Below are positions 1-64,000 of a DNA stretch of 64,000 bases, piece by piece (the first letter of the stretch is position 1; each line of letters begins with the position of its first letter). The notes beneath the pieces were generated by a model. The model worked only from the letters and a program-made list of their open reading frames with translations. It did not search any database and was not told where the DNA came from. The DNA is taken from assembly GCF_023634065.1 (NCBI RefSeq), contig NZ_JALKCV010000001.1:434001-498000 (forward strand), read 5' to 3'. The stretch comes from Microbulbifer litoralis. GTDB lineage: Bacteria > Pseudomonadota > Gammaproteobacteria > Pseudomonadales > Cellvibrionaceae. A program made the position numbers and the translations under genes.

Positions 1-1499
1 TCTTCAGCCGCCGCAAAACCGCCGACAGCCGCGATTATTTTCTCGCCCGCAACACCATGCCGATGTGGATGGTGGCCATTTCCACCCTCGCCACCATCCA
101 GTCCGCGGCCACGTTTCTCGGCGGCCCCGACCTGGGCTACAGCGGCGACTTCAGCTACCTGTTCACCAACCTGGGCGCGATCATCGCGGCGCTGATCGTC
201 TCCCGGCTGCTGATTCCGCGTTTCTACGCCCAACGGGTCACCACCGTTTACGAGCTGCTGCAGTCGCGTTTCGGCACCAGTACCAAACACCGGGCCGGTG
301 CCATGTACCTGGTGGGGCGCGTCTTTGCCAGCGGCGCCAGGCTCTATATGGCCGCCATCGCCGTCTCCATGATCCTGTTCAACGATATCGCCGCGGGCCA
401 CGTGGTGACCGCGGTGCTGATCCTGACCCTGGCGGGCCTGCTGCAGACCCTGGTCGGCGGCGTGCGCTCGGTCATCCACAGCGATATCCTGCAGTGCGCC
501 GTGTATATCAGCGCGGCTGTCGCGGTCATCTCCGTGCTGCTGTCGCAGATCCCCGTGCCCCTGCCGGAAATAAACGCTGCGCTGCAGTCACCCGGCGAAA
601 ACCTGGATTCCAAGCTCGCCGTCGTCGACCTGGGCTGGGACCTCGGCGACCCGTTCAATGTCTGGGCCACCTTCACCGGTTTCGTGCTGCTGCACTTTGC
701 CACCCTGGGGCTGGACCAGGATGTCTCCCAGCGCCTGCTCACCTGCAAGAATCCCCGCGACGGCGCCCGCGCCATGATGCTGTCCGTGGTCATGGTGGTG
801 CCGGTGATGTTTGTGTTCATGGCCATCGGCATGCTGCTGTACGTGTTCTACCAGCGCCCGGACCTGATGGCCGGCGCGGCCGGGCCGGCCCCCACCGGTG
901 GCGACATCACCGTTTTCATGCACTATGTACTGAACGAAATGCCGCAGGGCCTGCGCGGCCTGGTGACCGTCGGCGTCATGGCGGCCGCCCTGTCCACGCT
1001 CAATTCCAGCCTCAATTCCATGGCCAGCGTGCTGACCGAGGACCTGTACCGCGGCTGGCTGAACAAGCGCCATATCGATAAACCGGCCCGCCACTTCGTC
1101 CTCGCCGGGCGCATTTCCATGTGCGCGCTGGCCCTCGCGCTCGGCGGTATGGCCGTCGTCTGCTACTACTGGCAGCAGTACAGCGAACTGCCGCTGATCA
1201 CCTTTGCGCTGTCGGTGATGGTGTTCGCCTACTCGGGCCTGCTGGGCGTTTTCTTTACCGTGCTGTTTACCCGCCGCGGCAACAGCACCAGCGCCGGCCT
1301 GGCGCTGGCCGCGGGCTTTCTCGTCACGCTGGCCCAGCAACCCTGGATGATCGGCCTGGTGAGCGACGCCGCCCCGACCGACATCGCCTTTACCTGGCAG
1401 CTGTGCCTGGGCACCGTGATCGCCTTTGCCGTCTGCTGCCTGGGCAGGCCCGAGCCCGTCTCGATCGACAACCGGTCATTGGAGGGATCCAGTGCATGA
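1..1499 (+). CDS. Sodium:solute symporter (SSS/SSF family), 5' end outside window
   Basis: Inner-membrane Na+-coupled importer, probably for MurNAc, GlcNAc or a related amino sugar. The reading frame is open from base 3 and already shows the family's conserved start of TM2 (DYFLARNTMP, then WMVAISTLATIQSAATFLGG), so the true start lies upstream of the window and the ATG at 57 is internal. About twelve hydrophobic segments follow; the SSF signature region GLRGLVTVGVMAAALSTLNS is present at the usual place. The stop overlaps the start of the next gene (ATGA, 1496-1499), which implies translational coupling to the sugar kinase and then murQ. In E. coli the equivalent transport step is the PTS permease MurP; here a symporter plus a kinase would replace it. 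Family assignment is firm; the substrate is inferred from context. Confidence 0.9.
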   Translation, partial: FSRRKTADSRDYFLARNTMPMWMVAISTLATIQSAATFLGGPDLGYSGDFSYLFTNLGAIIAALIVSRLLIPRFYAQRVTTVYELLQSRFGTSTKHRAGAMYLVGRVFASGARLYMAAIAVSMILFNDIAAGHVVTAVLILTLAGLLQTLVGGVRSVIHSDILQCAVYISAAVAVISVLLSQIPVPLPEINAALQSPGENLDSKLAVVDLGWDLGDPFNVWATFTGFVLLHFATLGLDQDVSQRLLTCKNPRDGARAMMLSVVMVVPVMFVFMAIGMLLYVFYQRPDLMAGAAGPAPTGGDITVFMHYVLNEMPQGLRGLVTVGVMAAALSTLNSSLNSMASVLTEDLYRGWLNKRHIDKPARHFVLAGRISMCALALALGGMAVVCYYWQQYSELPLITFALSVMVFAYSGLLGVFFTVLFTRRGNSTSAGLALAAGFLVTLAQQPWMIGLVSDAAPTDIAFTWQLCLGTVIAFAVCCLGRPEPVSIDNRSLEGSSA

Positions 1500-2365
1500 G
1501 CGACTATTTCATCGGCATCGACGGCGGTGCCACCAAGACCCTGGGGCGGCTCGGCGGCGGCGACCTGGCGCCGCTTGAAATACGCAGCGGCGCCAGTTCC
1601 CTGAGCCGCGAGCTGCCGGAAGCCATCGCCAGCATCGTCGGCCTGGGGCGACAACTGTTGGCAAAGCGCGGCATCGACCCTAAACAGGTATCCATCGCCT
1701 GCGGTGTCGCGGGGGCGGGCAACCCGGTCGCCGCGGAACAGCTCCGCACGCGCCTGCAGGCCGCGGGTTACGCCCGTGTACTGGTCACCTCGGATGCCAG
1801 GACATCGCTGATCGGCGCCGGTGCCGGCCAGCCCATGGTGATGGCGGCGATCGGTACCGGCTCCGTGGCCATGCGGCTGGGGCGGGACGGCAGCATCCGC
1901 CAGTTCGGCGGCTGGGGCCTGGCCGTGGGCGACGAGGGCAGCGGCGCCGCCATCGGCAAAAGTGCGGTGCGCGCCCTGTTGTGGGAACTGGATATTCACG
2001 GCCGCGCCGCGAGCGGGCTCTGCCGGCATATCATGGAACACGTCGGCTACGAGCGCTCGACGATCCTCCCCTGGCTGCAGCGGGCCGGCTCGCGGGAGTA
2101 CGCCGCGCTGGCCCCGGCCGTTTTCGAACATCTGCCGCACAGCCGGTTGGCGGAGGATATCGTCGGGAAAACGGCCGTCGACCTCGAGCGGTTGATCCGC
2201 ACCGCCGGCGACGATGAGGCACTGCCGCTGGCCCTGCTGGGAGGCCTGGCCGGGAAAATGAGCCCCTACCTGTCCGCGGACCTCCGCTCGCGGCTGGTGC
2301 GCCCGCTCGGCACGGCCCTGGACGGCGCCTGCTCGCTGGCACAGCGGGATATGGAACTGGTTTGA
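1496..2365 (+). CDS. BadF/BadG/BcrA/BcrD-family sugar kinase (MurNAc/GlcNAc kinase-like)
   Basis: Cytoplasmic ATP-dependent kinase of 289 residues in the ASKHA fold. Visible motifs are the phosphate-1 loop FIGIDGGATKT near the N-terminus, the phosphate-2 loop AAIGTGSVAMRLG near residue 120, GGWGLAVGDEGSGAAIG just after it, and the adenosine-loop-like LLGGLAGKMSPYL near the C-terminus. The family contains mammalian N-acetylglucosamine kinase and clostridial MurK, which phosphorylates MurNAc and GlcNAc at O6. Its start overlaps the symporter stop and it sits 60 bases before murQ, so making MurNAc-6-phosphate for MurQ is the natural reading. The substrate is inferred, not shown by the sequence. 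A longer in-frame extension upstream overlaps the symporter and is not used. Confidence 0.85.
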   Translation: MSDYFIGIDGGATKTLGRLGGGDLAPLEIRSGASSLSRELPEAIASIVGLGRQLLAKRGIDPKQVSIACGVAGAGNPVAAEQLRTRLQAAGYARVLVTSDARTSLIGAGAGQPMVMAAIGTGSVAMRLGRDGSIRQFGGWGLAVGDEGSGAAIGKSAVRALLWELDIHGRAASGLCRHIMEHVGYERSTILPWLQRAGSREYAALAPAVFEHLPHSRLAEDIVGKTAVDLERLIRTAGDDEALPLALLGGLAGKMSPYLSADLRSRLVRPLGTALDGACSLAQRDMELV

Positions 2366-2425
2366 TTTCCGCCGATTCGGCGCAACGCAAGGCGGGCACC
2401 AGCCGCGGCCGGCAGGCCCGCCCCT

Positions 2426-3382
2426 ATGGAAAACGCAATGTACGAAGATCTCATACAGGAATTAAGTCTGCTCGCCAGTGAGGCGCGCAACCCGGACACC
2501 CAGGATATCGACCTGCTGCCCACCGTCTCGATCCTCGAGAAAATCAATGTCGCCGACCGCGAGGTGCCGCAGGCGGTGGAGCGGGTGATTCCGCAGATCG
2601 CCGAGGCCGTCGATCACATCGTCGACGCTTTCAAGGCCGGCGGCCGGCTGGTGTATATGGGCGCCGGCACCAGCGGGCGCCTCGGCATTCTGGACGCGGT
2701 GGAGTGCCCGCCCACCTACGGCGTGCCGGAAGACATGGTGATCGCGCTGATTGCCGGCGGCGGGGAAGCGGTGTACCGCGCCCAGGAGGGGGCCGAGGAC
2801 AACCCGGCGCTGGGGCAGTCGGATCTCGAGGGTATCGGCCTGACGGAGAAGGACGTCGTGGTCGGTATTGCCGCCAGCGGCCGCACGCCCTATGTGATCG
2901 GCGGCCTGCGCCATGCGCGCAAGCTGGGCTGCACCACCGTCGCCCTGTCCTGCAACCGCACCGCGGCCATCGCCGATGAGGCCGATATCAGGATCCTGCC
3001 GGAGGTGGGGCCGGAAATCCTGACCGGTTCCACCCGCATGAAGGCCGGCACCGCCCAGAAGCTGGTGCTCAACATGCTGACCACCGCCAGCATGATCCGG
3101 CTCGGCAAGAGCTTCTACAACCTGATGGTGGACGTGAAGGCCACCAACGCCAAACTGCGCGGGCGCACCCGCCGCATCGTCATGGAGGCCACCGGCGCCT
3201 CCCTGGCCGAGGCCGACCGCGTCTTGGGCCAGTGCGACCACAACGCCAAGATCGCCATCATGATGATCCTCAGCGGGCTCGAAAGAGACAGCGCGGAAAA
3301 AGCCCTGGACGACGCCGATGGTTTCCTGCGCCGCGCGCTGCAGCAGGTACAGGGCGACAGCGCCGGGGCAAAACAGGGCTAG
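2426..3382 (+). CDS. murQ: N-acetylmuramic acid 6-phosphate etherase MurQ
   Basis: Cleaves the D-lactyl ether of MurNAc-6-phosphate to give GlcNAc-6-phosphate and D-lactate in the cytoplasm. The 318-residue protein has the SIS-fold signature [21 protein letters not shown], which contains the first catalytic glutamate, and [12 protein letters not shown], which contains the second (Glu83 and Glu114 of the E. coli enzyme). The downstream [11 protein letters not shown] and [19 protein letters not shown] blocks are also typical. A second ATG at 2438 has a better ribosome site (GGAAA five bases before it), so the protein may be four residues shorter. The gene ends seven bases from the end of the convergent glcF. 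Identification is secure. Confidence 0.97.
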
Positions 3383-3389
3383 CGGCCCG

Positions 3390-4652
3390 CTAACCCACTG
3401 TCCTTTCATCCAGCGCATCGGCGACAAGCTCCAGCCAGTGGCGCACCGGCTTGTCCGTTCCGCCCTGCAGGTGCAGCAGGCAGCCGATATTGGCCGTCAG
3501 GATGGTCTCCGGATCCGTCGCCTGCAGCTTGCGCAGCTTATCCTTTCGCAGGGCGCGCGCCCGGCCCGGTTGCAGCAGGGAATAGGTGCCGGCGGAGCCG
3601 CAGCAGAGATGCGCGTCCTCCACCGGCGGCAGCTGCAACCCCAGGCGCGACAGCAGCGCCTCCACCCTGCCGCCGAGGCGCTGGCCGTGCTGCAGTGTGC
3701 AGGGGCAATGGAACACCGTATTGTCCAATCCGCCCAGCAGATCGCTGTCGAGCGGCGTTTCGCGCAGCACTTCCTCCGCCAGCTCCACCGGATCGCGCAG
3801 CAGTGCGGCGATCCGTTGCGCCTTTTCCCGGTAGCCGGGGTCGTCGGCCAGCAGCGCCGGGTAGTCCTTCAGGTGCACGGCGCAGCCGGAAGCCGTGGAG
3901 ACAATCGCCCGCAGCGGCCGCCGCTCCAGTTGCGAACACCAGAGATCGATATTTTTCCGCGCCATGTCGCGCGCCTGTTCCTCGGCGCTGGTGTGAAAGC
4001 TGGCGGCGCCGCAACAACCCGCCGACGGCGCCTGCAGAACCGGTACCGAGCAGTGCGCCAGGACGCGCTGCAGGGCCGAATCGATGCCCGGCCGCAGCAG
4101 CGGCTGCACACAGCCGCCCATCAACAGCACCGCCCCGGAATCGGGGCCCTCTTCCCCGCCGGCCGCTACCGGCGCCCGCCCGCCCCGCCGCGACGGGAAA
4201 TAGACGCGGCGCAGCCTGCGCGGCAGCAGCGGCGCGGCCAGCCGCCCCATCCCCAGCAACACCCGCAGCAGGCGCGGCGACAGCAGCAACTGCCGCACCA
4301 GGGCGCGCAGGCCCCGCTGCGGGAAACTGCGCGGCGCCAGGCGCTCGACCGTCTCCCGGCCGATGGATACCAGGTGGTGGTACTCGACCCCCGACGGACA
4401 GGTGGTCTCGCAACTCTGGCAGGTCACACAGCGATCCAGGTGCGTGCGCGTGGCGGCGCCGGCCTCGCCGGTTTCCAGCATTTCCTTGATCAGGTAGATG
4501 CGGCCCCGCGGGCTGTCCAGTTCGTTGCCCTCCAGCAGATAGGTGGGACAGGTAGCAGTGCAGAAGCCACAGTGCACACAGGCATTCAGTATCTCTTCCG
4601 CACGCCGGGAATCGTTTTCGGAAACCAGGCCCTCGACCAGCTTTACCTGCAT
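3390..4652 (-). CDS. glcF: GlcF-type iron-sulfur subunit of a glycolate/D-lactate dehydrogenase
   Basis: Electron-transfer subunit of a membrane-associated 2-hydroxyacid dehydrogenase with GlcD and GlcE. The 420-residue protein carries two [4Fe-4S] motifs (CVHCGFCTATCP near residue 25 and CVTCQSCETTCP near residue 75). Two CCG-type cysteine domains follow (AGCCGAASFH near residue 205, LCCGSAGTYS near residue 350). It is the last gene of a tight run with only three bases between glcE and glcF. The run also contains namZ, which ties the enzyme to MurNAc breakdown. By family name it is glycolate oxidase; by context D-lactate released by MurQ is a likelier substrate. Confidence 0.92.
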   Translation of the reverse strand: MQVKLVEGLVSENDSRRAEEILNACVHCGFCTATCPTYLLEGNELDSPRGRIYLIKEMLETGEAGAATRTHLDRCVTCQSCETTCPSGVEYHHLVSIGRETVERLAPRSFPQRGLRALVRQLLLSPRLLRVLLGMGRLAAPLLPRRLRRVYFPSRRGGRAPVAAGGEEGPDSGAVLLMGGCVQPLLRPGIDSALQRVLAHCSVPVLQAPSAGCCGAASFHTSAEEQARDMARKNIDLWCSQLERRPLRAIVSTASGCAVHLKDYPALLADDPGYREKAQRIAALLRDPVELAEEVLRETPLDSDLLGGLDNTVFHCPCTLQHGQRLGGRVEALLSRLGLQLPPVEDAHLCCGSAGTYSLLQPGRARALRKDKLRKLQATDPETILTANIGCLLHLQGGTDKPVRHWLELVADALDERTVG

Positions 4653-4655
4653 GGC

Positions 4656-5720
4656 CTACACCTCCCCACCGGTAAAACAGGTTTCGGCGAGATGGGGATT
4701 GAAGATCCCCTGCGGGTCGAATGCCCGCCTGATGCGCCGCTGCCAGCCGCGGCCACTATCCGCAACCTGCGTGGGCCGCCCGCGCAGCACGCGCACGAAA
4801 CCGCCCGCCTCGCCGGCCCGGCGCTGCAGCGCCGGGTGATCGCCACCGGCCACCCAGGTACGGGCGCCCTCCCAGTCCACCATGACGTCGCCACTGTATT
4901 GCGCCGGCGGCGCGCCCCGCGGCAGGTAGACGGCGGCGAGCTGTTCCGCGGAGAAAAAGTCGTGGCGCAGGTCCCGCAGCGCACTCCAGTCGAAATCGCT
5001 GTCCTCGCCGCCGAGAGAATCCAGCAGTGGCCTGACCGCGGCCCGCCGCCCGCTGAGGCGCAGGTACAGCCGTCCATTCCGGTGACAGGCGCCGCTGATC
5101 AGCGGGCGCAGCGAACGCGTCTTCTGCCACCACTGCGGCAGGTCGGCGGCGGGCACCAGGAAACTGCGGGTCAGGCTGCACTCGGGCCGCGGCAACAACC
5201 GCAGGCTGACGTCCAACAGCACGCCGAGCGTGCCCAGGGCGCCCACCTGCAGCCGCGACAGGTCGTAGCCGGCCACATTCTTCATCACCTGCCCGCCGAA
5301 ATTCACGATCTCGCCGCGGCCGTTCAGCATCCGGCAGCCGATCAGGGAATCCCGCAGCGACTGTCCGAAAGCGCGCGCGGGCCCGTCCCAACCGCTGGCC
5401 ACGGCGCCGCCGATGGTGCTGGCGGCGCCCGGCTGCGGGATATCGGCCGCAAACCTCTGCCCCTCGGCGGCGAGCAGTGCCTGTAGCTCCGCCAGCGGCG
5501 TGCCGCTGCGCACCCGCAGCATCAGTTCGTCCGGCTGGTAATCGATCACGCCGCGGTGTTCGCCCACGTCCAGCCTATGTCCGCCCAGCGGCAGATTGAA
5601 ACCGGTGCGGCTGGCGCCGCCGGCGATAGCCAGGCCCCCCGCCGCGCCGCCGGCCGCGGCCGCCCGCAATACCCGCTCGACCTCTTCCTGCAGCTGCAGG
5701 CTGCAATCCCGTTCAGCCAT
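4656..5720 (-). CDS. glcE: GlcE-type FAD-binding subunit of a glycolate/D-lactate dehydrogenase
   Basis: Second flavin subunit of the GlcDEF complex, 354 residues. It has a shortened PCMH-type FAD domain: GGASRTGFNLPLGG near residue 34, the FAD-binding stretch FAADIPQPGAASTIGGAVASG near residue 90 and VMKNVAGYDLSRLQVGALGT near residue 145. The start overlaps the end of glcD by eight bases, so the two subunits are translationally coupled. GlcE lacks the full C-terminal oxidase half of GlcD, as expected for this subunit. Substrate choice cannot be read from this subunit; see glcD and the locus context. Confidence 0.92.
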   Translation of the reverse strand: MAERDCSLQLQEEVERVLRAAAAGGAAGGLAIAGGASRTGFNLPLGGHRLDVGEHRGVIDYQPDELMLRVRSGTPLAELQALLAAEGQRFAADIPQPGAASTIGGAVASGWDGPARAFGQSLRDSLIGCRMLNGRGEIVNFGGQVMKNVAGYDLSRLQVGALGTLGVLLDVSLRLLPRPECSLTRSFLVPAADLPQWWQKTRSLRPLISGACHRNGRLYLRLSGRRAAVRPLLDSLGGEDSDFDWSALRDLRHDFFSAEQLAAVYLPRGAPPAQYSGDVMVDWEGARTWVAGGDHPALQRRAGEAGGFVRVLRGRPTQVADSGRGWQRRIRRAFDPQGIFNPHLAETCFTGGEV

Positions 5721-7143
5721 CGGATTTTCTCAACATTCGGTATTCCTGGCAGTGCGCCAGGGTGGGAATCAGTTTGCCCGGGTTGAGCAGCCGGTCGGGG
5801 TCCAGCGCGTCCTTGACGGCGAGGAACTGGGCAATTTCCGCATCGCTGAACTGCACTGCCATCTGGTCGATTTTCTCCAGGCCCACGCCGTGCTCGCCGG
5901 TGATGGTGCCGCCCACCTCGATACAGTACTCGAGAATATCCGCAGCCAGGTGTTCGACCCGGTCCACGGCGTCGACTTCGCGGCCGTTGAACATGATGAT
6001 CGGGTGCAGGTTGCCATCGCCGGCGTGAAAGACATTGGCCACACGCAGTTGGTAGCGCGCGGCGAAGCGATCGATGGCTTCCAGTACATCGCCGATGCGG
6101 TGGCGCGGTACGGTGCCGTCGATGCAGTAGTAGTCGGGGCTCAGGCGGCCGACGGCCGGGAAAGCACTCTTCCTGCCCTTCCACCAGAGTTCCCGCTGGG
6201 CGGCGTCGGCGGCGCGCTGGACCCTCGTCGCGCCGGACCGCGCCAGCACCGGCTCGACCACCGCCATGTCCGCGGCCACCTCCTGCGGCTGGCCGTCCAG
6301 GTCGATCAGCAGTATGGCCGCGGCATCGAGCGCGTAGCCCGGGTGGCAGAATTTTTCCGTCGCCTCGATCGCCAGCGCGTCCATCATTTCCAGCGCCGCC
6401 GGAATCACGCCGGCACGCACGATCGCGGAGACCGCGTCCGCCGCCGCGCGCACTGTCGGGAAGTCGGCCATCAGCATGCGCGTGCGGCTCGGTTGTGGCG
6501 TCAGCCGCACCGTCACCTCGGTGACGATGCCCAGGCCGCCCTCGGAGCCGTGCACCAGTGCCAGCAGATCGTAACCCGGTTGCGCCGGGCAATCGCCCCC
6601 CGCGGTCAGTACTTCGCCGTCGATGGTGACCAGGCGCAGCCCGGTGACATTCTGCACCGTCACCCCGTATTTGAGACAGTGCACGCCGCCGGCGTTTTCC
6701 GCCACATTGCCGCCGATGGAGCAGGCGATCTGCGACGACGGATCCGGGGCGTAGAACAGGTTTTGGGCCGCGGCGGCGCGGGATATCTGCAGGTTGACGA
6801 CACCGGGCTGCACGCGCGCGGTCATCGCATCGGGATCGATCGACAGGATACGGTCCATGGGGCTGGTCACCAGCAGTATGCCGCCGGCATCGGGCCTGGC
6901 GCCGGCAGACAGGCCGGTGCCGGCACCGCGGGAGACCAGCGGTACCTGCCACTCGCGGCAGAGCCTGGCCACCGCCACCACCTCGGCTTCGCTGCGCACC
7001 AGTGCCACGGCGCGGGGGCGCTCTCGGTATACCGGCAGCGCATCGCACTCGAACGGCGCCACACGTTCACATCCGCTGATGACGCGGTCACCGGGCAGGA
7101 TGCGGCACAGGGCCTCGACAATGGGGTCTCGCTTGGAGTGCAT
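5713..7143 (-). CDS. glcD: GlcD-type FAD-linked catalytic subunit of a glycolate/D-lactate dehydrogenase
   Basis: Catalytic flavoprotein of 476 residues in the FAD_binding_4/FAD-oxidase_C family, oxidising a D-2-hydroxyacid and passing electrons to GlcF. Visible are VSRGAGTGLSAGARP near residue 70, the FAD-binding run YAPDPSSQIACSIGGNVAENAGG near residue 125, and the C-terminal HAGDGNLHPIIMFN and TGEHGVGLEKI metal/substrate motifs. The ATG at 7143 is chosen because it lies one base after the stop of the upstream gene; an in-frame extension further upstream overlaps that gene. The run namZ–nagX-like–glcD–glcE–glcF is continuous. GlcD and D-lactate dehydrogenases are close relatives, so a D-lactate role is plausible here. 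Confidence 0.92.
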   Translation of the reverse strand: MHSKRDPIVEALCRILPGDRVISGCERVAPFECDALPVYRERPRAVALVRSEAEVVAVARLCREWQVPLVSRGAGTGLSAGARPDAGGILLVTSPMDRILSIDPDAMTARVQPGVVNLQISRAAAAQNLFYAPDPSSQIACSIGGNVAENAGGVHCLKYGVTVQNVTGLRLVTIDGEVLTAGGDCPAQPGYDLLALVHGSEGGLGIVTEVTVRLTPQPSRTRMLMADFPTVRAAADAVSAIVRAGVIPAALEMMDALAIEATEKFCHPGYALDAAAILLIDLDGQPQEVAADMAVVEPVLARSGATRVQRAADAAQRELWWKGRKSAFPAVGRLSPDYYCIDGTVPRHRIGDVLEAIDRFAARYQLRVANVFHAGDGNLHPIIMFNGREVDAVDRVEHLAADILEYCIEVGGTITGEHGVGLEKIDQMAVQFSDAEIAQFLAVKDALDPDRLLNPGKLIPTLAHCQEYRMLRKSDG

Positions 7144-7144
7144 A

Positions 7145-8335
7145 TCACACCTTCCAGATAATCCGGCGCCGGTAGAGCTGCCACAGGGCACCGTAAAAAA
7201 TCGCCAGGCAGCTCAATGCGAATGCCAGCGAACCACCGTAGCCACCGAACAGCGGCCGATAGACGCCATTGAACAGCCACTGTTTCAGCGACAGGTCGCC
7301 CACCGGAATCGCGATCAGTAGCCGGCCGACAATCCCCGCGAGCATGAACAGGGCGATGGCGTTGATCCCGAACACCAACAGCGGCGCCAGCGCCCGGCGC
7401 TGCCCGCGGATATCGGCCAGGTAAAAACAGCCGGCCAGCAGTATCAGCGATACGCCGCCGGTCACGGCGACAAAACTCGGCGACCAGAGCGCCTTGTTGA
7501 CCGGTACCCAGGGGTGCAGCAACTGGCCCAACGCCAGCAATACTAGCCCGCCCAGTAACCAGTATGCGGCGAGGCGCGTTTTCGCCGCCGGCGACTGTGA
7601 CGAGGCGCGCCACCCCAGCCCCGCCAGCACACCGAGCAGGCAGGTGGCCGCCGCCGGCAGTGTGGTCAGCAGTCCTTCCGGGTCGAAGGCGAACGGCTGT
7701 GCGGTCCGGTAGTAGACATGTGTACTACCGAGGATCGCCTGGTCCAGCCAGGCGGAAAAATGGTTGCCGAACGACAGCTGGCCGCGAAATATCTCGCCGG
7801 CACCATCGCTGTAGGGCACCCACAGCATCAGCAGCCACGGCGCGATCGCCAGCGTCAATGTGGCCACCAGCAGCCCGCGCGGCGAACACCAGCGCAGCAG
7901 GTAACAGCATATGATGTACACCAGCGCGATGCGCTGCAACACACCCAGCCAGCGGATGCGCTCGAGGCGATCCCGCAGCCAGTTGTAGTCGGCGTCGCGG
8001 AAATTGTAGAAAAAGACCGCCAGCAACAGGCCCAGCGCAAACAGTTTCAGTGCCCGCGACCACTGCCGGCGCCCCACAGCCGGGAACTCGCGCCGGTCGC
8101 CATTGGCCAGCACCAGCGACAGGCCGACAACAAACAGGAACAGCGGGAAAATCACGTCGGTGGGTGTCCAGCCGTGCCACTCGGCGTGCGCCAGCGGCGC
8201 GTAGACATGGGACCAACTGCCGGGGTTGTTGACCACCACCATGGCGGCGATGGCGAGCCCGCGCAGCAGGTCGACGGCCACCAGCCGCCCCTCGGGCATG
8301 GCGGCGAGAATTTCGTTGCTGTGGCGGGAAAGCAC
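7145..8335 (-). CDS. NagX-like / heparan-alpha-glucosaminide N-acetyltransferase-family membrane protein (DUF5009)
   Basis: Inner-membrane protein of 396 residues with about ten hydrophobic helices. It opens with RLVAVDLLRGLAIAAMVVVNNPG and later has WTPTDVIFPLFLFVVGLSL, the hallmarks of the HGSNAT/YeiB-like acyltransferase family that includes NagX. NagX genes are repeatedly found in GlcNAc-use loci and are proposed to act in amino-sugar transport or transmembrane acetylation; the biochemistry is unsettled. GTG 8335 is preferred as start because GGAG lies about nine bases before it; ATG 8299 is the alternative. It lies six bases after namZ and one base before glcD, so it belongs to the same transcript. 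A role moving or modifying MurNAc/GlcNAc is inference. Confidence 0.8.
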   Translation of the reverse strand: MLSRHSNEILAAMPEGRLVAVDLLRGLAIAAMVVVNNPGSWSHVYAPLAHAEWHGWTPTDVIFPLFLFVVGLSLVLANGDRREFPAVGRRQWSRALKLFALGLLLAVFFYNFRDADYNWLRDRLERIRWLGVLQRIALVYIICCYLLRWCSPRGLLVATLTLAIAPWLLMLWVPYSDGAGEIFRGQLSFGNHFSAWLDQAILGSTHVYYRTAQPFAFDPEGLLTTLPAAATCLLGVLAGLGWRASSQSPAAKTRLAAYWLLGGLVLLALGQLLHPWVPVNKALWSPSFVAVTGGVSLILLAGCFYLADIRGQRRALAPLLVFGINAIALFMLAGIVGRLLIAIPVGDLSLKQWLFNGVYRPLFGGYGGSLAFALSCLAIFYGALWQLYRRRIIWKV

Positions 8336-8341
8336 CGTCCG

Positions 8342-9520
8342 TTACTCCGGGTAGAGCAGGTAGGGGCGGCGCTGTTGCAGGTAGTGCTGCAGCGCCGGCT
8401 GCCAGCTGCGGCGGATCTCGGCCTCGCTGTCGCCGCGCAACACGGCGAGTCGCAACGCATCGGTGCCCGCCAGCTTGTCGAAGAAATCCGCGCGGGAGAA
8501 AAACGCCTGGTCGGATTCGCCGCTACGCCGGCGCCAGTCGAGCAGGTAGGCGAGCGTAAAGCGGTCGCCGCTGTCGCCGCGACGCAGGTCGTCGCCGCGG
8601 AGCAATTCGCCGCGGTGCTTGGGGTTTTCGCTGGCGCCGGGGATGGGAATGGGTTTGAAGGAGAAGTCCCCACGGTTGTCGCCGGGGTGGCCGATCACCT
8701 GGAATGGGTAGGGCGTGCCGCGGCCAATACTGACGCTGGTGCCCTCGAACAGCCCCAGCGACGGGTAGAGGCGGATGGCGCGGTCGTTGGGCAGGTTGGG
8801 CGAGGGTTTTACCGGCAGCGAATAGCGCATCCGCTTGCGGTAGCCGGCCACCGGAATCACGCTCAGGTCGCACTGGGCACCGCCATCGAGCCAGCCCTCG
8901 CCGTTGATCATCCGCGCCAGTTCGCCCACGGTCAGGCCGTGCACCAACGGGATCGGGTGCATGCCGATAAAGCTGCGGTATTGCGGCTGCAGCACGGGGC
9001 CGTCGACGTAGTCGCCGTTGGGGTTGGGGCGGTCGAGTACCATCAGCGGTATCCCGTAATCGGCACAGGCCTGCATCAGGTAGTGCAGTGAGCTGATGTA
9101 GGTGTAAAAACGCACGCCGACGTCCTGGATATCGAACAGCAGCCAGTCGAGGCCGCGCACATCCTCGCGGGACGGCTTGTGGTTGCCGCCGTACAGGGAA
9201 ACAACCGGCAGGCCGCTGGGGCCGTCCACACCGTCGGCCACCTCGCCGCCGTTCTCGACATCGCCGCGGATACCGTGCTCCAGCGCGAAGATCCGCTCGA
9301 TATCCAGGTCCCGCTGGCGCAGGAAGTCGATCAGGTGCTGGTCGCCGACGCGCGAGGTCTGGTTGACCACCAGGCCCACGCTGTGGTTTTCCAGCAGCGG
9401 CAGGTAGCGACCGGGCTGTTCGGCGCCGGTCAGCAATTCACTGCCGGCCAGTGACGGACCAGCGGGCAGCAGCGCAATGGGCAATGCCAATAGATAGCGG
9501 AAAATTCCGGATTGATACAT
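8342..9520 (-). CDS. namZ: Exo-beta-N-acetylmuramidase NamZ (DUF1343, YbbC family, GH171)
   Basis: Releases terminal non-reducing MurNAc from peptidoglycan chains. The 392-residue protein starts with a classical Sec signal (hydrophobic LLALPIALLPAGPSLAG, cleavage near residue 25), so it acts in the periplasm or outside. Family motifs are VNQTSRVG, FALEHGIRGDVENGG (the conserved EHG(I/F)RG block with the proposed acid), DIQDVGVRFYTYISSL, DRPNPNGDYVDGPVL and GRGTPYPFQVIG. ATG 9520 is preceded by GAGGAAA. An in-frame upstream extension reads into a palindromic mobile repeat and is not used. In Bacillus subtilis namZ (ybbC) clusters with nagZ, murQ, murR and amiE; the same set is present in this window. 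The promoter seems to have been displaced by the inserted cassette upstream. Confidence 0.93.
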   Translation of the reverse strand: MYQSGIFRYLLALPIALLPAGPSLAGSELLTGAEQPGRYLPLLENHSVGLVVNQTSRVGDQHLIDFLRQRDLDIERIFALEHGIRGDVENGGEVADGVDGPSGLPVVSLYGGNHKPSREDVRGLDWLLFDIQDVGVRFYTYISSLHYLMQACADYGIPLMVLDRPNPNGDYVDGPVLQPQYRSFIGMHPIPLVHGLTVGELARMINGEGWLDGGAQCDLSVIPVAGYRKRMRYSLPVKPSPNLPNDRAIRLYPSLGLFEGTSVSIGRGTPYPFQVIGHPGDNRGDFSFKPIPIPGASENPKHRGELLRGDDLRRGDSGDRFTLAYLLDWRRRSGESDQAFFSRADFFDKLAGTDALRLAVLRGDSEAEIRRSWQPALQHYLQQRRPYLLYPE

Positions 9521-9536
9521 CTTTTTTCCTCGAGCT

Positions 9537-9696
9537 AGTGGGTCGCTTGTAAAGTTCGGTAACAAAGGAGCACAGCCAAATCGTTCAGATCAAGGCGAGA
9601 AAGCGCTGGAATAGCAGCGTTATTTCAAGCTTTCTCAACGCAGAGCTGGACGATTTGGCGAAGCGAACTGTTACTTAACTTTGCGAGCGGCCCACC
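9537..9696. mobile_element. 160-bp MITE-like palindromic element, copy 1
   Basis: Non-coding element with imperfect terminal inverted repeats of about 28 bases beginning AGTGGG(T/C)CGCTTGTAAAG. Nested inner inverted repeats (CCAAATCGTTCAG against CTGGACGATTTGG, and GAGAAAGC against GCTTTCTC) let the whole unit fold into one long hairpin. A second copy lies at 40401-40560 in the opposite orientation with only a handful of differences. The left end is preceded by CT, giving CTAG at the junction. It sits 17 bases upstream of namZ and forms the left edge of the inserted nhaC–decarboxylase region. No transposase for it was seen. Confidence 0.85.
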
Positions 9697-9726
9697 ACCT
9701 GGTGCTGATAAGGGGACCCTCGGGCG

Positions 9727-9836
9727 GCCCAGCTACCGGGGGAAGTTTGCGGGACACGCTGTGAATACATCCATGTACACTCGGGATCGACATCCATGTC
9801 TCATACGGTCCCGCAAACTTCCCCCGGTAGCTGGAC
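9727..9836. repeat. Palindromic intergenic element with 25-base perfect arms, copy A
   Basis: Arms at 9731-9755 and 9808-9832 are perfect inverted repeats (core ACCGGGGGAAGTTTGCGGGA) separated by a 52-base loop. A related element lies at 13565-13668 with the loop in the opposite orientation. Together they bracket the nhaC and decarboxylase genes. There is no open frame of note. It could act as a transcription terminator or mRNA 3' stabiliser, being about 120 bases downstream of the decarboxylase stop. Confidence 0.8.
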
Positions 9837-9881
9837 CTTCACTCCAGGCGATCGTTTTCTTTTCCGACCCCTTATTTCTCA

Positions 9882-9898
9882 ACTCAAGTTTCGGAGTT
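9882..9898 (+). repeat. 17-bp direct repeat flanking the nhaC–decarboxylase pair (left copy)
   Basis: The sequence ACTCAAGTTTCGGAGTT occurs here and again identically at 13328-13344 in the same orientation, just outside the decarboxylase and nhaC genes. A related inverted form is near 13497. It may be the trace of a target duplication or part of a dispersed palindromic family; the sequence alone does not decide. Confidence 0.55.
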
Positions 9899-9958
9899 CG
9901 ACAAGCCAGTCAATGGCACCCCCGCGCCGGTCTGCCCGGGACGTCAATGACTTGAATC

Positions 9959-11902
9959 CTACGTTATGCCCTTGCCAGCCATTCGCTGCATTTCAGCAAC
10001 ACCATCGGATTCCTCCCCCGGCGACATCACCCGCAGCGCAATCTCTCCCTGCACGCGCCGCACCCCGTGCATTTCCAGGTCCGCCCGATCAAAGACATAG
10101 GACAGGATGGCCTCGAGTATTTCCGCGGTAATTGCCTGCCCCGGCACCAGCAGCGGGATACCCGGTGGATAGGGCACCACTTCATCGCAGGCCACGCGGC
10201 CCGACAGTGTGTCGATACTCCCGCGGTTCAGCGCCAGTTTTTCGCCGCGGGCGAAATAGGCCGTGCGCGGCAGCACCGCAATTTTACTGAGTGCGGGCAG
10301 CGGCTGTGTTCCCGGCGCGCGGTTTTCGCCACCGGGGGCTGTCCCGGCCAGTTTTCCCAGCGCCTGCTTCAGGCGTAGTACCTTGCTTTCGGTGGTGCCG
10401 ATGGTGACCAGGAACGACAGGGTATTGTGGGTGTTTTTTTCCACCTGAATGCCGAATTCGCCAAACAGCTGCTGCTGGGCGCGGGGAGCCGACAGACCGG
10501 CGCAGCCGACGTCGATGGTCACCTTGGTCGGGTCCAGCCGGATACCGTCGCCGGCCAGCTCGGCACTGCAGAGGTCTTCGACCGTCAGGCAGCGGAACGG
10601 GGTGGCGTCGTGTACGAAATTGCGGATGGCTTCGGCGTACCCCAGGGTTCTCTCCAGTACCTCGAAGCCCTCGATACTCATCTGCTTGCGGGCCATGTCC
10701 AGGCTGGCAATCATGCCGTACTGCGGACTGGTGGAGGTGTGCATGTTGATATCTTCGCGGAAGCCGGCCGCGTCGAAGTCTTCCGCCGCGGCACCCACGT
10801 GGATCATGCTGGCCTGGGAGAAGGCCGACAGCATCTTGTGGGTCGACTGGGTCACGAAGTCGGCACCGCACTCCAGGGCAGTGGGCCGCAGTTGCGGGTG
10901 GAAGCGGCCGTGGGCGTACCAGGCCTCGTCGATCAGTACCGCGATGCCGCGGCTGTGGGCGCGCTCGATAATCGGCTTGAGGTCGTAGCGCAGGCCGTCG
11001 TAGGTGCAGGAGGTGAGCACCAGCATACGCGCGGACGGGTTGGCGTCGATGGCGGCGAAGATATCCGCCCTGGCCACCGGCCCGTAGATGCCGTAGTGCC
11101 GGTTGACCGAGGATTCCAGGTAAACCGGCAGCGCGCCGGTCATGACCGCGGCGTGGTGGACGGATTTGTGGCAGTTGCGGTCCACGATCACGCGGTCGCC
11201 ATTGCGCAGCAGATGCTGCAGTACGATTTTGTTGGAGGTGGAGGTGCCGTTGGTAATGAAATAGCTGTGGCGGGCACCGAAAGTGTCGGCGGCCATCTGC
11301 TGTGCCTGCCGGATCACACTGACGGGCTCCAGCAGCGAGTCGAGCATTTTCACGCTGACGGACAGGTCGGTATTGAAAATATGCTCGCCCATAAAGCGGT
11401 AGAAATCCGACAGCCAGGGGCTGGCGCTGAGGCTGTCACCGCTGGAGTGGCCCGGCGTGTGCCAGGAGTCGCGCGCGGCGTAGACGTATTCTTTCAGCGC
11501 ATCGGCAAACGGCGTGGCCGTGCGCTGCAGCAGGATGCGGCGCAGTGTGCGATAGACGACACCGTAGTTGGGTTCGGCGCGGGAGACGATACATTCAAAG
11601 GCGTGGGGCTGCGCCGGGATCGCACCGGTGGTCAGCAGGGCGCAGTCGATTTCGGCGCGCTGGCTTTTTATCGCACGGTGGCATTCCGCCAGCGCCTCTT
11701 CCCCCAGGCTGCCTTCGTCCAGGGCCACCAGTTGGGTGGCCCCCCGCCGCAGGAAACCGTCCAGGCCGGCGATGCCGGTCTGGAAAAATTCCAGCCGCAC
11801 GGGCGCGTCGCCATCGCTGTCGGCGGCCTGGGCCAGCTCGGCGACCCAGCGTTCGCCGAACGGCGCATCTTCGGTGACCAGTACCAGGCTGCAATACCGC
11901 AT
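9959..11902 (-). CDS. PLP-dependent Orn/Lys/Arg decarboxylase-family protein
   Basis: Fold-type I amino acid decarboxylase of 647 residues, shorter than the 710-750 usual for SpeC, CadA or AdiA. The N-terminal receiver-like wing domain spans roughly residues 1-130 and the PLP domain follows. DSWHTPGHSSGDSL, FITNGTSTSNKIVLQHLL, VDRNCHKSVHHAAVMTGA and LIDEAWYAHGRFHP are recognisable. STHKMLSAFSQASMIH carries the PLP-binding lysine. It lies 11 bases after nhaC and is surely in its operon. The substrate (lysine, ornithine, arginine or possibly diaminopimelate) cannot be told from the sequence. The pair is bracketed by repeats and may be a recent insertion rather than part of the murein pathway. 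Confidence 0.88.
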   Translation of the reverse strand: MRYCSLVLVTEDAPFGERWVAELAQAADSDGDAPVRLEFFQTGIAGLDGFLRRGATQLVALDEGSLGEEALAECHRAIKSQRAEIDCALLTTGAIPAQPHAFECIVSRAEPNYGVVYRTLRRILLQRTATPFADALKEYVYAARDSWHTPGHSSGDSLSASPWLSDFYRFMGEHIFNTDLSVSVKMLDSLLEPVSVIRQAQQMAADTFGARHSYFITNGTSTSNKIVLQHLLRNGDRVIVDRNCHKSVHHAAVMTGALPVYLESSVNRHYGIYGPVARADIFAAIDANPSARMLVLTSCTYDGLRYDLKPIIERAHSRGIAVLIDEAWYAHGRFHPQLRPTALECGADFVTQSTHKMLSAFSQASMIHVGAAAEDFDAAGFREDINMHTSTSPQYGMIASLDMARKQMSIEGFEVLERTLGYAEAIRNFVHDATPFRCLTVEDLCSAELAGDGIRLDPTKVTIDVGCAGLSAPRAQQQLFGEFGIQVEKNTHNTLSFLVTIGTTESKVLRLKQALGKLAGTAPGGENRAPGTQPLPALSKIAVLPRTAYFARGEKLALNRGSIDTLSGRVACDEVVPYPPGIPLLVPGQAITAEILEAILSYVFDRADLEMHGVRRVQGEIALRVMSPGEESDGVAEMQRMAGKGIT

Positions 11903-11913
11903 CGATATCTCCC

Positions 11914-13308
11914 CTAAAACAGGAACAGGCCCAGCGCGACAAACCCGATCGCGCTGATGGCGCCGGCGCGCAGGGCGTAGGGCAGCTGGGTTCGCACATG
12001 CTCGATATGCTCGGTGCCGGAGGCGAGCGAGGAGACGATGGTGGTATCGGAAATCGGCGAGGCGTGGTCGCCGAAGATACCGCCGGACAGTACCGCGGCC
12101 ACAAACAGCGCCGGCTCGGCACCCAGCGCCGATGCCACCGGGATGGCGATCGGCAGCATGATCGAGAAGGTGCCCCAGCTGGAGCCGACGGAAAAGGCGA
12201 TCACACCTGAGACCAGGAAAATCACCAGAGGCAGCAGCGCCAGCGGAATGCTGTCGCCCACCATGCCGGCGACGTACTCACCGGTTCCCAGCGCCTTGGA
12301 CACGCCGCCGAGTGCCAGCGCCAGCACCAGGATCACGGCCAACGGCAACATGCGCCCCGCCCCTTCCATCCAGGTGTGGCTGAGTTCGTCCAGGGTCATG
12401 ATGCGCTGCATCAATACCAGAATGGATACCGCGGCCAGCGCCGACAGCGAGGCCCAGAGCACGGAAGTGGAACCGGAACCGGCAAACAGCTCGCCGTCGC
12501 CGGTGATCCACAGACCCGCCGGCATCGCCAGTATCAGCACCAGCACCGGCAACAGCATATTGACCAGCCGCGGCCTGGCCCTGCGGTGTTCCTCTGTGTG
12601 CGCGGCAAACTCGATACCGTCCGGGTCGCCGGCCGCAGTGCGCGCTTCCGCCGCCGCCATGGGGCCGGGGTTGTAGTTTTTCTGGATGGTAAACGCGGTC
12701 AGGGCGACGGCGCAGATTGCGTAGAGATTCAGCGGGATGCTGGCCAGCAGCACGGACAGTGGATTGCTCACGCCCAGTCCGTCGAGCAGGCCCAGGTTGA
12801 ACGCGCCCCAGGCGTTGAGCGGAATCAGCATGCAGATGGGGGCGGAGGTGGAGTCGATGATGTAGGCGAGTTTTTCACGGGAAATCCGGAAGCGATCAAA
12901 CAGCGGTCGCGAAACCGTGCCGGCCACCAGTACGGTGATATTGGATTCGATAAAGATGACAATGCCCACCAGCCAGGCCATCCACTGCGCGCGCCTGCCG
13001 TTGGTCACCCAGCGGCTGCGCTCCAGGAACTGGACAAAACCACTCACCGCACCGCAGCGCTCCAGGGTCACGATAAACGCGCCGATCACCAGCGTGAACA
13101 CCACCACCCGCGCGTCGCCGGCATTTGCCAGCACCGCCAGCACGCCGTCCAGCGCCTCGGCCAGCGAGGGGAAAAAACCCGAGCCATTGAGCAGGAAAAA
13201 ACCCAGCCAGATACCGGCAAACAGCGCCAGGTATACCTGCCGTGTGAGCAGTGCCAGGCCGATGGCAAGAAAGGGGGGTAACAGGGTAATCCAGGTTAAA
13301 TCATTCAT
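11914..13308 (-). CDS. NhaC-family Na+/H+ antiporter or exchanger
   Basis: Polytopic inner-membrane protein of 464 residues with about eleven hydrophobic segments. The C-terminal signature LSGGIFGDHASPISDTTIVS is the strongest family mark of the NhaC family, which includes Na+/H+ antiporters and the malate-H+/lactate-Na+ exchanger MleN. The central stretch around residues 215-245 is a charged cytoplasmic loop. It is the first gene of a two-gene transcript with the decarboxylase; together they could form an amino-acid decarboxylation/pH-homeostasis unit. A lactate-linked role is possible given the lactate-yielding neighbours, but nothing in the sequence requires it. Confidence 0.88.
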   Translation of the reverse strand: MNDLTWITLLPPFLAIGLALLTRQVYLALFAGIWLGFFLLNGSGFFPSLAEALDGVLAVLANAGDARVVVFTLVIGAFIVTLERCGAVSGFVQFLERSRWVTNGRRAQWMAWLVGIVIFIESNITVLVAGTVSRPLFDRFRISREKLAYIIDSTSAPICMLIPLNAWGAFNLGLLDGLGVSNPLSVLLASIPLNLYAICAVALTAFTIQKNYNPGPMAAAEARTAAGDPDGIEFAAHTEEHRRARPRLVNMLLPVLVLILAMPAGLWITGDGELFAGSGSTSVLWASLSALAAVSILVLMQRIMTLDELSHTWMEGAGRMLPLAVILVLALALGGVSKALGTGEYVAGMVGDSIPLALLPLVIFLVSGVIAFSVGSSWGTFSIMLPIAIPVASALGAEPALFVAAVLSGGIFGDHASPISDTTIVSSLASGTEHIEHVRTQLPYALRAGAISAIGFVALGLFLF

Positions 13309-13327
13309 ACGGCTTTTATTGGTTATT

Positions 13328-13344
13328 ACTCAAGTTTCGGAGTT
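13328..13344 (+). repeat. 17-bp direct repeat flanking the nhaC–decarboxylase pair (right copy)
   Basis: Identical and in the same orientation to 9882-9898. It starts 20 bases upstream of the nhaC start codon and merges into the palindromic element that follows. Confidence 0.55.
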
Positions 13345-13508
13345 GGAGACGGCATAAGCCGGGACGGGTACGCCCTTCTGGGACTGTCTGCGAGAGGGAC
13401 CTCGCGGACAAGCCTACAGGGATGTATTCACGGCGGGGGCGCCTAGCCGTGTCCCAGAAGGGCGTACCCCGTCCCGGCTCCCTGAACTGAACCGCGAAAC
13501 CTGAGTTA
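13345..13508. repeat. Palindromic intergenic element with a different arm sequence
   Basis: Arms at 13358-13384 and 13451-13477 pair over about 26 bases with one indel (core GGGTACGCCC against GGGCGTACCC). The loop contains TACAGGGATGTATTCAC, also present in modified form in the element at 13565-13668. An outer inverted pair (CAAGTTTCGG against CCGCGAAACCTG) extends the palindrome. It lies in the putative promoter region of nhaC. No coding frame is seen. Confidence 0.75.
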
Positions 13509-13564
13509 TCATTGAGCAGCGACAACGGGCAGCTTGTTGCGAATAAGAAAGACAGGTGGCGGCC

Positions 13565-13668
13565 CTGATACCGGGGGAAGTTTGCGGGACCGTATGAGAC
13601 AGGGATGTCGATTACGAGCGTACAGGGAAGTATTTACAGCGTGTCCCGCAAACTTCCCCCGGTAGCAG
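13565..13668. repeat. Palindromic intergenic element, copy B (loop inverted relative to copy A)
   Basis: Arms at 13569-13590 and 13643-13664 are identical in core to the element at 9731-9832. The 52-base loop matches copy A only after reverse complementation, with roughly eight mismatches. It lies about 100 bases downstream of the ldcA stop codon, and the rest of 13669-13768 holds nothing recognisable beyond AT-rich sequence. Confidence 0.8.
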
Positions 13669-13768
13669 GGCCTTCGCATCTCACTCATATTTTCTTTTCC
13701 GTTAGAGTCGCACGTTTATTGATACCATGCTCCCTTAATTAACCCGAAATTAACCCGCAAGCCCATCT

Positions 13769-14812
13769 TCAACGAACCACCGGCTCGAGCAATCTCAAAC
13801 TGCCGGCATCGCCATCCAGCTCCGCCATGGCCCCCACGGGCACCACCGTCTGGTCCTCGACATGACCGATCATCAGGCCGCGCACCACCGGCACTTCCAG
13901 ACCGGCGCAGCGCTCGCGCAGCACATGCTCGATACTGAAACTGTTGCCGTCGACATCCGCCTCGGTAAACTTGCCGAAAGCGATGCCCGCCACCTGCTCC
14001 AGTTTGCCCGCCAGCCACAGCTGCGTCAGCATCCGGTCGATGCGATACGGCGCCTCGCCGACATCTTCCAGGAACAACAGCTTATCGCGGAAATCCGGTT
14101 CAAACGGTGTACCCAACAGGCTGCATACCAGTGTCAGGTTGCCGCCGATCAGGCGGCCGCGTGCGCGACCGCCGCGGAAACGGGTAATGCGGTTTTCGCG
14201 CTCCACCTTTCCGGGGCGCGTCTCGAACGGCGGCGGCGCGCCGATCCCGGCCGGCGACTGTCCGCGCACCAGCACCTTCCGGAATTCCTCCAGCGTGTAG
14301 TCGGTAAAATTCTGCGCGGCGATGGGGCCGTGGAAAGTGATCATGCCGCTGCGCTGTGAAATCGCATTCAGCAGCGCGGTGATATCGCTGTAGCCCAGCA
14401 GCACCTTGGGATTCTCGCGGATGCTGTCGTAATCGAGCATCGGCAGTATCCGCGGTGTGCCGTAGCCGCCGCGCAGGCAGAAGACCGCATCGACACTGCG
14501 GTCGGCAAACATGGCGTTGATATCCTGCGCCCGCGCGGCGTCCGGCCCGGCCAGGTACTGGCTGCGCCGGTAGAGATGCTCCCCTTCCTTGACCTGGAAA
14601 CCGAGGGACTTCACCACGTCGATGGCGAAGCGGATATCCTCGTTTTCCCACACGTTGCTGGCCGGCGTCACCAGCCCCACGGTCATGCCCCGCTCGAGGC
14701 GCCGTGGCAACCGCAGCTCGCCGGTGGAGGGAGCGGCGGCAGCGCCGGAGGCCGCCAGGCCACCGAGCAGCGGCGCGGCCACCAGGCCCTTGATCAGGTC
14801 GCGTCTGTTCAT
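13769..14812 (-). CDS. Tat-exported LD-carboxypeptidase (peptidase family S66, LdcA-like)
   Basis: Removes the terminal D-alanine from L,D-linked murein tetrapeptides. The 347-residue protein begins MNRRDLIKGLVAAPLLGG, a twin-arginine signal with a hydrophobic AASGAAAA end, so it is predicted periplasmic; classical LdcA is cytosolic. S66 motifs are LRGGYGTPRILPMLDYD, GYSDITALLNAISQRSG with the nucleophilic serine, LIGGNLTLVCSLLGTP, KLLFLEDVGEAPYRIDRML with the glutamate, and VVRGLMIGHVEDQ with the histidine of the Ser-His-Glu triad. Its ATG overlaps the stop of the upstream serine hydrolase (14809-14812). Before the inserted cassette it probably continued into namZ. Confidence 0.92.
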   Translation of the reverse strand: MNRRDLIKGLVAAPLLGGLAASGAAAAPSTGELRLPRRLERGMTVGLVTPASNVWENEDIRFAIDVVKSLGFQVKEGEHLYRRSQYLAGPDAARAQDINAMFADRSVDAVFCLRGGYGTPRILPMLDYDSIRENPKVLLGYSDITALLNAISQRSGMITFHGPIAAQNFTDYTLEEFRKVLVRGQSPAGIGAPPPFETRPGKVERENRITRFRGGRARGRLIGGNLTLVCSLLGTPFEPDFRDKLLFLEDVGEAPYRIDRMLTQLWLAGKLEQVAGIAFGKFTEADVDGNSFSIEHVLRERCAGLEVPVVRGLMIGHVEDQTVVPVGAMAELDGDAGSLRLLEPVVR

Positions 14813-16368
14813 TGTTGCTCCTCGCCGCCGACCCGCTCGAAGCGCAGGTCGGGAAAATCGTAACTGAAATCGACGCCGCGGGATTGCGGCTGCATGGTCA
14901 GTATCAGGGTACCGGTTTCGTCCCGCTCGGCCATCAGCCAGGCGTCCGCCTGCAGGCTGCGGTCGTCCCAGCGCAGGCTCCAGACACCCGGTGCCGCCAT
15001 TTCCAGTCCGCCCGCCAGCCGCGGCGACTTCAGCGAGCGCCAGCGCAGTTCGCCGCTGTCGCCCTCGATCCGGATCGGGCCGAACCAAGGATCGCGGTAG
15101 CGGCCCGGCAGGTCGCGCGCGGCCACCGCGGAGTCGATCTGCGGCGGCGGGTAGTGTTCCGGCTCCAGCGGTTCGGCTGCGCCGCCGTACAGCTCCTGGA
15201 AGTACGCCAGCCAGTCGCGCGGTTCCGCCCCCAGGTAGGGTTTCAGCAGGCCGTAGATCAGCGACTGCCGGGCGACACCGGCACTGCGGTTCATCAGCAC
15301 CACCAGCGCCAGGTCCTTCTCCGGCACCACCGCCGCCCAGGCGTACATGCCGGACAGGGAACCGGTGTGATGGATAACCCGCAGGCCGTGCATGTCCTGC
15401 ACGCGCCAGCCCAGTGCATAGGCGTAGAAGTGGCCGGCATCGCGCCGTGCGCGCTCGTCGGACATCGGCATCAGCGTGACCGGTTTCCACAGGCGATCGC
15501 GGCTCTCCTCGGAGAAGATGCGCTCGCCATCGGGCGTCACGCCGCCGGCCAGCAGGGTGCGCAGCCAGCGCAGCATATCGCCGGCGCTGCAGTGCATGCC
15601 GCCGGCCGCCGCCAGTACGATCGGCTGGTCGCCGGCGAGGTTGGGCGTATCCACCACCAGCCGGTTGTTTTCGAGCCGGTGGGGGTCGGCGAGGTTGTCG
15701 CGGGCCGTTTCCGGCACCGGTCCGGCGTAGCAGTGCCGCAGGCCGAGCCTGGCCAGCAGGTGTTCCTGCACAAAGTCTTCGTAGGATTGCCCGGAAACCG
15801 CGGCGATCAGTTCGCCGGCAACAATGTAGAGGAGATTGTCGTAGGCGTAGTCTGCGCGGAATTTCTTCGTCACCGGCAGGTACTTGAGCCCGGCCAGCAC
15901 GTCCGCGCGGGTGAACTGATTCGGCTGCGGCCACAGCATCAGGTCGCCGGCCCCGGCACCGAGGCCGGAGCGGTGGGTGAGCAGGTCCTCGACGCGAAAC
16001 TCGCGCGTGATCCAGGGGTCGCCCAGCTGGAATTCCGGCAGGTAGTCGACCACCCGGCTGTCCCACTGCAGCCTGCCCTCTTCCACCAGCAGCGCCAGCG
16101 CGGCGGTGGTAAAGGCCTTGGTGGTGGAGGCCAGCTTGAACAGCGTCTGCGGGTCGACCGGGCGGGGATTGTCCACATTGGTGACCCCGAAACCACGCAA
16201 CAGCACCGGCTCCCCGCGCTGCCAGATGCCCACGGCGGCGCCGGGCACCCGCTCCTCCTGCAGCACCCGGGCGACCAGGGACGCGGCGTCTTCCCCGGCG
16301 GGTTCCGCCGGCCCGGAGCAGGCGGCCAGCAACAGCACCGCAGATATGGCGAGAATTTGCGTTCGCAT
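14809..16368 (-). CDS. Lipoprotein serine hydrolase of the beta-lactamase/S12 family (AmiE/PBP4*-like)
   Basis: Penicillin-recognising-fold hydrolase of 519 residues. It starts MRTQILAISAVLLLAACSG, a lipobox with the lipidated cysteine near residue 18, so it is membrane anchored outside the cytoplasm. The active-site triad is visible: SxxK in KLASTTKAFTTAAL near residue 75, a YxN-type element in DYAYDNLLY, and HTG in VIHHTGSLSGM near residue 335. A C-terminal beta-rich extension of about 120 residues follows the catalytic domain. In the B. subtilis murein cluster the same family supplies AmiE, an N-acetylmuramyl-L-alanine amidase, which is one possible activity; DD-peptidase or esterase are others. 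It heads the ldcA transcript, with candidate operators at 16462-16506. Confidence 0.85.
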   Translation of the reverse strand: MRTQILAISAVLLLAACSGPAEPAGEDAASLVARVLQEERVPGAAVGIWQRGEPVLLRGFGVTNVDNPRPVDPQTLFKLASTTKAFTTAALALLVEEGRLQWDSRVVDYLPEFQLGDPWITREFRVEDLLTHRSGLGAGAGDLMLWPQPNQFTRADVLAGLKYLPVTKKFRADYAYDNLLYIVAGELIAAVSGQSYEDFVQEHLLARLGLRHCYAGPVPETARDNLADPHRLENNRLVVDTPNLAGDQPIVLAAAGGMHCSAGDMLRWLRTLLAGGVTPDGERIFSEESRDRLWKPVTLMPMSDERARRDAGHFYAYALGWRVQDMHGLRVIHHTGSLSGMYAWAAVVPEKDLALVVLMNRSAGVARQSLIYGLLKPYLGAEPRDWLAYFQELYGGAAEPLEPEHYPPPQIDSAVAARDLPGRYRDPWFGPIRIEGDSGELRWRSLKSPRLAGGLEMAAPGVWSLRWDDRSLQADAWLMAERDETGTLILTMQPQSRGVDFSYDFPDLRFERVGGEEQQ

Positions 16369-16461
16369 TCTGTTGCCCCCTGTAAAGCCTCTGCCGGGCC
16401 GTTTATGCTGTTGCCGCAAGCGGGCGCCGCTACAGCACCACTTGACGGAAGTGACCATTCA

Positions 16462-16474
16462 GAATAATTTATCA
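16462..16474. promoter_or_regulatory. Candidate MurR operator, imperfect (GAATA-N3-TATCA)
   Basis: Eight of ten positions match the palindrome GAATA-N3-TATTC. It lies in the AT-rich gap between the divergent serine hydrolase and transglutaminase-like genes, with a partner site 32 bases away (centre to centre), about three helical turns. Confidence 0.45.
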
Positions 16475-16493
16475 ATACAGGAATATCGTGTAA

Positions 16494-16506
16494 ATATAAA
16501 TTATTC
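16494..16506. promoter_or_regulatory. Candidate MurR operator, imperfect (ATATA-N3-TATTC)
   Basis: Eight of ten positions match GAATA-N3-TATTC. Together with 16462-16474 it could control both divergent transcripts. The whole segment 16458-16515 is strikingly AT-rich for this genome. Confidence 0.45.
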
Positions 16507-16538
16507 TAAAACGTCGATAAAAACTTCCGGAGCCCGCC

Positions 16539-17972
16539 GTGTCCGACCGCCGACTGCCGCGAAAACTCGCCCTGCTCTTCTCCACCCTGTTTGCCCTCGT
16601 ATCGGCCATTGCCGACAGCCGCGGCGACCTGCACCGCGTGCAGGTGCTGGTGGACAAGGGCCACTACCGCCAGGCCCGCACCAGGATCCAGCAGCTGCTG
16701 GACCAATCGCAGCCGGAGAAAACCCGGCACCAGTTGCTGTTCGAAGCGGAGAGGATGCGGCGTATCGAGAAGGAGTTCACGCTGCGCGAAAAGGATCTGG
16801 CGGCCGCCATTCGCCACTATATTCCCGACGCCAGCGAGGAGGACATTCGCCGCTGGAACAGCGAGGGATTACTGGAGAACAAGGTGATCGACGGCGAGCG
16901 CCGCTACTTCCACAAGGCCGCGTCCAACCTGCTGCAGGTTTCCGCGGAGGCCGCCCGGCGCAGCGGCAATTTCCGGGGATTTGCCGACGGCGCGCCGCTC
17001 TATGGGATACACCCGCATCACCGCGAAGTCATCGGCTCTGCGGCACCGGTCAGGAAACGTATCCGGGTCGACTACACGCTGTCGGTCGACGCGGGCGCAG
17101 TACCCGCCGGTGAAACCATTCGCGCCTGGCTGCCCTTCCCGCAGGAACTGCCCGGGCGGCAGGAAAATATCGAGCTGCTGGAACACTCGCCCGCAGACTA
17201 CGAACTGGCCCCCGCGGGCACACCGCAGCGCACCATCCATTTCGAGCGGCGGGCCAGCGCAGAAGGCCCTACCGAATTCAGTATCAGCTACCGCTTCGAC
17301 AGTATCGCCCGCTTTACACCGGTCGACCCGCAGCGAGTCGAAACACCGCCCGCGAGTGCGGCACTGGCGGACTTCCTGGCCGAGCGCCCGCCGCATATAC
17401 GCTTTACGCCGGAACTGCGCGCCCTGTCGCAGCGTATCGTCGGCGACGAGCGCAATCCCTACCGCATTGCGCAGAAACTGTTTGCGTATGTGGACAGCAT
17501 CCCCTGGGCCGGCGCGCGCGAATATTCCACCATCCGCAATATCAGCCAGTACGCCGCCGAAGCGGGCCACGCAGACTGCGGCCAGCAGACGCTGCTGCTG
17601 ATTACCCTGATGCGCCTGAACGGCATACCGGCCCGCTGGCAGTCCGGCTGGGAATTTTCACCGCAGAGCTTCGACACCATGCACGACTGGGGGGAATTCC
17701 ATCTCGCGCCCTACGGCTGGCTGCCGATGGATGTGACCCACGGCCTGCTGGCCGGCGATTCCGAGCGGGAGAACTGGTTCTACCTCGGCGGCCTCGATGC
17801 CTACCGGCTGATATTCAACACCGATTACGGCCGGCCGTTCGTGCCGGCCAAGCAGCATTTCCGCTCGGAAACCGTGGACTCCCAGCGGGGCGAGGTGGAG
17901 TGGCGCGGCGGCAACCTGTATTTCGACCAGTGGCGCTACCGCCTCGACTGGCAACTGGTGGAAGCGGAGTGA
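16539..17972 (+). CDS. Exported transglutaminase-like protein
   Basis: Protein of 477 residues from a GTG start with GGAG about eight bases upstream. The N-terminus (RRLPRKLALLFSTLFALVSAIA) is a Sec signal. Residues 30-140 form a helical, charged domain and residues 165-260 look beta-rich. The transglutaminase/protease-like core follows, with the Cys-His-Asp triad visible as HADCGQQTLL near residue 347, MHDWGEFHLAP near 386 and WLPMDVTHG near 400. Transglutaminase-fold proteins of bacteria are often peptidases or amidases. Its placement between ldcA and the P60/epimerase/MurR set suggests a role on murein peptides, but no function is established. It ends six bases from the convergent murR. 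Confidence 0.8.
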   Translation: MSDRRLPRKLALLFSTLFALVSAIADSRGDLHRVQVLVDKGHYRQARTRIQQLLDQSQPEKTRHQLLFEAERMRRIEKEFTLREKDLAAAIRHYIPDASEEDIRRWNSEGLLENKVIDGERRYFHKAASNLLQVSAEAARRSGNFRGFADGAPLYGIHPHHREVIGSAAPVRKRIRVDYTLSVDAGAVPAGETIRAWLPFPQELPGRQENIELLEHSPADYELAPAGTPQRTIHFERRASAEGPTEFSISYRFDSIARFTPVDPQRVETPPASAALADFLAERPPHIRFTPELRALSQRIVGDERNPYRIAQKLFAYVDSIPWAGAREYSTIRNISQYAAEAGHADCGQQTLLLITLMRLNGIPARWQSGWEFSPQSFDTMHDWGEFHLAPYGWLPMDVTHGLLAGDSERENWFYLGGLDAYRLIFNTDYGRPFVPAKQHFRSETVDSQRGEVEWRGGNLYFDQWRYRLDWQLVEAE

Positions 17973-17978
17973 GGCGGG

Positions 17979-18767
17979 CTACTGATCCGCGATCAGCAGG
18001 CCGCCGATCAGGCTTTCGATCACGTGCAACTGCGCCGAGCGGAACAGTAGCCGCTGCACGGCCTGCTCCTCCTCTGCGGGCATGACATAGAGACTGATAT
18101 CCGCGTGAATGCTGGCCGCATTGTAATTGTAGCGGGTGAGACTGAGCACCTTCACGCCCCGCTCGCGGGCGCTGTTGGCGATATCCACCAGGGATTCCTC
18201 GCCGCCCATATCGCAGATGATGCACAGCAGGTCTTCCCCGTCGAGGGATTCGGCCATGCTTTTCTGCAGCGGGCCACCCTGGTCAAAAACGGCCCAGGCG
18301 CCCAGCTCCAGCAGTTGGTAAGTCAGGTATTGCGCCACCGCCACCGATCCGCTGCAGGCGGACACCTGGATACAGCGCGCGGACTGGATGGCGGCCACCG
18401 CCGCCTGTAGCTGTTCCGGTTCATTGATGCTGACGGTATTTTCCAGCACTTCCAGCTTTTTCTGCCCCAACTGGCTGATCGGGGTGTTCGCCTGTGACAG
18501 GTGGGTATAGACCTCGTCAGGGGCGGCATGGTTGAGCACGCCGGCGTAACTCTCATAGACGGCGAGCTTCAGGCTGGGGTAGCCCTTGTAACCGAGCTTC
18601 TGGGAAAACTTGACCACACTGGACTGGCTCACACCCACCGCATCGGCGAGCTGCTGCGAGGAGTAATCGCGCAGCAGCTTGGTGTTCTCCATGATGAAGT
18701 CGGCGAGCTTCCGTTCGTTGACCGACATCTGGTCGCGCATTGCACGCATTTTCAGTAAACACGTCAT
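17979..18767 (-). CDS. murR: MurR/RpiR-family transcriptional regulator
   Basis: DNA-binding regulator of 262 residues. The N-terminal HTH_6 domain (roughly residues 1-80) has the recognisable helix-turn-helix YSSQQLADAVGVSQSSVVKFSQKLGYKGY. A SIS sugar-phosphate domain (roughly 105-240) contains VSACSGSVAVAQYLTYQL and IICDMGGEESLVDIA. The SIS SxSGxT-like loop is altered (DMGGEES), which may change ligand choice. MurR of E. coli is relieved by MurNAc-6-phosphate, the MurQ substrate, which fits this locus. It is the last gene of an operon with the P60 endopeptidase and epimerase, and the first of these has a perfect GAATA-N3-TATTC upstream, consistent with autoregulation. Some nearby M codons leave the exact start uncertain. 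Confidence 0.85.
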   Translation of the reverse strand: MTCLLKMRAMRDQMSVNERKLADFIMENTKLLRDYSSQQLADAVGVSQSSVVKFSQKLGYKGYPSLKLAVYESYAGVLNHAAPDEVYTHLSQANTPISQLGQKKLEVLENTVSINEPEQLQAAVAAIQSARCIQVSACSGSVAVAQYLTYQLLELGAWAVFDQGGPLQKSMAESLDGEDLLCIICDMGGEESLVDIANSARERGVKVLSLTRYNYNAASIHADISLYVMPAEEEQAVQRLLFRSAQLHVIESLIGGLLIADQ

Positions 18768-18800
18768 GACTTACCGCTCCGCCGGCCCGTCCAGGTGCTG

Positions 18801-19892
18801 TTACAGCAATTGCAGTCCATCTATTTTTTCTATTCCCAATCCCGGGGTTTCGTTCAGGATGATATCCGCATCCCTGTAGGTAGCGCCACCGACCACCGGA
18901 TCATACTGGCACAGGGAGGGCACATCCAGGTCCAGTTTTGACACTACCGGGGACTTGGCCGCGGCCACGTGGGCGGCGGCGGACACACCGATACTCGTTT
19001 CCAGCATACAGCCGACCATGCACTCGACATCGTAGAGGCCGGCGATATCGGCGATTTTCAGCGCACTGGAGATGCCGCCGGTTTTCATCAGCTTGATATT
19101 CATGATATCGGCTGCGCGACGCTTGATCACCTCCATGACCTCCAGCGGCCCGAAGATACTTTCGTCGGCCATGATCGGGGTTTTCACCCGCTCGGAGATA
19201 TAGCGCATCCCCTCGAGATCGGAGGCCTTCACCGGTTGCTCGATCAGTTCCAGCATCACACCCGCATCCTCGAGGCCGCGAATAGCCAGCACCGCCTCCT
19301 TGGGCCTCCAGCCCTGGTTGGCATCCAGCCGCAGCAGCGCGCGGCCTTTTACCGCCGAGTAGACCGCCTTGATCCGCTCGATATCCAGGCCGATATCCTT
19401 GCCCACCTTGAGCTTGAGGATCTCGAAACCGCGCTCCACCGCGTTTTCGGCGTCGGCCACCATTTTGTCGATATAGTCGACGCTGATGGTGATGTCCGTG
19501 GTCAGGCTGTTGTCGCCACCACCGAGAATGCGGTAAAGCGGCGCATTATAGCTCTGCGCAAAAAGATCATACAGGGCGATCTCGATCGCCGCCTTGGCAC
19601 TGGTGTTGTGAATCATCGCCGCGCCGATTTCCCGCGTCAGCCGGTTCAGGTCGGCAACGTTGCGGTCCAGCAGCCGCGGGGCAAAAACGGTGCGGATCGC
19701 CTCGATGACCGAACCGTGTGTATCGCCGGTAATCACAGCCGTCGCCGGGGCATTGCCGTAGCCTATGTGGCCGGTATCGGTTTCGAGCATCACGATCACA
19801 TCCTCGACACACTCCACGGTGCGAAGCGCGGTCTTGAAGGGAGTGATCAGAGGCACTTTGAGCATGCCCAGCTTCACGTCGACTATTTTCAT
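18801..19892 (-). CDS. L-Ala-D/L-Glu epimerase (dipeptide epimerase, enolase superfamily)
   Basis: Converts murein-derived L-Ala-D-Glu to L-Ala-L-Glu so that ordinary dipeptidases can finish the job. The 363-residue protein has the enolase-superfamily lysine pair LKLKVGKD near residue 160, metal ligands in LRLDANQGW, ELIEQPV and MADESIFG, and the second catalytic lysine in NIKLMKTGG near residue 260. A C-terminal KLDLDVPS carries the DxD motif that marks dipeptide epimerases (YcjG/YkfB). ATG 19892 is used rather than an upstream TTG; it follows the P60 stop by 11 bases. The neighbour makes exactly this dipeptide, so the assignment is strong. No signal peptide, so cytosolic. Confidence 0.92.
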   Translation of the reverse strand: MKIVDVKLGMLKVPLITPFKTALRTVECVEDVIVMLETDTGHIGYGNAPATAVITGDTHGSVIEAIRTVFAPRLLDRNVADLNRLTREIGAAMIHNTSAKAAIEIALYDLFAQSYNAPLYRILGGGDNSLTTDITISVDYIDKMVADAENAVERGFEILKLKVGKDIGLDIERIKAVYSAVKGRALLRLDANQGWRPKEAVLAIRGLEDAGVMLELIEQPVKASDLEGMRYISERVKTPIMADESIFGPLEVMEVIKRRAADIMNIKLMKTGGISSALKIADIAGLYDVECMVGCMLETSIGVSAAAHVAAAKSPVVSKLDLDVPSLCQYDPVVGGATYRDADIILNETPGLGIEKIDGLQLL

Positions 19893-19903
19893 AACTGTAC
19901 CGA

Positions 19904-21304
19904 TCAAATAATGCTTTTTATTGCGTAAATACTGCCGACGATGCTTTTCTCGCGACTGAGCATCAGCGGTTTCAGCGGCGTTACCGAAACCCCGGACAGG
20001 GTACCGCTGTAGAACTTCCTGCCTGCGTCGAAATAATTCAGGCCGGTCACATCGTGGATCACATAGGGCTCGCCGCCCACCCGGCCGATATACATCATGA
20101 CATGGCCGGGGATATAGAGCAGGTCGCCGACTTTCAGCGACGCCAGCGCCCTTTCCCGCGCCGCGCTGTCGCCCTCGTCGAAGAAACGGGTCGGAGCGAA
20201 CTTTCCGTGCCCCTGCTGGCCGGAGTTGCGCGGCATCAGCACGCCGAACGACTTGAACACCTCACCGACAAAGCCGGTGCAGTCGCGGGCATTGTAGTCG
20301 TGGCCCCAGCCGTAGCGCTCACCGAGAAACTTGAACGACTGTCGCAGGAGTTCCGACGGGCGGTAGGGCAGATGCCCCACATGCACATCGCGGCTGCGGG
20401 CGATCAGTGCCGGCTCGAAACCCAGCCCGCCGTCGTCCCGGCGCACCGGCAGTTCGACGATGTGGCTGGCGTAGGGATTCTGGCCGTGCACATTGTGGCC
20501 CACCTGACGCGCGCTCAACAGCGGCAGTGACACCCCCATATCCAGCAGCCGCTCCGACGTGCGGGCATCCTCCGGGTTGTAGTTGGTACGCACCTGGGCA
20601 CCGGTCACCAGCAGCCGCGGCCCGCGATGTGCCCAGCGCTCGATCTCGCCCCGGTCGCCGGTGGCCACGGCGGACTTGGGCAGCCAGGCGGCGTAGTGGT
20701 AATTGAGCGCAAACCACCAGTTGCCGTCCGCACTCTCGTGCAGCAACGCAACCCGTTGGCCGGGAAAGACACCGGTTTCCTGCAGGCGGTCCAGGTCGCC
20801 ACCCGCGGGGCTCTTGTAAATCCGCTGCCGGGTGGGATAACTGCGCATGCTCGCGCGCTGCACGACCAGCCCCCAGCGGACATCGACGGTATCGGGGATC
20901 CTGTCGCGCTGCACGCTGGCCTGCAGCCGTTCGTAGTCCGCCGCCGAGACGGGGGATCCGTCGCTGTGGTAGCGGGGGGAGGAGGCGGGCCGACTGACGC
21001 CGTCGAGCAACGCCAGCACCCGGACCCTGTCCAGGGTATCGCCCAGGGCGCTGAGGTCGCGCAGGTACTCACCGCGCGCGAGGTTGCCGGCATTGAAAGC
21101 GGAGATCTCTCCGGCGGACATGCGAAGACTGTCGTCTTCGAGGCGCTGTACCCAGTAGTCAGCGGAGAGCATTTCCTCCCGAATACCCGGCACATCGGTA
21201 AAAAATTCGTCGGATGGCGCTTCGCGGGGCGGTTCCGCCGATTCGGCACAGGCGGACAGCCACGAGGCGAAAAGCAGGCCCCCAAGCAGTGTTATTGTCT
21301 TCAT
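19904..21304 (-). CDS. NlpC/P60 lipoprotein with SH3 domains (gamma-D-Glu–diamino acid endopeptidase, YkfC-like)
   Basis: Cuts the gamma-D-glutamyl–meso-diaminopimelate bond of murein peptides, releasing L-Ala-D-Glu. The 466-residue protein begins MKTITLLGGLLFASWLSAC with a lipobox at Cys19. Two SH3-type regions follow (around residues 140-210, starting WGLVVQRASMRSYP, and 225-300). The C-terminal P60 domain has the catalytic cysteine in YGWGHDYNARDCTGFVGEVF near residue 345, the histidine in DLLYIPGHVMMYIGR near 405 and a third polar residue in YVIHDVTG. Size and architecture match YkfC/DPP-VI-type enzymes. It leads the P60–epimerase–murR operon and has a perfect candidate operator 60 bases upstream. 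Confidence 0.92.
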   Translation of the reverse strand: MKTITLLGGLLFASWLSACAESAEPPREAPSDEFFTDVPGIREEMLSADYWVQRLEDDSLRMSAGEISAFNAGNLARGEYLRDLSALGDTLDRVRVLALLDGVSRPASSPRYHSDGSPVSAADYERLQASVQRDRIPDTVDVRWGLVVQRASMRSYPTRQRIYKSPAGGDLDRLQETGVFPGQRVALLHESADGNWWFALNYHYAAWLPKSAVATGDRGEIERWAHRGPRLLVTGAQVRTNYNPEDARTSERLLDMGVSLPLLSARQVGHNVHGQNPYASHIVELPVRRDDGGLGFEPALIARSRDVHVGHLPYRPSELLRQSFKFLGERYGWGHDYNARDCTGFVGEVFKSFGVLMPRNSGQQGHGKFAPTRFFDEGDSAARERALASLKVGDLLYIPGHVMMYIGRVGGEPYVIHDVTGLNYFDAGRKFYSGTLSGVSVTPLKPLMLSREKSIVGSIYAIKSII

Positions 21305-21363
21305 TACATCTCAATGGCGATCAGCCAAACCCCCGGTCAGCGCAATCATCATCCCATTTGAAA

Positions 21364-21376
21364 GAATACATTATTC
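21364..21376. promoter_or_regulatory. Candidate MurR operator, perfect GAATA-N3-TATTC
   Basis: GAATACATTATTC, centred about 66 bases upstream of the P60 endopeptidase start. The same palindrome is perfect at 29787-29799 and 37254-37266. Confidence 0.6.
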
Positions 21377-21407
21377 TGACCACCCCAACAACAAAGAATA
21401 AAGCGTG

Positions 21408-21432
21408 AAAAAAGCCGGCGCAGGGCGCCGGC
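21408..21432 (-). terminator. Rho-independent terminator of the murein-locus TonB receptor
   Basis: Read on the minus strand, an eight-base GC stem (GCCGGCGC with GCGCCGGC, three-base loop) is followed by six T. It lies 60 bases after the receptor stop codon. Confidence 0.85.
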
Positions 21433-21493
21433 AAGACAGAGACCGGAGGGGCCACACCGGGGCGGTGCGTCGGCCCCTCACGGGTTGGGGTCG

Positions 21494-24136
21494 TTAAAAC
21501 TTGTAGTTTGCACCGAGGAAGAAGCGGCGGCCGTTTTCCCACTCGCTGCCCTGCAGGGTGGGACCGCCGTCCACCTTGAAGATTTCGTTGACCGTTTCAT
21601 TGGCCAGGTTGAGGGCCTCGGCACGCAGCGTCAGCTGGTCGGTCAGGTAGTAACTGAACTGGGCGTCCAGCGATGCCTGCTCGTCCCGGAACAGGCTGCC
21701 GACCGCCGTTTTTGCGCGGAAGAACTCGGAGCGATAGTTATAGGCCAGGCGCGCGCTGAATTTTTCGTTCTCGAAGAAACCGCTCAGGTTGGCCATATGC
21801 TCGCTGTTACCCGGCAGCGTGACCGGGCCATCCTCGGTCTTCGCGTCGCCCACATCGGTGTAGGTGTAGTTGCCGACGAAGCCGAAACCGTTGTCGAAGC
21901 TGTACTGCAACTGCGCCTCGAGGCCGCTGAGGTCCACGCCCGGGCCGTTCTGCGGCCGCGACATCGACTGGATATCGACCACGCCGTCCGGGCTGACAAC
22001 CTGTTCCGCGCGAATCTCGGTAAAGATGTAGTCGTCGATCTTCTTGGTAAACAGGGTCGCGGCCGCCATGGCACTGTCGGCGAAATACCATTCGGCCCCC
22101 AGGTCGTACTGGGTCGCGCGGTAGGGATTGAGCGCCGGGTTGCCGCCCGAGCCAGAGCTGGTCTCCGGCGTCAGGGAAACGGATGACGTCAGTTGGCTGG
22201 GGCTCGGCCGCGCGATCACCTTGGCGGCGGCAAAGCGCAGCACCACATCGTCGTTCAGGTCCCAGGCCAGGTTCAGGCTCGGCAGGACGTCGGAGTAATC
22301 CGAGGTGACCTCGTCGTAGAGGTAATCCCCCTGCTCATCGGAGAAGCTCCAGGCGCCGGAAGTGGTGTCGGTGGTCACGTAGCGCACACCGACATTGCCG
22401 CGAACACCGGTCGCATCGTCGGCAAAGTCCGCTTTCACGTAGACGGCGTCCACTTTCTCGTTGATATCGAAGATCGAGGGATACCAGGTCTGGTCGCGGT
22501 TGGAGCACAGTTCCGCACTGCCGGCCCGGCAGTCCGGCAGCGCATCGAAATAGGCGTTCAGCTTGTCGCGGTCCGGATCGAAGTAGGCGCCGGGGGCGAA
22601 GCCGGTCTCGCCGTGCAGGCCACTCACCACGGCACCGCTCCAGAAGTCCGCGGCGGTACCGAAGTAGCCGCCCGCCGCATCGAGATTGGAGGCGTAGGTC
22701 CTGACGCGGTCCTGGCCGGTGTCCCGGTCGCGGCGCTTGTAGCCCACCTTGATCTGCTCCACCGGGCCGAAGTCCACATCGAACTCCGTGTCGACCTGGG
22801 CGTAATCCTCGGCGTCGCTCATGAGAATGCGGGATTCGAAGTAACCGTTCAGGACCAGCTCGTCGCCGGGGTTGGTGATCCAGCCGCTGTCGGCAAAGCT
22901 GCCGCTGGGACCGCCCTCGTTGCTGTAACTCCAGTTCACGCGATCGTCGTTCGCCTGGTTGAAATACTCGTAGAACCAGTCGTTGGCCCTGCCCTCGGAA
23001 GTGGTGCGGCCGAGCTGCGCGTGAACGCGGGCGAAGCCGAGATCGTAGTTCATGTCCAGGTCGAGCACGTCGGTGTCCATGCTCGAGCCATCGCGGTAGA
23101 TCACATCGTAGGCTACGTGCGAGCCCACTTGTGAGCCGTCGATATCGGCCCCGATCAGCACGCCGTTTTCGTCCACCCGGCTATTGGTGGCGCCGTCGCG
23201 GACACCGTTGCCCGGCAGCGGCAGGAAATTCTGGTTGCTGTTGGAGGCACCCAGCTCCGAGGCCATGTAGTGCAGGGTCGCGTCGAACCGCTCGCCGGGC
23301 CGGTACTGCAGGTTCAGGTCGACACCGCGGCGCTCGCGATCCTGCTTGAACAGCGCGGACCCCAGCCCCCAGGGTACATAGACGTCTTCGCCGGTGTCCG
23401 CGGTGTTGTAGACACTGTAGTTGCCCAGCACTTCCGCGCCGTGGCGCTCGACCGTGCGATCCTGGAATACCACAGCCCCCAGCACGCCGAAGGTGCCGGC
23501 CTCGTTTTTCCAGGAGGCCATGGCAGAGCCGGACGGATCCCACTGCTCCGGCAGTTCGCTGTACTGGCTCTCCAGGCTCACGGACGCGGTACCGGAATCC
23601 ATGTCCAGCGGTTTGCGTGTGCTCAGGATGATGGTGCCGCCCACCGACCCCTCGTCGATATCCGCCTGCGGGGTTTTGTAAACCTCGGCGCTGGCGATCA
23701 GGTCGGACGGCAACATTGCGTAGTTGAAACCGCGGGACAGCGCGCTCAGCACCTTCCACTGGGAGGTCGCCACTGTCTGGCCATTCAGCAGGGTCATATT
23801 CAGGGAAGAATCGGTGCCGCGAATGGATACATCCTCACCCTCGCCGAAATCGCGGGAAATGGAGACGCCGGGCACACGCTGCAGCGCCTCAGCCACATTT
23901 TTGTCCGGGAACTTGCCGATATCCTCGGCGGTGATCGCATCCACCACCGAGTCGGCGTTGCGCTTCATGTCGATATTCTGTTCCAGGCTGGCCCGGATGC
24001 CGACGACGGTGACCTCCTCCAGGTTGTCGCCGCCCTGTGCCAGGGCGCCCGTCGAAGCGATGGCCAGGGCTGCCAGGGACCCCAGGCGGACGAGTGATTG
24101 GTTGGCGGACCGAATGGCCCGATCGAGCTTGTGCAT
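21494..24136 (-). CDS. TonB-dependent outer-membrane receptor (TIGR01782/Xanth-Caul type)
   Basis: Outer-membrane receptor of 880 residues that would import muropeptides or amino sugars using TonB energy. It has a Sec signal ending STGALAQG near residue 35, a TonB-box-like LEEVTVVGIR, and a plug with IGKFPDKNVAEALQRVPGVS and DVSIRGTDSSLNMTLLNGQ, diagnostic of the carbohydrate-type receptors first catalogued in Xanthomonas and Caulobacter. The barrel ends in RRFFLGANYKF with the C-terminal aromatic needed for assembly. It has its own terminator and a near-perfect candidate operator at 24217-24229. Position between the P60 operon and the amidase/YfeW genes suggests peptidoglycan fragments as cargo; the true ligand is unknown. 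Confidence 0.92.
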   Translation of the reverse strand: MHKLDRAIRSANQSLVRLGSLAALAIASTGALAQGGDNLEEVTVVGIRASLEQNIDMKRNADSVVDAITAEDIGKFPDKNVAEALQRVPGVSISRDFGEGEDVSIRGTDSSLNMTLLNGQTVATSQWKVLSALSRGFNYAMLPSDLIASAEVYKTPQADIDEGSVGGTIILSTRKPLDMDSGTASVSLESQYSELPEQWDPSGSAMASWKNEAGTFGVLGAVVFQDRTVERHGAEVLGNYSVYNTADTGEDVYVPWGLGSALFKQDRERRGVDLNLQYRPGERFDATLHYMASELGASNSNQNFLPLPGNGVRDGATNSRVDENGVLIGADIDGSQVGSHVAYDVIYRDGSSMDTDVLDLDMNYDLGFARVHAQLGRTTSEGRANDWFYEYFNQANDDRVNWSYSNEGGPSGSFADSGWITNPGDELVLNGYFESRILMSDAEDYAQVDTEFDVDFGPVEQIKVGYKRRDRDTGQDRVRTYASNLDAAGGYFGTAADFWSGAVVSGLHGETGFAPGAYFDPDRDKLNAYFDALPDCRAGSAELCSNRDQTWYPSIFDINEKVDAVYVKADFADDATGVRGNVGVRYVTTDTTSGAWSFSDEQGDYLYDEVTSDYSDVLPSLNLAWDLNDDVVLRFAAAKVIARPSPSQLTSSVSLTPETSSGSGGNPALNPYRATQYDLGAEWYFADSAMAAATLFTKKIDDYIFTEIRAEQVVSPDGVVDIQSMSRPQNGPGVDLSGLEAQLQYSFDNGFGFVGNYTYTDVGDAKTEDGPVTLPGNSEHMANLSGFFENEKFSARLAYNYRSEFFRAKTAVGSLFRDEQASLDAQFSYYLTDQLTLRAEALNLANETVNEIFKVDGGPTLQGSEWENGRRFFLGANYKF

Positions 24137-24474
24137 CTTATTCCCTCGCGTCGTTTTTTTATTGAGTTATCCACTTTCGGTCGAGCGACCCGCGTCGAAG
24201 ACAGCGCTGTCTTATGGAATAAACTATTTCAGAGAATGTAGACGGTCAAGAATTATTTATGTTTAATGGCGGTACTGGCGCACAGTGGCGGGAATAAATA
24301 TTCGGACTATTCCGCACTAACTGTCTTTTATGTCAACCGAAGGATCCCTTACGGGGCAAAGGCACGCGACAGGGACAAATATAACCATGACTGGCGGCCG
24401 GATCTCGCCGGGCCATTTCCGGTACCGCCACCAGTACAGTATCCCGACCCGGCTATCAGACTGGAGGAGCCCCA
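24137..24474. other. Divergent promoter region between TonB receptor and amidase
   Basis: A 338-base gap with no convincing gene; short open frames here lack a ribosome site and family features. It contains an AT-rich core (24217-24303), the candidate operator at 24217, a weaker related sequence at 24250, and GAATAAATATTC at 24292-24303, in which the two half-sites are spaced by two bases instead of three. Confidence 0.6.
24217..24229. promoter_or_regulatory. Candidate MurR operator, near-perfect (GAATA-N3-TATTT)
   Basis: GAATAAACTATTT matches nine of ten palindrome positions, about 80 bases upstream of the TonB receptor start. Confidence 0.5.
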
Positions 24475-25461
24475 ATGCCGACTACCGGAACAAAGCGCGG
24501 CTGGAAGAGCGCGCTGATCGCGTCCGCCTGTACCCTGACCCTCAGCGCCTGCAGCGGCGCTGGCGGAGGCTTCAACAGCGCCGCCAGTGGCGATTTCCAG
24601 CTCGAGACAGTGGCATCGCAGAACGCCAGCGAACGGGTGCGCTTCCTGGTCATGCACTATACCGCCGAGGATTTTGCCAGCTCACTGCGCATACTGACGC
24701 AACCCAGCCCCTACCCGGTGAGCGCCCACTACCTGGTGCCGGAGAGTGGCGACCCCAGCTATCCGCACTCCGATCTCCGCGTCTACCAGCTGGTGGACGA
24801 GAGCCGGCGCGCCTGGCACGCGGGCCCGGGGGAATGGGAGGACCGCACCCAGGTCAACGACCAGTCCATCGGTATCGAAATCGTCAATCAAGGCCGCTGT
24901 CACCCGCCGGTGGAGATGGTGGCGCAGAAGGCCGGCGAAGAGGTGTGTTTCTTCCCCGAGTTCGACGATCGCCAGATCGAGCTGCTGATAGCGCTTTCCC
25001 ACAGCATTCTAGAGCGCTACCCGGAAATCACCCCCACCCGCGTCGTCGGCCACAGCGATATCCGCCCGTACCAGAAAGTCGACCCGGGCCCGCGCTTCCC
25101 GTGGGAGCAGCTGGCCGCGGCCGGTATCGGCGCCTGGTACGACGACGACACCGCCGAGCGCCACCTGGAAAACCTGCGCGGCAACACCAGCAGCGACCGC
25201 GACAGCATCCGCCGGCGCTTTGCCCGCTGGCTGTCCGATTACGGCTACGGCATCGATCCGGAAACCGCCAGCGACGAGGATATCGGTCTCTACACCCGCG
25301 CCTTCCAGTACCACTTCCGGCCGTGGAAGGTCGACGGCGAAGTGGACAACCAGACCCGCGCCATTCTGCTGGCACTGCTGGAGAAGTATTTTCCGGATAA
25401 ACTGAGCGGCTACAGCGAAATCAACACCCGGGTACTTGCGGAACTGCAGCCGGACGAATAG
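24475..25461 (+). CDS. AmiD-like lipoprotein N-acetylmuramoyl-L-alanine amidase
   Basis: Cleaves the MurNAc–L-Ala bond to free stem peptides. The 328-residue protein has a lipoprotein signal (LIASACTLTLSACSG). The amidase_2/PGRP zinc domain spans roughly residues 50-210: FLVMHYTAEDF with the first histidine, SAHYLVPESG, NDQSIGIEIVNQG and VGHSDIRPYQKVDPGPRFPW with the second histidine and the aspartate ligand. Residues 230-315 form a peptidoglycan-binding-type helical domain (FARWLSDYGYGID, TRAFQYHFRPWKVDGEVD, NQTRAILLALL). A strong GGAGGAG lies six bases before the ATG. Architecture matches outer-membrane AmiD of E. coli. Followed after 93 bases by yfeW, likely cotranscribed. Confidence 0.92.
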   Translation: MPTTGTKRGWKSALIASACTLTLSACSGAGGGFNSAASGDFQLETVASQNASERVRFLVMHYTAEDFASSLRILTQPSPYPVSAHYLVPESGDPSYPHSDLRVYQLVDESRRAWHAGPGEWEDRTQVNDQSIGIEIVNQGRCHPPVEMVAQKAGEEVCFFPEFDDRQIELLIALSHSILERYPEITPTRVVGHSDIRPYQKVDPGPRFPWEQLAAAGIGAWYDDDTAERHLENLRGNTSSDRDSIRRRFARWLSDYGYGIDPETASDEDIGLYTRAFQYHFRPWKVDGEVDNQTRAILLALLEKYFPDKLSGYSEINTRVLAELQPDE

Positions 25462-25554
25462 CGATCCCGGTGCGCATGGCGCCCGCAGCAAAGCGGAAAC
25501 AGGCCGGTACAGAAACCGGTTGCCCGAACACTTCAGAAGAACCTGGGAACAACA

Positions 25555-26880
25555 ATGCACCATCTGGCCGGTCGCGCCCTCAGCCTGCTGGCGGCTTTCG
25601 CCCTACTCGTATCCGCCGCCCGGGCCGGCGAGCCGATCCGCTACCCGGTCCTGGGCCGGGCCGCGAGCCCGGAAGCAGCCGGCTTTTCCAGCCGCGGACT
25701 GCAACGGGTGGATGCGCTGATCCGGCGCGAAGTCGCCGCGGGTTTTCCCGGCGCGGCGCTGATCGTCATCAAGGACGGCAAGATCGTCAAAAGCACCAGC
25801 TACGGCTACCGGCAGAAATTTGCCGGCGCCGCACCGCTGCCGACCTTCGCCCCGATGACGAGCGGGACCCTGTTCGACCTGGCCTCCAACACGAAGATGT
25901 ACGCGACCAACTTCGCCCTGCAAAAACTGGTCAGCGAGGGCAGGCTGGACCTGCGCGACAAGGTCCAACAGTACCTGCCCGAATTCCGCGACACCGAGGG
26001 CGATACCATCAAGGGCAAGGATTCGCTGCGGATCGTGGATATCCTGCACCACAGCGCCGGCTTTCCGCCGGACCCCCAGTACCACAACCCGGCGGTGGCC
26101 GGGGCGCTCTATTCCCAGCAGCGCGACAGGACCATCGCCCGGGTCAGCAGGACGCCGCTCGCCTATACGCCGGGCACCCGGAATGTCTACAGCGATGTGG
26201 ACTATATGCTGCTGGGCATTATCGTCGAGCGGATCACCGGACAGCGGCTCGACGACTATGTGGAACAGTCGATCTACCGGCCGCTGGGCCTGGACCACAC
26301 ACTCTTCGTACCGCTGCAGAAAGGCTTCAGCCCCGGCGACTTCGCCGCGACCGAAACCCTGGGCAATACCCGCGACGGCGCTGTCGACTTTCCCAATATC
26401 CGCACCGGCACGCTGCTCGGCCAGGTGCACGATGAAAAAGCCTTCTATTCCATGGCCGGGGTTTCCGGGCACGCCGGTCTCTTTTCCACCACCGGCGACC
26501 TGGCGGTACTGTTACAGGTGATGCTGAACGGCGGCGGCTACGGCCGGCAGGAATTCTTCGATCGCGAGACCGTCGAGCTTTTCACGCAACCTTCGGCAGC
26601 GGATCCGAGCTACGCCCTGGGCTGGAGAACCAATGGCGACCGGGAAATGGAATGGATGTTCGGCAGCGGCGCCAGCAGCCACGCCTACGGCCACACCGGC
26701 TGGACCGGTACACTCACCGTGATCGACCCGGAGTTCAACCTGGGGATAGTCCTGCTGACCAACAAGAAGCACTCGCCGGTGATCCAGAGCGGCAAAAATG
26801 CCGGCCGCTTTATCGGCGACCTGTTTTCCGTCGGGCGCTACGGTGCCGTGGTAACGGCGGTATACGAAGCCCTGCAGTAA
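25555..26880 (+). CDS. yfeW: Penicillin-binding protein PBP4B (YfeW family serine hydrolase)
   Basis: Exported S12-family DD-peptidase-like protein of 441 residues. From memory of the family it is strikingly similar to E. coli YfeW along its whole length: TLFDLASNTKMYATNFALQK with the SxxK serine and lysine, KLRIVDILHHSAGFP-type block, YSDVDYMLLGIIVERITG with the YxN-equivalent, FPNIRTGTLLGQVHDEKAFY, and YGHTGWTGTLTVIDPEF with the HTG triad element. A Sec signal covers the first 24 residues (cleaved after ARA). In E. coli yfeW closes the murQ–murP–yfeW operon under MurR, so its presence here supports the locus assignment. Its physiological substrate is not settled. Confidence 0.93.
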   Translation: MHHLAGRALSLLAAFALLVSAARAGEPIRYPVLGRAASPEAAGFSSRGLQRVDALIRREVAAGFPGAALIVIKDGKIVKSTSYGYRQKFAGAAPLPTFAPMTSGTLFDLASNTKMYATNFALQKLVSEGRLDLRDKVQQYLPEFRDTEGDTIKGKDSLRIVDILHHSAGFPPDPQYHNPAVAGALYSQQRDRTIARVSRTPLAYTPGTRNVYSDVDYMLLGIIVERITGQRLDDYVEQSIYRPLGLDHTLFVPLQKGFSPGDFAATETLGNTRDGAVDFPNIRTGTLLGQVHDEKAFYSMAGVSGHAGLFSTTGDLAVLLQVMLNGGGYGRQEFFDRETVELFTQPSAADPSYALGWRTNGDREMEWMFGSGASSHAYGHTGWTGTLTVIDPEFNLGIVLLTNKKHSPVIQSGKNAGRFIGDLFSVGRYGAVVTAVYEALQ

Positions 26881-26970
26881 GAGCCTGTTTGAACGCCTGG
26901 ACAGGCGTGACGGCGGCCTCCGGTTTCATTTCGCGGCGCACCCTGCCCTGCCCGGCGCACATCGCATGCC

Positions 26971-27777
26971 TTACAGCCAGGGTGGCTCGCTGCCGGCGGC
27001 AATATTTTCCAACTCCCGCGCGAGCCGGTCGGTCACCAGCATATGGCCCGGGCTGTTGGTCGCAAAGAAATCCAGGTTCGCCCCCCGCAGCGCATCGCCG
27101 GCGGTCACGGCGCAGGACCAGAAAACCGGTACCTCGCCTTCCCGCACGGCCACGGCCTCGCCGAAATCCGGCGCCTGCAAATCCGCAATCCCCAATTGCG
27201 CCGGTTCCCCGGCCGCCACCGGTGCACCGTGCAGCAGCGGGTAGCGCGCGCAGATACTGCGCACCAGATCCAGTTGGCCGGCGCTGAAGGGGCGCATGCT
27301 GACCACCAGGTTGGCACCGAAGGGCCCGGCCGGCGTACAGCTTGAGGAAGTCCGGAACATGGGGATATTTTTGCCCTGCCACACATTCCGCACCTGCAGC
27401 CCGTTGCTGATCAGCGCCTCCTCCAGGGAGAAAGAGCAGCCGAGCAGGAAAGTCACCAGGTCGTCGCGCCAGTGGTCGGCAATGTCGGTGACTTCCGTGT
27501 CGCCGCCGTCCCGGTGCAGCCGGTAGCGCGGCAGATCCCGTCGAACGTCGATATCGTCGCCGGCGGGCGGCAGCGCAAACTGGCCCGGCTCCGAGCGGTA
27601 CAGCAGCGGGCAGGCGGCGGGGTTGGCGGCACAGAAACGGGCAAAGTCCTCCGCGGCGGCGGCCGGCAGGATCACGGCGGAGGCCTGTACATAACCGGCC
27701 GCGAGACCCGAAGTCGGGCCGGCGATGCGCCCCGCGCGAATTTCCGAGCGAATGACTTTCGAACAGTGGCGAATCAT
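26971..27777 (-). CDS. DUF1445 / D-glutamate cyclase-family protein (UPF0317)
   Basis: Cytoplasmic protein of 268 residues of the family called putative hydro-lyase or D-glutamate cyclase (PF07286; its eukaryotic homologue DGLUCY turns D-glutamate into 5-oxo-D-proline). Recognisable blocks are IRAGRIAGPTSGLAAGYVQA at the N-terminus, VTFLLGCSFSLEEALISNG near residue 115, NIPMFRTSSSCTPAGPF near 140 and FWSCAVTAGDAL plus ITNSPGHM-like FFATNSPGHMLVTD at the end. ATG 27777 has GGAAAC before it. It follows nagZ by 72 bases and is likely cotranscribed. D-Glu is a murein peptide residue, so disposing of D-Glu is an attractive but unproven role. Confidence 0.85.
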   Translation of the reverse strand: MIRHCSKVIRSEIRAGRIAGPTSGLAAGYVQASAVILPAAAAEDFARFCAANPAACPLLYRSEPGQFALPPAGDDIDVRRDLPRYRLHRDGGDTEVTDIADHWRDDLVTFLLGCSFSLEEALISNGLQVRNVWQGKNIPMFRTSSSCTPAGPFGANLVVSMRPFSAGQLDLVRSICARYPLLHGAPVAAGEPAQLGIADLQAPDFGEAVAVREGEVPVFWSCAVTAGDALRGANLDFFATNSPGHMLVTDRLARELENIAAGSEPPWL

Positions 27778-27849
27778 GCTGTCTGTTTCCTGCGGGCCCG
27801 CGACGGAAAAAGGCCTGCCCGGCAATGCACATCGCCGGGCCGGTGTTGA

Positions 27850-29748
27850 TCAGGGCAGCGCGGCCCGCTCCATCGCGGCGTGCACGGTGACCGGCAGAAT
27901 GCCCGGCGGCACCTCGGCGCTGGTCAGGGCGCGGGCGAGAGCCCCGTAGATGGGGCCGTGCAGGGCGCCGTCCCTATCAATATAGGCTTTGTAGTCGTAA
28001 CTCGCGATCTGCAGGTCCGCGATGTCCCGGAACTGCGCCGCCTCGTAGGGCGAGCGCATGCTGATGAAGACCGTCTTGCTGCCCCGCTCGCGGGCGCCGA
28101 GCAGCGCCTTGCGATAGATATCGTAGAGCGCCCCGGTATCCAGCCGCGGCCGCCGCAACCCGGCCAGGTCGTCCATTCCGCCGCGCTCCACGGCGTTTTC
28201 CTGCGGCACGATACTGGCAACCAGCAGCACATCCGCGTGGCCCTGCGCCTGCGCCGCGAGCGCGTTCTCCGGCGTGACTACCCGGACTTCGGATTCCGTC
28301 ACCCGCGCCAGGGCCAGCTTGAACGCCTCGCCCACCTCCACGGAGGGGGCGATCACCCGGATACGCCGGGTGGCTCGGTCCACAACCGGCAGGACACCGG
28401 GCTCCACCGGGAAAATCGGGCTGAGCGCCGCCCCCGCCAGCGCGCTGGCGAGCTCCGCATCGTCCGGGCTCGCCAGTGCCTGCCGGGCCAGGCGGATATT
28501 GTCCCGCGCGCCGCGCTCGATCCAGGCCCGGTCAACGTACTGCCGCTTGAGCGCCCGGACCCGCGCCACCGAGCGGTCCAGCTCCGCCAGCGAGAGCTCG
28601 CCCGCCTCGACGGCATCCGCCACGTGATCGATCAGGGTCTGCAGGTCGCGCAGCTGTTGCGGGTAGCGGATCTTGATCGGCATCACGGCGATATCCGCGC
28701 CGGCGGCAAAGGTATGCAGCACTGCATCCGTGGGGGAGAAGTAATTGCTGATTCCCGCCATGTCCAGCGCGTCGGTGACCACCACGCCGCGGTAGCCGAG
28801 CTCCCCGCGCAACAGGTCGGTGAGGATGGCGCGCGACAGGGTCGCCGGCACCGGGATCTGCTCGCCGTCGACAGTCTGCAGGGTGGAATCGTCCAGCGCC
28901 GGATACTGGATATGCGCGGTCATGGTCAGGGCCGGGGCGGAGCGGGCGATGACCTCGGCAAACGGCAGCAGGTCCACGGCCCTGGCACGCTGCAGGCTGC
29001 GTTCCACCCGCGGCAGGCCGGTATGGCTGTCCACCGCGGTATCGCCGTGGCCGGGAAAATGCTTGACGGTCGCGGCGATGTTTTCCGCCTGGAAGGCGCT
29101 GACACTGGCCGCGCCGAGATCCGCTACCACGCGGGGATCCTCCGAATAGGAGCGCACGTTGATCACCGGGTTGTCCGGGTTGCTGTTCACGTCCAGCGTC
29201 GGGGCAAAATTCACATTGAACCCCAGCAGCTTCAGCTGCCTGGCCATGGCCGCCGCGGTGGAGCGCGCGAATGCGTCGCCGTGGCTGGCGTGGGTGGCAC
29301 CGATGGCCATATTGCCGGCGAAGGCGACGGACTCGGCGCGCGGCAACCGGGTCACCCGGCCACCCTCCTGGTCGACCGCAATCAGCAGCGGAATGCCGTG
29401 GCGGGCGTCGGCGGCGGCCGACTGCAGTGCGTCATTGAGACGGACGATCTGTGCACTGTTCTCCAGGTTGTCGGCAAACAGGATCACCCCGCCGAGGCCG
29501 CTGTCCGCGATCAGGCGGCGCAGGTCCTGCGGCAGCCGGGTGACCGGCTGGCGGCACTCGCCGGCCTGGTCCGGGCTGCCGTCGGCGCAGTAGTAGCGGA
29601 TATCCAGCATGATCTTCTGCGCGATCTTCTCGCGCAGGGACAGCTCCGGCGGCGGGGCGCTCTGCTCATCGGAACAGGCACAGACAGACAGCAGGGCCGC
29701 CAGGAAGATCGACGGGCGGGCGAGGCGGTGACACAGGCTTCTAATCAT
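27850..29748 (-). CDS. nagZ: Two-domain lipoprotein beta-N-acetylglucosaminidase NagZ (GH3)
   Basis: Removes terminal GlcNAc from murein fragments. The 632-residue protein carries a lipobox (AALLSVCACSDE) and so is predicted to be anchored outside the cytoplasm, unlike the short cytosolic NagZ of enterobacteria. The GH3 barrel (residues about 35-400) shows LIAVDQEGGRVTRLP, NFAPTLDVNSNPDNPVINVRS, the His/Asp-loop KHFPGHGDTAVDSHTGLP, and VVVTDALDMAGISNYF with the nucleophilic aspartate. A second alpha/beta domain (about 430-630) matches the layout of B. subtilis NagZ (YbbD), the partner of NamZ in the exolytic pathway. A perfect candidate operator lies 39 bases upstream. Confidence 0.94.
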   Translation of the reverse strand: MIRSLCHRLARPSIFLAALLSVCACSDEQSAPPPELSLREKIAQKIMLDIRYYCADGSPDQAGECRQPVTRLPQDLRRLIADSGLGGVILFADNLENSAQIVRLNDALQSAAADARHGIPLLIAVDQEGGRVTRLPRAESVAFAGNMAIGATHASHGDAFARSTAAAMARQLKLLGFNVNFAPTLDVNSNPDNPVINVRSYSEDPRVVADLGAASVSAFQAENIAATVKHFPGHGDTAVDSHTGLPRVERSLQRARAVDLLPFAEVIARSAPALTMTAHIQYPALDDSTLQTVDGEQIPVPATLSRAILTDLLRGELGYRGVVVTDALDMAGISNYFSPTDAVLHTFAAGADIAVMPIKIRYPQQLRDLQTLIDHVADAVEAGELSLAELDRSVARVRALKRQYVDRAWIERGARDNIRLARQALASPDDAELASALAGAALSPIFPVEPGVLPVVDRATRRIRVIAPSVEVGEAFKLALARVTESEVRVVTPENALAAQAQGHADVLLVASIVPQENAVERGGMDDLAGLRRPRLDTGALYDIYRKALLGARERGSKTVFISMRSPYEAAQFRDIADLQIASYDYKAYIDRDGALHGPIYGALARALTSAEVPPGILPVTVHAAMERAALP

Positions 29749-29786
29749 TGCGAGCCATAATCCATTATTATTAACATCAACTTCAG

Positions 29787-29799
29787 GAATATTTTATTC
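29787..29799. promoter_or_regulatory. Candidate MurR operator, perfect GAATA-N3-TATTC
   Basis: GAATATTTTATTC in the AT-rich leader upstream of nagZ. Confidence 0.6.
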
Positions 29800-29869
29800 T
29801 ATCGAATGCAATAAGACCCCACAAGAGAGGGGCCGGGCATTCGGGGAAAACGGCTGGACCGGAAGCCGT

Positions 29870-30334
29870 TCAGGCCGGCAGGGCCTCCGGGGCGGGCTGG
29901 GGGCGCGCAAAAGTGAAAGCGGCCGCTGTCGGGCCGCGCTCGCCGAGCAGGTCCAGCGCCCGCCGGGCATCCCCGACGGTGGGAGTGCTGCCCGCCGGAA
30001 TCCACCACAGCGCCAACGTCGGCCCCGGCATTTTCTCGAACCACTGCTTCTTGTCTTTCAGCACCTGCAGGTGCTCGCCGGAGTAGACATAGTCCCTCAG
30101 CGACGCCAGCGATTCCCACACCGACATATTGACGATAATGCGTTCGTCGTCGAAAACCTGCAGCGATGTGGCATCGCCCTCTTCCGTCTGCAGGCGCCAC
30201 ACGAATCCGGGGCTGCGGTCCGCGAGTGCGTTAATCGCATCCAGTTGGTCAACAAATCCCTGCATGACCGGGCTGTCGAGCGGCGCCCGGGCGCGACCGA
30301 TATTGACCTGTGCCAGATGAAATTGCGTCGTCAC
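29870..30334 (-). CDS. DUF3291 / antibiotic biosynthesis monooxygenase-like protein
   Basis: Small cytosolic protein of 154 residues with the ABM-type ferredoxin-like fold of DUF3291: opening TTQFHLAQVNIGRARAPLDS, then FVWRLQTEEGDATSLQVF, IIVNMSVWESLASLRDYVYS and KKQWFEKMPGPTLALWWIPAG. GTG 30334 is chosen because a perfect AAAGGAGG lies four bases before it. Function of the family is unknown; members are often near stress or secondary-metabolism genes. It follows zntB by 45 bases on the same strand but has its own strong ribosome site. Confidence 0.85.
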   Translation of the reverse strand: MTTQFHLAQVNIGRARAPLDSPVMQGFVDQLDAINALADRSPGFVWRLQTEEGDATSLQVFDDERIIVNMSVWESLASLRDYVYSGEHLQVLKDKKQWFEKMPGPTLALWWIPAGSTPTVGDARRALDLLGERGPTAAAFTFARPQPAPEALPA

Positions 30335-30378
30335 GAAACCTCCTTTTTCAACGTTGAAACCCGGTGTCACTATCCGGG

Positions 30379-31347
30379 TCAGAGCCACTTCTTCCAGCGG
30401 AAAAAGGTAACCTGCCCGATCACCGCCAGTATCAGTATGCCGATAAAAACCGCGAACGCCTGCGGCTCGTCCGCGCCGGGTATACCACCGACGTTGATAC
30501 CCAACAGGCCGGTAAGGAAACCCAGCGGCAGGAAAATGGCGGCCACCATCGACAACACATACATGCGATTGTTGAGCTGTTCGGAGTTGCGGCTCAGCAG
30601 CTCTTCCTGGGTGACCGCGGCGCGTTCGCGCACTGCGTCTATGTCTTCGATATGGCGTAGCAGGCGATCGCTCACCTCGCGCAATTCGATACGGCTGTGA
30701 TCGTCGAGCCAGGACACCCTCTCCACCAGCATCCGCGCCAGCGCCTCTCTCTGCGGCGACAGGTAGCGGCGCAGGGTAATGGTCTGTTTGCGCAACAGCG
30801 CCAGGTCGGAGCGCAGTGTCGCACCGCCCGCCTCCAGTACCCGGTCCTCCAGTTCGTCCACGCGATCCTCGAAGGACTCCACGGTATCACTCATGCGCCA
30901 TACCAGCAGATCGGCAAGCCCGACCACCAGCCCCGCCGCACTCTGCGGCCCCCCGCCCCGGCGCAACGCTTCCACCAGGTCGGTGACCGACAACAGGCGG
31001 CGCTTGCGCGTACTGATCACGCGGTTTTCGTCCACCCACAGGCGCACGGAGACCATGTCCTCGGGGCTGGATTCCGGGTTCAGGTTGACGCCGCGCAGCG
31101 CGATCAGCAGTCCGTCGCCAATGGCCGCGGCGCGCGGGCGGGTCTCCTCGGTCAGCAACGCCTCGGCCACCAGCGGCTCCAGGCCGCTGTCGCCGCGCAA
31201 CCAGTCCTGCGCCTCGCTATCCGTGTAATCGAAATGCAGCCACAGCAGTCCCTGCCCGGGATGCCAGTCCCGCACTTGGCTCCATTCCAGGTCCCTGCCG
31301 CCGCCATTGCGATCGAGCAGGAAGGCGTGAATCAGTCCACTCTGCAT
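30379..31347 (-). CDS. zntB: CorA-family metal transporter (ZntB-like zinc transporter)
   Basis: Inner-membrane metal-ion transporter of 322 residues. A long cytoplasmic domain (WSQVRDWHPGQGLLWLHFDYT, VRLWVDENRVISTRKRRLLS, VESFEDRVDELEDRVLEAG) with coiled-coil character is followed by two C-terminal helices (YVLSMVAAIFLPLGFLTGLL and AFAVFIGILILAVIGQVTFF). The linking loop is GINVGGIPG, the ZntB form of the CorA GMN motif. ATG 31347 follows the esterase stop by 11 bases, so the two are cotranscribed. ZntB mediates proton-coupled zinc transport; metal specificity is inferred from the loop motif. Confidence 0.88.
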   Translation of the reverse strand: MQSGLIHAFLLDRNGGGRDLEWSQVRDWHPGQGLLWLHFDYTDSEAQDWLRGDSGLEPLVAEALLTEETRPRAAAIGDGLLIALRGVNLNPESSPEDMVSVRLWVDENRVISTRKRRLLSVTDLVEALRRGGGPQSAAGLVVGLADLLVWRMSDTVESFEDRVDELEDRVLEAGGATLRSDLALLRKQTITLRRYLSPQREALARMLVERVSWLDDHSRIELREVSDRLLRHIEDIDAVRERAAVTQEELLSRNSEQLNNRMYVLSMVAAIFLPLGFLTGLLGINVGGIPGADEPQAFAVFIGILILAVIGQVTFFRWKKWL

Positions 31348-31358
31348 CGGGCCCCCGA

Positions 31359-32273
31359 TCAATCGGTGTTCTTCGGCACCGCCCACAAGAGCCCATCGGT
31401 GATCAGTGTCGGGAAGACACTGACATGCATCTCGTCCGCGATCACCCTGGCCGAGACATCGAAACCCTTGTAATTCCTCGATGCCATGACTTTTTCAAAG
31501 GCCATCATATCGTCCACCATGTTGAAAGCGCTATCCGGCTTGCCGTTCTCCCTCTCGCCGATCAGCATCATCACCTTTGCCGGCAGGCTATCGTGCTCCC
31601 GGGCATAGGCGGCCTCCCTATCGAATATCACCCTGTCGTCATACCACAGCGACGGGCTTCCGAGAATATAGTATTCAAACGCATCGGGCCTCGAGAACAG
31701 GATACTGGCCCCGAGCAGTGCGCCAAAAGAGTGGCCGACAAATACCTTCCTGTCCGGGTCGATCCTGAAGTTGTCAGCCAGATAGGGAATCACTTCCTCC
31801 ATCAGGAATTCCACATACTGTGCCGACTGACCGGAGGCCTCGAATGCCCGGGCATATTTTCCTCCCCAGGAATACAGCCGTCGGGTCGGCGTATAGTCCC
31901 TGGTGCGGCTCAGGAAGCCGCTGTCCCCCTTCGAATAGGAGATCCCCACGAGGAAGACCTCTTCGATCTTTTTGCCGTAGTCTCCCAGTTGCCGGGTGAT
32001 ACTGCTGATCAGCGGGAAGGCATAGCCGGCATCATTGACCAACAGCAGCGGGTATTCTTTATCCGAACGGTCATAGGACTTTGGCAGTTTTATATACAGC
32101 TCGTAGTCTTTGCCATTGGCGTTCGAGTGAATATCGATGACCCGTGTGCGCTCAATGGTATAGGGGCGATAGTCCGGCGGCTCGGATGCCGAAGCGACAG
32201 TGGAGAACAGAAACAGGGAGAACAAGCTGAGGCACTGCAGATGCAGGCGCATCGGGCCATTGGATATGCCCAT
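31359..32273 (-). CDS. Exported alpha/beta-hydrolase (esterase D / Fes-like)
   Basis: Protein of 304 residues with a Sec signal (SLFSLFLFSTVASAS). It has the esterase_D fold layout of IroE/Fes-type enzymes: YELYIKLPKSYDRSDKEYPLLLVNDAG at the N-terminal strand, then VFVGHSFGALLGASILFSRP with the nucleophile serine in GHSFG near residue 160, LGSPSLWYDD, and a C-terminal DEMHVSVFPTLITDGL with the likely catalytic histidine. The family includes siderophore-ester hydrolases and acyl-esterases. AAGGAA lies before the ATG. Substrate unknown; no iron genes are adjacent. One stretch near 31664 matches the candidate operator palindrome by chance. Confidence 0.82.
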   Translation of the reverse strand: MGISNGPMRLHLQCLSLFSLFLFSTVASASEPPDYRPYTIERTRVIDIHSNANGKDYELYIKLPKSYDRSDKEYPLLLVNDAGYAFPLISSITRQLGDYGKKIEEVFLVGISYSKGDSGFLSRTRDYTPTRRLYSWGGKYARAFEASGQSAQYVEFLMEEVIPYLADNFRIDPDRKVFVGHSFGALLGASILFSRPDAFEYYILGSPSLWYDDRVIFDREAAYAREHDSLPAKVMMLIGERENGKPDSAFNMVDDMMAFEKVMASRNYKGFDVSARVIADEMHVSVFPTLITDGLLWAVPKNTD

Positions 32274-32359
32274 TCGGGGTTCCTTTATTGTTGTTGTGAT
32301 GACTGTGTATGACCCGGGTTGCGATTCCCTTTTCCCCCGGGAGTTCCCGACTGACCGGA

Positions 32360-33232
32360 TCAGCGCTTGAGATACAGGGTCGCCGTTGCGGTTTCACCGG
32401 CCTCCAGATGCCAGCTGTTGGCGAAGGCATTGCCGTGTTCCACGCACACAAAACCGCGATAGTGCTCTCCCACATCGGCCAGTTCCGCGGCCAGTTTCTC
32501 GCCCGGGTTCCAGGTGATGACACTGTGGCAGTTCTCGCTGGTGAGACTGATCGGGTTGTCGGTGAGGATCCGCTGGTGCGAGGCCGCGTTTTCGAATACG
32601 CGATCGACTTCACCGGGGAAGGTCAGCGATCCGCTCTGTGTGGCCCGCTGCAGGCCGCAGGTGTTGTCCAGGTACTCGGTGTGCTCAAGGCCGTGCACCT
32701 CGATCTCGCGCACGCTCTCCACCGGGAAATAGCTGTGCCACGCCCAGCTGTACACGGCCGGCTTCGGGCCGCGGTTCTCCAGCGCCAGGCTCAGCTTCAG
32801 TGTGCGCCCCAGGCGCATCGTCACGGCACAGCCAAAGCCCGCCTCGAACAACGCATCGCCCGGGTGGTCGAAGGTGAAGCGCAGCTCCAGCTCGCCGTCC
32901 GACTGGAGCTCGCTGCCCGCCAGGACCCACGGGCGGGTGCGCACCAGGCCGTGCTTGGGCTTGTGCGGATCCGTGCGGTCGACACCGAACCAGGGCAGGC
33001 ACAGCGGAATACCGCCGCGCACCGACTTGCCCTCGGCAAACTGCGCCGCGGGGCTGAGCCACAGCAAAGGCTCACAGTCGACGGCCTGGAACTCCAGCAG
33101 CTGCGCACCCTGTTCGGCGATCACGGCACGGCACAGCGGGGTCTCCACCAGCAACAGGTCCAGACCGGGCTTGCCGTAGAGTTCGCCACTGTCAGTGCGG
33201 CGAATGGTGTCCTTTGCCTGTATATCACTCAC
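32360..33232 (-). CDS. D-hexose-6-phosphate mutarotase (YeaD/aldose 1-epimerase-like)
   Basis: Cytosolic galactose-mutarotase-fold enzyme of 290 residues that interconverts hexose-6-phosphate anomers. Visible are GAQLLEFQAVDCEPLLWLS, SVRGGIPLCLPWFG, KHGLVRTRPW, the catalytic-histidine strand VYSWAWHSYFPV near residue 160 and the base-glutamate strand GFVCVEHGNAFANSW near 260. GTG 33232 is used, with GGAG about ten bases upstream; it overlaps the end of the membrane-protein gene by eight bases, so the two are coupled. Unlinked in function to the murein genes as far as can be seen. Confidence 0.9.
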   Translation of the reverse strand: MSDIQAKDTIRRTDSGELYGKPGLDLLLVETPLCRAVIAEQGAQLLEFQAVDCEPLLWLSPAAQFAEGKSVRGGIPLCLPWFGVDRTDPHKPKHGLVRTRPWVLAGSELQSDGELELRFTFDHPGDALFEAGFGCAVTMRLGRTLKLSLALENRGPKPAVYSWAWHSYFPVESVREIEVHGLEHTEYLDNTCGLQRATQSGSLTFPGEVDRVFENAASHQRILTDNPISLTSENCHSVITWNPGEKLAAELADVGEHYRGFVCVEHGNAFANSWHLEAGETATATLYLKR

Positions 33233-33917
33233 GCGGTGTTTCTCCTTTTTTGCAGACGGGGGCAGGCGCCTGTTGCGAATGGTCCGTATCTGTAAACAGC
33301 GGCCGGGCACACAGCAGCGACAGTGCGCCGGCGGCCAGCAGCAGGTGGAACCAGTTGGTGCGCGCCAGGCCCAACACCGTTGTCGCACCGGTGCCAATCA
33401 CCAGTCCGGCAAACACCACCAACACCGCTCCCGCGGCCAGCAACAGGGCCTGGTAGCGTGGCATAAAGCGCGCGGAGAAAAGCCTCCACAGCGCCACCAG
33501 CAGCCACAGGGCAATTCCCAGGGTCGAGCAGAAACGGCTTACTCCGGCGGCTGAAAACTGTGGACTCGATACCGCCCCCACGGCAGCGGCGAGTACCAGC
33601 GCCAGGACGGCATAGGCCGGCCAGCGCCTGTGCCGGCCCAGCTGCGGGGCGAGTCGCACCCAGAGCAAGGCCAGCCCGGACAGCAGGAAGGTGAGATAGC
33701 CGGACAATTGAGTCAGGGCGCGATGCAAACCGGTGGTGGCCGGATCGATTCCGTAGCGGTAGGCCCCGGCAATCGCCGCCAGCGCCAGGCTCAGCATGGC
33801 CGCCACGACCAGCAGCGCCGGGGACCGGCAGCGATCGCGGGCGATATACCAGTACTGGCTGGCAACCAGTGCCGCGGCCAGCGCCAGCAGGATCTCGATC
33901 AACCAATAGTTGTGCAA
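33225..33917 (-). CDS. Hypothetical membrane protein, about seven TM helices
   Basis: I do not recognise this 230-residue protein. It is almost entirely hydrophobic, with predicted helices from residue 4 (WLIEILLALAAALVASQYWY), then near 36, 66, 98, 128, 154 and 186, and a short polar tail (TDTDHSQQAPAPVCKKGETPRE). No catalytic or binding motif stands out. Its stop overlaps the GTG of the mutarotase by eight bases, so the pair is cotranscribed. Confidence 0.7.
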   Translation of the reverse strand: MHNYWLIEILLALAAALVASQYWYIARDRCRSPALLVVAAMLSLALAAIAGAYRYGIDPATTGLHRALTQLSGYLTFLLSGLALLWVRLAPQLGRHRRWPAYAVLALVLAAAVGAVSSPQFSAAGVSRFCSTLGIALWLLVALWRLFSARFMPRYQALLLAAGAVLVVFAGLVIGTGATTVLGLARTNWFHLLLAAGALSLLCARPLFTDTDHSQQAPAPVCKKGETPRE

Positions 33918-33987
33918 GCCGTAGTCCCCCTGTCTTTTCTGCCGATTCTAACAGGCTACCGTGTACTTGCAGATGTCGGGGACAAAC

Positions 33988-34014
33988 AAAAAGGCCCCGG
34001 CAAAAGCCGGGGCC
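33988..34014 (-). terminator. Rho-independent terminator of the Oar-like receptor gene
   Basis: On the minus strand the nine-base stem GGCCCCGGC / GCCGGGGCC with a four-base TTTT loop is followed by five T. It lies 47 bases past the receptor stop codon. Confidence 0.85.
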
Positions 34015-34060
34015 CTGTCTTCGCAGCCGTGCCCCCCTGATACGAGGGGCGGAAACGGGT

Positions 34061-37048
34061 TTAGAAATCCATACCCAGGGACAGCTGCACGCGGCGCGGC
34101 TTGTAGAAACTACGCGCCTCACCGTACTCCACGGAATCGATATAGGGGTCGATATTGTAGCCTGTCTGGCGATCGAACAGGTTGAACACATCGGCGCGGA
34201 AGCGCAGGGTGTAATCGCCGGAGATATCGAAGTTCTGGGTGTAGTTCAGGTCCATCTGCCAGTGGCTCGAGGAGCGGCGGCTGCCGGCCTTTTCGGCGTA
34301 GCGGTTGGTGCTGTCATCAGTGTAACCGTAGATAGAACCATCCCAGGTCTCCCAGGGCTCGCCGGACTGGTACACCAGGTAGGCGCCGACGTTGGCATTC
34401 CAGTCCAGGGTGTACTGACCGAACAGTTTCAGCAGGTGCGGTTTGTCACCACGCAGCGTGCCATCCTTGTTGTCCCAGACCTGGCGGCCGATACCATCGC
34501 CCAGGTAAGAGGAGCCGATAAAGGTATTGGCATCGTTGGCGGATGTGGTGTTGTCCTGGTCGAAGTTGCCGGTGTAGTCGCTGTAGGTGTAGGACGCATT
34601 GAGGTAGGTGCGGTCGCCGGTCCAGGACGCCTGCACACTGAACTCCAGGTACTCGGTGTAGGCATCGTCCAGCTCGGCGATTACGTAGCTAGAGCCGCTG
34701 CCGATCTGCTCCCTCTGGGCCTCCAGATCGTCAATATAGAGCCCCTTGTCCGCAATATGCTCCGGCACACAGAGCGCGCCCTCCGGACCGTAACAGCCGT
34801 ACTGGCGCGAACCATTCCAAGTATCTTCCCAGAAATGGGAACCCTCACGATAGCGGATATGCGAGCGCAAGCTGATACCGTTCTCGAATTCCTTGGTGGT
34901 ACCGATCGTCAGCTCATCCACGCGACGGGGGTCCAGGTCATCCGCGAACAATTTGCCGGAGGAGCCGGCGCGGGGCGAGGAGCTGATGTAATCGCCGTTT
35001 TCATCGAAAAAGACCTCGATGGTGGCAGCGCTGTTGCGATCCCAGGAAGCGGCGCGGGCCAGCGACGAGGCCGAGGGATTGTACTGGGCAAAGCTGGCAA
35101 ACACCGTGTCGACACCGTTGTAGGCCCATGAAACACCGACGCGCGGTTGAATCATATCTTCCCAGTCTACCTGGTACATCTCGTATTTGTGGCCCGGATC
35201 AGCCACATAGCCGGACAGGGTGCTGCCATCCTCCCTCAGGCCCTGGCCATAAAGAGTGTCCTGGCTGATCAGGAAGCCCACATCGAAGATAAAGTCTCCC
35301 CAGGCGATGGAGTCGTTGATCTCGAAATTATGGGTCTCAGTGGAAGATTTAATCGCCGGAACCGTGGTGCCATCCGAGGTGACAAAGCTCATCTGTTGGG
35401 TACGAGCGCGGAACCAGGCATCGTTCGGTACATCTTTGTTTTCGGGCCCATCAACGACGCTGATCACCCCCCAACCATTGGAGAGACGCGCCAGTTCCTC
35501 ACGGCCCTCTGACCACTGGTAACCCACGTGTAGCTCATGGGAGGTGGCTCCCCACTCAAAATTGTGGTCCAGTGCCAGCTCGAAGCTCTCGCGGTAGAAA
35601 TTCTGGATATTGTACTGGGAGTAAGCGCCGATACCGCCGCCGCCTACACGGTTGCCATTCGCATCCAGATAACCGTACTGATCGACAAATTGCTGTGCAA
35701 AATCATTGTATGCGTCAGTATTTTCCGGCCCCACATTGGGTACGCTGAAGTAACCGATCTGCTCCAGGTTGGCGAGATCCAGGGAATCGCCGATCACCGG
35801 CTGGAAGCCCAGTTCGGTATCCGGCACACCGGCTGTCTCCAGCGAGTAGTCACTGTACTGGAAGCTGATAGTGGTGTCGTCATTGATAATCCAGGAACCG
35901 TCCACAGTCAGGATATCCTGGCCTGCTTCCGACCCGGTAGAGACAGAATCCGCCTCGAACTCGTCAATGGAATCGCCTTCGTTCGTACGGTCGGAAGTGC
36001 GGTAGGCGGCGTTCAGCAGCACACTGTCGATCGGCGCATAGGTCAGCTTGCCGTAGTACTCGTCGCGCTCACTCTTGTAATCCTTGGTCGAACCATAGGC
36101 GGTTTCCTTGCTTTCACCATCTTCGCGAGGGCCGAAATAGGAACCGTAGAAGAACAGCTGATCCTCGATCAACGGTCCGCCCACATTGGCCGTCATCCAT
36201 TCCTTGGTGATATCCGATTGGATGCCCTCATCAGGCGACTCACTCAAACCGGCCGGCTGCACCCGGTATTCCACACTGCCCGTGAATTCATTGGTACCGG
36301 ACTTGCTGATGGTATTCACGGTAACACCACCGGCACGGTTGAAGCCGATGGCCCGCGCGCCGCCGCGCTCGACCGAGAACTGCTCCACATCCTGGGTAGA
36401 GGGCTCGGAAGACAGGGTACCAAACATCGGCAGGGTGACATTGACGCCGTCAAACTTGTACACATTGTCCTGGCCGCTGCCGCCGGCATTGGCGCCGCGT
36501 ATGGCGTTCTGGCTGTACTGGACACCGGGGGCCAGCTTCATCAGGTCGCGGTAGTCCTGTCCCACCGGCAGGGCGTCGAGCACGTCCGCACCGATAGCGT
36601 CGGACAGGGAAGAGTTGCCACCGGCGGTAATCACTTCACCGGTCACCACCAGCTCTTCCATACCCTCGGCAACCTGCGGCGACAGGCTTATGTCCACCAT
36701 GGTCATCTGGTCCAGCAGCACCTCGGTCCTGATGGTGCGGGACGTGCCGTCCTCGGCGGTGAAGGTCAGGGTGTAGATGCCCGGAATCAGCATCGGCAGC
36801 TTGAACTCGCCCTCGTCGTCCGTGGTGGCGGTACGGGGGCGGGGCATGACATTACTGGTGGCGGTCACCGTAACGCCGGGAGCATCGACGCCGGCGTCGA
36901 GGGATACCTGCCCCTCGATGGTCCCTACCTGCTGCGCCATGGCGGTCACAGAAAAGAGTGTGCCCGCCGCCAGGAAAGCGGCGCGACTCAAGATCGAGGA
37001 ACTGCTGGTCCTTTCCATTGAGTGACTGAGCTTATTTTTTTGGAACAT
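34061..37048 (-). CDS. Oar-like TonB-dependent receptor with N-terminal carboxypeptidase-regulatory domain
   Basis: Outer-membrane protein of 995 residues. After a Sec signal (FLAAGTLFSVTAMAQQ) comes a CarbopepD_reg-like beta-sandwich (VGTIEGQVSLDAGVDAPGVTVTAT to about residue 125). A plug domain (EELVVTGEVITAG, ALPVGQDYRDLMKLAPGVQYS, NVYKFDGVNVTLP) and a long barrel ending RRVQLSLGMDF follow. This is the Oar/OmpA-related receptor type of myxobacteria and marine gammaproteobacteria, whose cargo may be peptides, proteins or glycans. ATG 37048 has GGGAGAC upstream. A perfect candidate MurR operator (37254-37266) stands about 210 bases before the start, so it may belong to the murein regulon. 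Confidence 0.9.
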   Translation of the reverse strand: MFQKNKLSHSMERTSSSSILSRAAFLAAGTLFSVTAMAQQVGTIEGQVSLDAGVDAPGVTVTATSNVMPRPRTATTDDEGEFKLPMLIPGIYTLTFTAEDGTSRTIRTEVLLDQMTMVDISLSPQVAEGMEELVVTGEVITAGGNSSLSDAIGADVLDALPVGQDYRDLMKLAPGVQYSQNAIRGANAGGSGQDNVYKFDGVNVTLPMFGTLSSEPSTQDVEQFSVERGGARAIGFNRAGGVTVNTISKSGTNEFTGSVEYRVQPAGLSESPDEGIQSDITKEWMTANVGGPLIEDQLFFYGSYFGPREDGESKETAYGSTKDYKSERDEYYGKLTYAPIDSVLLNAAYRTSDRTNEGDSIDEFEADSVSTGSEAGQDILTVDGSWIINDDTTISFQYSDYSLETAGVPDTELGFQPVIGDSLDLANLEQIGYFSVPNVGPENTDAYNDFAQQFVDQYGYLDANGNRVGGGGIGAYSQYNIQNFYRESFELALDHNFEWGATSHELHVGYQWSEGREELARLSNGWGVISVVDGPENKDVPNDAWFRARTQQMSFVTSDGTTVPAIKSSTETHNFEINDSIAWGDFIFDVGFLISQDTLYGQGLREDGSTLSGYVADPGHKYEMYQVDWEDMIQPRVGVSWAYNGVDTVFASFAQYNPSASSLARAASWDRNSAATIEVFFDENGDYISSSPRAGSSGKLFADDLDPRRVDELTIGTTKEFENGISLRSHIRYREGSHFWEDTWNGSRQYGCYGPEGALCVPEHIADKGLYIDDLEAQREQIGSGSSYVIAELDDAYTEYLEFSVQASWTGDRTYLNASYTYSDYTGNFDQDNTTSANDANTFIGSSYLGDGIGRQVWDNKDGTLRGDKPHLLKLFGQYTLDWNANVGAYLVYQSGEPWETWDGSIYGYTDDSTNRYAEKAGSRRSSSHWQMDLNYTQNFDISGDYTLRFRADVFNLFDRQTGYNIDPYIDSVEYGEARSFYKPRRVQLSLGMDF

Positions 37049-37695
37049 GAGAAAGTCTCCCGGACAGTGCTTTGTATTTATCCTGTGGGCTGATACCTCT
37101 TGCCCCTGAATTCTCAACCCAGCTATTGCGTTTGGCGCGATTCACTTGCACTCTTTTGGAGCTCTGCCGTTGATCCCGACCCGAACCCCGCATTTCGCTC
37201 TCAGGCCCAGAGCGGCAAATGAAATACTTTATAAACTGGAATATTTTTCTAAGGAATATCTTATTCCTCGAAAGCATTGTGCGAAAAAAATTCCTGCTCG
37301 GCGAGACTTAGTTCATAAAAATTTCAAAAAAATATTCACAAAATGAAGAAAAGTCAGGTTAAAAAGATCAAAAAATAGGCAAATGAATAATTTGGGGTTG
37401 GAATTTATAAAAAACAGACAGGCTTTTGGGGACAGTCACGTACGGATGTATCACCCGTTTTCAGCACTTCAGGAATAATTCCAGGGGGCGATTCCGGCCT
37501 GAAAGGATAAAAATCATACAAAGAGGATAAAAATAAGGCGGTCTTTACTGGTGCATATCCAGCCGAACCGGCCCCATGTGCGCATCAGAATGGGGCCTGC
37601 AAAATGGCAGAGCCTGCGGCCCATGGCAACCACCAATATACCGGAGCGGCCACTGCGGGAACCGCCCCATCCCTACCCCATTGTCGAGCGGACAT
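37049..37695. other. Long AT-rich intergenic region upstream of the Oar-like receptor
   Basis: About 650 bases with no convincing gene; short open frames have no ribosome site or family feature. Bases 37215-37420 are strongly AT-rich, include the operator candidate at 37254, a nearby half-site GAATATTTTTC at 37239, and the direct repeat GGATAAAAAT(C/A)A at about 37504 and 37523. It most likely holds the receptor promoter and a long leader; an untranslated RNA cannot be excluded. Confidence 0.5.
37254..37266. promoter_or_regulatory. Candidate MurR operator, perfect GAATA-N3-TATTC
   Basis: GAATATCTTATTC upstream of the Oar-like TonB receptor, in an AT-rich tract. Confidence 0.55.
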
Positions 37696-37723
37696 AAAAA
37701 ACCCGGCAGAAGCCGGGTTTTTT
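37696..37723. terminator. Bidirectional rho-independent terminator after pnp
   Basis: Eight-base stem AACCCGGC / GCCGGGTT with an A-tract on one side and six T on the other, so it works on either strand. It ends the rimP–pnp operon 34 bases past the pnp stop. Confidence 0.88.
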
Positions 37724-37756
37724 GCAGAAGGCGTAGAGAATATCTCTCCCCCCTTC

Positions 37757-39883
37757 TTACTCCTCGCCGGAAGAGGCCTGGTCGGCGCCTTCTTTCTCGG
37801 CCTGTTCCGCCTTCGCTTCCTTGATGGAGAGCTTGATGCGGCCGCGCTGGTCGACGTCCAATACCTTGACGAACACCTTCTGGCCTTCGCTCAGGTAGTC
37901 GGTCACCGCGTTGACGCGCTCTTCGGCGATCTGGGAGATATGCACCAGGCCGTCTTTGCCCGGCAGGAAGTTCACGAATGCGCCGAAGTCGACGATACGG
38001 ACCACGGTGCCTTCGTAGATGGCGCCGATCTCCGCTTCCGCAGTGATTTCCTCGATGCGGGTAACCGCCGCTTCCAGGCTCTCGCCGTCTTCACCGAACA
38101 CCTTGATGGTGCCGTCGTCCTCGATATCGATGGAGGCACCGGTCTCTTCGGTGATGGAACGGATGGTGGCGCCACCCTTGCCGATCACGTCGCGGATCTT
38201 GTCCGGGTGGATCTTCAGGGTGGAGTAGCGCGGGGCATTCTCGTTCACGGTGGAGCGGGACTCGCCGATGACCTTGTTCATTTCCGCGAGAATGTGCAGG
38301 CGCGCCTGCAGGGCCTGCTCCAGGGCAGTCTCCATGATCTCTTCGGTAATGCCCTCGATCTTGATGTCCATCTGCAGCGCGGTCACGCCGCTGGCGGTAC
38401 CGGCAACCTTGAAGTCCATATCGCCGAGGTGGTCCTCGTCGCCGAGGATATCGGTCAGGACCGCGTAACCGTTGTCTTCCTTCACCAGGCCCATGGCGAT
38501 ACCGGCCACCGGTGCCTTCAGCGGCACGCCGGCGTCCATCAGCGCGAGGCTGGAACCACACACGGAGGCCATGGAGCTGGAGCCGTTGGACTCGGTGATC
38601 TCAGAGACCACGCGCACGGTGTAGGGGAAGTCGTCCGGGTTCGGCAACACGGCGGCGATACCGCGGCGCGCCAGGCGGCCGTGGCCGATTTCGCGGCGGC
38701 CGGTGGCACCGACACGACCCGCTTCACCTACTGAATAGGGCGGGAAGTTGTAGTGCAGCATGAAGTAGTCTTTGCGCTCGCCTTCCAGCGCGTCGATGAT
38801 CTGCGCATCGCGGGTCGCACCGAGGGTGGCCACGACCAGGGCCTGGGTCTCGCCGCGGGTAAACAGCGCGGAACCGTGGCCTTTCGGCAGTACGCCGACT
38901 TCGGTTGCAATCGGGCGCACGGTCTTGGTGTCGCGGCCGTCGATACGGGGCTCGCCGCGTACCACGGAGCCGCGCACGGTTTTCTTCTCCAGCTTGCCGA
39001 AGTAGCTCTTGACGGTGCCTTCGTCCAGCTCTTCGGTCGCCAGCGCCTCGATGGCCTCGTTGCGCAATTCGCCCAGGCGCGCAGTGCGCTGCTGCTTGTC
39101 GGTGATCTTGTAGGCCTCAGCCACTTTCTCACCGAACTGGCTCTCCAGCGCGGATTGCAGGTTTTCGTTGACCGCTTCGGGCTGCCAGTCCCAGGTCGGC
39201 TTGCCGGCCTCGGCTTTCAGTTCTTCGCAGACCTTGACCACGGCCTGCATTTCCTGGTGCGCGAACAGTACCGCGCCCAGCATGATGTCTTCCGGCAGCT
39301 CCTTGGCCTCGGACTCCACCATCAGCACGGCGTCCTTGGTGCCCGCTACGACCATGTCCAGCTCCGAGGTTTTCAGCGCGCTGTAGGTCGGGTTGAGCAG
39401 GTAGCCCTCTTCCTGGCTGTAACCCACGCGCGCGGCACCGATGGGGCCGCCGAACGGGATGCCGGAGACGGACAGGGCGGCGGAGGTGCCGATCATGCCG
39501 GCGATATCCGGATCCACGTCTTTCTCGGCCGACAGCACGGTGATCATCACCTGGACTTCGTTCATGAAGCCGTTCGGGAACAGCGGGCGAATCGGGCGAT
39601 CGATCAGGCGGGAGGTGAGGGTCTCTTTCTCGGACGGGCGGCCTTCGCGCTTGAAGAAGCCACCGGGAATCTTGCCGGCCGCGTAGGCCTTTTCCTGGTA
39701 GTGTACGGACAGCGGGAAGAAGGCCTGGTCGGGCTTGGCTTCCTTGGCGCCTACAACGGTACACAGCACTACGGTCTCACCCATGGTGACCAGCGCCGCA
39801 CCGGTGGCCTGGCGCGCAACGCGGCCGGTCTCGATGGTGACTTGCTGATTGCCGTACTGGAAGGTTTTGCTTACTGGATTCAC
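37757..39883 (-). CDS. pnp: Polyribonucleotide nucleotidyltransferase (PNPase)
   Basis: Phosphorolytic 3'-5' exoribonuclease and degradosome partner, 708 residues. Two RNase PH domains are present (residues about 10-145 with [20 protein letters not shown], and about 320-460 with [14 protein letters not shown] and [19 protein letters not shown]). An all-alpha linker separates them. The C-terminal KH domain has [20 protein letters not shown] and the S1 domain [20 protein letters not shown], ending in an acidic tail. It follows rpsO, separated by a terminator hairpin, the usual gammaproteobacterial arrangement. Confidence 0.98.
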
Positions 39884-39941
39884 GTTTTTTTCCTATTTCC
39901 TTACGGTTGCTGGCCCATTCCAGCAACCCCTACAGTTTTCG

Positions 39942-39982
39942 CCCTGTGGGAGCCTTCCCGGGGGAGCCGCTCCTACAAGGGC
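39942..39982. repeat. Short palindromic (REP-like) hairpin between rpsO and pnp
   Basis: CCCTGTGGGAGC and GCTCCTACAAGGG form an imperfect stem about 60 bases upstream of pnp. It resembles dispersed GTGGGAGC-type palindromes of pseudomonads. It could be an RNase III-type processing hairpin in the pnp leader. Confidence 0.5.
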
Positions 39983-40012
39983 GAATATAGCGGGCCTCGC
40001 GGCACGCTACAT

Positions 40013-40041
40013 AAAAGAATGCCCGCCGGAGGCGGGCATTC
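40013..40041 (-). terminator. Rho-independent terminator/attenuator after rpsO
   Basis: On the minus strand the ten-base stem AATGCCCGCC / GGCGGGCATT, three-base loop, is followed by CTTTTAT. It starts eight bases past the rpsO stop and would reduce read-through into pnp. Confidence 0.85.
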
Positions 40042-40048
40042 CAGGGTC

Positions 40049-40318
40049 TTAGCGACGCAGGCCGAGTTTTGCGATCAGCTGTGCGTAGCGGTTCAGATCC
40101 TTCTTCTTCAGGTAGTCCAGCAGCTTGCGGCGCTGGTTTACCATGCGGATCAGGCCACGGCGTGAGTGGTGATCCTGCTTGTGCTCAGAGAAGTGGCTCT
40201 GCAGCTTGTTGATGTTCGCGGTCAGCAGGGCTACCTGGACTTCCGGGGAACCGGTGTCGCCTTCAGCCTGGCCGTGCTCTTTCAGGATGGTTTCTTTTTC
40301 AGATGCAGTCAGTGCCAT
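40049..40318 (-). CDS. rpsO: 30S ribosomal protein S15
   Basis: S15 binds 16S rRNA early in small-subunit assembly and can repress its own mRNA. The 89-residue length is exact for the family, and [40 protein letters not shown] and [20 protein letters not shown] are textbook S15 blocks. It normally follows truB closely; here a 160-bp mobile palindrome separates them, so it must rely on read-through or a promoter in the 80 bases upstream. Confidence 0.98.
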
Positions 40319-40400
40319 AACGAATTACCTCGTCGTAATATGCTTTGAAGATTCGGCTGGCCCGTGCATATTTACAGACCAGCTAGTCGATGTTGCAGCT

Positions 40401-40560
40401 AGTGGGCCGCTCGCAAAGTCAGGTAACAGTTCGCTTCGCCAAATCGTCCAGCTCTGCGTTGAGAAAGCTTGAAATAACGCTGCTATTCCAGCGCTTTCTC
40501 GCCTTGACCTGAACGATTTGGCTGTGCTCCTTTGTCACCGAACTTTACAAGCGGCCCACT
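40401..40560. mobile_element. 160-bp MITE-like palindromic element, copy 2, abutting the truB stop
   Basis: Nearly identical in reverse orientation to 9537-9696. Both ends are flanked to give CTAG. The terminal CTA supplies or overlaps the TAG stop codon of truB (40559-40561). Within the truB–rpsO message it would fold as one long hairpin. Confidence 0.88.
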
Positions 40561-41515
40561 AGTCGCCGCTTACCAGACGCCGGGGGGCAACCCGGCCGTC
40601 GTCAGTAATCTCTCCTACGCCCAGAAAATCGCCACTTTCCAGGAAGAGGCGCACCATATCACCTTCTTTGCCGATACGGTAGACCTGCAGATCCATTACC
40701 GGCTGCCCCTGACGCAGATAGTAACCGGAGTCGTCCGGCAGGGTCAGGGCAGGCAGATCGGCGGCGGGAGAATCAACCGGAAACAGGTGATGATCCAGCG
40801 TTTCCGCCCGGCCCTCACCGCGCTCCTCGGTCAGCTCGTCCAGCGTCACAGCGTCCGCCTCGTCGAAGGGACCGGCAGCGTTGCGGTGCAGTTGATCCAC
40901 ATAGGCGCCGACGCCCAATTCGCGCCCCAGGTCCTCGGCCAGGCTGCGCACATAGGTGCCTTTGGAGCAGTGGATCTCCACTTCCGCGCGCGGCAGCCCA
41001 TCGGGCGTGTCAGTGCCCGGGGTGAAGCGCAGCAGTTCGTACTCGAAGATCTCCACCTCGCGCGCCTCGCGCTCCACTTCCAGCCCCTGGCGCGCCAGTT
41101 TGTACAGCGGCTGGCCCTGGTGCTTCAGTGCCGAGAACATGGAGGGCACCTGTTTGATTCGGCCGCGGAACGGCGCCATCGCCGCCAGTAGATCCCCCTC
41201 CGTCAGGCCGGAGGCGTCGGCGGTGGCGATGACTTCACCATCGGCGTCGCCGCTTTCGGTCGCCATGCCGAAACAGAAGGTGCTGCGATAGCGCTTGTCC
41301 GCGTCCAGCAGGTATTGGGAAAACTTGGTCGCCTCGCCGAAGCAGACCGGCAGTACGCCGGTGGCGAGCGGGTCCAGCGCGCCGGTGTGGCCGGCGCGGT
41401 TGGCGAAAAACAGGCGTTTGGCTTTCTGCAAGGCGTCGTTGGCGGTGATTCCGGCGGGCTTGTTCAACAACAGCACACCATTGACCTTGCGGCCCCATTT
41501 TGGTCTGCGGCCCAT
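40559..41515 (-). CDS. truB: tRNA pseudouridine(55) synthase TruB
   Basis: Makes pseudouridine 55 in the T-loop of tRNAs. 318 residues; NGVLLLNKPAGITANDALQ opens the catalytic domain, RAGHTGALDPLATGVLPVCFG carries the catalytic aspartate, YRSTFCFGMATESGDADGEV and CSKGTYVRSLAEDLG follow, and a C-terminal PUA-like region ends the protein. It begins three bases after rbfA. The stop codon lies in the end of a mobile palindrome, so the last residues may have been altered by the insertion. Confidence 0.97.
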   Translation of the reverse strand: MGRRPKWGRKVNGVLLLNKPAGITANDALQKAKRLFFANRAGHTGALDPLATGVLPVCFGEATKFSQYLLDADKRYRSTFCFGMATESGDADGEVIATADASGLTEGDLLAAMAPFRGRIKQVPSMFSALKHQGQPLYKLARQGLEVEREAREVEIFEYELLRFTPGTDTPDGLPRAEVEIHCSKGTYVRSLAEDLGRELGVGAYVDQLHRNAAGPFDEADAVTLDELTEERGEGRAETLDHHLFPVDSPAADLPALTLPDDSGYYLRQGQPVMDLQVYRIGKEGDMVRLFLESGDFLGVGEITDDGRVAPRRLVSGD

Positions 41516-41518
41516 GGA

Positions 41519-41911
41519 TCACTCTTCTTCGGAATCGTCGTCGCGGTGTTGGCGATCTTCCTTTACCGCCCTGTCGATCAGTGCAGACAGCTGCTGGCCG
41601 CGCACCGACGTCTCGTCGTAGCGGAACTGCAGGCGCGGAATGGTACGCATCTGGATGGCGCGAGCCAGCTGGCTGCGCAGGAAACCCGCAGCCTTGTTGA
41701 GTGCGTCCATGGAGGCCTTGATCGCAGCCGGGTCGTCCTCGCCCACCAGGGTCACGAAGACCTTGGCGACAGACAGATCGCGGCTGACCTCCACGTCGTT
41801 GACATTGACCATGCCCACGCGCGGATCGCGGACTTCCCGCTGGATCAGTTGAGATAGTTCGCGGCGCATGGCGTCGGCGACGCGATCGGCGCGGTGGAAT
41901 TCTCTTGCCAT
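41519..41911 (-). CDS. rbfA: Ribosome-binding factor A
   Basis: Late 30S assembly and cold-shock factor, 130 residues with the KH-like fold. RADRVADAMRRELSQLIQREVRDPRVGMVNVNDVEVSRDLSVAKVF-type N-terminal half and RTIPRLQFRYDETS are characteristic. The C-terminal tail is acidic (EDRQHRDDDSEEE). It is separated from infB by 158 bases that hold a REP palindrome. Confidence 0.97.
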   Translation of the reverse strand: MAREFHRADRVADAMRRELSQLIQREVRDPRVGMVNVNDVEVSRDLSVAKVFVTLVGEDDPAAIKASMDALNKAAGFLRSQLARAIQMRTIPRLQFRYDETSVRGQQLSALIDRAVKEDRQHRDDDSEEE

Positions 41912-41938
41912 TGGTTACCTATATCGAATGGCTTGGCT

Positions 41939-42022
41939 GATGGGCACGTCGCTGCGCTCCTTTACCCATCCTGCAGCAGACTCGGAAGCCGCAGGATGGG
42001 CAAAGCGCAGCGTGCCCATCAT
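41939..42022. repeat. REP palindrome (RAYT-associated), copy in infB–rbfA gap
   Basis: Inverted arms GATGGGCACGTCGCTGCGCT and its partner AGCGCAGCGTGCCCATC, joined by a 16-base spacer. The same family occurs at 52691, 53324, 53620 and 58856, around a RAYT transposase. Confidence 0.85.
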
Positions 42023-42069
42023 AGGCCCCGGCCTAACCCCTCTCCCGGAGGGAGAGGAGGGACCAGACA

Positions 42070-44856
<2,787 letters not shown>

Positions 44857-44951
44857 TCTCTCTCCTGTAAGTCACTTGGTCGGAGGTTATTTATTGCATC
44901 TGCACACCATTTTCATGTGCGATTTTTTCATGTGCGCGATTACGCACGGGC

Positions 44952-46454
44952 TTACGCCTGTTCGTCGCTGTCGTCGGCAAACCAGGGTTCGCGCGCTTTC
45001 ATGATCAGTCCGGCGGCGCGCTCCTGGTCCATACCCTCGATGTCCAGCAGGTCGTCCACCGCCTGTTCGGCGAGGTCTTCCATGGTCGCAATACCGCGAC
45101 TGGCCAGCAAGTACGCCAGGTGGCGATCCATTCCTTCCATGTTGAGCAGGTCTTCCTGCGGCTCGGACGCATCGAGCTGTTCCTCGGAGGCCAGCGCCTG
45201 GGTCAGCAGGGCGTCCTTGGCACGGGCGCGCAGCTCCTCGGCGATTTCCTCGTCGAAACCTTCGATTGTCAGCATTTCCTCGATCGGCACATAGGCCACT
45301 TCCTCGAGCGTGGTAAAACCTTCTTCCACCAGCACGCCGGCGACGTCCTCGTCGATGTCCAGGCGCGCCATGAAGGTTTCCATGATACTGCCGGATTCGG
45401 CTTCCTGCTTCGCCTGCCACTCATCAATGCTCATTACATTGATCTGCCACTGGGTCAGCTCGGAGGCCAGGCGTACATTCTGGCCGCTGCGGCCGATGGC
45501 CATGGCCAGGTTTTCCTCGGCCACCGCCACATCCATGGAGCCGGCGTCTTCGTCCACGACGATGGATTCGATTTCGGCCGGCGCCATGGCATTGATGACA
45601 AACTGAGCCGGGTTCTCGTCCCACAGCACGATATCCACGCGCTCGCCGGACAGTTCGTTGGAAACCGCCTGTACACGCGCACCGCGCATGCCCACACAGG
45701 CTCCGACCGGGTCGATGCGACCGTCGTTGGTATTCACGGCAATCTTGGCGCGCAGGCCGGGGTCGCGCGCGGCGCCCTTGATTTCGATCACCTCTTCGGC
45801 GATTTCCGGCACCTCGATGCGGAACAGCTCGATGATCATTTCCGGGCAGGAGCGGCTCAGCTTCAGCTGCGGGCCGCGGGCCTCCGGCTCGATCTCAAGC
45901 AGGATGGCGCGCACGCGGTCGCCCAGGCGGAAAATCTCGCGGCCCACCAGTTGGTCGCGGGGCAGGCGCGCCTCGGCGTTGTTGCCCAGATCCACGGCGA
46001 TAAAATCGCGGGTCACTTTCTTGACGGTACCGCTGACCAGCTCGCCGACACGATCGCGGTACTCCTCCACAACCTTGGCGCGCTCGGCTTCGCGCACTTT
46101 CTGCACGATCACCTGCTTGGCAGTCTGCGCGGCGATGCGGCCGAACTCGACATTTTCCACCTGTTCGCGGTAGACATCGCCGGCTTTCAGCTGCGGATCT
46201 TTCTCGTGCGCTTCCTCCAGGGTGAACTGGGTACCCAATTCGGCGAGCGTGTCGTCGTCCACGACTTCCCAGCTGCGGAAGGTCTCGTAGTCGCCGGTAC
46301 CCGGATCAATGCTCACCTCGATAGTGGAATCCTCGTCGTAGCGTTTTTTGGTGGCTGTTGCCAGAGCCGCCTCGATCGCCTGGAAAATAATTTCCCGGTC
46401 AACGCCCTTCTCGTTGGAAACCGCCTCGGCTACCAGCAAGATCTCTTTGTTCAT
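44952..46454 (-). CDS. nusA: Transcription termination/antitermination factor NusA
   Basis: RNA polymerase-binding factor of 500 residues. N-terminal domain [21 protein letters not shown]1 domain around residues 135-200 ([21 protein letters not shown]), two KH domains ([21 protein letters not shown] and [20 protein letters not shown]) and two C-terminal acidic repeats ending DDSDEQA are all present. It sits between rimP and infB in the conserved operon. Confidence 0.98.
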
Positions 46455-46530
46455 GCAGCTGCCCCTTTAGATAAAGCTTCGCCTGCAAGCAGGCTCCTAC
46501 ATTGCTTTGCATTCGCCCGGTTGCAGGCGC

Positions 46531-46992
46531 CTACTTGAATTGGGGAATAATCTTCGCCCGCTCGATACTGTCGATCGGCAACAGGTACTCGTTTTCACTG
46601 TCGACACGCAGCACCACTTCCTCTCCCTCGACACCGGCCAACAGGCCGCGCCATTTTCGCTGGCCATCCAACGGCATACGCAGGCGCACCTCGATCTGTG
46701 CACCGACAAAACGCGCGTACTGTTCCAACGTATACAGCGGGCGATCAAGCCCCGGCGAGGAGACTTCGAGGGTGTATTTGCCACTGATCGGATCTTCGAC
46801 ATCCAACACGGCACTCGCCTGGCGACTGACCTTTTCGCAGTCATCCACGGCAATACCATCCTCGGAATCTATATAGATACGCAACAGCGCATTGTGGCCG
46901 TGGGTCTGGTATTCGACCCCCCACAACTCACAACCCAGTGACTCAACCACCGGGGCCAGCAATTTTTCCAACTGTTCGCGCTTGCTCGTCAT
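46531..46992 (-). CDS. rimP: Ribosome maturation factor RimP
   Basis: 30S maturation factor, 153 residues. [43 protein letters not shown] and [20 protein letters not shown] are the family blocks. First protein gene of the operon; a short palindrome-rich gap precedes nusA (46455-46530). Confidence 0.97.
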
Positions 46993-47091
46993 TCAGATTA
47001 CCAGTCGCCACACAAACCGGCGGGACTGCCGATTTGCACAGCCATCGGCTGCCCCGAAGGGGGTGAGGCGCCGGGAGCACCTCGTATAAAC

Positions 47092-47112
47092 AAAAAATGG
47101 GCCCACGGCCCA
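47092..47112 (-). terminator. Second terminator downstream of the initiator tRNA
   Basis: On the minus strand TGGGCC, three-base GTG loop, GGCCCA, then six T. It lies upstream of rimP, so rimP likely has a separate promoter or depends on antitermination. Confidence 0.7.
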
Positions 47113-47149
47113 CTTCGACAGGTATCTGCTTACATTTCCTGCAGATACG

Positions 47150-47171
47150 AAAAAGCCCCTGACGGGGCTTT
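47150..47171 (-). terminator. Terminator downstream of the initiator tRNA and its repeats
   Basis: Minus-strand stem AAAGCCCC / GGGGCTTT with a four-base loop and trailing T run, after the second tRNA-tail repeat. Confidence 0.85.
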
Positions 47172-47211
47172 GACCGCACATCCACGCAGCCAGTATGCGC
47201 AGACGCAAATT

Positions 47212-47323
47212 TGGTAGCGAGAAACAGGCCTTGAACCTGCGACCTTCGCCCGGCTATGCCGGCCAGAGTTTGAAAGCAGGCCCGACTCGGCGGGCGGCTT
47301 CCGGCGCCTCTGGCACCTGAATT
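47212..47323 (-). repeat. tRNA-tail repeat 2 (112 bp, degenerate 3' end of tRNA-fMet)
   Basis: Starts (plus-strand order) with a copy of the tRNA 3' end complement, TGGTAGCGAGAAACAGGCCT, and T-arm, then diverges into a GC hairpin. It is homologous to 47324-47433 over its length but not to the 5' half of the tRNA, so it is no functional tRNA. Confidence 0.8.
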
Positions 47324-47433
47324 TGGTAGCGAGGGCAGGATTTGAACCTGTGACCTTCGCCCGGCCATGCCGGCCAGAGATTGAAAGCGAGCCCGACTCG
47401 TCGGGCCCTGCTAACGCCTCTGACACCTGAATT
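47324..47433 (-). repeat. tRNA-tail repeat 1 (110 bp, 3' end of tRNA-fMet)
   Basis: Immediately downstream of the tRNA gene; its first ~38 bases copy the tRNA acceptor 3' strand and T-arm with few changes. A hairpin CCGGCCATGCCGG follows. It resembles the rtT repeats behind E. coli tyrT, which also each carry a tRNA 3' tail. Confidence 0.8.
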
Positions 47434-47510
<77 letters not shown>

Positions 47511-47586
47511 ACAACTCCGGAAAGCGAAGCCTGGTTGCTCTCCGCTCCCCTGCGGCGGGTCACCCCAACCGCTCAAGAGGCTGCGC

Positions 47587-47615
47587 ATTCTAGGGGCGCG
47601 GCCCCGGTGAGTCAA
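47587..47615 (-). promoter_or_regulatory. Sigma-70 promoter of initiator tRNA copy 1
   Basis: Minus strand: TTGACT (47615-47610), 17-base spacer, TAGAAT (47592-47587), then a GC-rich GCGCAGCC discriminator typical of stringently controlled promoters. The same TAGAATGCGCAGCCTC stretch precedes the second initiator tRNA. Confidence 0.85.
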
Positions 47616-47753
47616 GTCGCGTTTGGCATTTATTTTCACACCGACCCGGGGCGCCTCGGAACACAGTATAGGTGGTGCCGGGAAGCGCTCCTAAATCCTT
47701 TTGACCGGCTTCAAACCGGAAAAGAACTTTTTACGCCACATGCGAGAAACACA

Positions 47754-47778
47754 ATTGATAAATATTCTCAATATCAAT
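47754..47778 (+). promoter_or_regulatory. Putative Fur box upstream of TonB siderophore-type receptor
   Basis: Inverted repeat ATTGATA-N11-TATCAAT. The inner TGATAAATATTCTCA matches 12 of 14 positions of the 7-1-7 Fur consensus. It is about 120 bases upstream of the receptor start. Confidence 0.65.
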
Positions 47779-47896
47779 AATATCCGCACCCCATCGAGGG
47801 CAGGCGACAGCCCTTCCCGCCCCCTTAATAGGGTTAAGGCAGGCGGGAGAAGAACTGTTGCCCCAGGAAAACGCTAAAAACAGGAGCTTCCACCGC

Positions 47897-49993
47897 ATGC
47901 GCACCCGGACCACACTGGCCCTGGCCATCTCACTCGCCTCCACTGTGGGCCTCGCCCAGGACCGCACCATCGAGGAGGAGATCCTCGTCACCGCCAACCG
48001 CACGGAAAAGCCACTGAGCACCATCCCCAACACAGTGACCCTGATCGACCAGCAGGCGCTGACCGAGCAGCTCAGCACGACCAGCGACCTGTCCACGGTT
48101 CTCGGCAACCTGATTCCCGGTTTCTCCCCCGCCCGCCAGAAGCTGACCAACTCCGGCGAGAGCCTGCGCGGGCGCAAGCCGCTGTACATGATCGATGGCG
48201 TACCCCAATCCAATCCACTGCGCAACGGCGGCCGCGACGGCCACACCATCGATCCCCTGATGCTGGAGCGGGTTGAAGTGATCCACGGCGCCAACGCCAT
48301 CCACGGCATGGGCGCCTCCGGCGGCATCATCAACCTGGTGACCCGCGAGCCCAGCGATGAACTGCAACAGAGCCTGCGCATCGACTCCAACCTGCAGACC
48401 GAAGATCTCGGCGAAAGCCTGGGCTACAACGGCAGCTACAGCCTGTCCGGGCAATTCGACAGTTTCGATCTGCTGGGCAGCGTCAGTTATCGCAATGCCG
48501 GCGTCGGCTACGATGCCAACGGCGACGTCGTCGGCTTCGATAATACCCAGGGCGACACCATGGCCAGCGAAACGGTCAACGCCTTCCTGAAAGTCGGCCA
48601 CAGCTGGGACGACCAGCGACTGGAACTGACGATCAACCGCTACGATGTCTCCGGCAGCACCGACTGGATCTCCGTGGATGGCGATATCGCCAACGGCATA
48701 CCCACTACCGCGGTCGAGGGCGACTACCCGGGCAAACAGCCGTCCAACGAAGTGACCACCGTCAACCTCCAGTACAGCAACGAAAACTTCTTCAACCAGA
48801 AGCTGCGGGTACAGGTATTTTCCCAGGATTTCGCCGGCACCTATGGTGCCACGCCCAGCGACACCTTCCAGGACCTGGAAACCTACGGCGAGACCATCTA
48901 CGACCAGTCGCAGAACAATTCCGAAAAACGCGGGGTCAAGATCACCCTGATCCGGGACCGGATTGCCGGCGCCCCGATCAGCCTGACCTACGGTGTGGAC
49001 CTGTTCGAGGACGAAACCTGGCAGCAGTTGATCCTGACCGGCCGCGCCTGGGTGCCGCCCACCCGCTACAAAAACGCGGCGCCCTACGTCCAGGGTGAAT
49101 TCACCGGCATCGATCGCGTCACCGTAACCGCCGGCCTGCGCCATGAGATCTCCCGGCTCAACGTGGACGACTTCACCACCCTCGCCTCCTACAACGGCGG
49201 CCAGACTGTCGAGGGGGGCGAGCCCGACTTCAGCGAAACCCTGGGCAATATCGGCGCGACTTTCCAGGTCAACGAGACCTGGCGGCTGTTCGCCAACTAT
49301 TCCGAAGGTTTCTCCATGCCCGACGTGGGCCGGGTGCTGCGCGGCATCGACCAGCCCGGACAGGATGTGGAGAGTTTTCTCGACCTGCAGCCGATCCTGA
49401 CCGAAAACAAGGAACTGGGCGTTGATTTCAGCGTGGACAGCTTTGCCGCACAACTGGCCTACTATGTCTCCGATTCCGATTTCGGCCAGCGCCTGAGTCT
49501 CGGTGATGACGGCATCTACAGCGTAAAGCGCGAGAAGACCGAAATCGACGGCCTGGAACTGCGCACCCAGTGGTTCGCCAGCGACCGCGACACCCTGGAA
49601 CTGCGCTACGCCTATACCGATGGACGTTACGACTCAGACCAGGATGGCCGCGTGGACAGCGACCTGGGCGGCAGGAACATTGCCCCCGATCGCCTCAACC
49701 TGAGCTGGCAACGCCACTGGAACGATCGCCTGAGCACACGCCTGCAGGCCAACATCCTGCTCGACCGGGATTTCGAGGACGCAACCGGAGCCACCGCAAC
49801 CGAGTTCGACGGCTACACCACCGTCGATGCCAGCGCGCAATTGCAGGCGCTGGGCGGGGAGTTTTCGCTCGGCCTGCAAAACCTGACCAACGAGGACTAT
49901 TTCACCTATTACTCGCAGACGGCCGGCAACGATATCCGCAACTTCAAGGGGCTCGGTCGCAGCGCGAGCCTGTCCTACTCGCGCCTGTTCTGA
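47897..49993 (+). CDS. TonB-dependent siderophore/heme-type receptor
   Basis: Outer-membrane receptor of 698 residues. ATG 47897 with AGGAG ten bases upstream is preferred to an upstream TTG. Sec signal TTLALAISLASTVGLAQD, TonB box EEEILVTANRTE, plug motifs STVLGNLIPGFSPAR, LYMIDGVPQSNPLRNGGRDG and LERVEVIHGANAIHGMGASGG-type STRUCTURE, barrel ending SASLSYSRLF. The Fur box and the following PepSY gene indicate iron-chelate uptake. The exact ligand is unknown. Confidence 0.9.
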   Translation: MRTRTTLALAISLASTVGLAQDRTIEEEILVTANRTEKPLSTIPNTVTLIDQQALTEQLSTTSDLSTVLGNLIPGFSPARQKLTNSGESLRGRKPLYMIDGVPQSNPLRNGGRDGHTIDPLMLERVEVIHGANAIHGMGASGGIINLVTREPSDELQQSLRIDSNLQTEDLGESLGYNGSYSLSGQFDSFDLLGSVSYRNAGVGYDANGDVVGFDNTQGDTMASETVNAFLKVGHSWDDQRLELTINRYDVSGSTDWISVDGDIANGIPTTAVEGDYPGKQPSNEVTTVNLQYSNENFFNQKLRVQVFSQDFAGTYGATPSDTFQDLETYGETIYDQSQNNSEKRGVKITLIRDRIAGAPISLTYGVDLFEDETWQQLILTGRAWVPPTRYKNAAPYVQGEFTGIDRVTVTAGLRHEISRLNVDDFTTLASYNGGQTVEGGEPDFSETLGNIGATFQVNETWRLFANYSEGFSMPDVGRVLRGIDQPGQDVESFLDLQPILTENKELGVDFSVDSFAAQLAYYVSDSDFGQRLSLGDDGIYSVKREKTEIDGLELRTQWFASDRDTLELRYAYTDGRYDSDQDGRVDSDLGGRNIAPDRLNLSWQRHWNDRLSTRLQANILLDRDFEDATGATATEFDGYTTVDASAQLQALGGEFSLGLQNLTNEDYFTYYSQTAGNDIRNFKGLGRSASLSYSRLF

Positions 49994-50096
49994 CCGGGAT
50001 TGACGGGCGGGCTCCTCGCTTTACTATCCTGCGCATCGCCGCAGGATAGGGAAAGGGGCGGCGACACGCCCATCAGTTGCACCGGATTACCCGAAA

Positions 50097-51224
50097 ATGC
50101 GGCAATTCTTTTTTACCCTGCACAAATACGCCGGCCTGAGCCTGGGCCTGCTGCTCTCCCTGATCGGTCTCACCGGCAGCCTGCTGGTGTTCGATCACGC
50201 GCTGGATGAACGGCTGGCACCGCACACCGTCGACTTCAACCCCAGCCCGCAACCGGCCAGTTACGGCGAGATACTGGCCGCCGCCCGCACAGCCGTGCCC
50301 GACAGCGAGCCACAGCGCCTGATGACGCCCCGCGGCGAGGCCAGCCCCTACGTGGTGCGCTTCCCCACCCCCGAGGGCGCACCCGGCCCGATCGAGGTGA
50401 GCGTCTCCCCGACCGACGCCGAAGTACTGGCCGTGCGCGGCTGGGGAAAATATCCCATGAGCTGGATCTACCGGCTCCACTACACACTGCTGGCGGGCAA
50501 AAACGGCAAGACGGTGGTCGGCCTGATGGGCCTGCTGCTGATGCTGTTCTGCATCAGCGGACTGGTAATCTGGTGGCCGCGCCGCAGCCGGCGCGGCGGC
50601 CGCTGGAAGCGGGCCTTTACCGTCAGCCGCAGGGGCAATCGCTTCCGCCTCTACTTCGACCTGCACAAGGTGTTCGGCATCTACTTCCTGCCACTGCTGC
50701 TGGTGACCGCCTTTTCCGGCGTCACACTGGTATTCCCGCAACAGGTGGAAACGCTGGTCGGCGCGCTGCTGCCTACCGAGCCGCGCCCGGCGCTGCCCCG
50801 CTCGCACCGGAGCACCGGCACCCCGCTGGACCCGGATACTGCCGTGGCGATAGGTCGCAGCGTCTTTCCCGGAGGCGAACTGAAACGCATCTACCTGCCG
50901 CGCGATGCCGGCGACAGCTACGGCCTGAGGTTCCGTGCCGCCGGCGAACCCTGGCGCAACTACGGCGCCAGCTTCGTGCGCCTGGACCAGTACAGCGGCG
51001 AAATCCTGATGGTGCGCAACGTCACCGCGATACCAGCCGGCAACCAGGTATTGCGCTGGCAGTTCCCGCTCCACAATGGCGATGCCCTGGGCCTTGCCGG
51101 CCGCTGGCTGGTGCTGCTGGCCGGCCTCACCCCCAGCCTGCTGTTTGCCACCGGCCTCTACCTGTGGTGGAAAAAACGCCGCCCGGCCCGGCGAGCCCCA
51201 GCGCTGAAACCGGCCAACGCCTGA
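50097..51224 (+). CDS. PepSY-associated TM helix protein (PiuB-like)
   Basis: Inner-membrane protein of 375 residues with four helices (FFFTLHKYAGLSLGLLLSLIGL at 4-26, GLMGLLLMLFCISGLVIWWP near 141-160, YFLPLLLVTAFSGVTLVFP near 196-215, and LLAGLTPSLLFATGLYLWWK near 340-360) and PepSY loops between. Conserved histidines occur in LHKYAG and YRLHYTLL. Such proteins accompany siderophore receptors and are thought to reduce iron or chelates at the membrane. Located 103 bases after the receptor on the same strand. A palindrome CTATCCTGCG/CGCAGGATAG (50024-50049) lies in the gap. Confidence 0.87.
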   Translation: MRQFFFTLHKYAGLSLGLLLSLIGLTGSLLVFDHALDERLAPHTVDFNPSPQPASYGEILAAARTAVPDSEPQRLMTPRGEASPYVVRFPTPEGAPGPIEVSVSPTDAEVLAVRGWGKYPMSWIYRLHYTLLAGKNGKTVVGLMGLLLMLFCISGLVIWWPRRSRRGGRWKRAFTVSRRGNRFRLYFDLHKVFGIYFLPLLLVTAFSGVTLVFPQQVETLVGALLPTEPRPALPRSHRSTGTPLDPDTAVAIGRSVFPGGELKRIYLPRDAGDSYGLRFRAAGEPWRNYGASFVRLDQYSGEILMVRNVTAIPAGNQVLRWQFPLHNGDALGLAGRWLVLLAGLTPSLLFATGLYLWWKKRRPARRAPALKPANA

Positions 51225-51265
51225 CGCGAAAGGCGCTATCATCTGTATTTTTCGCGGGAGGGAAG

Positions 51266-51622
51266 ATGCAGATCAATCACGTGCAGGTGCGCGCCACCAA
51301 TCTCGACAGGATGACCCGCTTCTGGACCGAATTGATCGGCCTGGAGCGGGGATATCGCCCACCATTCAACTCTTCCGGCGCCTGGTTCTACAGCAATGGC
51401 CGCCCGATCATTCACGTAATGGCAGTCGGTGACATAATGGGCGACGGTCCATTCGACCATGTCGCCATCGAGGGTGCCGACTACCGGCAGCTGATCGCCA
51501 GGCTGCAGCAACACAACGCCGACTATCGGGAGACGAGCGTTCCCGGCAGCGGCGATCGCCAGGTGTTTATTGCCGGCCCGGATGGACTGAAGGTGGAAAT
51601 GCTGTTTCCACAGGGAGATTAG
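51266..51622 (+). CDS. VOC-family (glyoxalase/bleomycin-resistance) protein
   Basis: Small protein of 118 residues with one VOC domain: QINHVQVRATNLDRMTRFW, the metal-ligand positions in HVMAVGD and FDHVAIEG, and AGPDGLKVEMLFPQ with the final glutamate. GGGAGGGAAG lies just before the ATG. It precedes the oxidoreductase by 18 bases and is probably cotranscribed. The reaction is unknown. Confidence 0.87.
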   Translation: MQINHVQVRATNLDRMTRFWTELIGLERGYRPPFNSSGAWFYSNGRPIIHVMAVGDIMGDGPFDHVAIEGADYRQLIARLQQHNADYRETSVPGSGDRQVFIAGPDGLKVEMLFPQGD

Positions 51623-51640
51623 CCGACAGGAAACCATTCA

Positions 51641-52669
51641 GTGAAAGCAATCGGTCTCTACAAGTACCTGCCCATCGAAGACCCGCACTCGCTGGTCGAC
51701 GTCTATGTCGATCGCCCGCAGACAGGCCCCCGGGATCTGCTGGTGGCCGTACAGGCGATCTCGGTAAACCCGGTCGACACCAAGGTGCGCGCCCCCAGGC
51801 CCGGGGAAAACGAAAAAGAGGAAAGGGCCCGTATCCTCGGCTGGGACGCCTGCGGCGAGGTGCTCGCCACAGGCAGCGATGTGGAGCACTATGCCGCTGG
51901 CGATCGTGTCTACTACGCCGGCGATATCACCCGGCCGGGCAGCTACAGCCAGATGCAGCTGGTAGACGAGCGCATCGTCGGCCACATGCCGAAAAGCCTC
52001 GACTACCCACAGGCCGCCGCGCTGCCGCTGACGGGCCTCACCGCCTGGGAGGCGCTGTTCGATCGCCTGGAAATATCACCGCGCGGCGACGATGCCGGCA
52101 AATCCATACTGATTATCGGCGGCGCCGGCGGGGTCGGCTCCATCGCCATCCAGCTGGCCAGCAAACTGGCGGGGCTCAAGGTCATCGCCTCGGCTTCGCG
52201 TACCAGATCCGGTATCTGGGTCAAACAGATGGGCGCGCGCCACGTGGTCAATCACCGCAACGACCTGCACCGGGAGCTGCGCGATCTCTATCTCGAGTCG
52301 GTGGACTACATCCTCTGCCTCAATAACACCGACCAACACTGGCGCGCCATGGCCAGCGCCATCGCACCACAGGGAAAAATCTGTTCGATCGTCGATAACC
52401 GGGAACCACTGCAGCTGAACCTGCTGAAAAGCAAGAGCGCCACTTTTGCCTGGGAGTTCATGTTCACGCGCGCCATGTACCAGACCCGGGACATGATCCG
52501 CCAACAGGAAATCCTCAACGAGATCGCCAGCCTTGTGGACCGCGGTGAACTCAAGACCACCGCCAACCAACTGATGGAACCGATCAACGCGAGCAATCTG
52601 CGCGAGGCGCACAAACAGATAGAGAGTGGGCGGACGATTGGAAAGATTGTTTTGAGCGGTTGGGAGTAA
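51641..52669 (+). CDS. Zinc-type alcohol dehydrogenase / quinone oxidoreductase-like MDR protein
   Basis: Medium-chain dehydrogenase/reductase of 342 residues. GroES-like half with VNPVDTKVRAP and ILGWDACGEVLATG; Rossmann half with SILIIGGAGGVGSIAIQLASKL as the NADPH-binding loop. Catalytic-zinc ligands are absent, so it is of the zinc-free ZADH/QOR type. GTG start with AGGAAA upstream. The C-terminus NLREAHKQIESGRTIGKIVL is typical. Confidence 0.9.
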   Translation: MKAIGLYKYLPIEDPHSLVDVYVDRPQTGPRDLLVAVQAISVNPVDTKVRAPRPGENEKEERARILGWDACGEVLATGSDVEHYAAGDRVYYAGDITRPGSYSQMQLVDERIVGHMPKSLDYPQAAALPLTGLTAWEALFDRLEISPRGDDAGKSILIIGGAGGVGSIAIQLASKLAGLKVIASASRTRSGIWVKQMGARHVVNHRNDLHRELRDLYLESVDYILCLNNTDQHWRAMASAIAPQGKICSIVDNREPLQLNLLKSKSATFAWEFMFTRAMYQTRDMIRQQEILNEIASLVDRGELKTTANQLMEPINASNLREAHKQIESGRTIGKIVLSGWE

Positions 52670-52690
52670 TAGTCACCAGCTTCCACAATG

Positions 52691-52778
52691 GATGGGCACG
52701 ACGCTGCGCTCTTTTGTCCATCCTGCACCCGGAGTTCACCAATTTTGTAGGATGGGCAAAGCGCAGCGTGCCCATCAT
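52691..52778. repeat. REP palindrome immediately upstream of RAYT gene
   Basis: Arms GATGGGCACGACGCTGCGCT and GCGCAGCGTGCCCATC pair around a 15-20 base spacer. It ends four bases before the transposase ATG. Confidence 0.88.
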
Positions 52779-52782
52779 TAAA

Positions 52783-53325
52783 ATGGACCGGAGCAATACT
52801 GTGGAATATCGCCGAGCGTATGTCCCGGGAGCCTGCTACTTCTTCACCGTCGTAACGGAGCGACGAAAACCGCTGTTGATCGATCATATTGGCCGCTTAC
52901 GCAAAGCATTCCGCCAGATTCTCACGAAGCATCCCTTTGAGGTCCAGGCCATCGTCATTCTTCCGGACCATCTTCATACCATATGGAAGCTGCCTGAAGA
53001 GGATGAGGATTATTCATCTCGCTGGAAAAAAATAAAGCGAATATTCTCTACAGGCTTTCCGAGTAGAGCCCATACGGACTCGCAAAAAAACAAACGCGAG
53101 AAAGGCACCTGGCAACGACGATTCTGGGAACACCTGATCAGAAGCGAAGAAGACTGGACAAACCATCTCGACTATATCCACTACAATCCGGTGAAACACG
53201 GATATGTAAATCAGGTAAAGGAGTGGCCATACAGCAGCTTTCACCGGATGGTGAAAAGAGGTTGGTATCCGGAAAGTTGGGGCACAAAAGTATCGAAGAA
53301 AGTGCTTGAGATGAATTCCGAGTGA
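52783..53325 (+). CDS. REP-associated tyrosine transposase (RAYT, TnpA_REP)
   Basis: Single-strand endonuclease of the Y1/HUH superfamily, 180 residues, which processes REP palindromes. Landmarks are VEYRRAYVPGACYFFTVVTERR, IVILPDHLHTIWKLPEED with the HxH-type metal site (HLH), GTWQRRFWEHLIR, and LDYIHYNPVKHGYVNQVKEW near the C-terminus, all standard for RAYTs. The start at 52783 is chosen because anything upstream is REP sequence. The TGA stop overlaps the next REP. No ISxac-type terminal gene remains; it appears intact. Confidence 0.93.
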   Translation: MDRSNTVEYRRAYVPGACYFFTVVTERRKPLLIDHIGRLRKAFRQILTKHPFEVQAIVILPDHLHTIWKLPEEDEDYSSRWKKIKRIFSTGFPSRAHTDSQKNKREKGTWQRRFWEHLIRSEEDWTNHLDYIHYNPVKHGYVNQVKEWPYSSFHRMVKRGWYPESWGTKVSKKVLEMNSE

Positions 53326-53360
53326 TGGGCACGTCGCTGCGCTCCTTTGCCCATCCTACA
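53324..53360. repeat. REP half-palindrome downstream of RAYT gene
   Basis: Single arm GATGGGCACGTCGCTGCGCT continuing to CCCATCCTAC; it overlaps the transposase stop codon. Confidence 0.85.
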
Positions 53361-53405
53361 GTACTGTCGGCAACGAAAGCCTTGCCAGCAGGCAATAGTA
53401 AAAAT

Positions 53406-53482
<77 letters not shown>

Positions 53483-53526
53483 TCAACTGTTGGCGCTTTA
53501 TTCAACTAGCGCCGAAGAGGCTGCGC

Positions 53527-53555
53527 ATTCTAGTGATACGGCCCCCGTATGTCCA
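53527..53555 (-). promoter_or_regulatory. Sigma-70 promoter of initiator tRNA copy 2
   Basis: Minus strand TGGACA (53555-53550), 17-base spacer, TAGAAT (53532-53527), GCGCAGCC discriminator as in copy 1. Confidence 0.8.
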
Positions 53556-53619
53556 GAGTCTTGTTAAATATTATCTGTATTTCGCCGGCTGCTCGCATTT
53601 TACATTGCCGGAGGAACCT

Positions 53620-53703
53620 GATGGGCACGTCGCTGCGCTCCTTTGCCCATCCTACGGCGGGGCGACACCTTCGTAGGATGGGCAAAGCGAAGCGTGCCCA
53701 TCA
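53620..53703. repeat. REP palindrome downstream of the OmpA-domain gene
   Basis: Two arms (GATGGGCACGTCGCTGCGCT and AGCGAAGCGTGCCCATC) around a spacer, 8 bases past the stop of the giant OmpA-domain gene. It may serve as 3' stabiliser. Confidence 0.87.
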
Positions 53704-53710
53704 GCCCAAA

Positions 53711-56700
53711 TCAGAGTTTGCCGATCACATTCAGGAACACACCCTGGCTGTTGTAGTCCAGCTGCGTCAGGTCGTCGGAGAAATCGGTGAAGTTGTAACC
53801 GACACCCACTTTCAGGTGTTTGCCCATATGCCGGTAGAGACCGATCAGTGCGCCGCTGCGGCTATCCTGTGCATCCGGCAGGTCGAGCATACGGCCCTCG
53901 ATCAACAGGTCCCAGCGGTTGACGAAATGCCAGTCGGCGCGCAGTACATACAGGTGCGCGCGGCTGTCGAAGAACTCGGGGTCCTCGCGGTCCTGGCTCA
54001 ACTGGCCGAGGCGGTAGGCGTACTTGGCGCCGAGGCTCCAGCGGCGGCTGATATCGTAGGTGGCGTCCGCCGAGAAGATATGGCTCTTCTGGATAAATTC
54101 CGCCGCCGTGTTCTGTACCGTGACCTGGTCCTGGGTGGGCACGTTGTAGAAATAGGTGTATTTCAACAGCGTGTTCCAGCGGTCGTTGTCCACCGGGCGG
54201 TAGGCATAGCCCATGACCGCCTCGGTAAACTTGCCGTCGTAGAACTCGCCCTGGGAACTCTTGCTGTCGGAGTAATTGAGCTTGCCGACGATGCGCCAGT
54301 CCGGACTGATCTGGTAACTGGCGGTGTTCTTCAGCAGCCAGGTCTTGCGCTCGGATTCGGTCACCGTATCCTCGTCGACCGCCGTCTCCATCGCGTCGGT
54401 GCGGTATTCCACCGCGGATGCGAGGCGGATATCCTCGGCGCTGAAGCCCATATTCACACCCAGTGCACGGCGGTCCGTCTTGGCCCCGGTGCGCGGATCT
54501 TCCAACGTGCCAGCCTCCAGGCTGGTGCCGTAATTCCAGCGGTCGTTCGGCGCCAGGTCCATACCCAGGGCATGGGTCAGGCCGGTGGACACATCGCCGT
54601 GGTTGTACTGCTCCTCACCGTAGATGCTCAGGCTGTCGGAATAGCGGCTGCGGAAACCGGTACTCATATTGCCCTTGCGCGAACGCAGGCCGGTATCGGT
54701 GCGCTCGTTGTCGAGGGTGTAGTTCAGGTAGAGGTTGGTCCTGTCGGTTACCAGGTAGTCGGTACCCAGGCGCGCGGCGGTGCCGGTATCGCCGCCGGAC
54801 ACTTCGCTGTCCAGGGTCAGCCGCTCACTGACACGGTAGGCGCCGCCGAGGCCCAGGCGGTTGTTTTCATCGCGGGTGCCGGACACTTCCACCGTTCCCT
54901 GCGCGAAACCGTAGGCATTCCAGTCCTCGCCGGAGTCGTACGACGCCTCTACCGCCATATCGGTGCGATCGCCCTGGGTCTGCGTGGCCGGAACCACCGC
55001 CGAATAATCCTCGCGGGTATCGGCGCGCGCGCCGGTGGTCACGCTCCAGCGATCGTTGATGCGATAGCCCACGGCCATATCCACCGCCGAGGTCTGCAGG
55101 CCGTACTCCTGCTCCTTGCTGTCGGCCTTCAGGCTGACATCGACGCGGCTGCCGATGGGGACATTCACACTGGCGCCGTACTGGGTGGTCTCACCGTTGA
55201 CCAGTTGCCCCGGGGCGGAGAAACCGGCCTCGCGCTCCTGGTGGTAGAAGGTACCGGAACCGCGCGTCTCCTCGAAAAAGTCGGACAGCTGCAGTGCGCC
55301 CTCAAGCCGCTGGGCACCGGCCTTGGCGTCCGGGTCTATGGGGTTTTCATTATTGAAACTGAAACCGCCGTCGTAGGAGGAGGTCGCATCCAGGTTGCCA
55401 CCCTGGCTGTCGGCCACTTCCATTTTCAGCCAACTGCCGGCGCTCTTGCGCAGCGTCAGGTCGACCCCCTGCAGTGAGGTTTCGTTGTCCTCTTCGTCCT
55501 GCTGGGTACCACTGACGCCGAGCTTGACGTGATCACCGACCCAGTAGTGGGCACGGCCACCGACAGCGAGCGTATCCATTTCCTCAAAACCCGGCGTGTA
55601 CTCGTAGCGCGCCACCAGGAACTGCGGATTACCGTTGTAGGAACCGTCCTGGATCAACAGATTGTCGTTGGCGATCGCCGATAGCGGCCGGTTCAGCAGC
55701 ACGCGGCCCTGGATATAATCGATATCGTAATCGATCACCGGCGTCAGGTTCTTGACCCCCAACACCAGGCCGGAATCCTTGTCCCGCACCTCCACGCGCA
55801 ACCGTTCGGAACCGCTCAGGATGTCCTGGTGGCGCATGAAATACAGGGAGCCGCCGGTACCGCGGAATTCGTCGCGCCCGGCGATGGTGCCCGGCTCGGC
55901 ACTGAAGGCGTCGACCTGGAAACGCTTCTCGCCGAAGCTGGTCACCGCGTCGCTTTCATAATGACCGTTGGCACCGTAGAGAGCGCGGTCGATATGCGCC
56001 AGCTCGTTGTCGGTGTAGGCGGCCTTGAAGTTGCCCCACAGGCCGTAGTCGTCGTGCTTGGAGACCTTGACGTAGAACTTGCCCGATGTGGGCGCCTCCT
56101 CGACCACGGTGGAATCGTCGCCGAAGGTCGGGTAATAGAGGTCGCTGTCCAGCCGCCGGAACAGTGCATCCGGGGATTTCTCCATAAAGTTGGAGAAGAG
56201 TTCGTCCACCGGCCCCTCTTCGGTATCCGCGCTGGCAGCCAGGCGCCAGCCCTCGCCGAAACCGCCGCTGGTATAGAACGCCAGGCGGCCGTCGTAGCTG
56301 ACGGAGTTGTCGTAGTGGGTCTCGTCGCCGGTCACCAGCGCGGCCGGGCCTTGTGTGTCGTCGGCGGCGATGGTCAGGTCGGCGATACCGACGGTAAACC
56401 AGTCGTTATTGGCAAAGCGCAGGTCGCGCAGGAAAAGCTCGCCGTTGCCCTCGCGGTCCAGCACCGCTACCTCCACCGTGTGCAGGCCGCGGGAAAAGAT
56501 CTGCTCGGAGACAAATTCACCCTGGCCGTTGACCGGCACCGGATTGCCCGCCAGCCACACGGTGTGCCCGTCCGGGATCTGCGAGCCATTGACCAGCACG
56601 GTATTGCCATCCAGCGGGATATTGCGGCGCGCGAGGCGGTTTTCGCCGTAGCCCACCAGCAGCTCCTGTTCCGGGTCCAGCCCTTCTTCCGGCGGGTCCA

Positions 56701-58852
56701 GGCGGTCTACCAGCCACAGGTTCTGCGCCTCGGTCTCGTCGTAGCGGCCCTGGCTGTCGTAGACGCGCAGCAGGTACTGCAGTTTTTTCAGCGGCGCCTG
56801 GAATTCCTCGAACTCCGCCTGCCACTCGCCCTCGCCGCGACGGTCCAGTTCGACTACCGCCAGCGGCTCGTCGCGCAGCGACTGGTCTTCCTCGAACAGG
56901 CGCACTTCGGCCCGCTCGACGAAGGATGGATAGTTGGTATAGCTCTTGAAGCGCACGCGGCTGTCGGCGACTTCCGTCTCCGGATCGTCGGCGTAGCGGA
57001 TGGTATTGGGCCAAGCGCTGACATTCAGGCGCGGCGACATCTTCTGGTTGTCGAAACGGAACTGGATATGCGCATTTTCCAGTGCCACGTCGGTACAGCG
57101 CTGCAGGTCGGCGGAGTTTTTGTAAGGGTCGTATTCCGGGCTGCCGTCTACGGTGATGCGCATCAGGTTCAGCGAGTAGGGATTGTAGGCCAGCGCCTCC
57201 CGTTCGAGTCGCTCGATTTCCAGGCGGTCCCTGTCCGCCAGTACGGCCAGCTCATCGTAGAGCACCTGCACTTCCACCCGCGCGCCGTCGAGCTGGATAA
57301 AGCCGGTGGTCACCACATCGTCGGACTGCACATAACCCCTGCCCTCGAACTCCACCTGCTCCTCGGTCAGGTCGAGCTGCCGCTGCACCTGCTCCATCGC
57401 GCGGCGCGCGCGGGCGCGGGACAGACCCACATCGTCGCCGTAGACCATGGCCTCGCGGCGCTCCATGCGCTCGTTATCGCTGTAGCCGACGAAACTCAGG
57501 CGTACATTGGCCTTGTCCGCCACTTCCGCCATGACATTCTTCATCCGCATCAGCTGCGACTGGGAAATGGCTGGATCGCCGTTTTCAAAACGGATCGGCG
57601 GAATTTCGCCAGCGGGGGATTCGTGCGCGATGGTGATGGTCTCGGCACTGGCCGCTTCCGGGCAAGCCTGCACACCGTCGCCGGCGGTTTCCATCGGGTC
57701 GTCGTACCAGAATTCCACTTCCACGCGGCGGTTCAGGGAGCGGCCCTTGGGGGTATCGTTGGCGGCGATGGGCTGGCTGCTGCCCTTGCCGCTGCTGGTC
57801 ACCATGGCGTCCGGCAGCGACAGTGCATCGCGCACCGCCAGTGCCACCCGCCGCGCCTCGGCGCGGGACAGTGCCATATGGTCGTTGTAAAGTTGTGCCG
57901 GTCCCTCCGGCAGTGGCAGGCCATCGGTATGGCCGACAAAATGAATGACCAGGTTGTTCTTGTCCGCCAGGTTGGCCCGCACCTCGCGGATGCGGCGTAC
58001 AAAGGCTTCCGGCAGATCCACCTGGCCCGGTTTCCAGCGCAGCGGCGTCACCAGGTTTTTGATGCGCGCGCGCTGTTCGGTGCCGGCCTTGTAATGCAGG
58101 CGACAGACGGTCTCCTGGCGGCAGACCTTTACCCGGTTCAGTTGCAGCGCCTGGGCGCGCATCATTTCCGCCTGGGCTTCCTCATCCAGTTCATCGTAGC
58201 TGACCTGCACCTGCACACGACGGTTCAGGGCGCGGCCGGTGGAGGTAATATTATCCGTGGCCGGCTCGGCGTCGCCGCGGCCCTCGAAGGTGACCACCTC
58301 CTGCGGCAGGTCCAGCGCCAGCTGGAAGAACTCCGCCACATGCCTGGCCCGCGCGCGGGAGTATTCCTGCTTGTCGAGATATTCGGCCAGTTGCTGTGGT
58401 GTCAGCGGTTGCGCATCGGTGTGGCCGATAAAGTGCAGTTTCAGGTTGTGCTTGTCGCCGAGCTCGTCCAGCTTCGCCTTCAGCGCTTCCACCGCCTCTT
58501 CACTGACCGGATCCTCCACGACCTCGTACGACAGTGGCTCGATCGCATTTTCCTCGACCACCGGTTCCATGGCTTCCGAAAACAGTGTGGCATCCTGCAC
58601 CCACTGCTTGCGCGGCTGGCCCAGCAACATGCTCTCGGTATTGTTGCCGACCGGCTGTTCCTCGTACTCGACTTCCGGCGCCTCGATTTCCGGGGTAAGG
58701 CCAGGGATCTGGTTCCAGACCTGCCACCACGGAGCGGAATCGGCCTCGGCGCTCTCATCCGTCTCCTGTGCATAAGCGGAGGGCAGCGCAAACAGCAGCG
58801 CCAGGGCAATAAAATGCGGGATTAATCGCGAGAATGGCCCTGTAAGAGCCAC
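53711..58852 (-). CDS. Giant outer-membrane protein with three OmpA-type domains and putative C-terminal barrel
   Basis: From GTG 58852 the product has 1,713 residues with a Sec signal (FIALALLFALPSAYAQ). Three OmpA_C-like peptidoglycan-binding modules follow at roughly residues 120-230 (LKLHFIGHTDAQPL), 265-385 (LVIHFVGHTDGLPL) and 415-535 (VRLSFVGYSDNERM). Each is followed by an SRARAR- or SRAEARR-type helix. A middle region of immunoglobulin-like repeats (about 600-850) leads into about 800 residues of alternating beta strands ending SQGVFLNVIGKL, which looks like a large barrel. The upstream ATG 59005 overlaps the stop of the DUF11 gene (ATGA) and would add 51 residues, but those read through a REP palindrome. 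The two genes are surely one operon. Confidence 0.85.
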   Translation of the reverse strand: MALTGPFSRLIPHFIALALLFALPSAYAQETDESAEADSAPWWQVWNQIPGLTPEIEAPEVEYEEQPVGNNTESMLLGQPRKQWVQDATLFSEAMEPVVEENAIEPLSYEVVEDPVSEEAVEALKAKLDELGDKHNLKLHFIGHTDAQPLTPQQLAEYLDKQEYSRARARHVAEFFQLALDLPQEVVTFEGRGDAEPATDNITSTGRALNRRVQVQVSYDELDEEAQAEMMRAQALQLNRVKVCRQETVCRLHYKAGTEQRARIKNLVTPLRWKPGQVDLPEAFVRRIREVRANLADKNNLVIHFVGHTDGLPLPEGPAQLYNDHMALSRAEARRVALAVRDALSLPDAMVTSSGKGSSQPIAANDTPKGRSLNRRVEVEFWYDDPMETAGDGVQACPEAASAETITIAHESPAGEIPPIRFENGDPAISQSQLMRMKNVMAEVADKANVRLSFVGYSDNERMERREAMVYGDDVGLSRARARRAMEQVQRQLDLTEEQVEFEGRGYVQSDDVVTTGFIQLDGARVEVQVLYDELAVLADRDRLEIERLEREALAYNPYSLNLMRITVDGSPEYDPYKNSADLQRCTDVALENAHIQFRFDNQKMSPRLNVSAWPNTIRYADDPETEVADSRVRFKSYTNYPSFVERAEVRLFEEDQSLRDEPLAVVELDRRGEGEWQAEFEEFQAPLKKLQYLLRVYDSQGRYDETEAQNLWLVDRLDPPEEGLDPEQELLVGYGENRLARRNIPLDGNTVLVNGSQIPDGHTVWLAGNPVPVNGQGEFVSEQIFSRGLHTVEVAVLDREGNGELFLRDLRFANNDWFTVGIADLTIAADDTQGPAALVTGDETHYDNSVSYDGRLAFYTSGGFGEGWRLAASADTEEGPVDELFSNFMEKSPDALFRRLDSDLYYPTFGDDSTVVEEAPTSGKFYVKVSKHDDYGLWGNFKAAYTDNELAHIDRALYGANGHYESDAVTSFGEKRFQVDAFSAEPGTIAGRDEFRGTGGSLYFMRHQDILSGSERLRVEVRDKDSGLVLGVKNLTPVIDYDIDYIQGRVLLNRPLSAIANDNLLIQDGSYNGNPQFLVARYEYTPGFEEMDTLAVGGRAHYWVGDHVKLGVSGTQQDEEDNETSLQGVDLTLRKSAGSWLKMEVADSQGGNLDATSSYDGGFSFNNENPIDPDAKAGAQRLEGALQLSDFFEETRGSGTFYHQEREAGFSAPGQLVNGETTQYGASVNVPIGSRVDVSLKADSKEQEYGLQTSAVDMAVGYRINDRWSVTTGARADTREDYSAVVPATQTQGDRTDMAVEASYDSGEDWNAYGFAQGTVEVSGTRDENNRLGLGGAYRVSERLTLDSEVSGGDTGTAARLGTDYLVTDRTNLYLNYTLDNERTDTGLRSRKGNMSTGFRSRYSDSLSIYGEEQYNHGDVSTGLTHALGMDLAPNDRWNYGTSLEAGTLEDPRTGAKTDRRALGVNMGFSAEDIRLASAVEYRTDAMETAVDEDTVTESERKTWLLKNTASYQISPDWRIVGKLNYSDSKSSQGEFYDGKFTEAVMGYAYRPVDNDRWNTLLKYTYFYNVPTQDQVTVQNTAAEFIQKSHIFSADATYDISRRWSLGAKYAYRLGQLSQDREDPEFFDSRAHLYVLRADWHFVNRWDLLIEGRMLDLPDAQDSRSGALIGLYRHMGKHLKVGVGYNFTDFSDDLTQLDYNSQGVFLNVIGKL

Positions 58853-58855
58853 ACC

Positions 58856-58932
58856 GTAGGATGGGCAAAGCGAAGCGTGCCCATCATCCGGCGCCCGATG
58901 GGCACGTCGCTGCGCTCCTTTGCCCATCCTAC
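58856..58932. repeat. REP palindrome between DUF11 gene and OmpA-domain gene
   Basis: Arms in the reverse order of the other copies (AGCGAAGCGTGCCCATC first). It lies in the 5' part of the longest possible OmpA-domain frame and probably displaced or changed the original start. Confidence 0.85.
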
Positions 58933-59001
58933 AATGATCCCCGGGCCCACTTACCTTCATTCCGCATTCCGCATTTCGTATTCCGCAATCAAAAGAGGAC
59001 A

Positions 59002-62000
59002 TCATTCCAATCCTCCCTCGCTGGGCGGCGCGCCGCGCCGCCAGAAGACTTCGGTTTCAATCGTCAGTTCGTAATCGCCATAGTTGTTGGCCCACTCGTC
59101 GGCAATCCGCGCTTTCATGGCCTGCAGCCGGCGTTCCACCAGGGCCGGGTCCTCGTTTTCGGCCAGGTAGGACAGGCGCAGTACGGACGGCGCCTCGCTG
59201 AGTTTTTCCAGTAGCAGCTCGGTGCGCGAATGCCATTGCGGGCGCAGTTCGGTGGTCTGAGGCTCGAATACCGCCTCGGCCATATCCAGGCGCACGACGC
59301 GGTGCAGGCTGGTGCCGAAGTTCACCTTGATTGCCTTACCGCGGGTGGCGCGCACGACGCGCGGGTTTTCGCTGGTGAGGCGGTAGCCGCTGGGCAGGCT
59401 GCGGTCGTCCAGCTTCATGATGAAGTTGGAACCGCGATCCTGGTTCGGCACCACCGCACAGGTGATATGGAAGCGGCCGTGGGCGTCGGTTGTGGCGTTC
59501 AGGCCGGTGGCCGTCACCACCCGCGCGCCGGGCACACCGCCCTCGCCGGCGTCCTGGTAGCCGTTCATGTTCTTATCGTCGTAGACCTTGCCGATCACAT
59601 CGGAGCAGTCGAAGGTCGGGTCCGGCACCACGCGCACCGTGGCCGAGGCTTCGCCCGAGGCCTGCTGGCCGGACAACTGGTTGTACATGCGCGCCCGGTT
59701 GATGTACTTGCCTTCGCCGACACCGGAGCCCACTACCAGCAACATTTTCACTGTGCGGGTCTGGTCCGGCTCCACATCCAGGTCCGACCAGCGCATCTGC
59801 AGGCCGTTGATTTCCGGTTCAGTGGCCACGCCATCAATCTGCGCGGAACCGGCCACATATTTGAAACCGGCCGGGAAGAAATCCATCAGGCGCAGGTCGC
59901 GCATGGGCACCGGCAACGTATTGCTGAAGGTAATCGTGTAGGGCACCAGCTGGCTGCGGGTCACATTCAGCAGCGCCGCGGTCTTGGTGATCGACAGCGC
60001 ACCTTCCAGTTGCGGGTCCACCGGAATATGGTTGTTGAACAACTGGCTCTCACCGGGGATCAGGCCGTCGTCGAGCCGCAGGCGCAGGTAGTAATCCGTC
60101 GCCTCGCTGCGCGCGTCGATATCGACACCCGGTGCCTGCTCGGACAGTTGCACTTCGCAGTGGTCCGGCGTGGCGCCGATCAGGTCATCGGCACCGCCGA
60201 GGCAGGCAGCCACATCGAAGCCGGCAGTTTCCACATTGGTCTGCGGCGGGATGATCTGCGACTCGCCGGTGACATAGTCATCCCTCGGCATTTCGACCCG
60301 GATCAGGTAGTCGTTATTCGCCGCGCACGCCGCCTCGCTGAAGTTGATATCGAACTTGTAGTAACCACCGGCGCGGGTCACCTGGCCCTGCTGCCGGTCG
60401 TCGTCGAAGCAGCGATCCGGCAGTTCCTGGCCGCTGGAAGCGCGCAGCATGGTCACGGTGGCACCGGATACCGGCTGGCGCAGCACCGAATCGTAGATCA
60501 CACCGTTCGGCGTGATCGGCAGGTTCAGGTTCTGCGGGTTGGCCCCGGAGCCGACGTAAATCTCGGTGATTTCCTGCGGGCCATTGGTAAAGTCGGAACT
60601 GGCATTGCCCAGGGAAGCGGAGGTTTCGCCGGCGTTGGGGGCGACATATCTCAGTTCGTAGCTGGCACCACCGGCCATGTTCGGAACCAGCCCATTGAAC
60701 TGGAAGAAACCATCCTCGTCACTCTGCAGGGTTTCCAGCAGCGCGTTGTTGAAGTAGAGCTCCACCGACCAGTTCTGCAGCAACCGCTCCTCTGCATCCC
60801 GCTGGTCATTGAAGTTCACGTCGTGCCACAGGTAACCGTTCAGGTTGGCAATACCCGGCGTACCGCCCACGTCGATGGCGACGCTGGCCTGCTCGGTCGC
60901 CGGCGGATCATTCCAGGTGACTTCCGCAGTGTTCAATACGCGGTAACCAATCTCCAGGTTCTCGCCCAGTTTTGCCTGGAAGCGCAGCGTGGTGGTGTCG
61001 TCCGGCTGCAGCTCACCGAAGGTACCGGCGAAATCGGCGGTAATCACCGAGCCGGCCACGGTGATGCCATCAGCCTGACCGTTCAGCAGCGCGGAGTCCT
61101 CGACATAAGTGAGTACCCCCTCGCCCGCCAGCAACAGGTCGTCGGTGATGGTCACGTAGGTCGCCGGCACGGCGCTGATATTGGTGACCTTCACCAGGTA
61201 TTCCAGCGTCGCCCCGGCTTCCGCCGCGCCGCCGCCGACCACGGCCACTTCCTTGGTAATCGACAACTGCTGTGCATCGCCCACCACCACTTCCGTGGGT
61301 TGGGCACCGTTGGACGGGTTGCCGTCGGCATCGGTCAGGGTCAGCGGCAGTTCCCCGGTCGACACGCTGCCCTGGTTGCTGATCACGGTACCGGTGGGCG
61401 TGCCGTCGTCGACGCGCACATCGAAAGTGATGGTGGCGGCCTGCGCGGAAGTGATTACCCCCTCACCGGCGCCGGGCAGCGGCGGTGTCAGATCACTGGA
61501 AGCGATCGGCAGGCCCGCATCCAGACGCGAAGTGCCGCCACCGTTGTCCGCCACGGCGACACCGTTCAGCACCGTGGAGTTGGCCACGTAGGTGGTGTAT
61601 GCCGGCAACTGATCCGTCAGCACCGCATCGGTGGCATCCACACCGCCCATATTGGTGACGGTGATCGTATAGCGCAGTACATCGCCCGGATCGACAATAC
61701 CGGCGGACACATTGTCCTCGGCGATATCCACGGTCTTCTGCACGATCAGCAGCGGCACGTCGCCGACAATGTCGATGGTCGGGTCCAGCGGCGCATCGGT
61801 GGCCGGATCGTCCGAGGGCACTTCGTCAAAGGCGCCGCTGCCGGCACCCTCGCCGTTGGCAAAGCCCTGGTTGGAAATCACCGTGCCGTCGTTGACGTCG
61901 TTGATGGTCACATCGAAAGTCACCAAGGCCGCCAGGCCGCCGCCGACTTCCGGATCCGCCAGCAACACGCCTTCATCCGCACCCGGCGACTGCACCGGCA

Positions 62001-64000
62001 TACCGGAGGCCAGCGCCGTAGAGCCACCGCTATCTGCAACGGCGGCACCGTTCAGCGTCGTGGAATTGGGCACATAGGTGGTATTGGCCGGCACCTGGTC
62101 GCGCAGGACAGATTCGATGGTGTTTTCATCGCCGATATTTTCCAGGCGCAGGGTGTAGCGCAGCGTGTCGCCCACCATCAGCAGTTCCGGATCGCCGGTG
62201 ATGTCTTCGGAGGTTTTCTCGACGATCACTTCGGGGGCGGATTCGATCAGCAGCTCCGTCGGGTTGCTGTCGCCGTCGATGGTCGGATCGTCACTGTCCT
62301 GCAGCAACTGGCCGGGCAACTGCACCTGGGCCTGGTTCAACACAACTGTGCCGTTGTCGATCACCGCAGCCAGGGTCACATCATAGGTCACTTCCAGGCT
62401 GCCGTTCGGCGCCAGGCTCAGGTCGCCCAGATCCAGCAGCCCGCTGTTGTGTGCACCACCGCTCGGATCGGAATTGTCGGTCGCCCCGGAAACCACGATA
62501 TTGGCCAGGGTACCGGGTTCGAACAACGGCAGTTCGTTGAGGCGGCCCAACTCATCGGTAATCGCGATATCGTCGATCTGCAGGTCCGATTCATTGGTCA
62601 GCGTCAGGCGATAGCTGGCAGTATCACCGGGGCTGGCCGGGCTGTCGCTGAGAAGTTCCTTGGTAAAGGCGACACTGGGAACCAGCGCGGTGATCTCTAG
62701 CGCATCCTCGTGCAAATCCGCACCGTCATCCGGTTCAGAGCGGGTGTATTCACGGCTCTCTACACCGGCGCTGTCCCAGCTCCACCAGTTGGTGACACCG
62801 GCCACATTGGTCAGTACATCGCCGTCGACTGTGTCCGTATCCAACCAGGCCTGGTATTGCACCTGCAGGGTGGCACCGGCGGGCAGCGCGGCACTGCTAC
62901 CGGTGGTAGTCACGGTGAAGCGGCAATCATCCCCGTTGAACGCAACACTGAAGTCCGTGCCCTCAGAGAGGTTTGACGCGTTTCCGCCGGCATCGATTAT
63001 CTGTGCCGTGAAATTATCCGGCGCTGTCTCGCACATGCCACCCGGATCGTTATTCGGCAACAGGTCAACGATGGTGATATCCCAGGCCGGACCGTCGCCC
63101 CGGTTTTCCACATTCAGGCTGAAGTTGCCGGGCAGCCCGGTCTGGACCTCGGTATCGCCGGTTTTGGTCAGTGCCAGCTCGTAGGGCTCGACAATGGTAA
63201 TCGGCGCCGAGTATTCACTGACCTCGCCCGTGCCGCGCCCGGCATCCGGGTTGTCGTCGGCGTAGTTGTAACTGTAACTGGCGCGGCTGGTGAAGCTGTT
63301 GCCGTATTCGTTGGTGGCAGTATCGCGCAGCATCAGGGTGACATCGATCACCGCCTCATCGCCGGCTTCCACATCGATACCGCTGGCGGGATCCTGAATA
63401 GTCAGCAATCCGCCGTCCACGGACCCCTGTGGATTGAAGGCGATATTGCCGGATACCTGCTCGGCGCCGACAAACGCCAGATCGACCGGATCCAGGCCGG
63501 AATCCGCCAGATCCATTTCTATCGCCACATCGTGCAGTGCGCCCGCAGCGGGAACCGTAATGCGATAGACAAAGGGTTCGCCGATGGAGGCCGTTTCGCG
63601 GCTGGCGGGTTCCACCGCGATCAGCAGCGGCTGTGCGTCCGGGGTGCTGAAGGCCACACTTACCGGATCGGACGGCCCGTAGGGCTGGCGATTTTCCAGC
63701 GCGGCGCCTTCGGGGATATCGCTTTCACCGAAGGAGTAGTACCACTCCACATAGGCGTTGTTGCTGATCTGCAGACCTGCAGCGATATCACTGTCTGCAT
63801 TCACTTGGTAAACAACTTCCATAGTGCCGCCCGCGGGAATTTCATTGAGGAAATTCCACACGGTTTCGCCGGAGGTTGCATCAAACGTGGGTTGCAGCGG
63901 ATTGGTCGTGTCGCCATCGACGCTGATGGTCTGAACACCGCCCTGGCGCAGTCCCGCCGGGATTACATCGCGCAGCACGATATCGTAGGCCGGCGCCGTA
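59002..64000 (-). CDS. DUF11-repeat / SdrD-like surface protein, 5' end outside window
   Basis: About 1,665 residues are visible and the frame stays open to the window edge (reading ...TAPAYDIVLRDVIPAG). It contains at least seven DUF11-type beta-sandwich repeats: LALTKTGDTEVQTGLPGN, VAFTKELLSDSPASPGD, VIVEKTSEDITGD, LLIVQKTVDIAEDN, LSITKEVAVVGGG and LSITKTAALLNVTRSQ are their starts. Two SdrD-B-like segments (NLNGYLWHDVNFNDQRDAEE and VIGKVYDDKNMNGYQDAGEG) each contain an EF-hand-like DxNxxG calcium loop. The C-terminal about 100 residues (PQTTELRPQWHSRTELLLEK, LVERRLQAMKARIADEW) resemble an OmpA module. It lacks an anchor motif in the visible part. It shares ATGA with the following gene. Confidence 0.85.
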   Translation of the reverse strand, partial: TAPAYDIVLRDVIPAGLRQGGVQTISVDGDTTNPLQPTFDATSGETVWNFLNEIPAGGTMEVVYQVNADSDIAAGLQISNNAYVEWYYSFGESDIPEGAALENRQPYGPSDPVSVAFSTPDAQPLLIAVEPASRETASIGEPFVYRITVPAAGALHDVAIEMDLADSGLDPVDLAFVGAEQVSGNIAFNPQGSVDGGLLTIQDPASGIDVEAGDEAVIDVTLMLRDTATNEYGNSFTSRASYSYNYADDNPDAGRGTGEVSEYSAPITIVEPYELALTKTGDTEVQTGLPGNFSLNVENRGDGPAWDITIVDLLPNNDPGGMCETAPDNFTAQIIDAGGNASNLSEGTDFSVAFNGDDCRFTVTTTGSSAALPAGATLQVQYQAWLDTDTVDGDVLTNVAGVTNWWSWDSAGVESREYTRSEPDDGADLHEDALEITALVPSVAFTKELLSDSPASPGDTASYRLTLTNESDLQIDDIAITDELGRLNELPLFEPGTLANIVVSGATDNSDPSGGAHNSGLLDLGDLSLAPNGSLEVTYDVTLAAVIDNGTVVLNQAQVQLPGQLLQDSDDPTIDGDSNPTELLIESAPEVIVEKTSEDITGDPELLMVGDTLRYTLRLENIGDENTIESVLRDQVPANTTYVPNSTTLNGAAVADSGGSTALASGMPVQSPGADEGVLLADPEVGGGLAALVTFDVTINDVNDGTVISNQGFANGEGAGSGAFDEVPSDDPATDAPLDPTIDIVGDVPLLIVQKTVDIAEDNVSAGIVDPGDVLRYTITVTNMGGVDATDAVLTDQLPAYTTYVANSTVLNGVAVADNGGGTSRLDAGLPIASSDLTPPLPGAGEGVITSAQAATITFDVRVDDGTPTGTVISNQGSVSTGELPLTLTDADGNPSNGAQPTEVVVGDAQQLSITKEVAVVGGGAAEAGATLEYLVKVTNISAVPATYVTITDDLLLAGEGVLTYVEDSALLNGQADGITVAGSVITADFAGTFGELQPDDTTTLRFQAKLGENLEIGYRVLNTAEVTWNDPPATEQASVAIDVGGTPGIANLNGYLWHDVNFNDQRDAEERLLQNWSVELYFNNALLETLQSDEDGFFQFNGLVPNMAGGASYELRYVAPNAGETSASLGNASSDFTNGPQEITEIYVGSGANPQNLNLPITPNGVIYDSVLRQPVSGATVTMLRASSGQELPDRCFDDDRQQGQVTRAGGYYKFDINFSEAACAANNDYLIRVEMPRDDYVTGESQIIPPQTNVETAGFDVAACLGGADDLIGATPDHCEVQLSEQAPGVDIDARSEATDYYLRLRLDDGLIPGESQLFNNHIPVDPQLEGALSITKTAALLNVTRSQLVPYTITFSNTLPVPMRDLRLMDFFPAGFKYVAGSAQIDGVATEPEINGLQMRWSDLDVEPDQTRTVKMLLVVGSGVGEGKYINRARMYNQLSGQQASGEASATVRVVPDPTFDCSDVIGKVYDDKNMNGYQDAGEGGVPGARVVTATGLNATTDAHGRFHITCAVVPNQDRGSNFIMKLDDRSLPSGYRLTSENPRVVRATRGKAIKVNFGTSLHRVVRLDMAEAVFEPQTTELRPQWHSRTELLLEKLSEAPSVLRLSYLAENEDPALVERRLQAMKARIADEWANNYGDYELTIETEVFWRRGAPPSEGGLE

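Follow-up and report, generated by a model that had tools for sequence, protein, structure and literature searches.

Murein from dead cells is an abundant form of organic matter and, to our knowledge, gene sets for eating it have been described for few Gram-negative bacteria. The ybb cluster of Bacillus subtilis comprises murQ-murR-murP-amiE-nagZ-ybbC (PMC5061867, in part). Tannerella forsythia, which uses foreign murein, has a murTKQ/ampG operon, according to excerpts of several accounts (PMC7670621, PMC5790795, PMC5388701, PMC10465942). A murein polysaccharide utilization locus (PUL) of ~27 kb is described, in an excerpt of the report, for a Urechidicola symbiont of the Flavobacteriaceae (PMC10199937).

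We analyzed a window of 64,000 nucleotides (the whole stretch of DNA presented; coordinates and strands refer to it) from Microbulbifer litoralis. Gene families, gene order, conservation, a palindrome and co-occurrence were read directly from sequence. A first-pass annotation had proposed a TonB-linked, exolytic peptidoglycan utilization locus here, and all the families it named were recovered at or near where it had placed them by Pfam, NCBIfam and PDB sequence matches. LdcA, NagZ, NagX, GlcD, the kinase and the epimerase fall below NCBIfam cut-offs, as does, narrowly, the PF07286 protein. The locus extends further than first drawn. On the left it takes in a second RpiR gene (RpiR1) and the start of the SSS importer gene, both outside the window; on the right it takes in a receptor-like gene (34061-37117) preceded by an operator. 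GlcDEF, the D-glutamate-cyclase-family gene, NagX, the second operator-preceded receptor-like gene and the upstream RpiR gene had been missed. The same neighborhood, sought in relatives as the first pass had suggested, occurs with largely retained order in most of 21 fetched congeners, with ~55-92% protein identity, which argues for more than chance. The minimal set, in G042, is RpiR1-SSS-BadF-MurQ-NamZ-AmiD-YfeW-NagZ. GlcDEF, the Orn/Lys/Arg decarboxylase family gene (OKRDC), YfeW, Pxp and receptors are variably present. These comparisons support a dedicated, probably co-regulated murein-utilization locus, predicted to be largely extracytoplasmic, with a Bacillus-like exolytic core.

Genes of the sugar branch encode an SSS-family importer (1-1499, +; Pfam SSF E 1.3e-27), a BadF-family, MurK/NagK-like sugar kinase (1496-2365, +; PF01869) and MurQ, the MurNAc-6-phosphate etherase (2426-3382, +; TIGR00274 403 bits, cut-off 302). 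The complete importer has 524 aa; its first 76 bases precede the window, and the whole gene was read with L001. It is a candidate MurNAc importer, by analogy with Tannerella MurT. The kinase matches PDB 1zc6 (E 1.2e-35) and the MurNAc/GlcNAc kinase 8zo3 (E 1.3e-17), and scores 104.8 bits against the NagK model (cut-off 370). A genome search gave this single MurQ above cut-off. The three genes are adjacent on one strand in a murTKQ-type arrangement, with putative MurNAc specificity. Also identified were GlcF-like Fe-S (3390-4652, -; NF008434 507 bits, cut-off 333), GlcE-like FAD-binding (4656-5720, -; PF01565 E 9.1e-15) and GlcD-like FAD oxidase subunits (5713-7143, -; PF02913; 625 bits, under the GlcD cut-off of 897), and a NagX-like membrane acetyltransferase (7145-8299, -; PF07786; NF046061 E 1.4e-48, under cut-off). 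GlcDEF, found in 17 of the 22 loci, probably oxidizes the D-lactate released by MurQ. D-lactate oxidation in muropeptide catabolism has a precedent (PMC11652737, in part).

The exo-beta-N-acetylmuramidase NamZ (8342-9520, -; PF07075 E 5e-77, PF20732) has a signal-like N-terminus. In 8 relatives (8/22 loci) a VanX-type dipeptidase is fused to it; a guessed NamZ motif matched 4/22. The two-domain NagZ of YbbD type, a predicted lipoprotein (27850-29748, -; 182 bits, under the NagZ cut-off of 207), aligned with Bacillus YbbD (PDB) over residues 35-624 (E 1.9e-91). It occurs in 22/22 NamZ-containing and 0/26 NamZ-lacking genomes (48 genomes; E 1e-40 limit, with G015 and G018 judged by frame length), and MurQ above cut-off in 22/22 versus 11/26. 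The Bacillus ybb-type core recognized in the first pass is present as NamZ (we take ybbC to be namZ), two-domain YbbD-type NagZ, MurQ and an RpiR/MurR-type regulator. Two S12 proteins in the locus are candidates for the AmiE-type amidase, the one at 25555-26880 matching PBP4B/YfeW. No PTS gene for a MurP permease was found among the scanned locus genes; SSS and BadF kinase genes are present instead.

Across the order NamZ was found in 11/390 genomes, 4 of them Microbulbifer. All 7 non-Microbulbifer neighborhoods were fetched, and a second homologue, a YfeW-like gene, was seen only in G075; around the NamZ of G162, itself a match split in two pieces, no locus homologue matched. Among 80 named NamZ loci are 5 from Microbulbifer, 5 from Bacteroidota with YfeW-NagZ-NamZ, 3 from Robiginitomaculum with kinase, amidase and NamZ, L015 with an S12-type gene 9 kb off and L023 with a 25% SSS match; the remaining 65 gave a NamZ match only. 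A NamZ tree covered 41 sampled rows, with part of the Bacteroidota rows included and the six stretches L162-L167 (from NamZ-containing genomes in the order but outside Microbulbifer) left out. The window's NamZ groups with Microbulbifer in it. A recent transfer of NamZ from Bacteroidota is unsupported, as Pseudomonadota rows fall on one side of this tree (support 90).

Genes for processing of stem peptides include an LdcA-like S66 carboxypeptidase with a twin-arginine-like signal (13769-14812, -; PF02016, PF17676), an S12 hydrolase with a lipoprotein signal and a weak DUF3471 match (14809-16368, -; PF00144 E 4.5e-67), an L-Ala-D/L-Glu epimerase (18801-19892, -; NCBIfam matches under cut-off; best PDB match 1jpm, so named, E 5.5e-103) and an SH3b plus NlpC/P60 lipoprotein resembling gamma-D-Glu-diamino-acid endopeptidases (19904-21304, -; PF12913, PF00877; PDB 3m1u E 1.6e-24), with a guessed P60 motif matched in 15/19. 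The ykfABC-like stem-peptide set of Bacillus combines S66 peptidase, Ala-Glu epimerase and P60 endopeptidase, and these occur together here, at the family level. An AmiD/AmpDh3-like amidase, a predicted lipoprotein (24475-25461, +; PF01510; PDB AmpDh3 E 8.6e-59), matched 2/19 with a motif version that was too narrow and 19/19 with another covering the second metal site only. A putatively exported transglutaminase-core protein (TGase; 16539-17972, +; PF01841 E 1.8e-15) had no PDB sequence match at E 1. OKRDC (9959-11902, -; PF01276 E 2.1e-93) neighbors an NhaC-type transporter (11914-13308, -; PF03553 E 5.7e-51; 21/22 loci), which may take up amino acids or peptides derived from murein. YfeW, listed in the first pass, is present as a YfeW/PBP4B-type S12 hydrolase with a Sec-like signal (25555-26880, +; NF002968 676 bits, cut-off 385), but is not a conserved member, occupying this place only in the window genome and G042. 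The D-glutamate-cyclase-family protein (PF07286/DUF1445; 26971-27777, -) was identified at E 1.4e-54 (NF003969 322.5 bits, cut-off 324). Some relatives have both halves of this family (PF07286/PF14336), and relatives' loci also carry 5-oxoprolinase genes (PxpABC). Neither PxpA nor PF14336 was found in the window's own genome, and thus the D-glutamate route is incomplete here.

Export was assessed with a home-made N-terminal scan, not SignalP, taking the best of several candidate starts, controls included. Signal-like N-termini were found for S12 (17/20), TGase (16/20), P60 (18/19), AmiD (17/19), NagZ (18/20), YfeW (2/3) and NamZ (13/22); in 8 loci the NamZ start is not the protein start because NamZ is fused behind the VanX domain. 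The controls MurQ (0/22), BadF (0/20), epimerase (0/19), RpiR2 (0/19), OKRDC (0/18), GlcD (0/17) and GlcF (0/17) gave none; RpiR1 gave 2/19 and the D-glutamate-cyclase-family protein 1/12 (the window's own, borderline). Lipobox cysteines read in the window's own proteins are VCAC in NagZ, LSAC in P60 and AmiD, and LAAC in S12, a pattern that alone is weak, as it also matched 17/17 GlcF controls. Predicted export of the hydrolases thus holds for most S12, P60, AmiD and NagZ proteins, but for LdcA in only 8/20; a twin-arginine motif is present in 13/20 LdcA proteins (MNRRDLIKG at the N-terminus of the window's LdcA).

A second regulator of the RpiR/MurR family (RpiR2; 17979-18767, -; PF01418, PF01380) is encoded in the window. 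Most of the inferred transcription units have the palindrome GAATAAWTTATTC upstream. The window holds 7 matches (0.15 expected; at least 7 in 0/100 shuffles), and the 22 loci hold 184 sites versus 6-13 in five simulations. Within 420 bases of the gene, it lies upstream of the first genes S12 and TGase (20/20 each), P60 (19/19), NagZ (20/20), SSS (20/21), Oar-type (12/13) and TBDT, the TonB-dependent receptor (8/9), and not upstream of the internal genes MurQ (0/22), GlcD (0/17), epimerase (0/19) and NhaC (0/21). AmiD has it in only 9/19. NamZ mostly lacks its own site (1/22); transcripts starting at the S12 unit would have to reach it through two gaps, which in the window measure ~0.44-0.46 kb. 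Putative operators are a pair with 32 bp spacing in the promoter region shared by the divergent S12 and TGase genes (16462-16506), and single sites at the P60-epimerase-RpiR2 unit (21364-21376), between TBDT and AmiD (24217-24229), at the NagZ unit (29787-29799) and upstream of the Oar-type gene (37254-37266). At 1 mismatch the palindrome is present in NamZ-lacking genomes too, in some more commonly than in NamZ-containing ones. We infer that the RpiR regulators act at this shared site; their signal may be MurNAc-6-phosphate, which E. coli MurR senses (PMC5061867, in part).

Judged by sequence matches, the receptors are the least conserved part of the locus. The TonB-dependent receptor (21494-24136, -) has Plug and barrel Pfam domains and 657 bits to TIGR01782 (cut-off 310). 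The Oar-type protein (34061-37117, -) has only the Pfam domain CarboxypepD_reg. Its homologue adjoins P60 in 11 congeners, with 55-79% identity to the 11 homologues. No plug or barrel was found in it by Pfam at E 10, PDB sequence search gave thioredoxin-like chains only (E 0.2-0.48), and the predicted structure (mean pLDDT 27) was unusable. When the profiles of both receptor families were compared, the match had a probability of 24% (E 8e-4) and covered the plug region only. The Oar-type protein can be called a receptor only tentatively, because domain, PDB and structure searches gave nothing usable and the plug similarity is weak. The claim that the locus is built on TonB uptake overstates the case: 15/22 fetched loci match one of the two receptor queries, with changes in receptor type, and 7/22 match neither, one of these being interrupted by a contig end.

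We consider it likely that the locus is an accessory regulon for the catabolism of murein that originates in other cells, external murein being the inferred substrate. Substrates, transport roles, localization and direction of flow are predictions in the following scheme. Murein fragments would pass the outer membrane, partly via TonB receptors. Exported enzymes, located in the periplasm or at the outer membrane, would then digest them from their ends. NagZ would take off GlcNAc, NamZ would take off MurNAc and the AmiD-like amidase would release the stem peptide, which LdcA, S12 and P60 may shorten to L-Ala-D-Glu and free amino acids. MurNAc taken in by the SSS protein would be converted by the BadF kinase to MurNAc-6-phosphate, by MurQ to GlcNAc-6-phosphate and D-lactate, and the latter by GlcDEF to pyruvate. 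The epimerase would act on L-Ala-D-Glu, and D-Glu may be handled by the D-glutamate-cyclase-family enzyme (plus 5-oxoprolinase in relatives). Among the scanned locus genes we recognized neither an endo-acting muramidase nor a lytic transglycosylase; thus, intact sacculi would require enzymes from elsewhere. With slightly less than even confidence, we suggest that a gammaproteobacterial genus has evolved a complete catabolon leading from murein to central metabolism and controlled through a single operator, with D-lactate oxidase, VanX-NamZ (a bifunctional enzyme, 8/22 loci) and a D-glutamate route (both cyclase halves and PxpABC, in relatives). If true, bacterial D-glutamate cyclase families gain a physiological role in murein breakdown.

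AmpG, AnmK and canonical NagZ are present in 48/48 genomes, including the window's own, where AmpG lies outside the locus (C2:527806-529062). The locus is an addition to classical recycling; we rejected it as a replacement, and the contrast with AmpG recycling drawn in the first pass is misleading because all these genomes retain the classical set. Every catalytic step would also suit the cell's own fragments, and B. subtilis AmiE and NagZ break down muropeptides from its own turnover (PMC5061867, in part). It is nevertheless unlikely that the locus mainly salvages periplasmic turnover fragments missed by AmpG (non-anhydro) and not outside food: the classical set is already universal in these genomes, 26/48 manage without NamZ and two-domain NagZ, and the receptors, D-lactate oxidase and D-amino-acid genes suggest net catabolism.

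Adjacent but separate systems (two or three, for MurNAc uptake, amino-acid or peptide use, and glycolate oxidation) would accord with the sugar part standing alone in G042, the variable genes and the near absence of a NamZ palindrome. However, one palindrome is common to sugar, peptide and receptor units, and GlcDEF adjoins MurQ in 3/11 fetched NamZ-lacking MurQ loci (G023, G035, G036) and is within the same locus, though not adjoining MurQ, in Microbulbifer sp. NKW57; we consider such a patchwork very improbable. We give still less credence to a lytic or competitive weapon that hits neighbors, with consumption secondary. Several murein hydrolases are exported according to the signal scan, but their families are exo-acting or peptide-trimming with lipoprotein or periplasmic signals, and no endolysin-type or secretion-system gene was recognized among the scanned locus genes.

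As a murein-consumption regulon, the locus with its recognizable operator offers a genetic marker for finding murein consumers. It also offers a compact, testable model for receptor-fragment pairing, MurNAc import without a PTS and the fate of murein D-lactate and D-glutamate, and suggests a bacterial role for PF07286/PF14336 proteins. The component families are already known; their assembly and common control site look new. In the passages covered by our open-access literature search there was no description of a comparable gammaproteobacterial locus and no link between D-glutamate cyclase and murein, although either may exist in print elsewhere.

Fidelibacter multiformis uses foreign muropeptides as a carbon and energy source and oxidizes D-lactate from MurNAc-6-phosphate; the excerpted account gives no comparable locus, and TonB and MurQ are not named in the main text (PMC11652737). 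RmNag3 of Rhodothermus marinus is likewise a Gram-negative NagZ, probably periplasmic and set beside Bacillus for comparison; no AmpG was found in that organism, according to part of the source (PMC6987092), whereas Microbulbifer retains it. The Tannerella operon shares a sodium-symporter-superfamily MurNAc importer, a BadF-family MurNAc kinase and MurQ, but contains AmpG and another regulator, GppX (PMC7670621, PMC5790795, PMC5388701, PMC10465942, in part). The Microbulbifer genome encodes AmpG at a different site, while its locus includes exported NagZ, NamZ and amidase.

As a putative murein counterpart of PULs, the locus has the linkage of receptor, exported hydrolases, importers and regulator expected in the broad sense, with common control suggested by the palindromes. 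There is a precedent in print, however, in the Urechidicola PUL, which shares murQ, GH3, GH171, epimerase, amidase, DD-carboxypeptidase, nhaC and TonB-type receptors and differs in belonging to Bacteroidota and in its SusCD pairs, AmpG and DeoR (PMC10199937, in part). The Microbulbifer locus has a TonB receptor with no SusD-like lipoprotein among the scanned locus genes, and is thus not of SusCD type; AmpG is likewise not recognized in it, and RpiR genes, GlcDEF and the D-glutamate-cyclase family are present. With the Bacillus ybb cluster it shares MurQ, an RpiR regulator, two-domain NagZ, NamZ, an S12 hydrolase and, putatively, extracytoplasmic sequential digestion (PMC5061867, in part). Unlike that cluster, it pairs an SSS importer with a BadF kinase in place of MurP, and adds outer-membrane receptors, D-lactate-oxidase-like genes and peptide enzymes.

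The window (positions 434,001-498,000 of contig C1, in a genome of 4.99 Mb) encodes members of every family that the first-pass annotation had named, as Pfam and NCBIfam searches bear out, and matches to solved structures back the assignment for six locus proteins. The NamZ exo-β-N-acetylmuramidase shares 85% identity with its Microbulbifer halophilus counterpart and 72% with those of three other Microbulbifer; on this basis, the window is taken to be Microbulbifer DNA. Bacillus YbbD aligned with the two-domain NagZ over 35-624 (E 1.9e-91). The nearest solved structure to the epimerase is 1jpm, an L-Ala-D/L-Glu epimerase (presumably from B. subtilis); those nearest to the P60 protein and the amidase are a gamma-D-glutamyl-L-diamino acid endopeptidase and AmpDh3 and AmiD, respectively. 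MurQ, GlcF, YfeW and the TonB receptor score above their NCBIfam cut-offs. Below the cut-off are LdcA (190.6 vs 378), two-domain NagZ (182.3 vs 207), NagX (165.9 vs 480), GlcD (624.8 vs 897), BadF kinase (104.8 vs 370), the epimerase (244.1 vs 500) and the PF07286 protein (322.5 vs 324).

Several genes had been overlooked. A second RpiR-type regulator gene, RpiR1, lies left of the window (16866-17741 of the fetched stretch L001) and is divergent from the SSS importer gene, which starts 76 bases beyond the window's left edge. It was named by likeness to the RpiR gene of the window, RpiR2 (33-35% in related loci). Genes for glcF, glcE, glcD and a nagX-like protein lie between MurQ and NamZ, a PF07286 gene (D-glutamate cyclase family) lies between YfeW and NagZ, and a receptor-like gene that we take to be Oar-type is located at 34061-37117. 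The gap separating the locus from the Oar-type gene holds an aldose-1-epimerase-family gene (32360-33397); a similar ORF was seen by eye left of RpiR1 in genome G042.

NamZ is present in 22 of the 48 Microbulbifer genomes, our own included. About 37-40 kb was taken around 20 NamZ-positive genomes' loci, 18 of which were extended towards NagZ; with G018 and our own genome these make 22 loci (that of G015 stops at a contig end, that of G018 before NagZ). The neighbourhood, which the annotation had suggested looking for in relatives, recurs across these loci (tblastn, E 1e-10, 40% of query). MurQ and NamZ are in all 22, SSS and the NhaC-type transporter in 21, and the kinase, NagZ, LdcA, S12 hydrolase, NagX and an exported transglutaminase-core protein (TGase) in 20. 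AmiD, RpiR1, RpiR2, P60 and the epimerase are in 19, an Orn/Lys/Arg decarboxylase family (OKRDC) gene in 18, GlcD/E/F in 17, the Oar-type gene in 13 and PF07286 in 12. The TonB-dependent receptor (TBDT) was found in nine, five of these at merely 35-36% identity, and YfeW in three, one being a 26% match at a different place. The G042 locus is limited to RpiR1-SSS-BadF-MurQ-NamZ-AmiD-YfeW-NagZ and an Oar-type gene, and this set marks the sugar core; the loci of G046 and G006 are reduced too. The OKRDC and NhaC-type genes (9959-13308) perhaps act on DAP, lysine or peptides. The TGase (16539-17972), for which a PDB search gave no sequence relative, is possibly a stem-peptide enzyme.

Two-domain NagZ, scored wherever a match to the NagZ family fell short of the canonical cut-off and lay in an open frame of 634-688 aa (E limit 1e-40), occurs in 22/22 NamZ-positive vs 0/26 NamZ-negative genomes (Fisher p 4e-14, uncorrected for kinship). 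The count excludes 553-566-aa frames in five genomes, one of them NamZ-positive (G005), and a canonical NagZ match in G023 (C9:184708-185706) in a 629-aa frame with one in-frame TAG. MurQ is above its cut-off in 22/22 vs 11/26 (Fisher p 7e-6, likewise uncorrected for kinship). The system had been set against classical AmpG recycling, a contrast that misleads: all 48 genomes have AmpG, AnmK and canonical NagZ matches that exceed the cut-off. Thus, the locus is an addition to normal recycling.

Alignment of the RpiR1-SSS spacers revealed one near-invariant block, variants of which recur elsewhere as the palindrome GAATAAWTTATTC. With up to two mismatches, we counted 184 sites in the 22 loci vs 6-13 in five simulations, nine in our own 82 kb vs a mean of 0.2 and a maximum of 2 (60 simulations), and seven in the window vs 0.15 expected (0/100 shuffles reached seven). 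Because the motif was derived from these loci, the single-window count and the pattern of positions are the fairer tests. Six of the seven window sites precede locus genes; the other (31664-31676) is inside an esterase gene, and is possibly a chance match. Among presumed first genes, a palindrome lies within 420 bases upstream of SSS in 20/21, P60 in 19/19, NagZ in 20/20, S12 and TGase in 20/20 (sites common to both), Oar-type in 12/13, TBDT in 8/9, MFS in 8/10 and AmiD in 9/19. Upstream of presumed internal genes it was found for none of MurQ (0/22), GlcD (0/17), epimerase (0/19), NhaC (0/21), OKRDC (0/18), PF07286 (0/12), PxpA (0/7) or amidase (0/10), and for LdcA and NamZ in 1/20 and 1/22.

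By itself, the short motif lacks specificity, since matches with up to one mismatch occur in 48/48 genomes and several NamZ-negative genomes exceed NamZ-positive ones (G034 22 vs 7 for the reversed control, G028 17 vs 6 and G029 17 vs 3; our own genome has 5 vs 1). Among the matches listed, exact ones fall within the locus in G001, G002, G005 and G011 (2/2 each) and G006 (1/1), the one of G013 is outside it, and there are none in G004, G012 or the NamZ-negative G003 and G007-G010. In G042, palindromes persist and no RpiR2 was found in the stretch taken, which makes RpiR1 the more probable binder. An operator-type palindrome also lies just 3' of RpiR1 (L001:16814-16826, and at the same place in congeners; 18/19 loci with RpiR1), an odd position for an operator.

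Using a home-made N-terminal scan, we identified signal-like N-termini in the majority of the hydrolase orthologues and in a small number of the cytosolic control proteins; for LdcA, 8/20 exceeded the threshold and 13/20 have a twin-arginine motif. In E. coli, a residue other than Asp at +2 of the lipobox cysteine directs lipoproteins to the outer membrane. In the window, NagZ, AmiD and S12 have S at +2 and P60 has A, which by this rule would favour an outer-membrane location.

E. coli GlcDEF acts on D-lactate. Passages in the literature describe D-lactate as the product released by MurQ (PMC5790795) and its oxidation in Fidelibacter when derived from muropeptide catabolism (PMC11652737); by analogy, GlcDEF beside MurQ would have an obvious candidate job. 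GlcDEF also adjoins MurQ in the NamZ-negative G036 (L160), G023 (L156) and G035 (L159), followed in G036 by PxpA, PxpC and PxpB.

An ORF with EWWH, which we take to be the VanX motif, is at or just 5' of NamZ in 14/22 loci, and in eight of these it forms a single open frame with NamZ. The fusion is Pfam-confirmed in G018 (L170:4415-6283; Peptidase_M15 49-243, NamZ_N 277-474, NamZ_C 480-619) and identified by open frame in seven further congeners; none was found in the locus of the window species. G012 has a separate, Pfam-confirmed VanX-type gene. The VanX scores of both proteins are below the NCBIfam cut-off.

Fetched regions also encode PxpB and PxpC (12/22), PF14336 (10/22), amidase (10/22), PxpA (7/22) and alanine racemase (6/22); a single representative per family was checked with Pfam, and most of these with NCBIfam too. 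We observed PxpABC, PF07286, PF14336, alanine racemase and amidase genes beside or within the locus (L172, L109, L179) or, in G021 (L192), elsewhere and with a second AmiD-like gene. PF07286 and PF14336 are presumably DUF1445 and DUF4392. The two domains of mammalian D-glutamate cyclase are described as DUF1445 and DUF4392 (in a passage of PMC5339696). A route from D-glutamate to 5-oxoproline is thus possible in relatives; PxpA and PF14336 are both absent from our own genome. PF14336 occurs in 12/48 Microbulbifer genomes, all NamZ-positive (ten in the locus, two elsewhere), and in just 2/369 genomes of the class. In the latter two, from one other genus (L190, L191), PF14336, PxpC, PxpB, PxpA and PF07286 adjoin, and nothing else in the locus query set matched. 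These neighbourhoods tie the PF07286/PF14336 pair to 5-oxoprolinase in general and, in Microbulbifer alone, to murein.

Outside the genus, three Robiginitomaculum bins (Alphaproteobacteria) have NamZ side by side with AmiD and an Oar-type gene. A BadF kinase lies nearby, and genes of the amidohydrolase and SIS types are found farther away on the left. Seven NamZ-positive genomes from other genera of the order have NamZ without the remaining locus genes, save one YfeW-like gene.

Family membership, gene order, co-occurrence and palindrome positions, all read from the DNA, are best accounted for by an accessory regulon that catabolises murein from other cells, digesting it exolytically outside the cytoplasm; from them we infer substrates, transport, localisation and induction. 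Published precedents come from Bacillus (the ybb set; PMC5061867), Tannerella (the murTKQ operon; PMC5790795, PMC7670621, PMC5388701), a member of the Flavobacteriaceae (a murein PUL; PMC10199937) and Rhodothermus (a NagZ that is probably periplasmic; PMC6987092). Therefore, this kind of system is known, and the Microbulbifer variant appears to be new.
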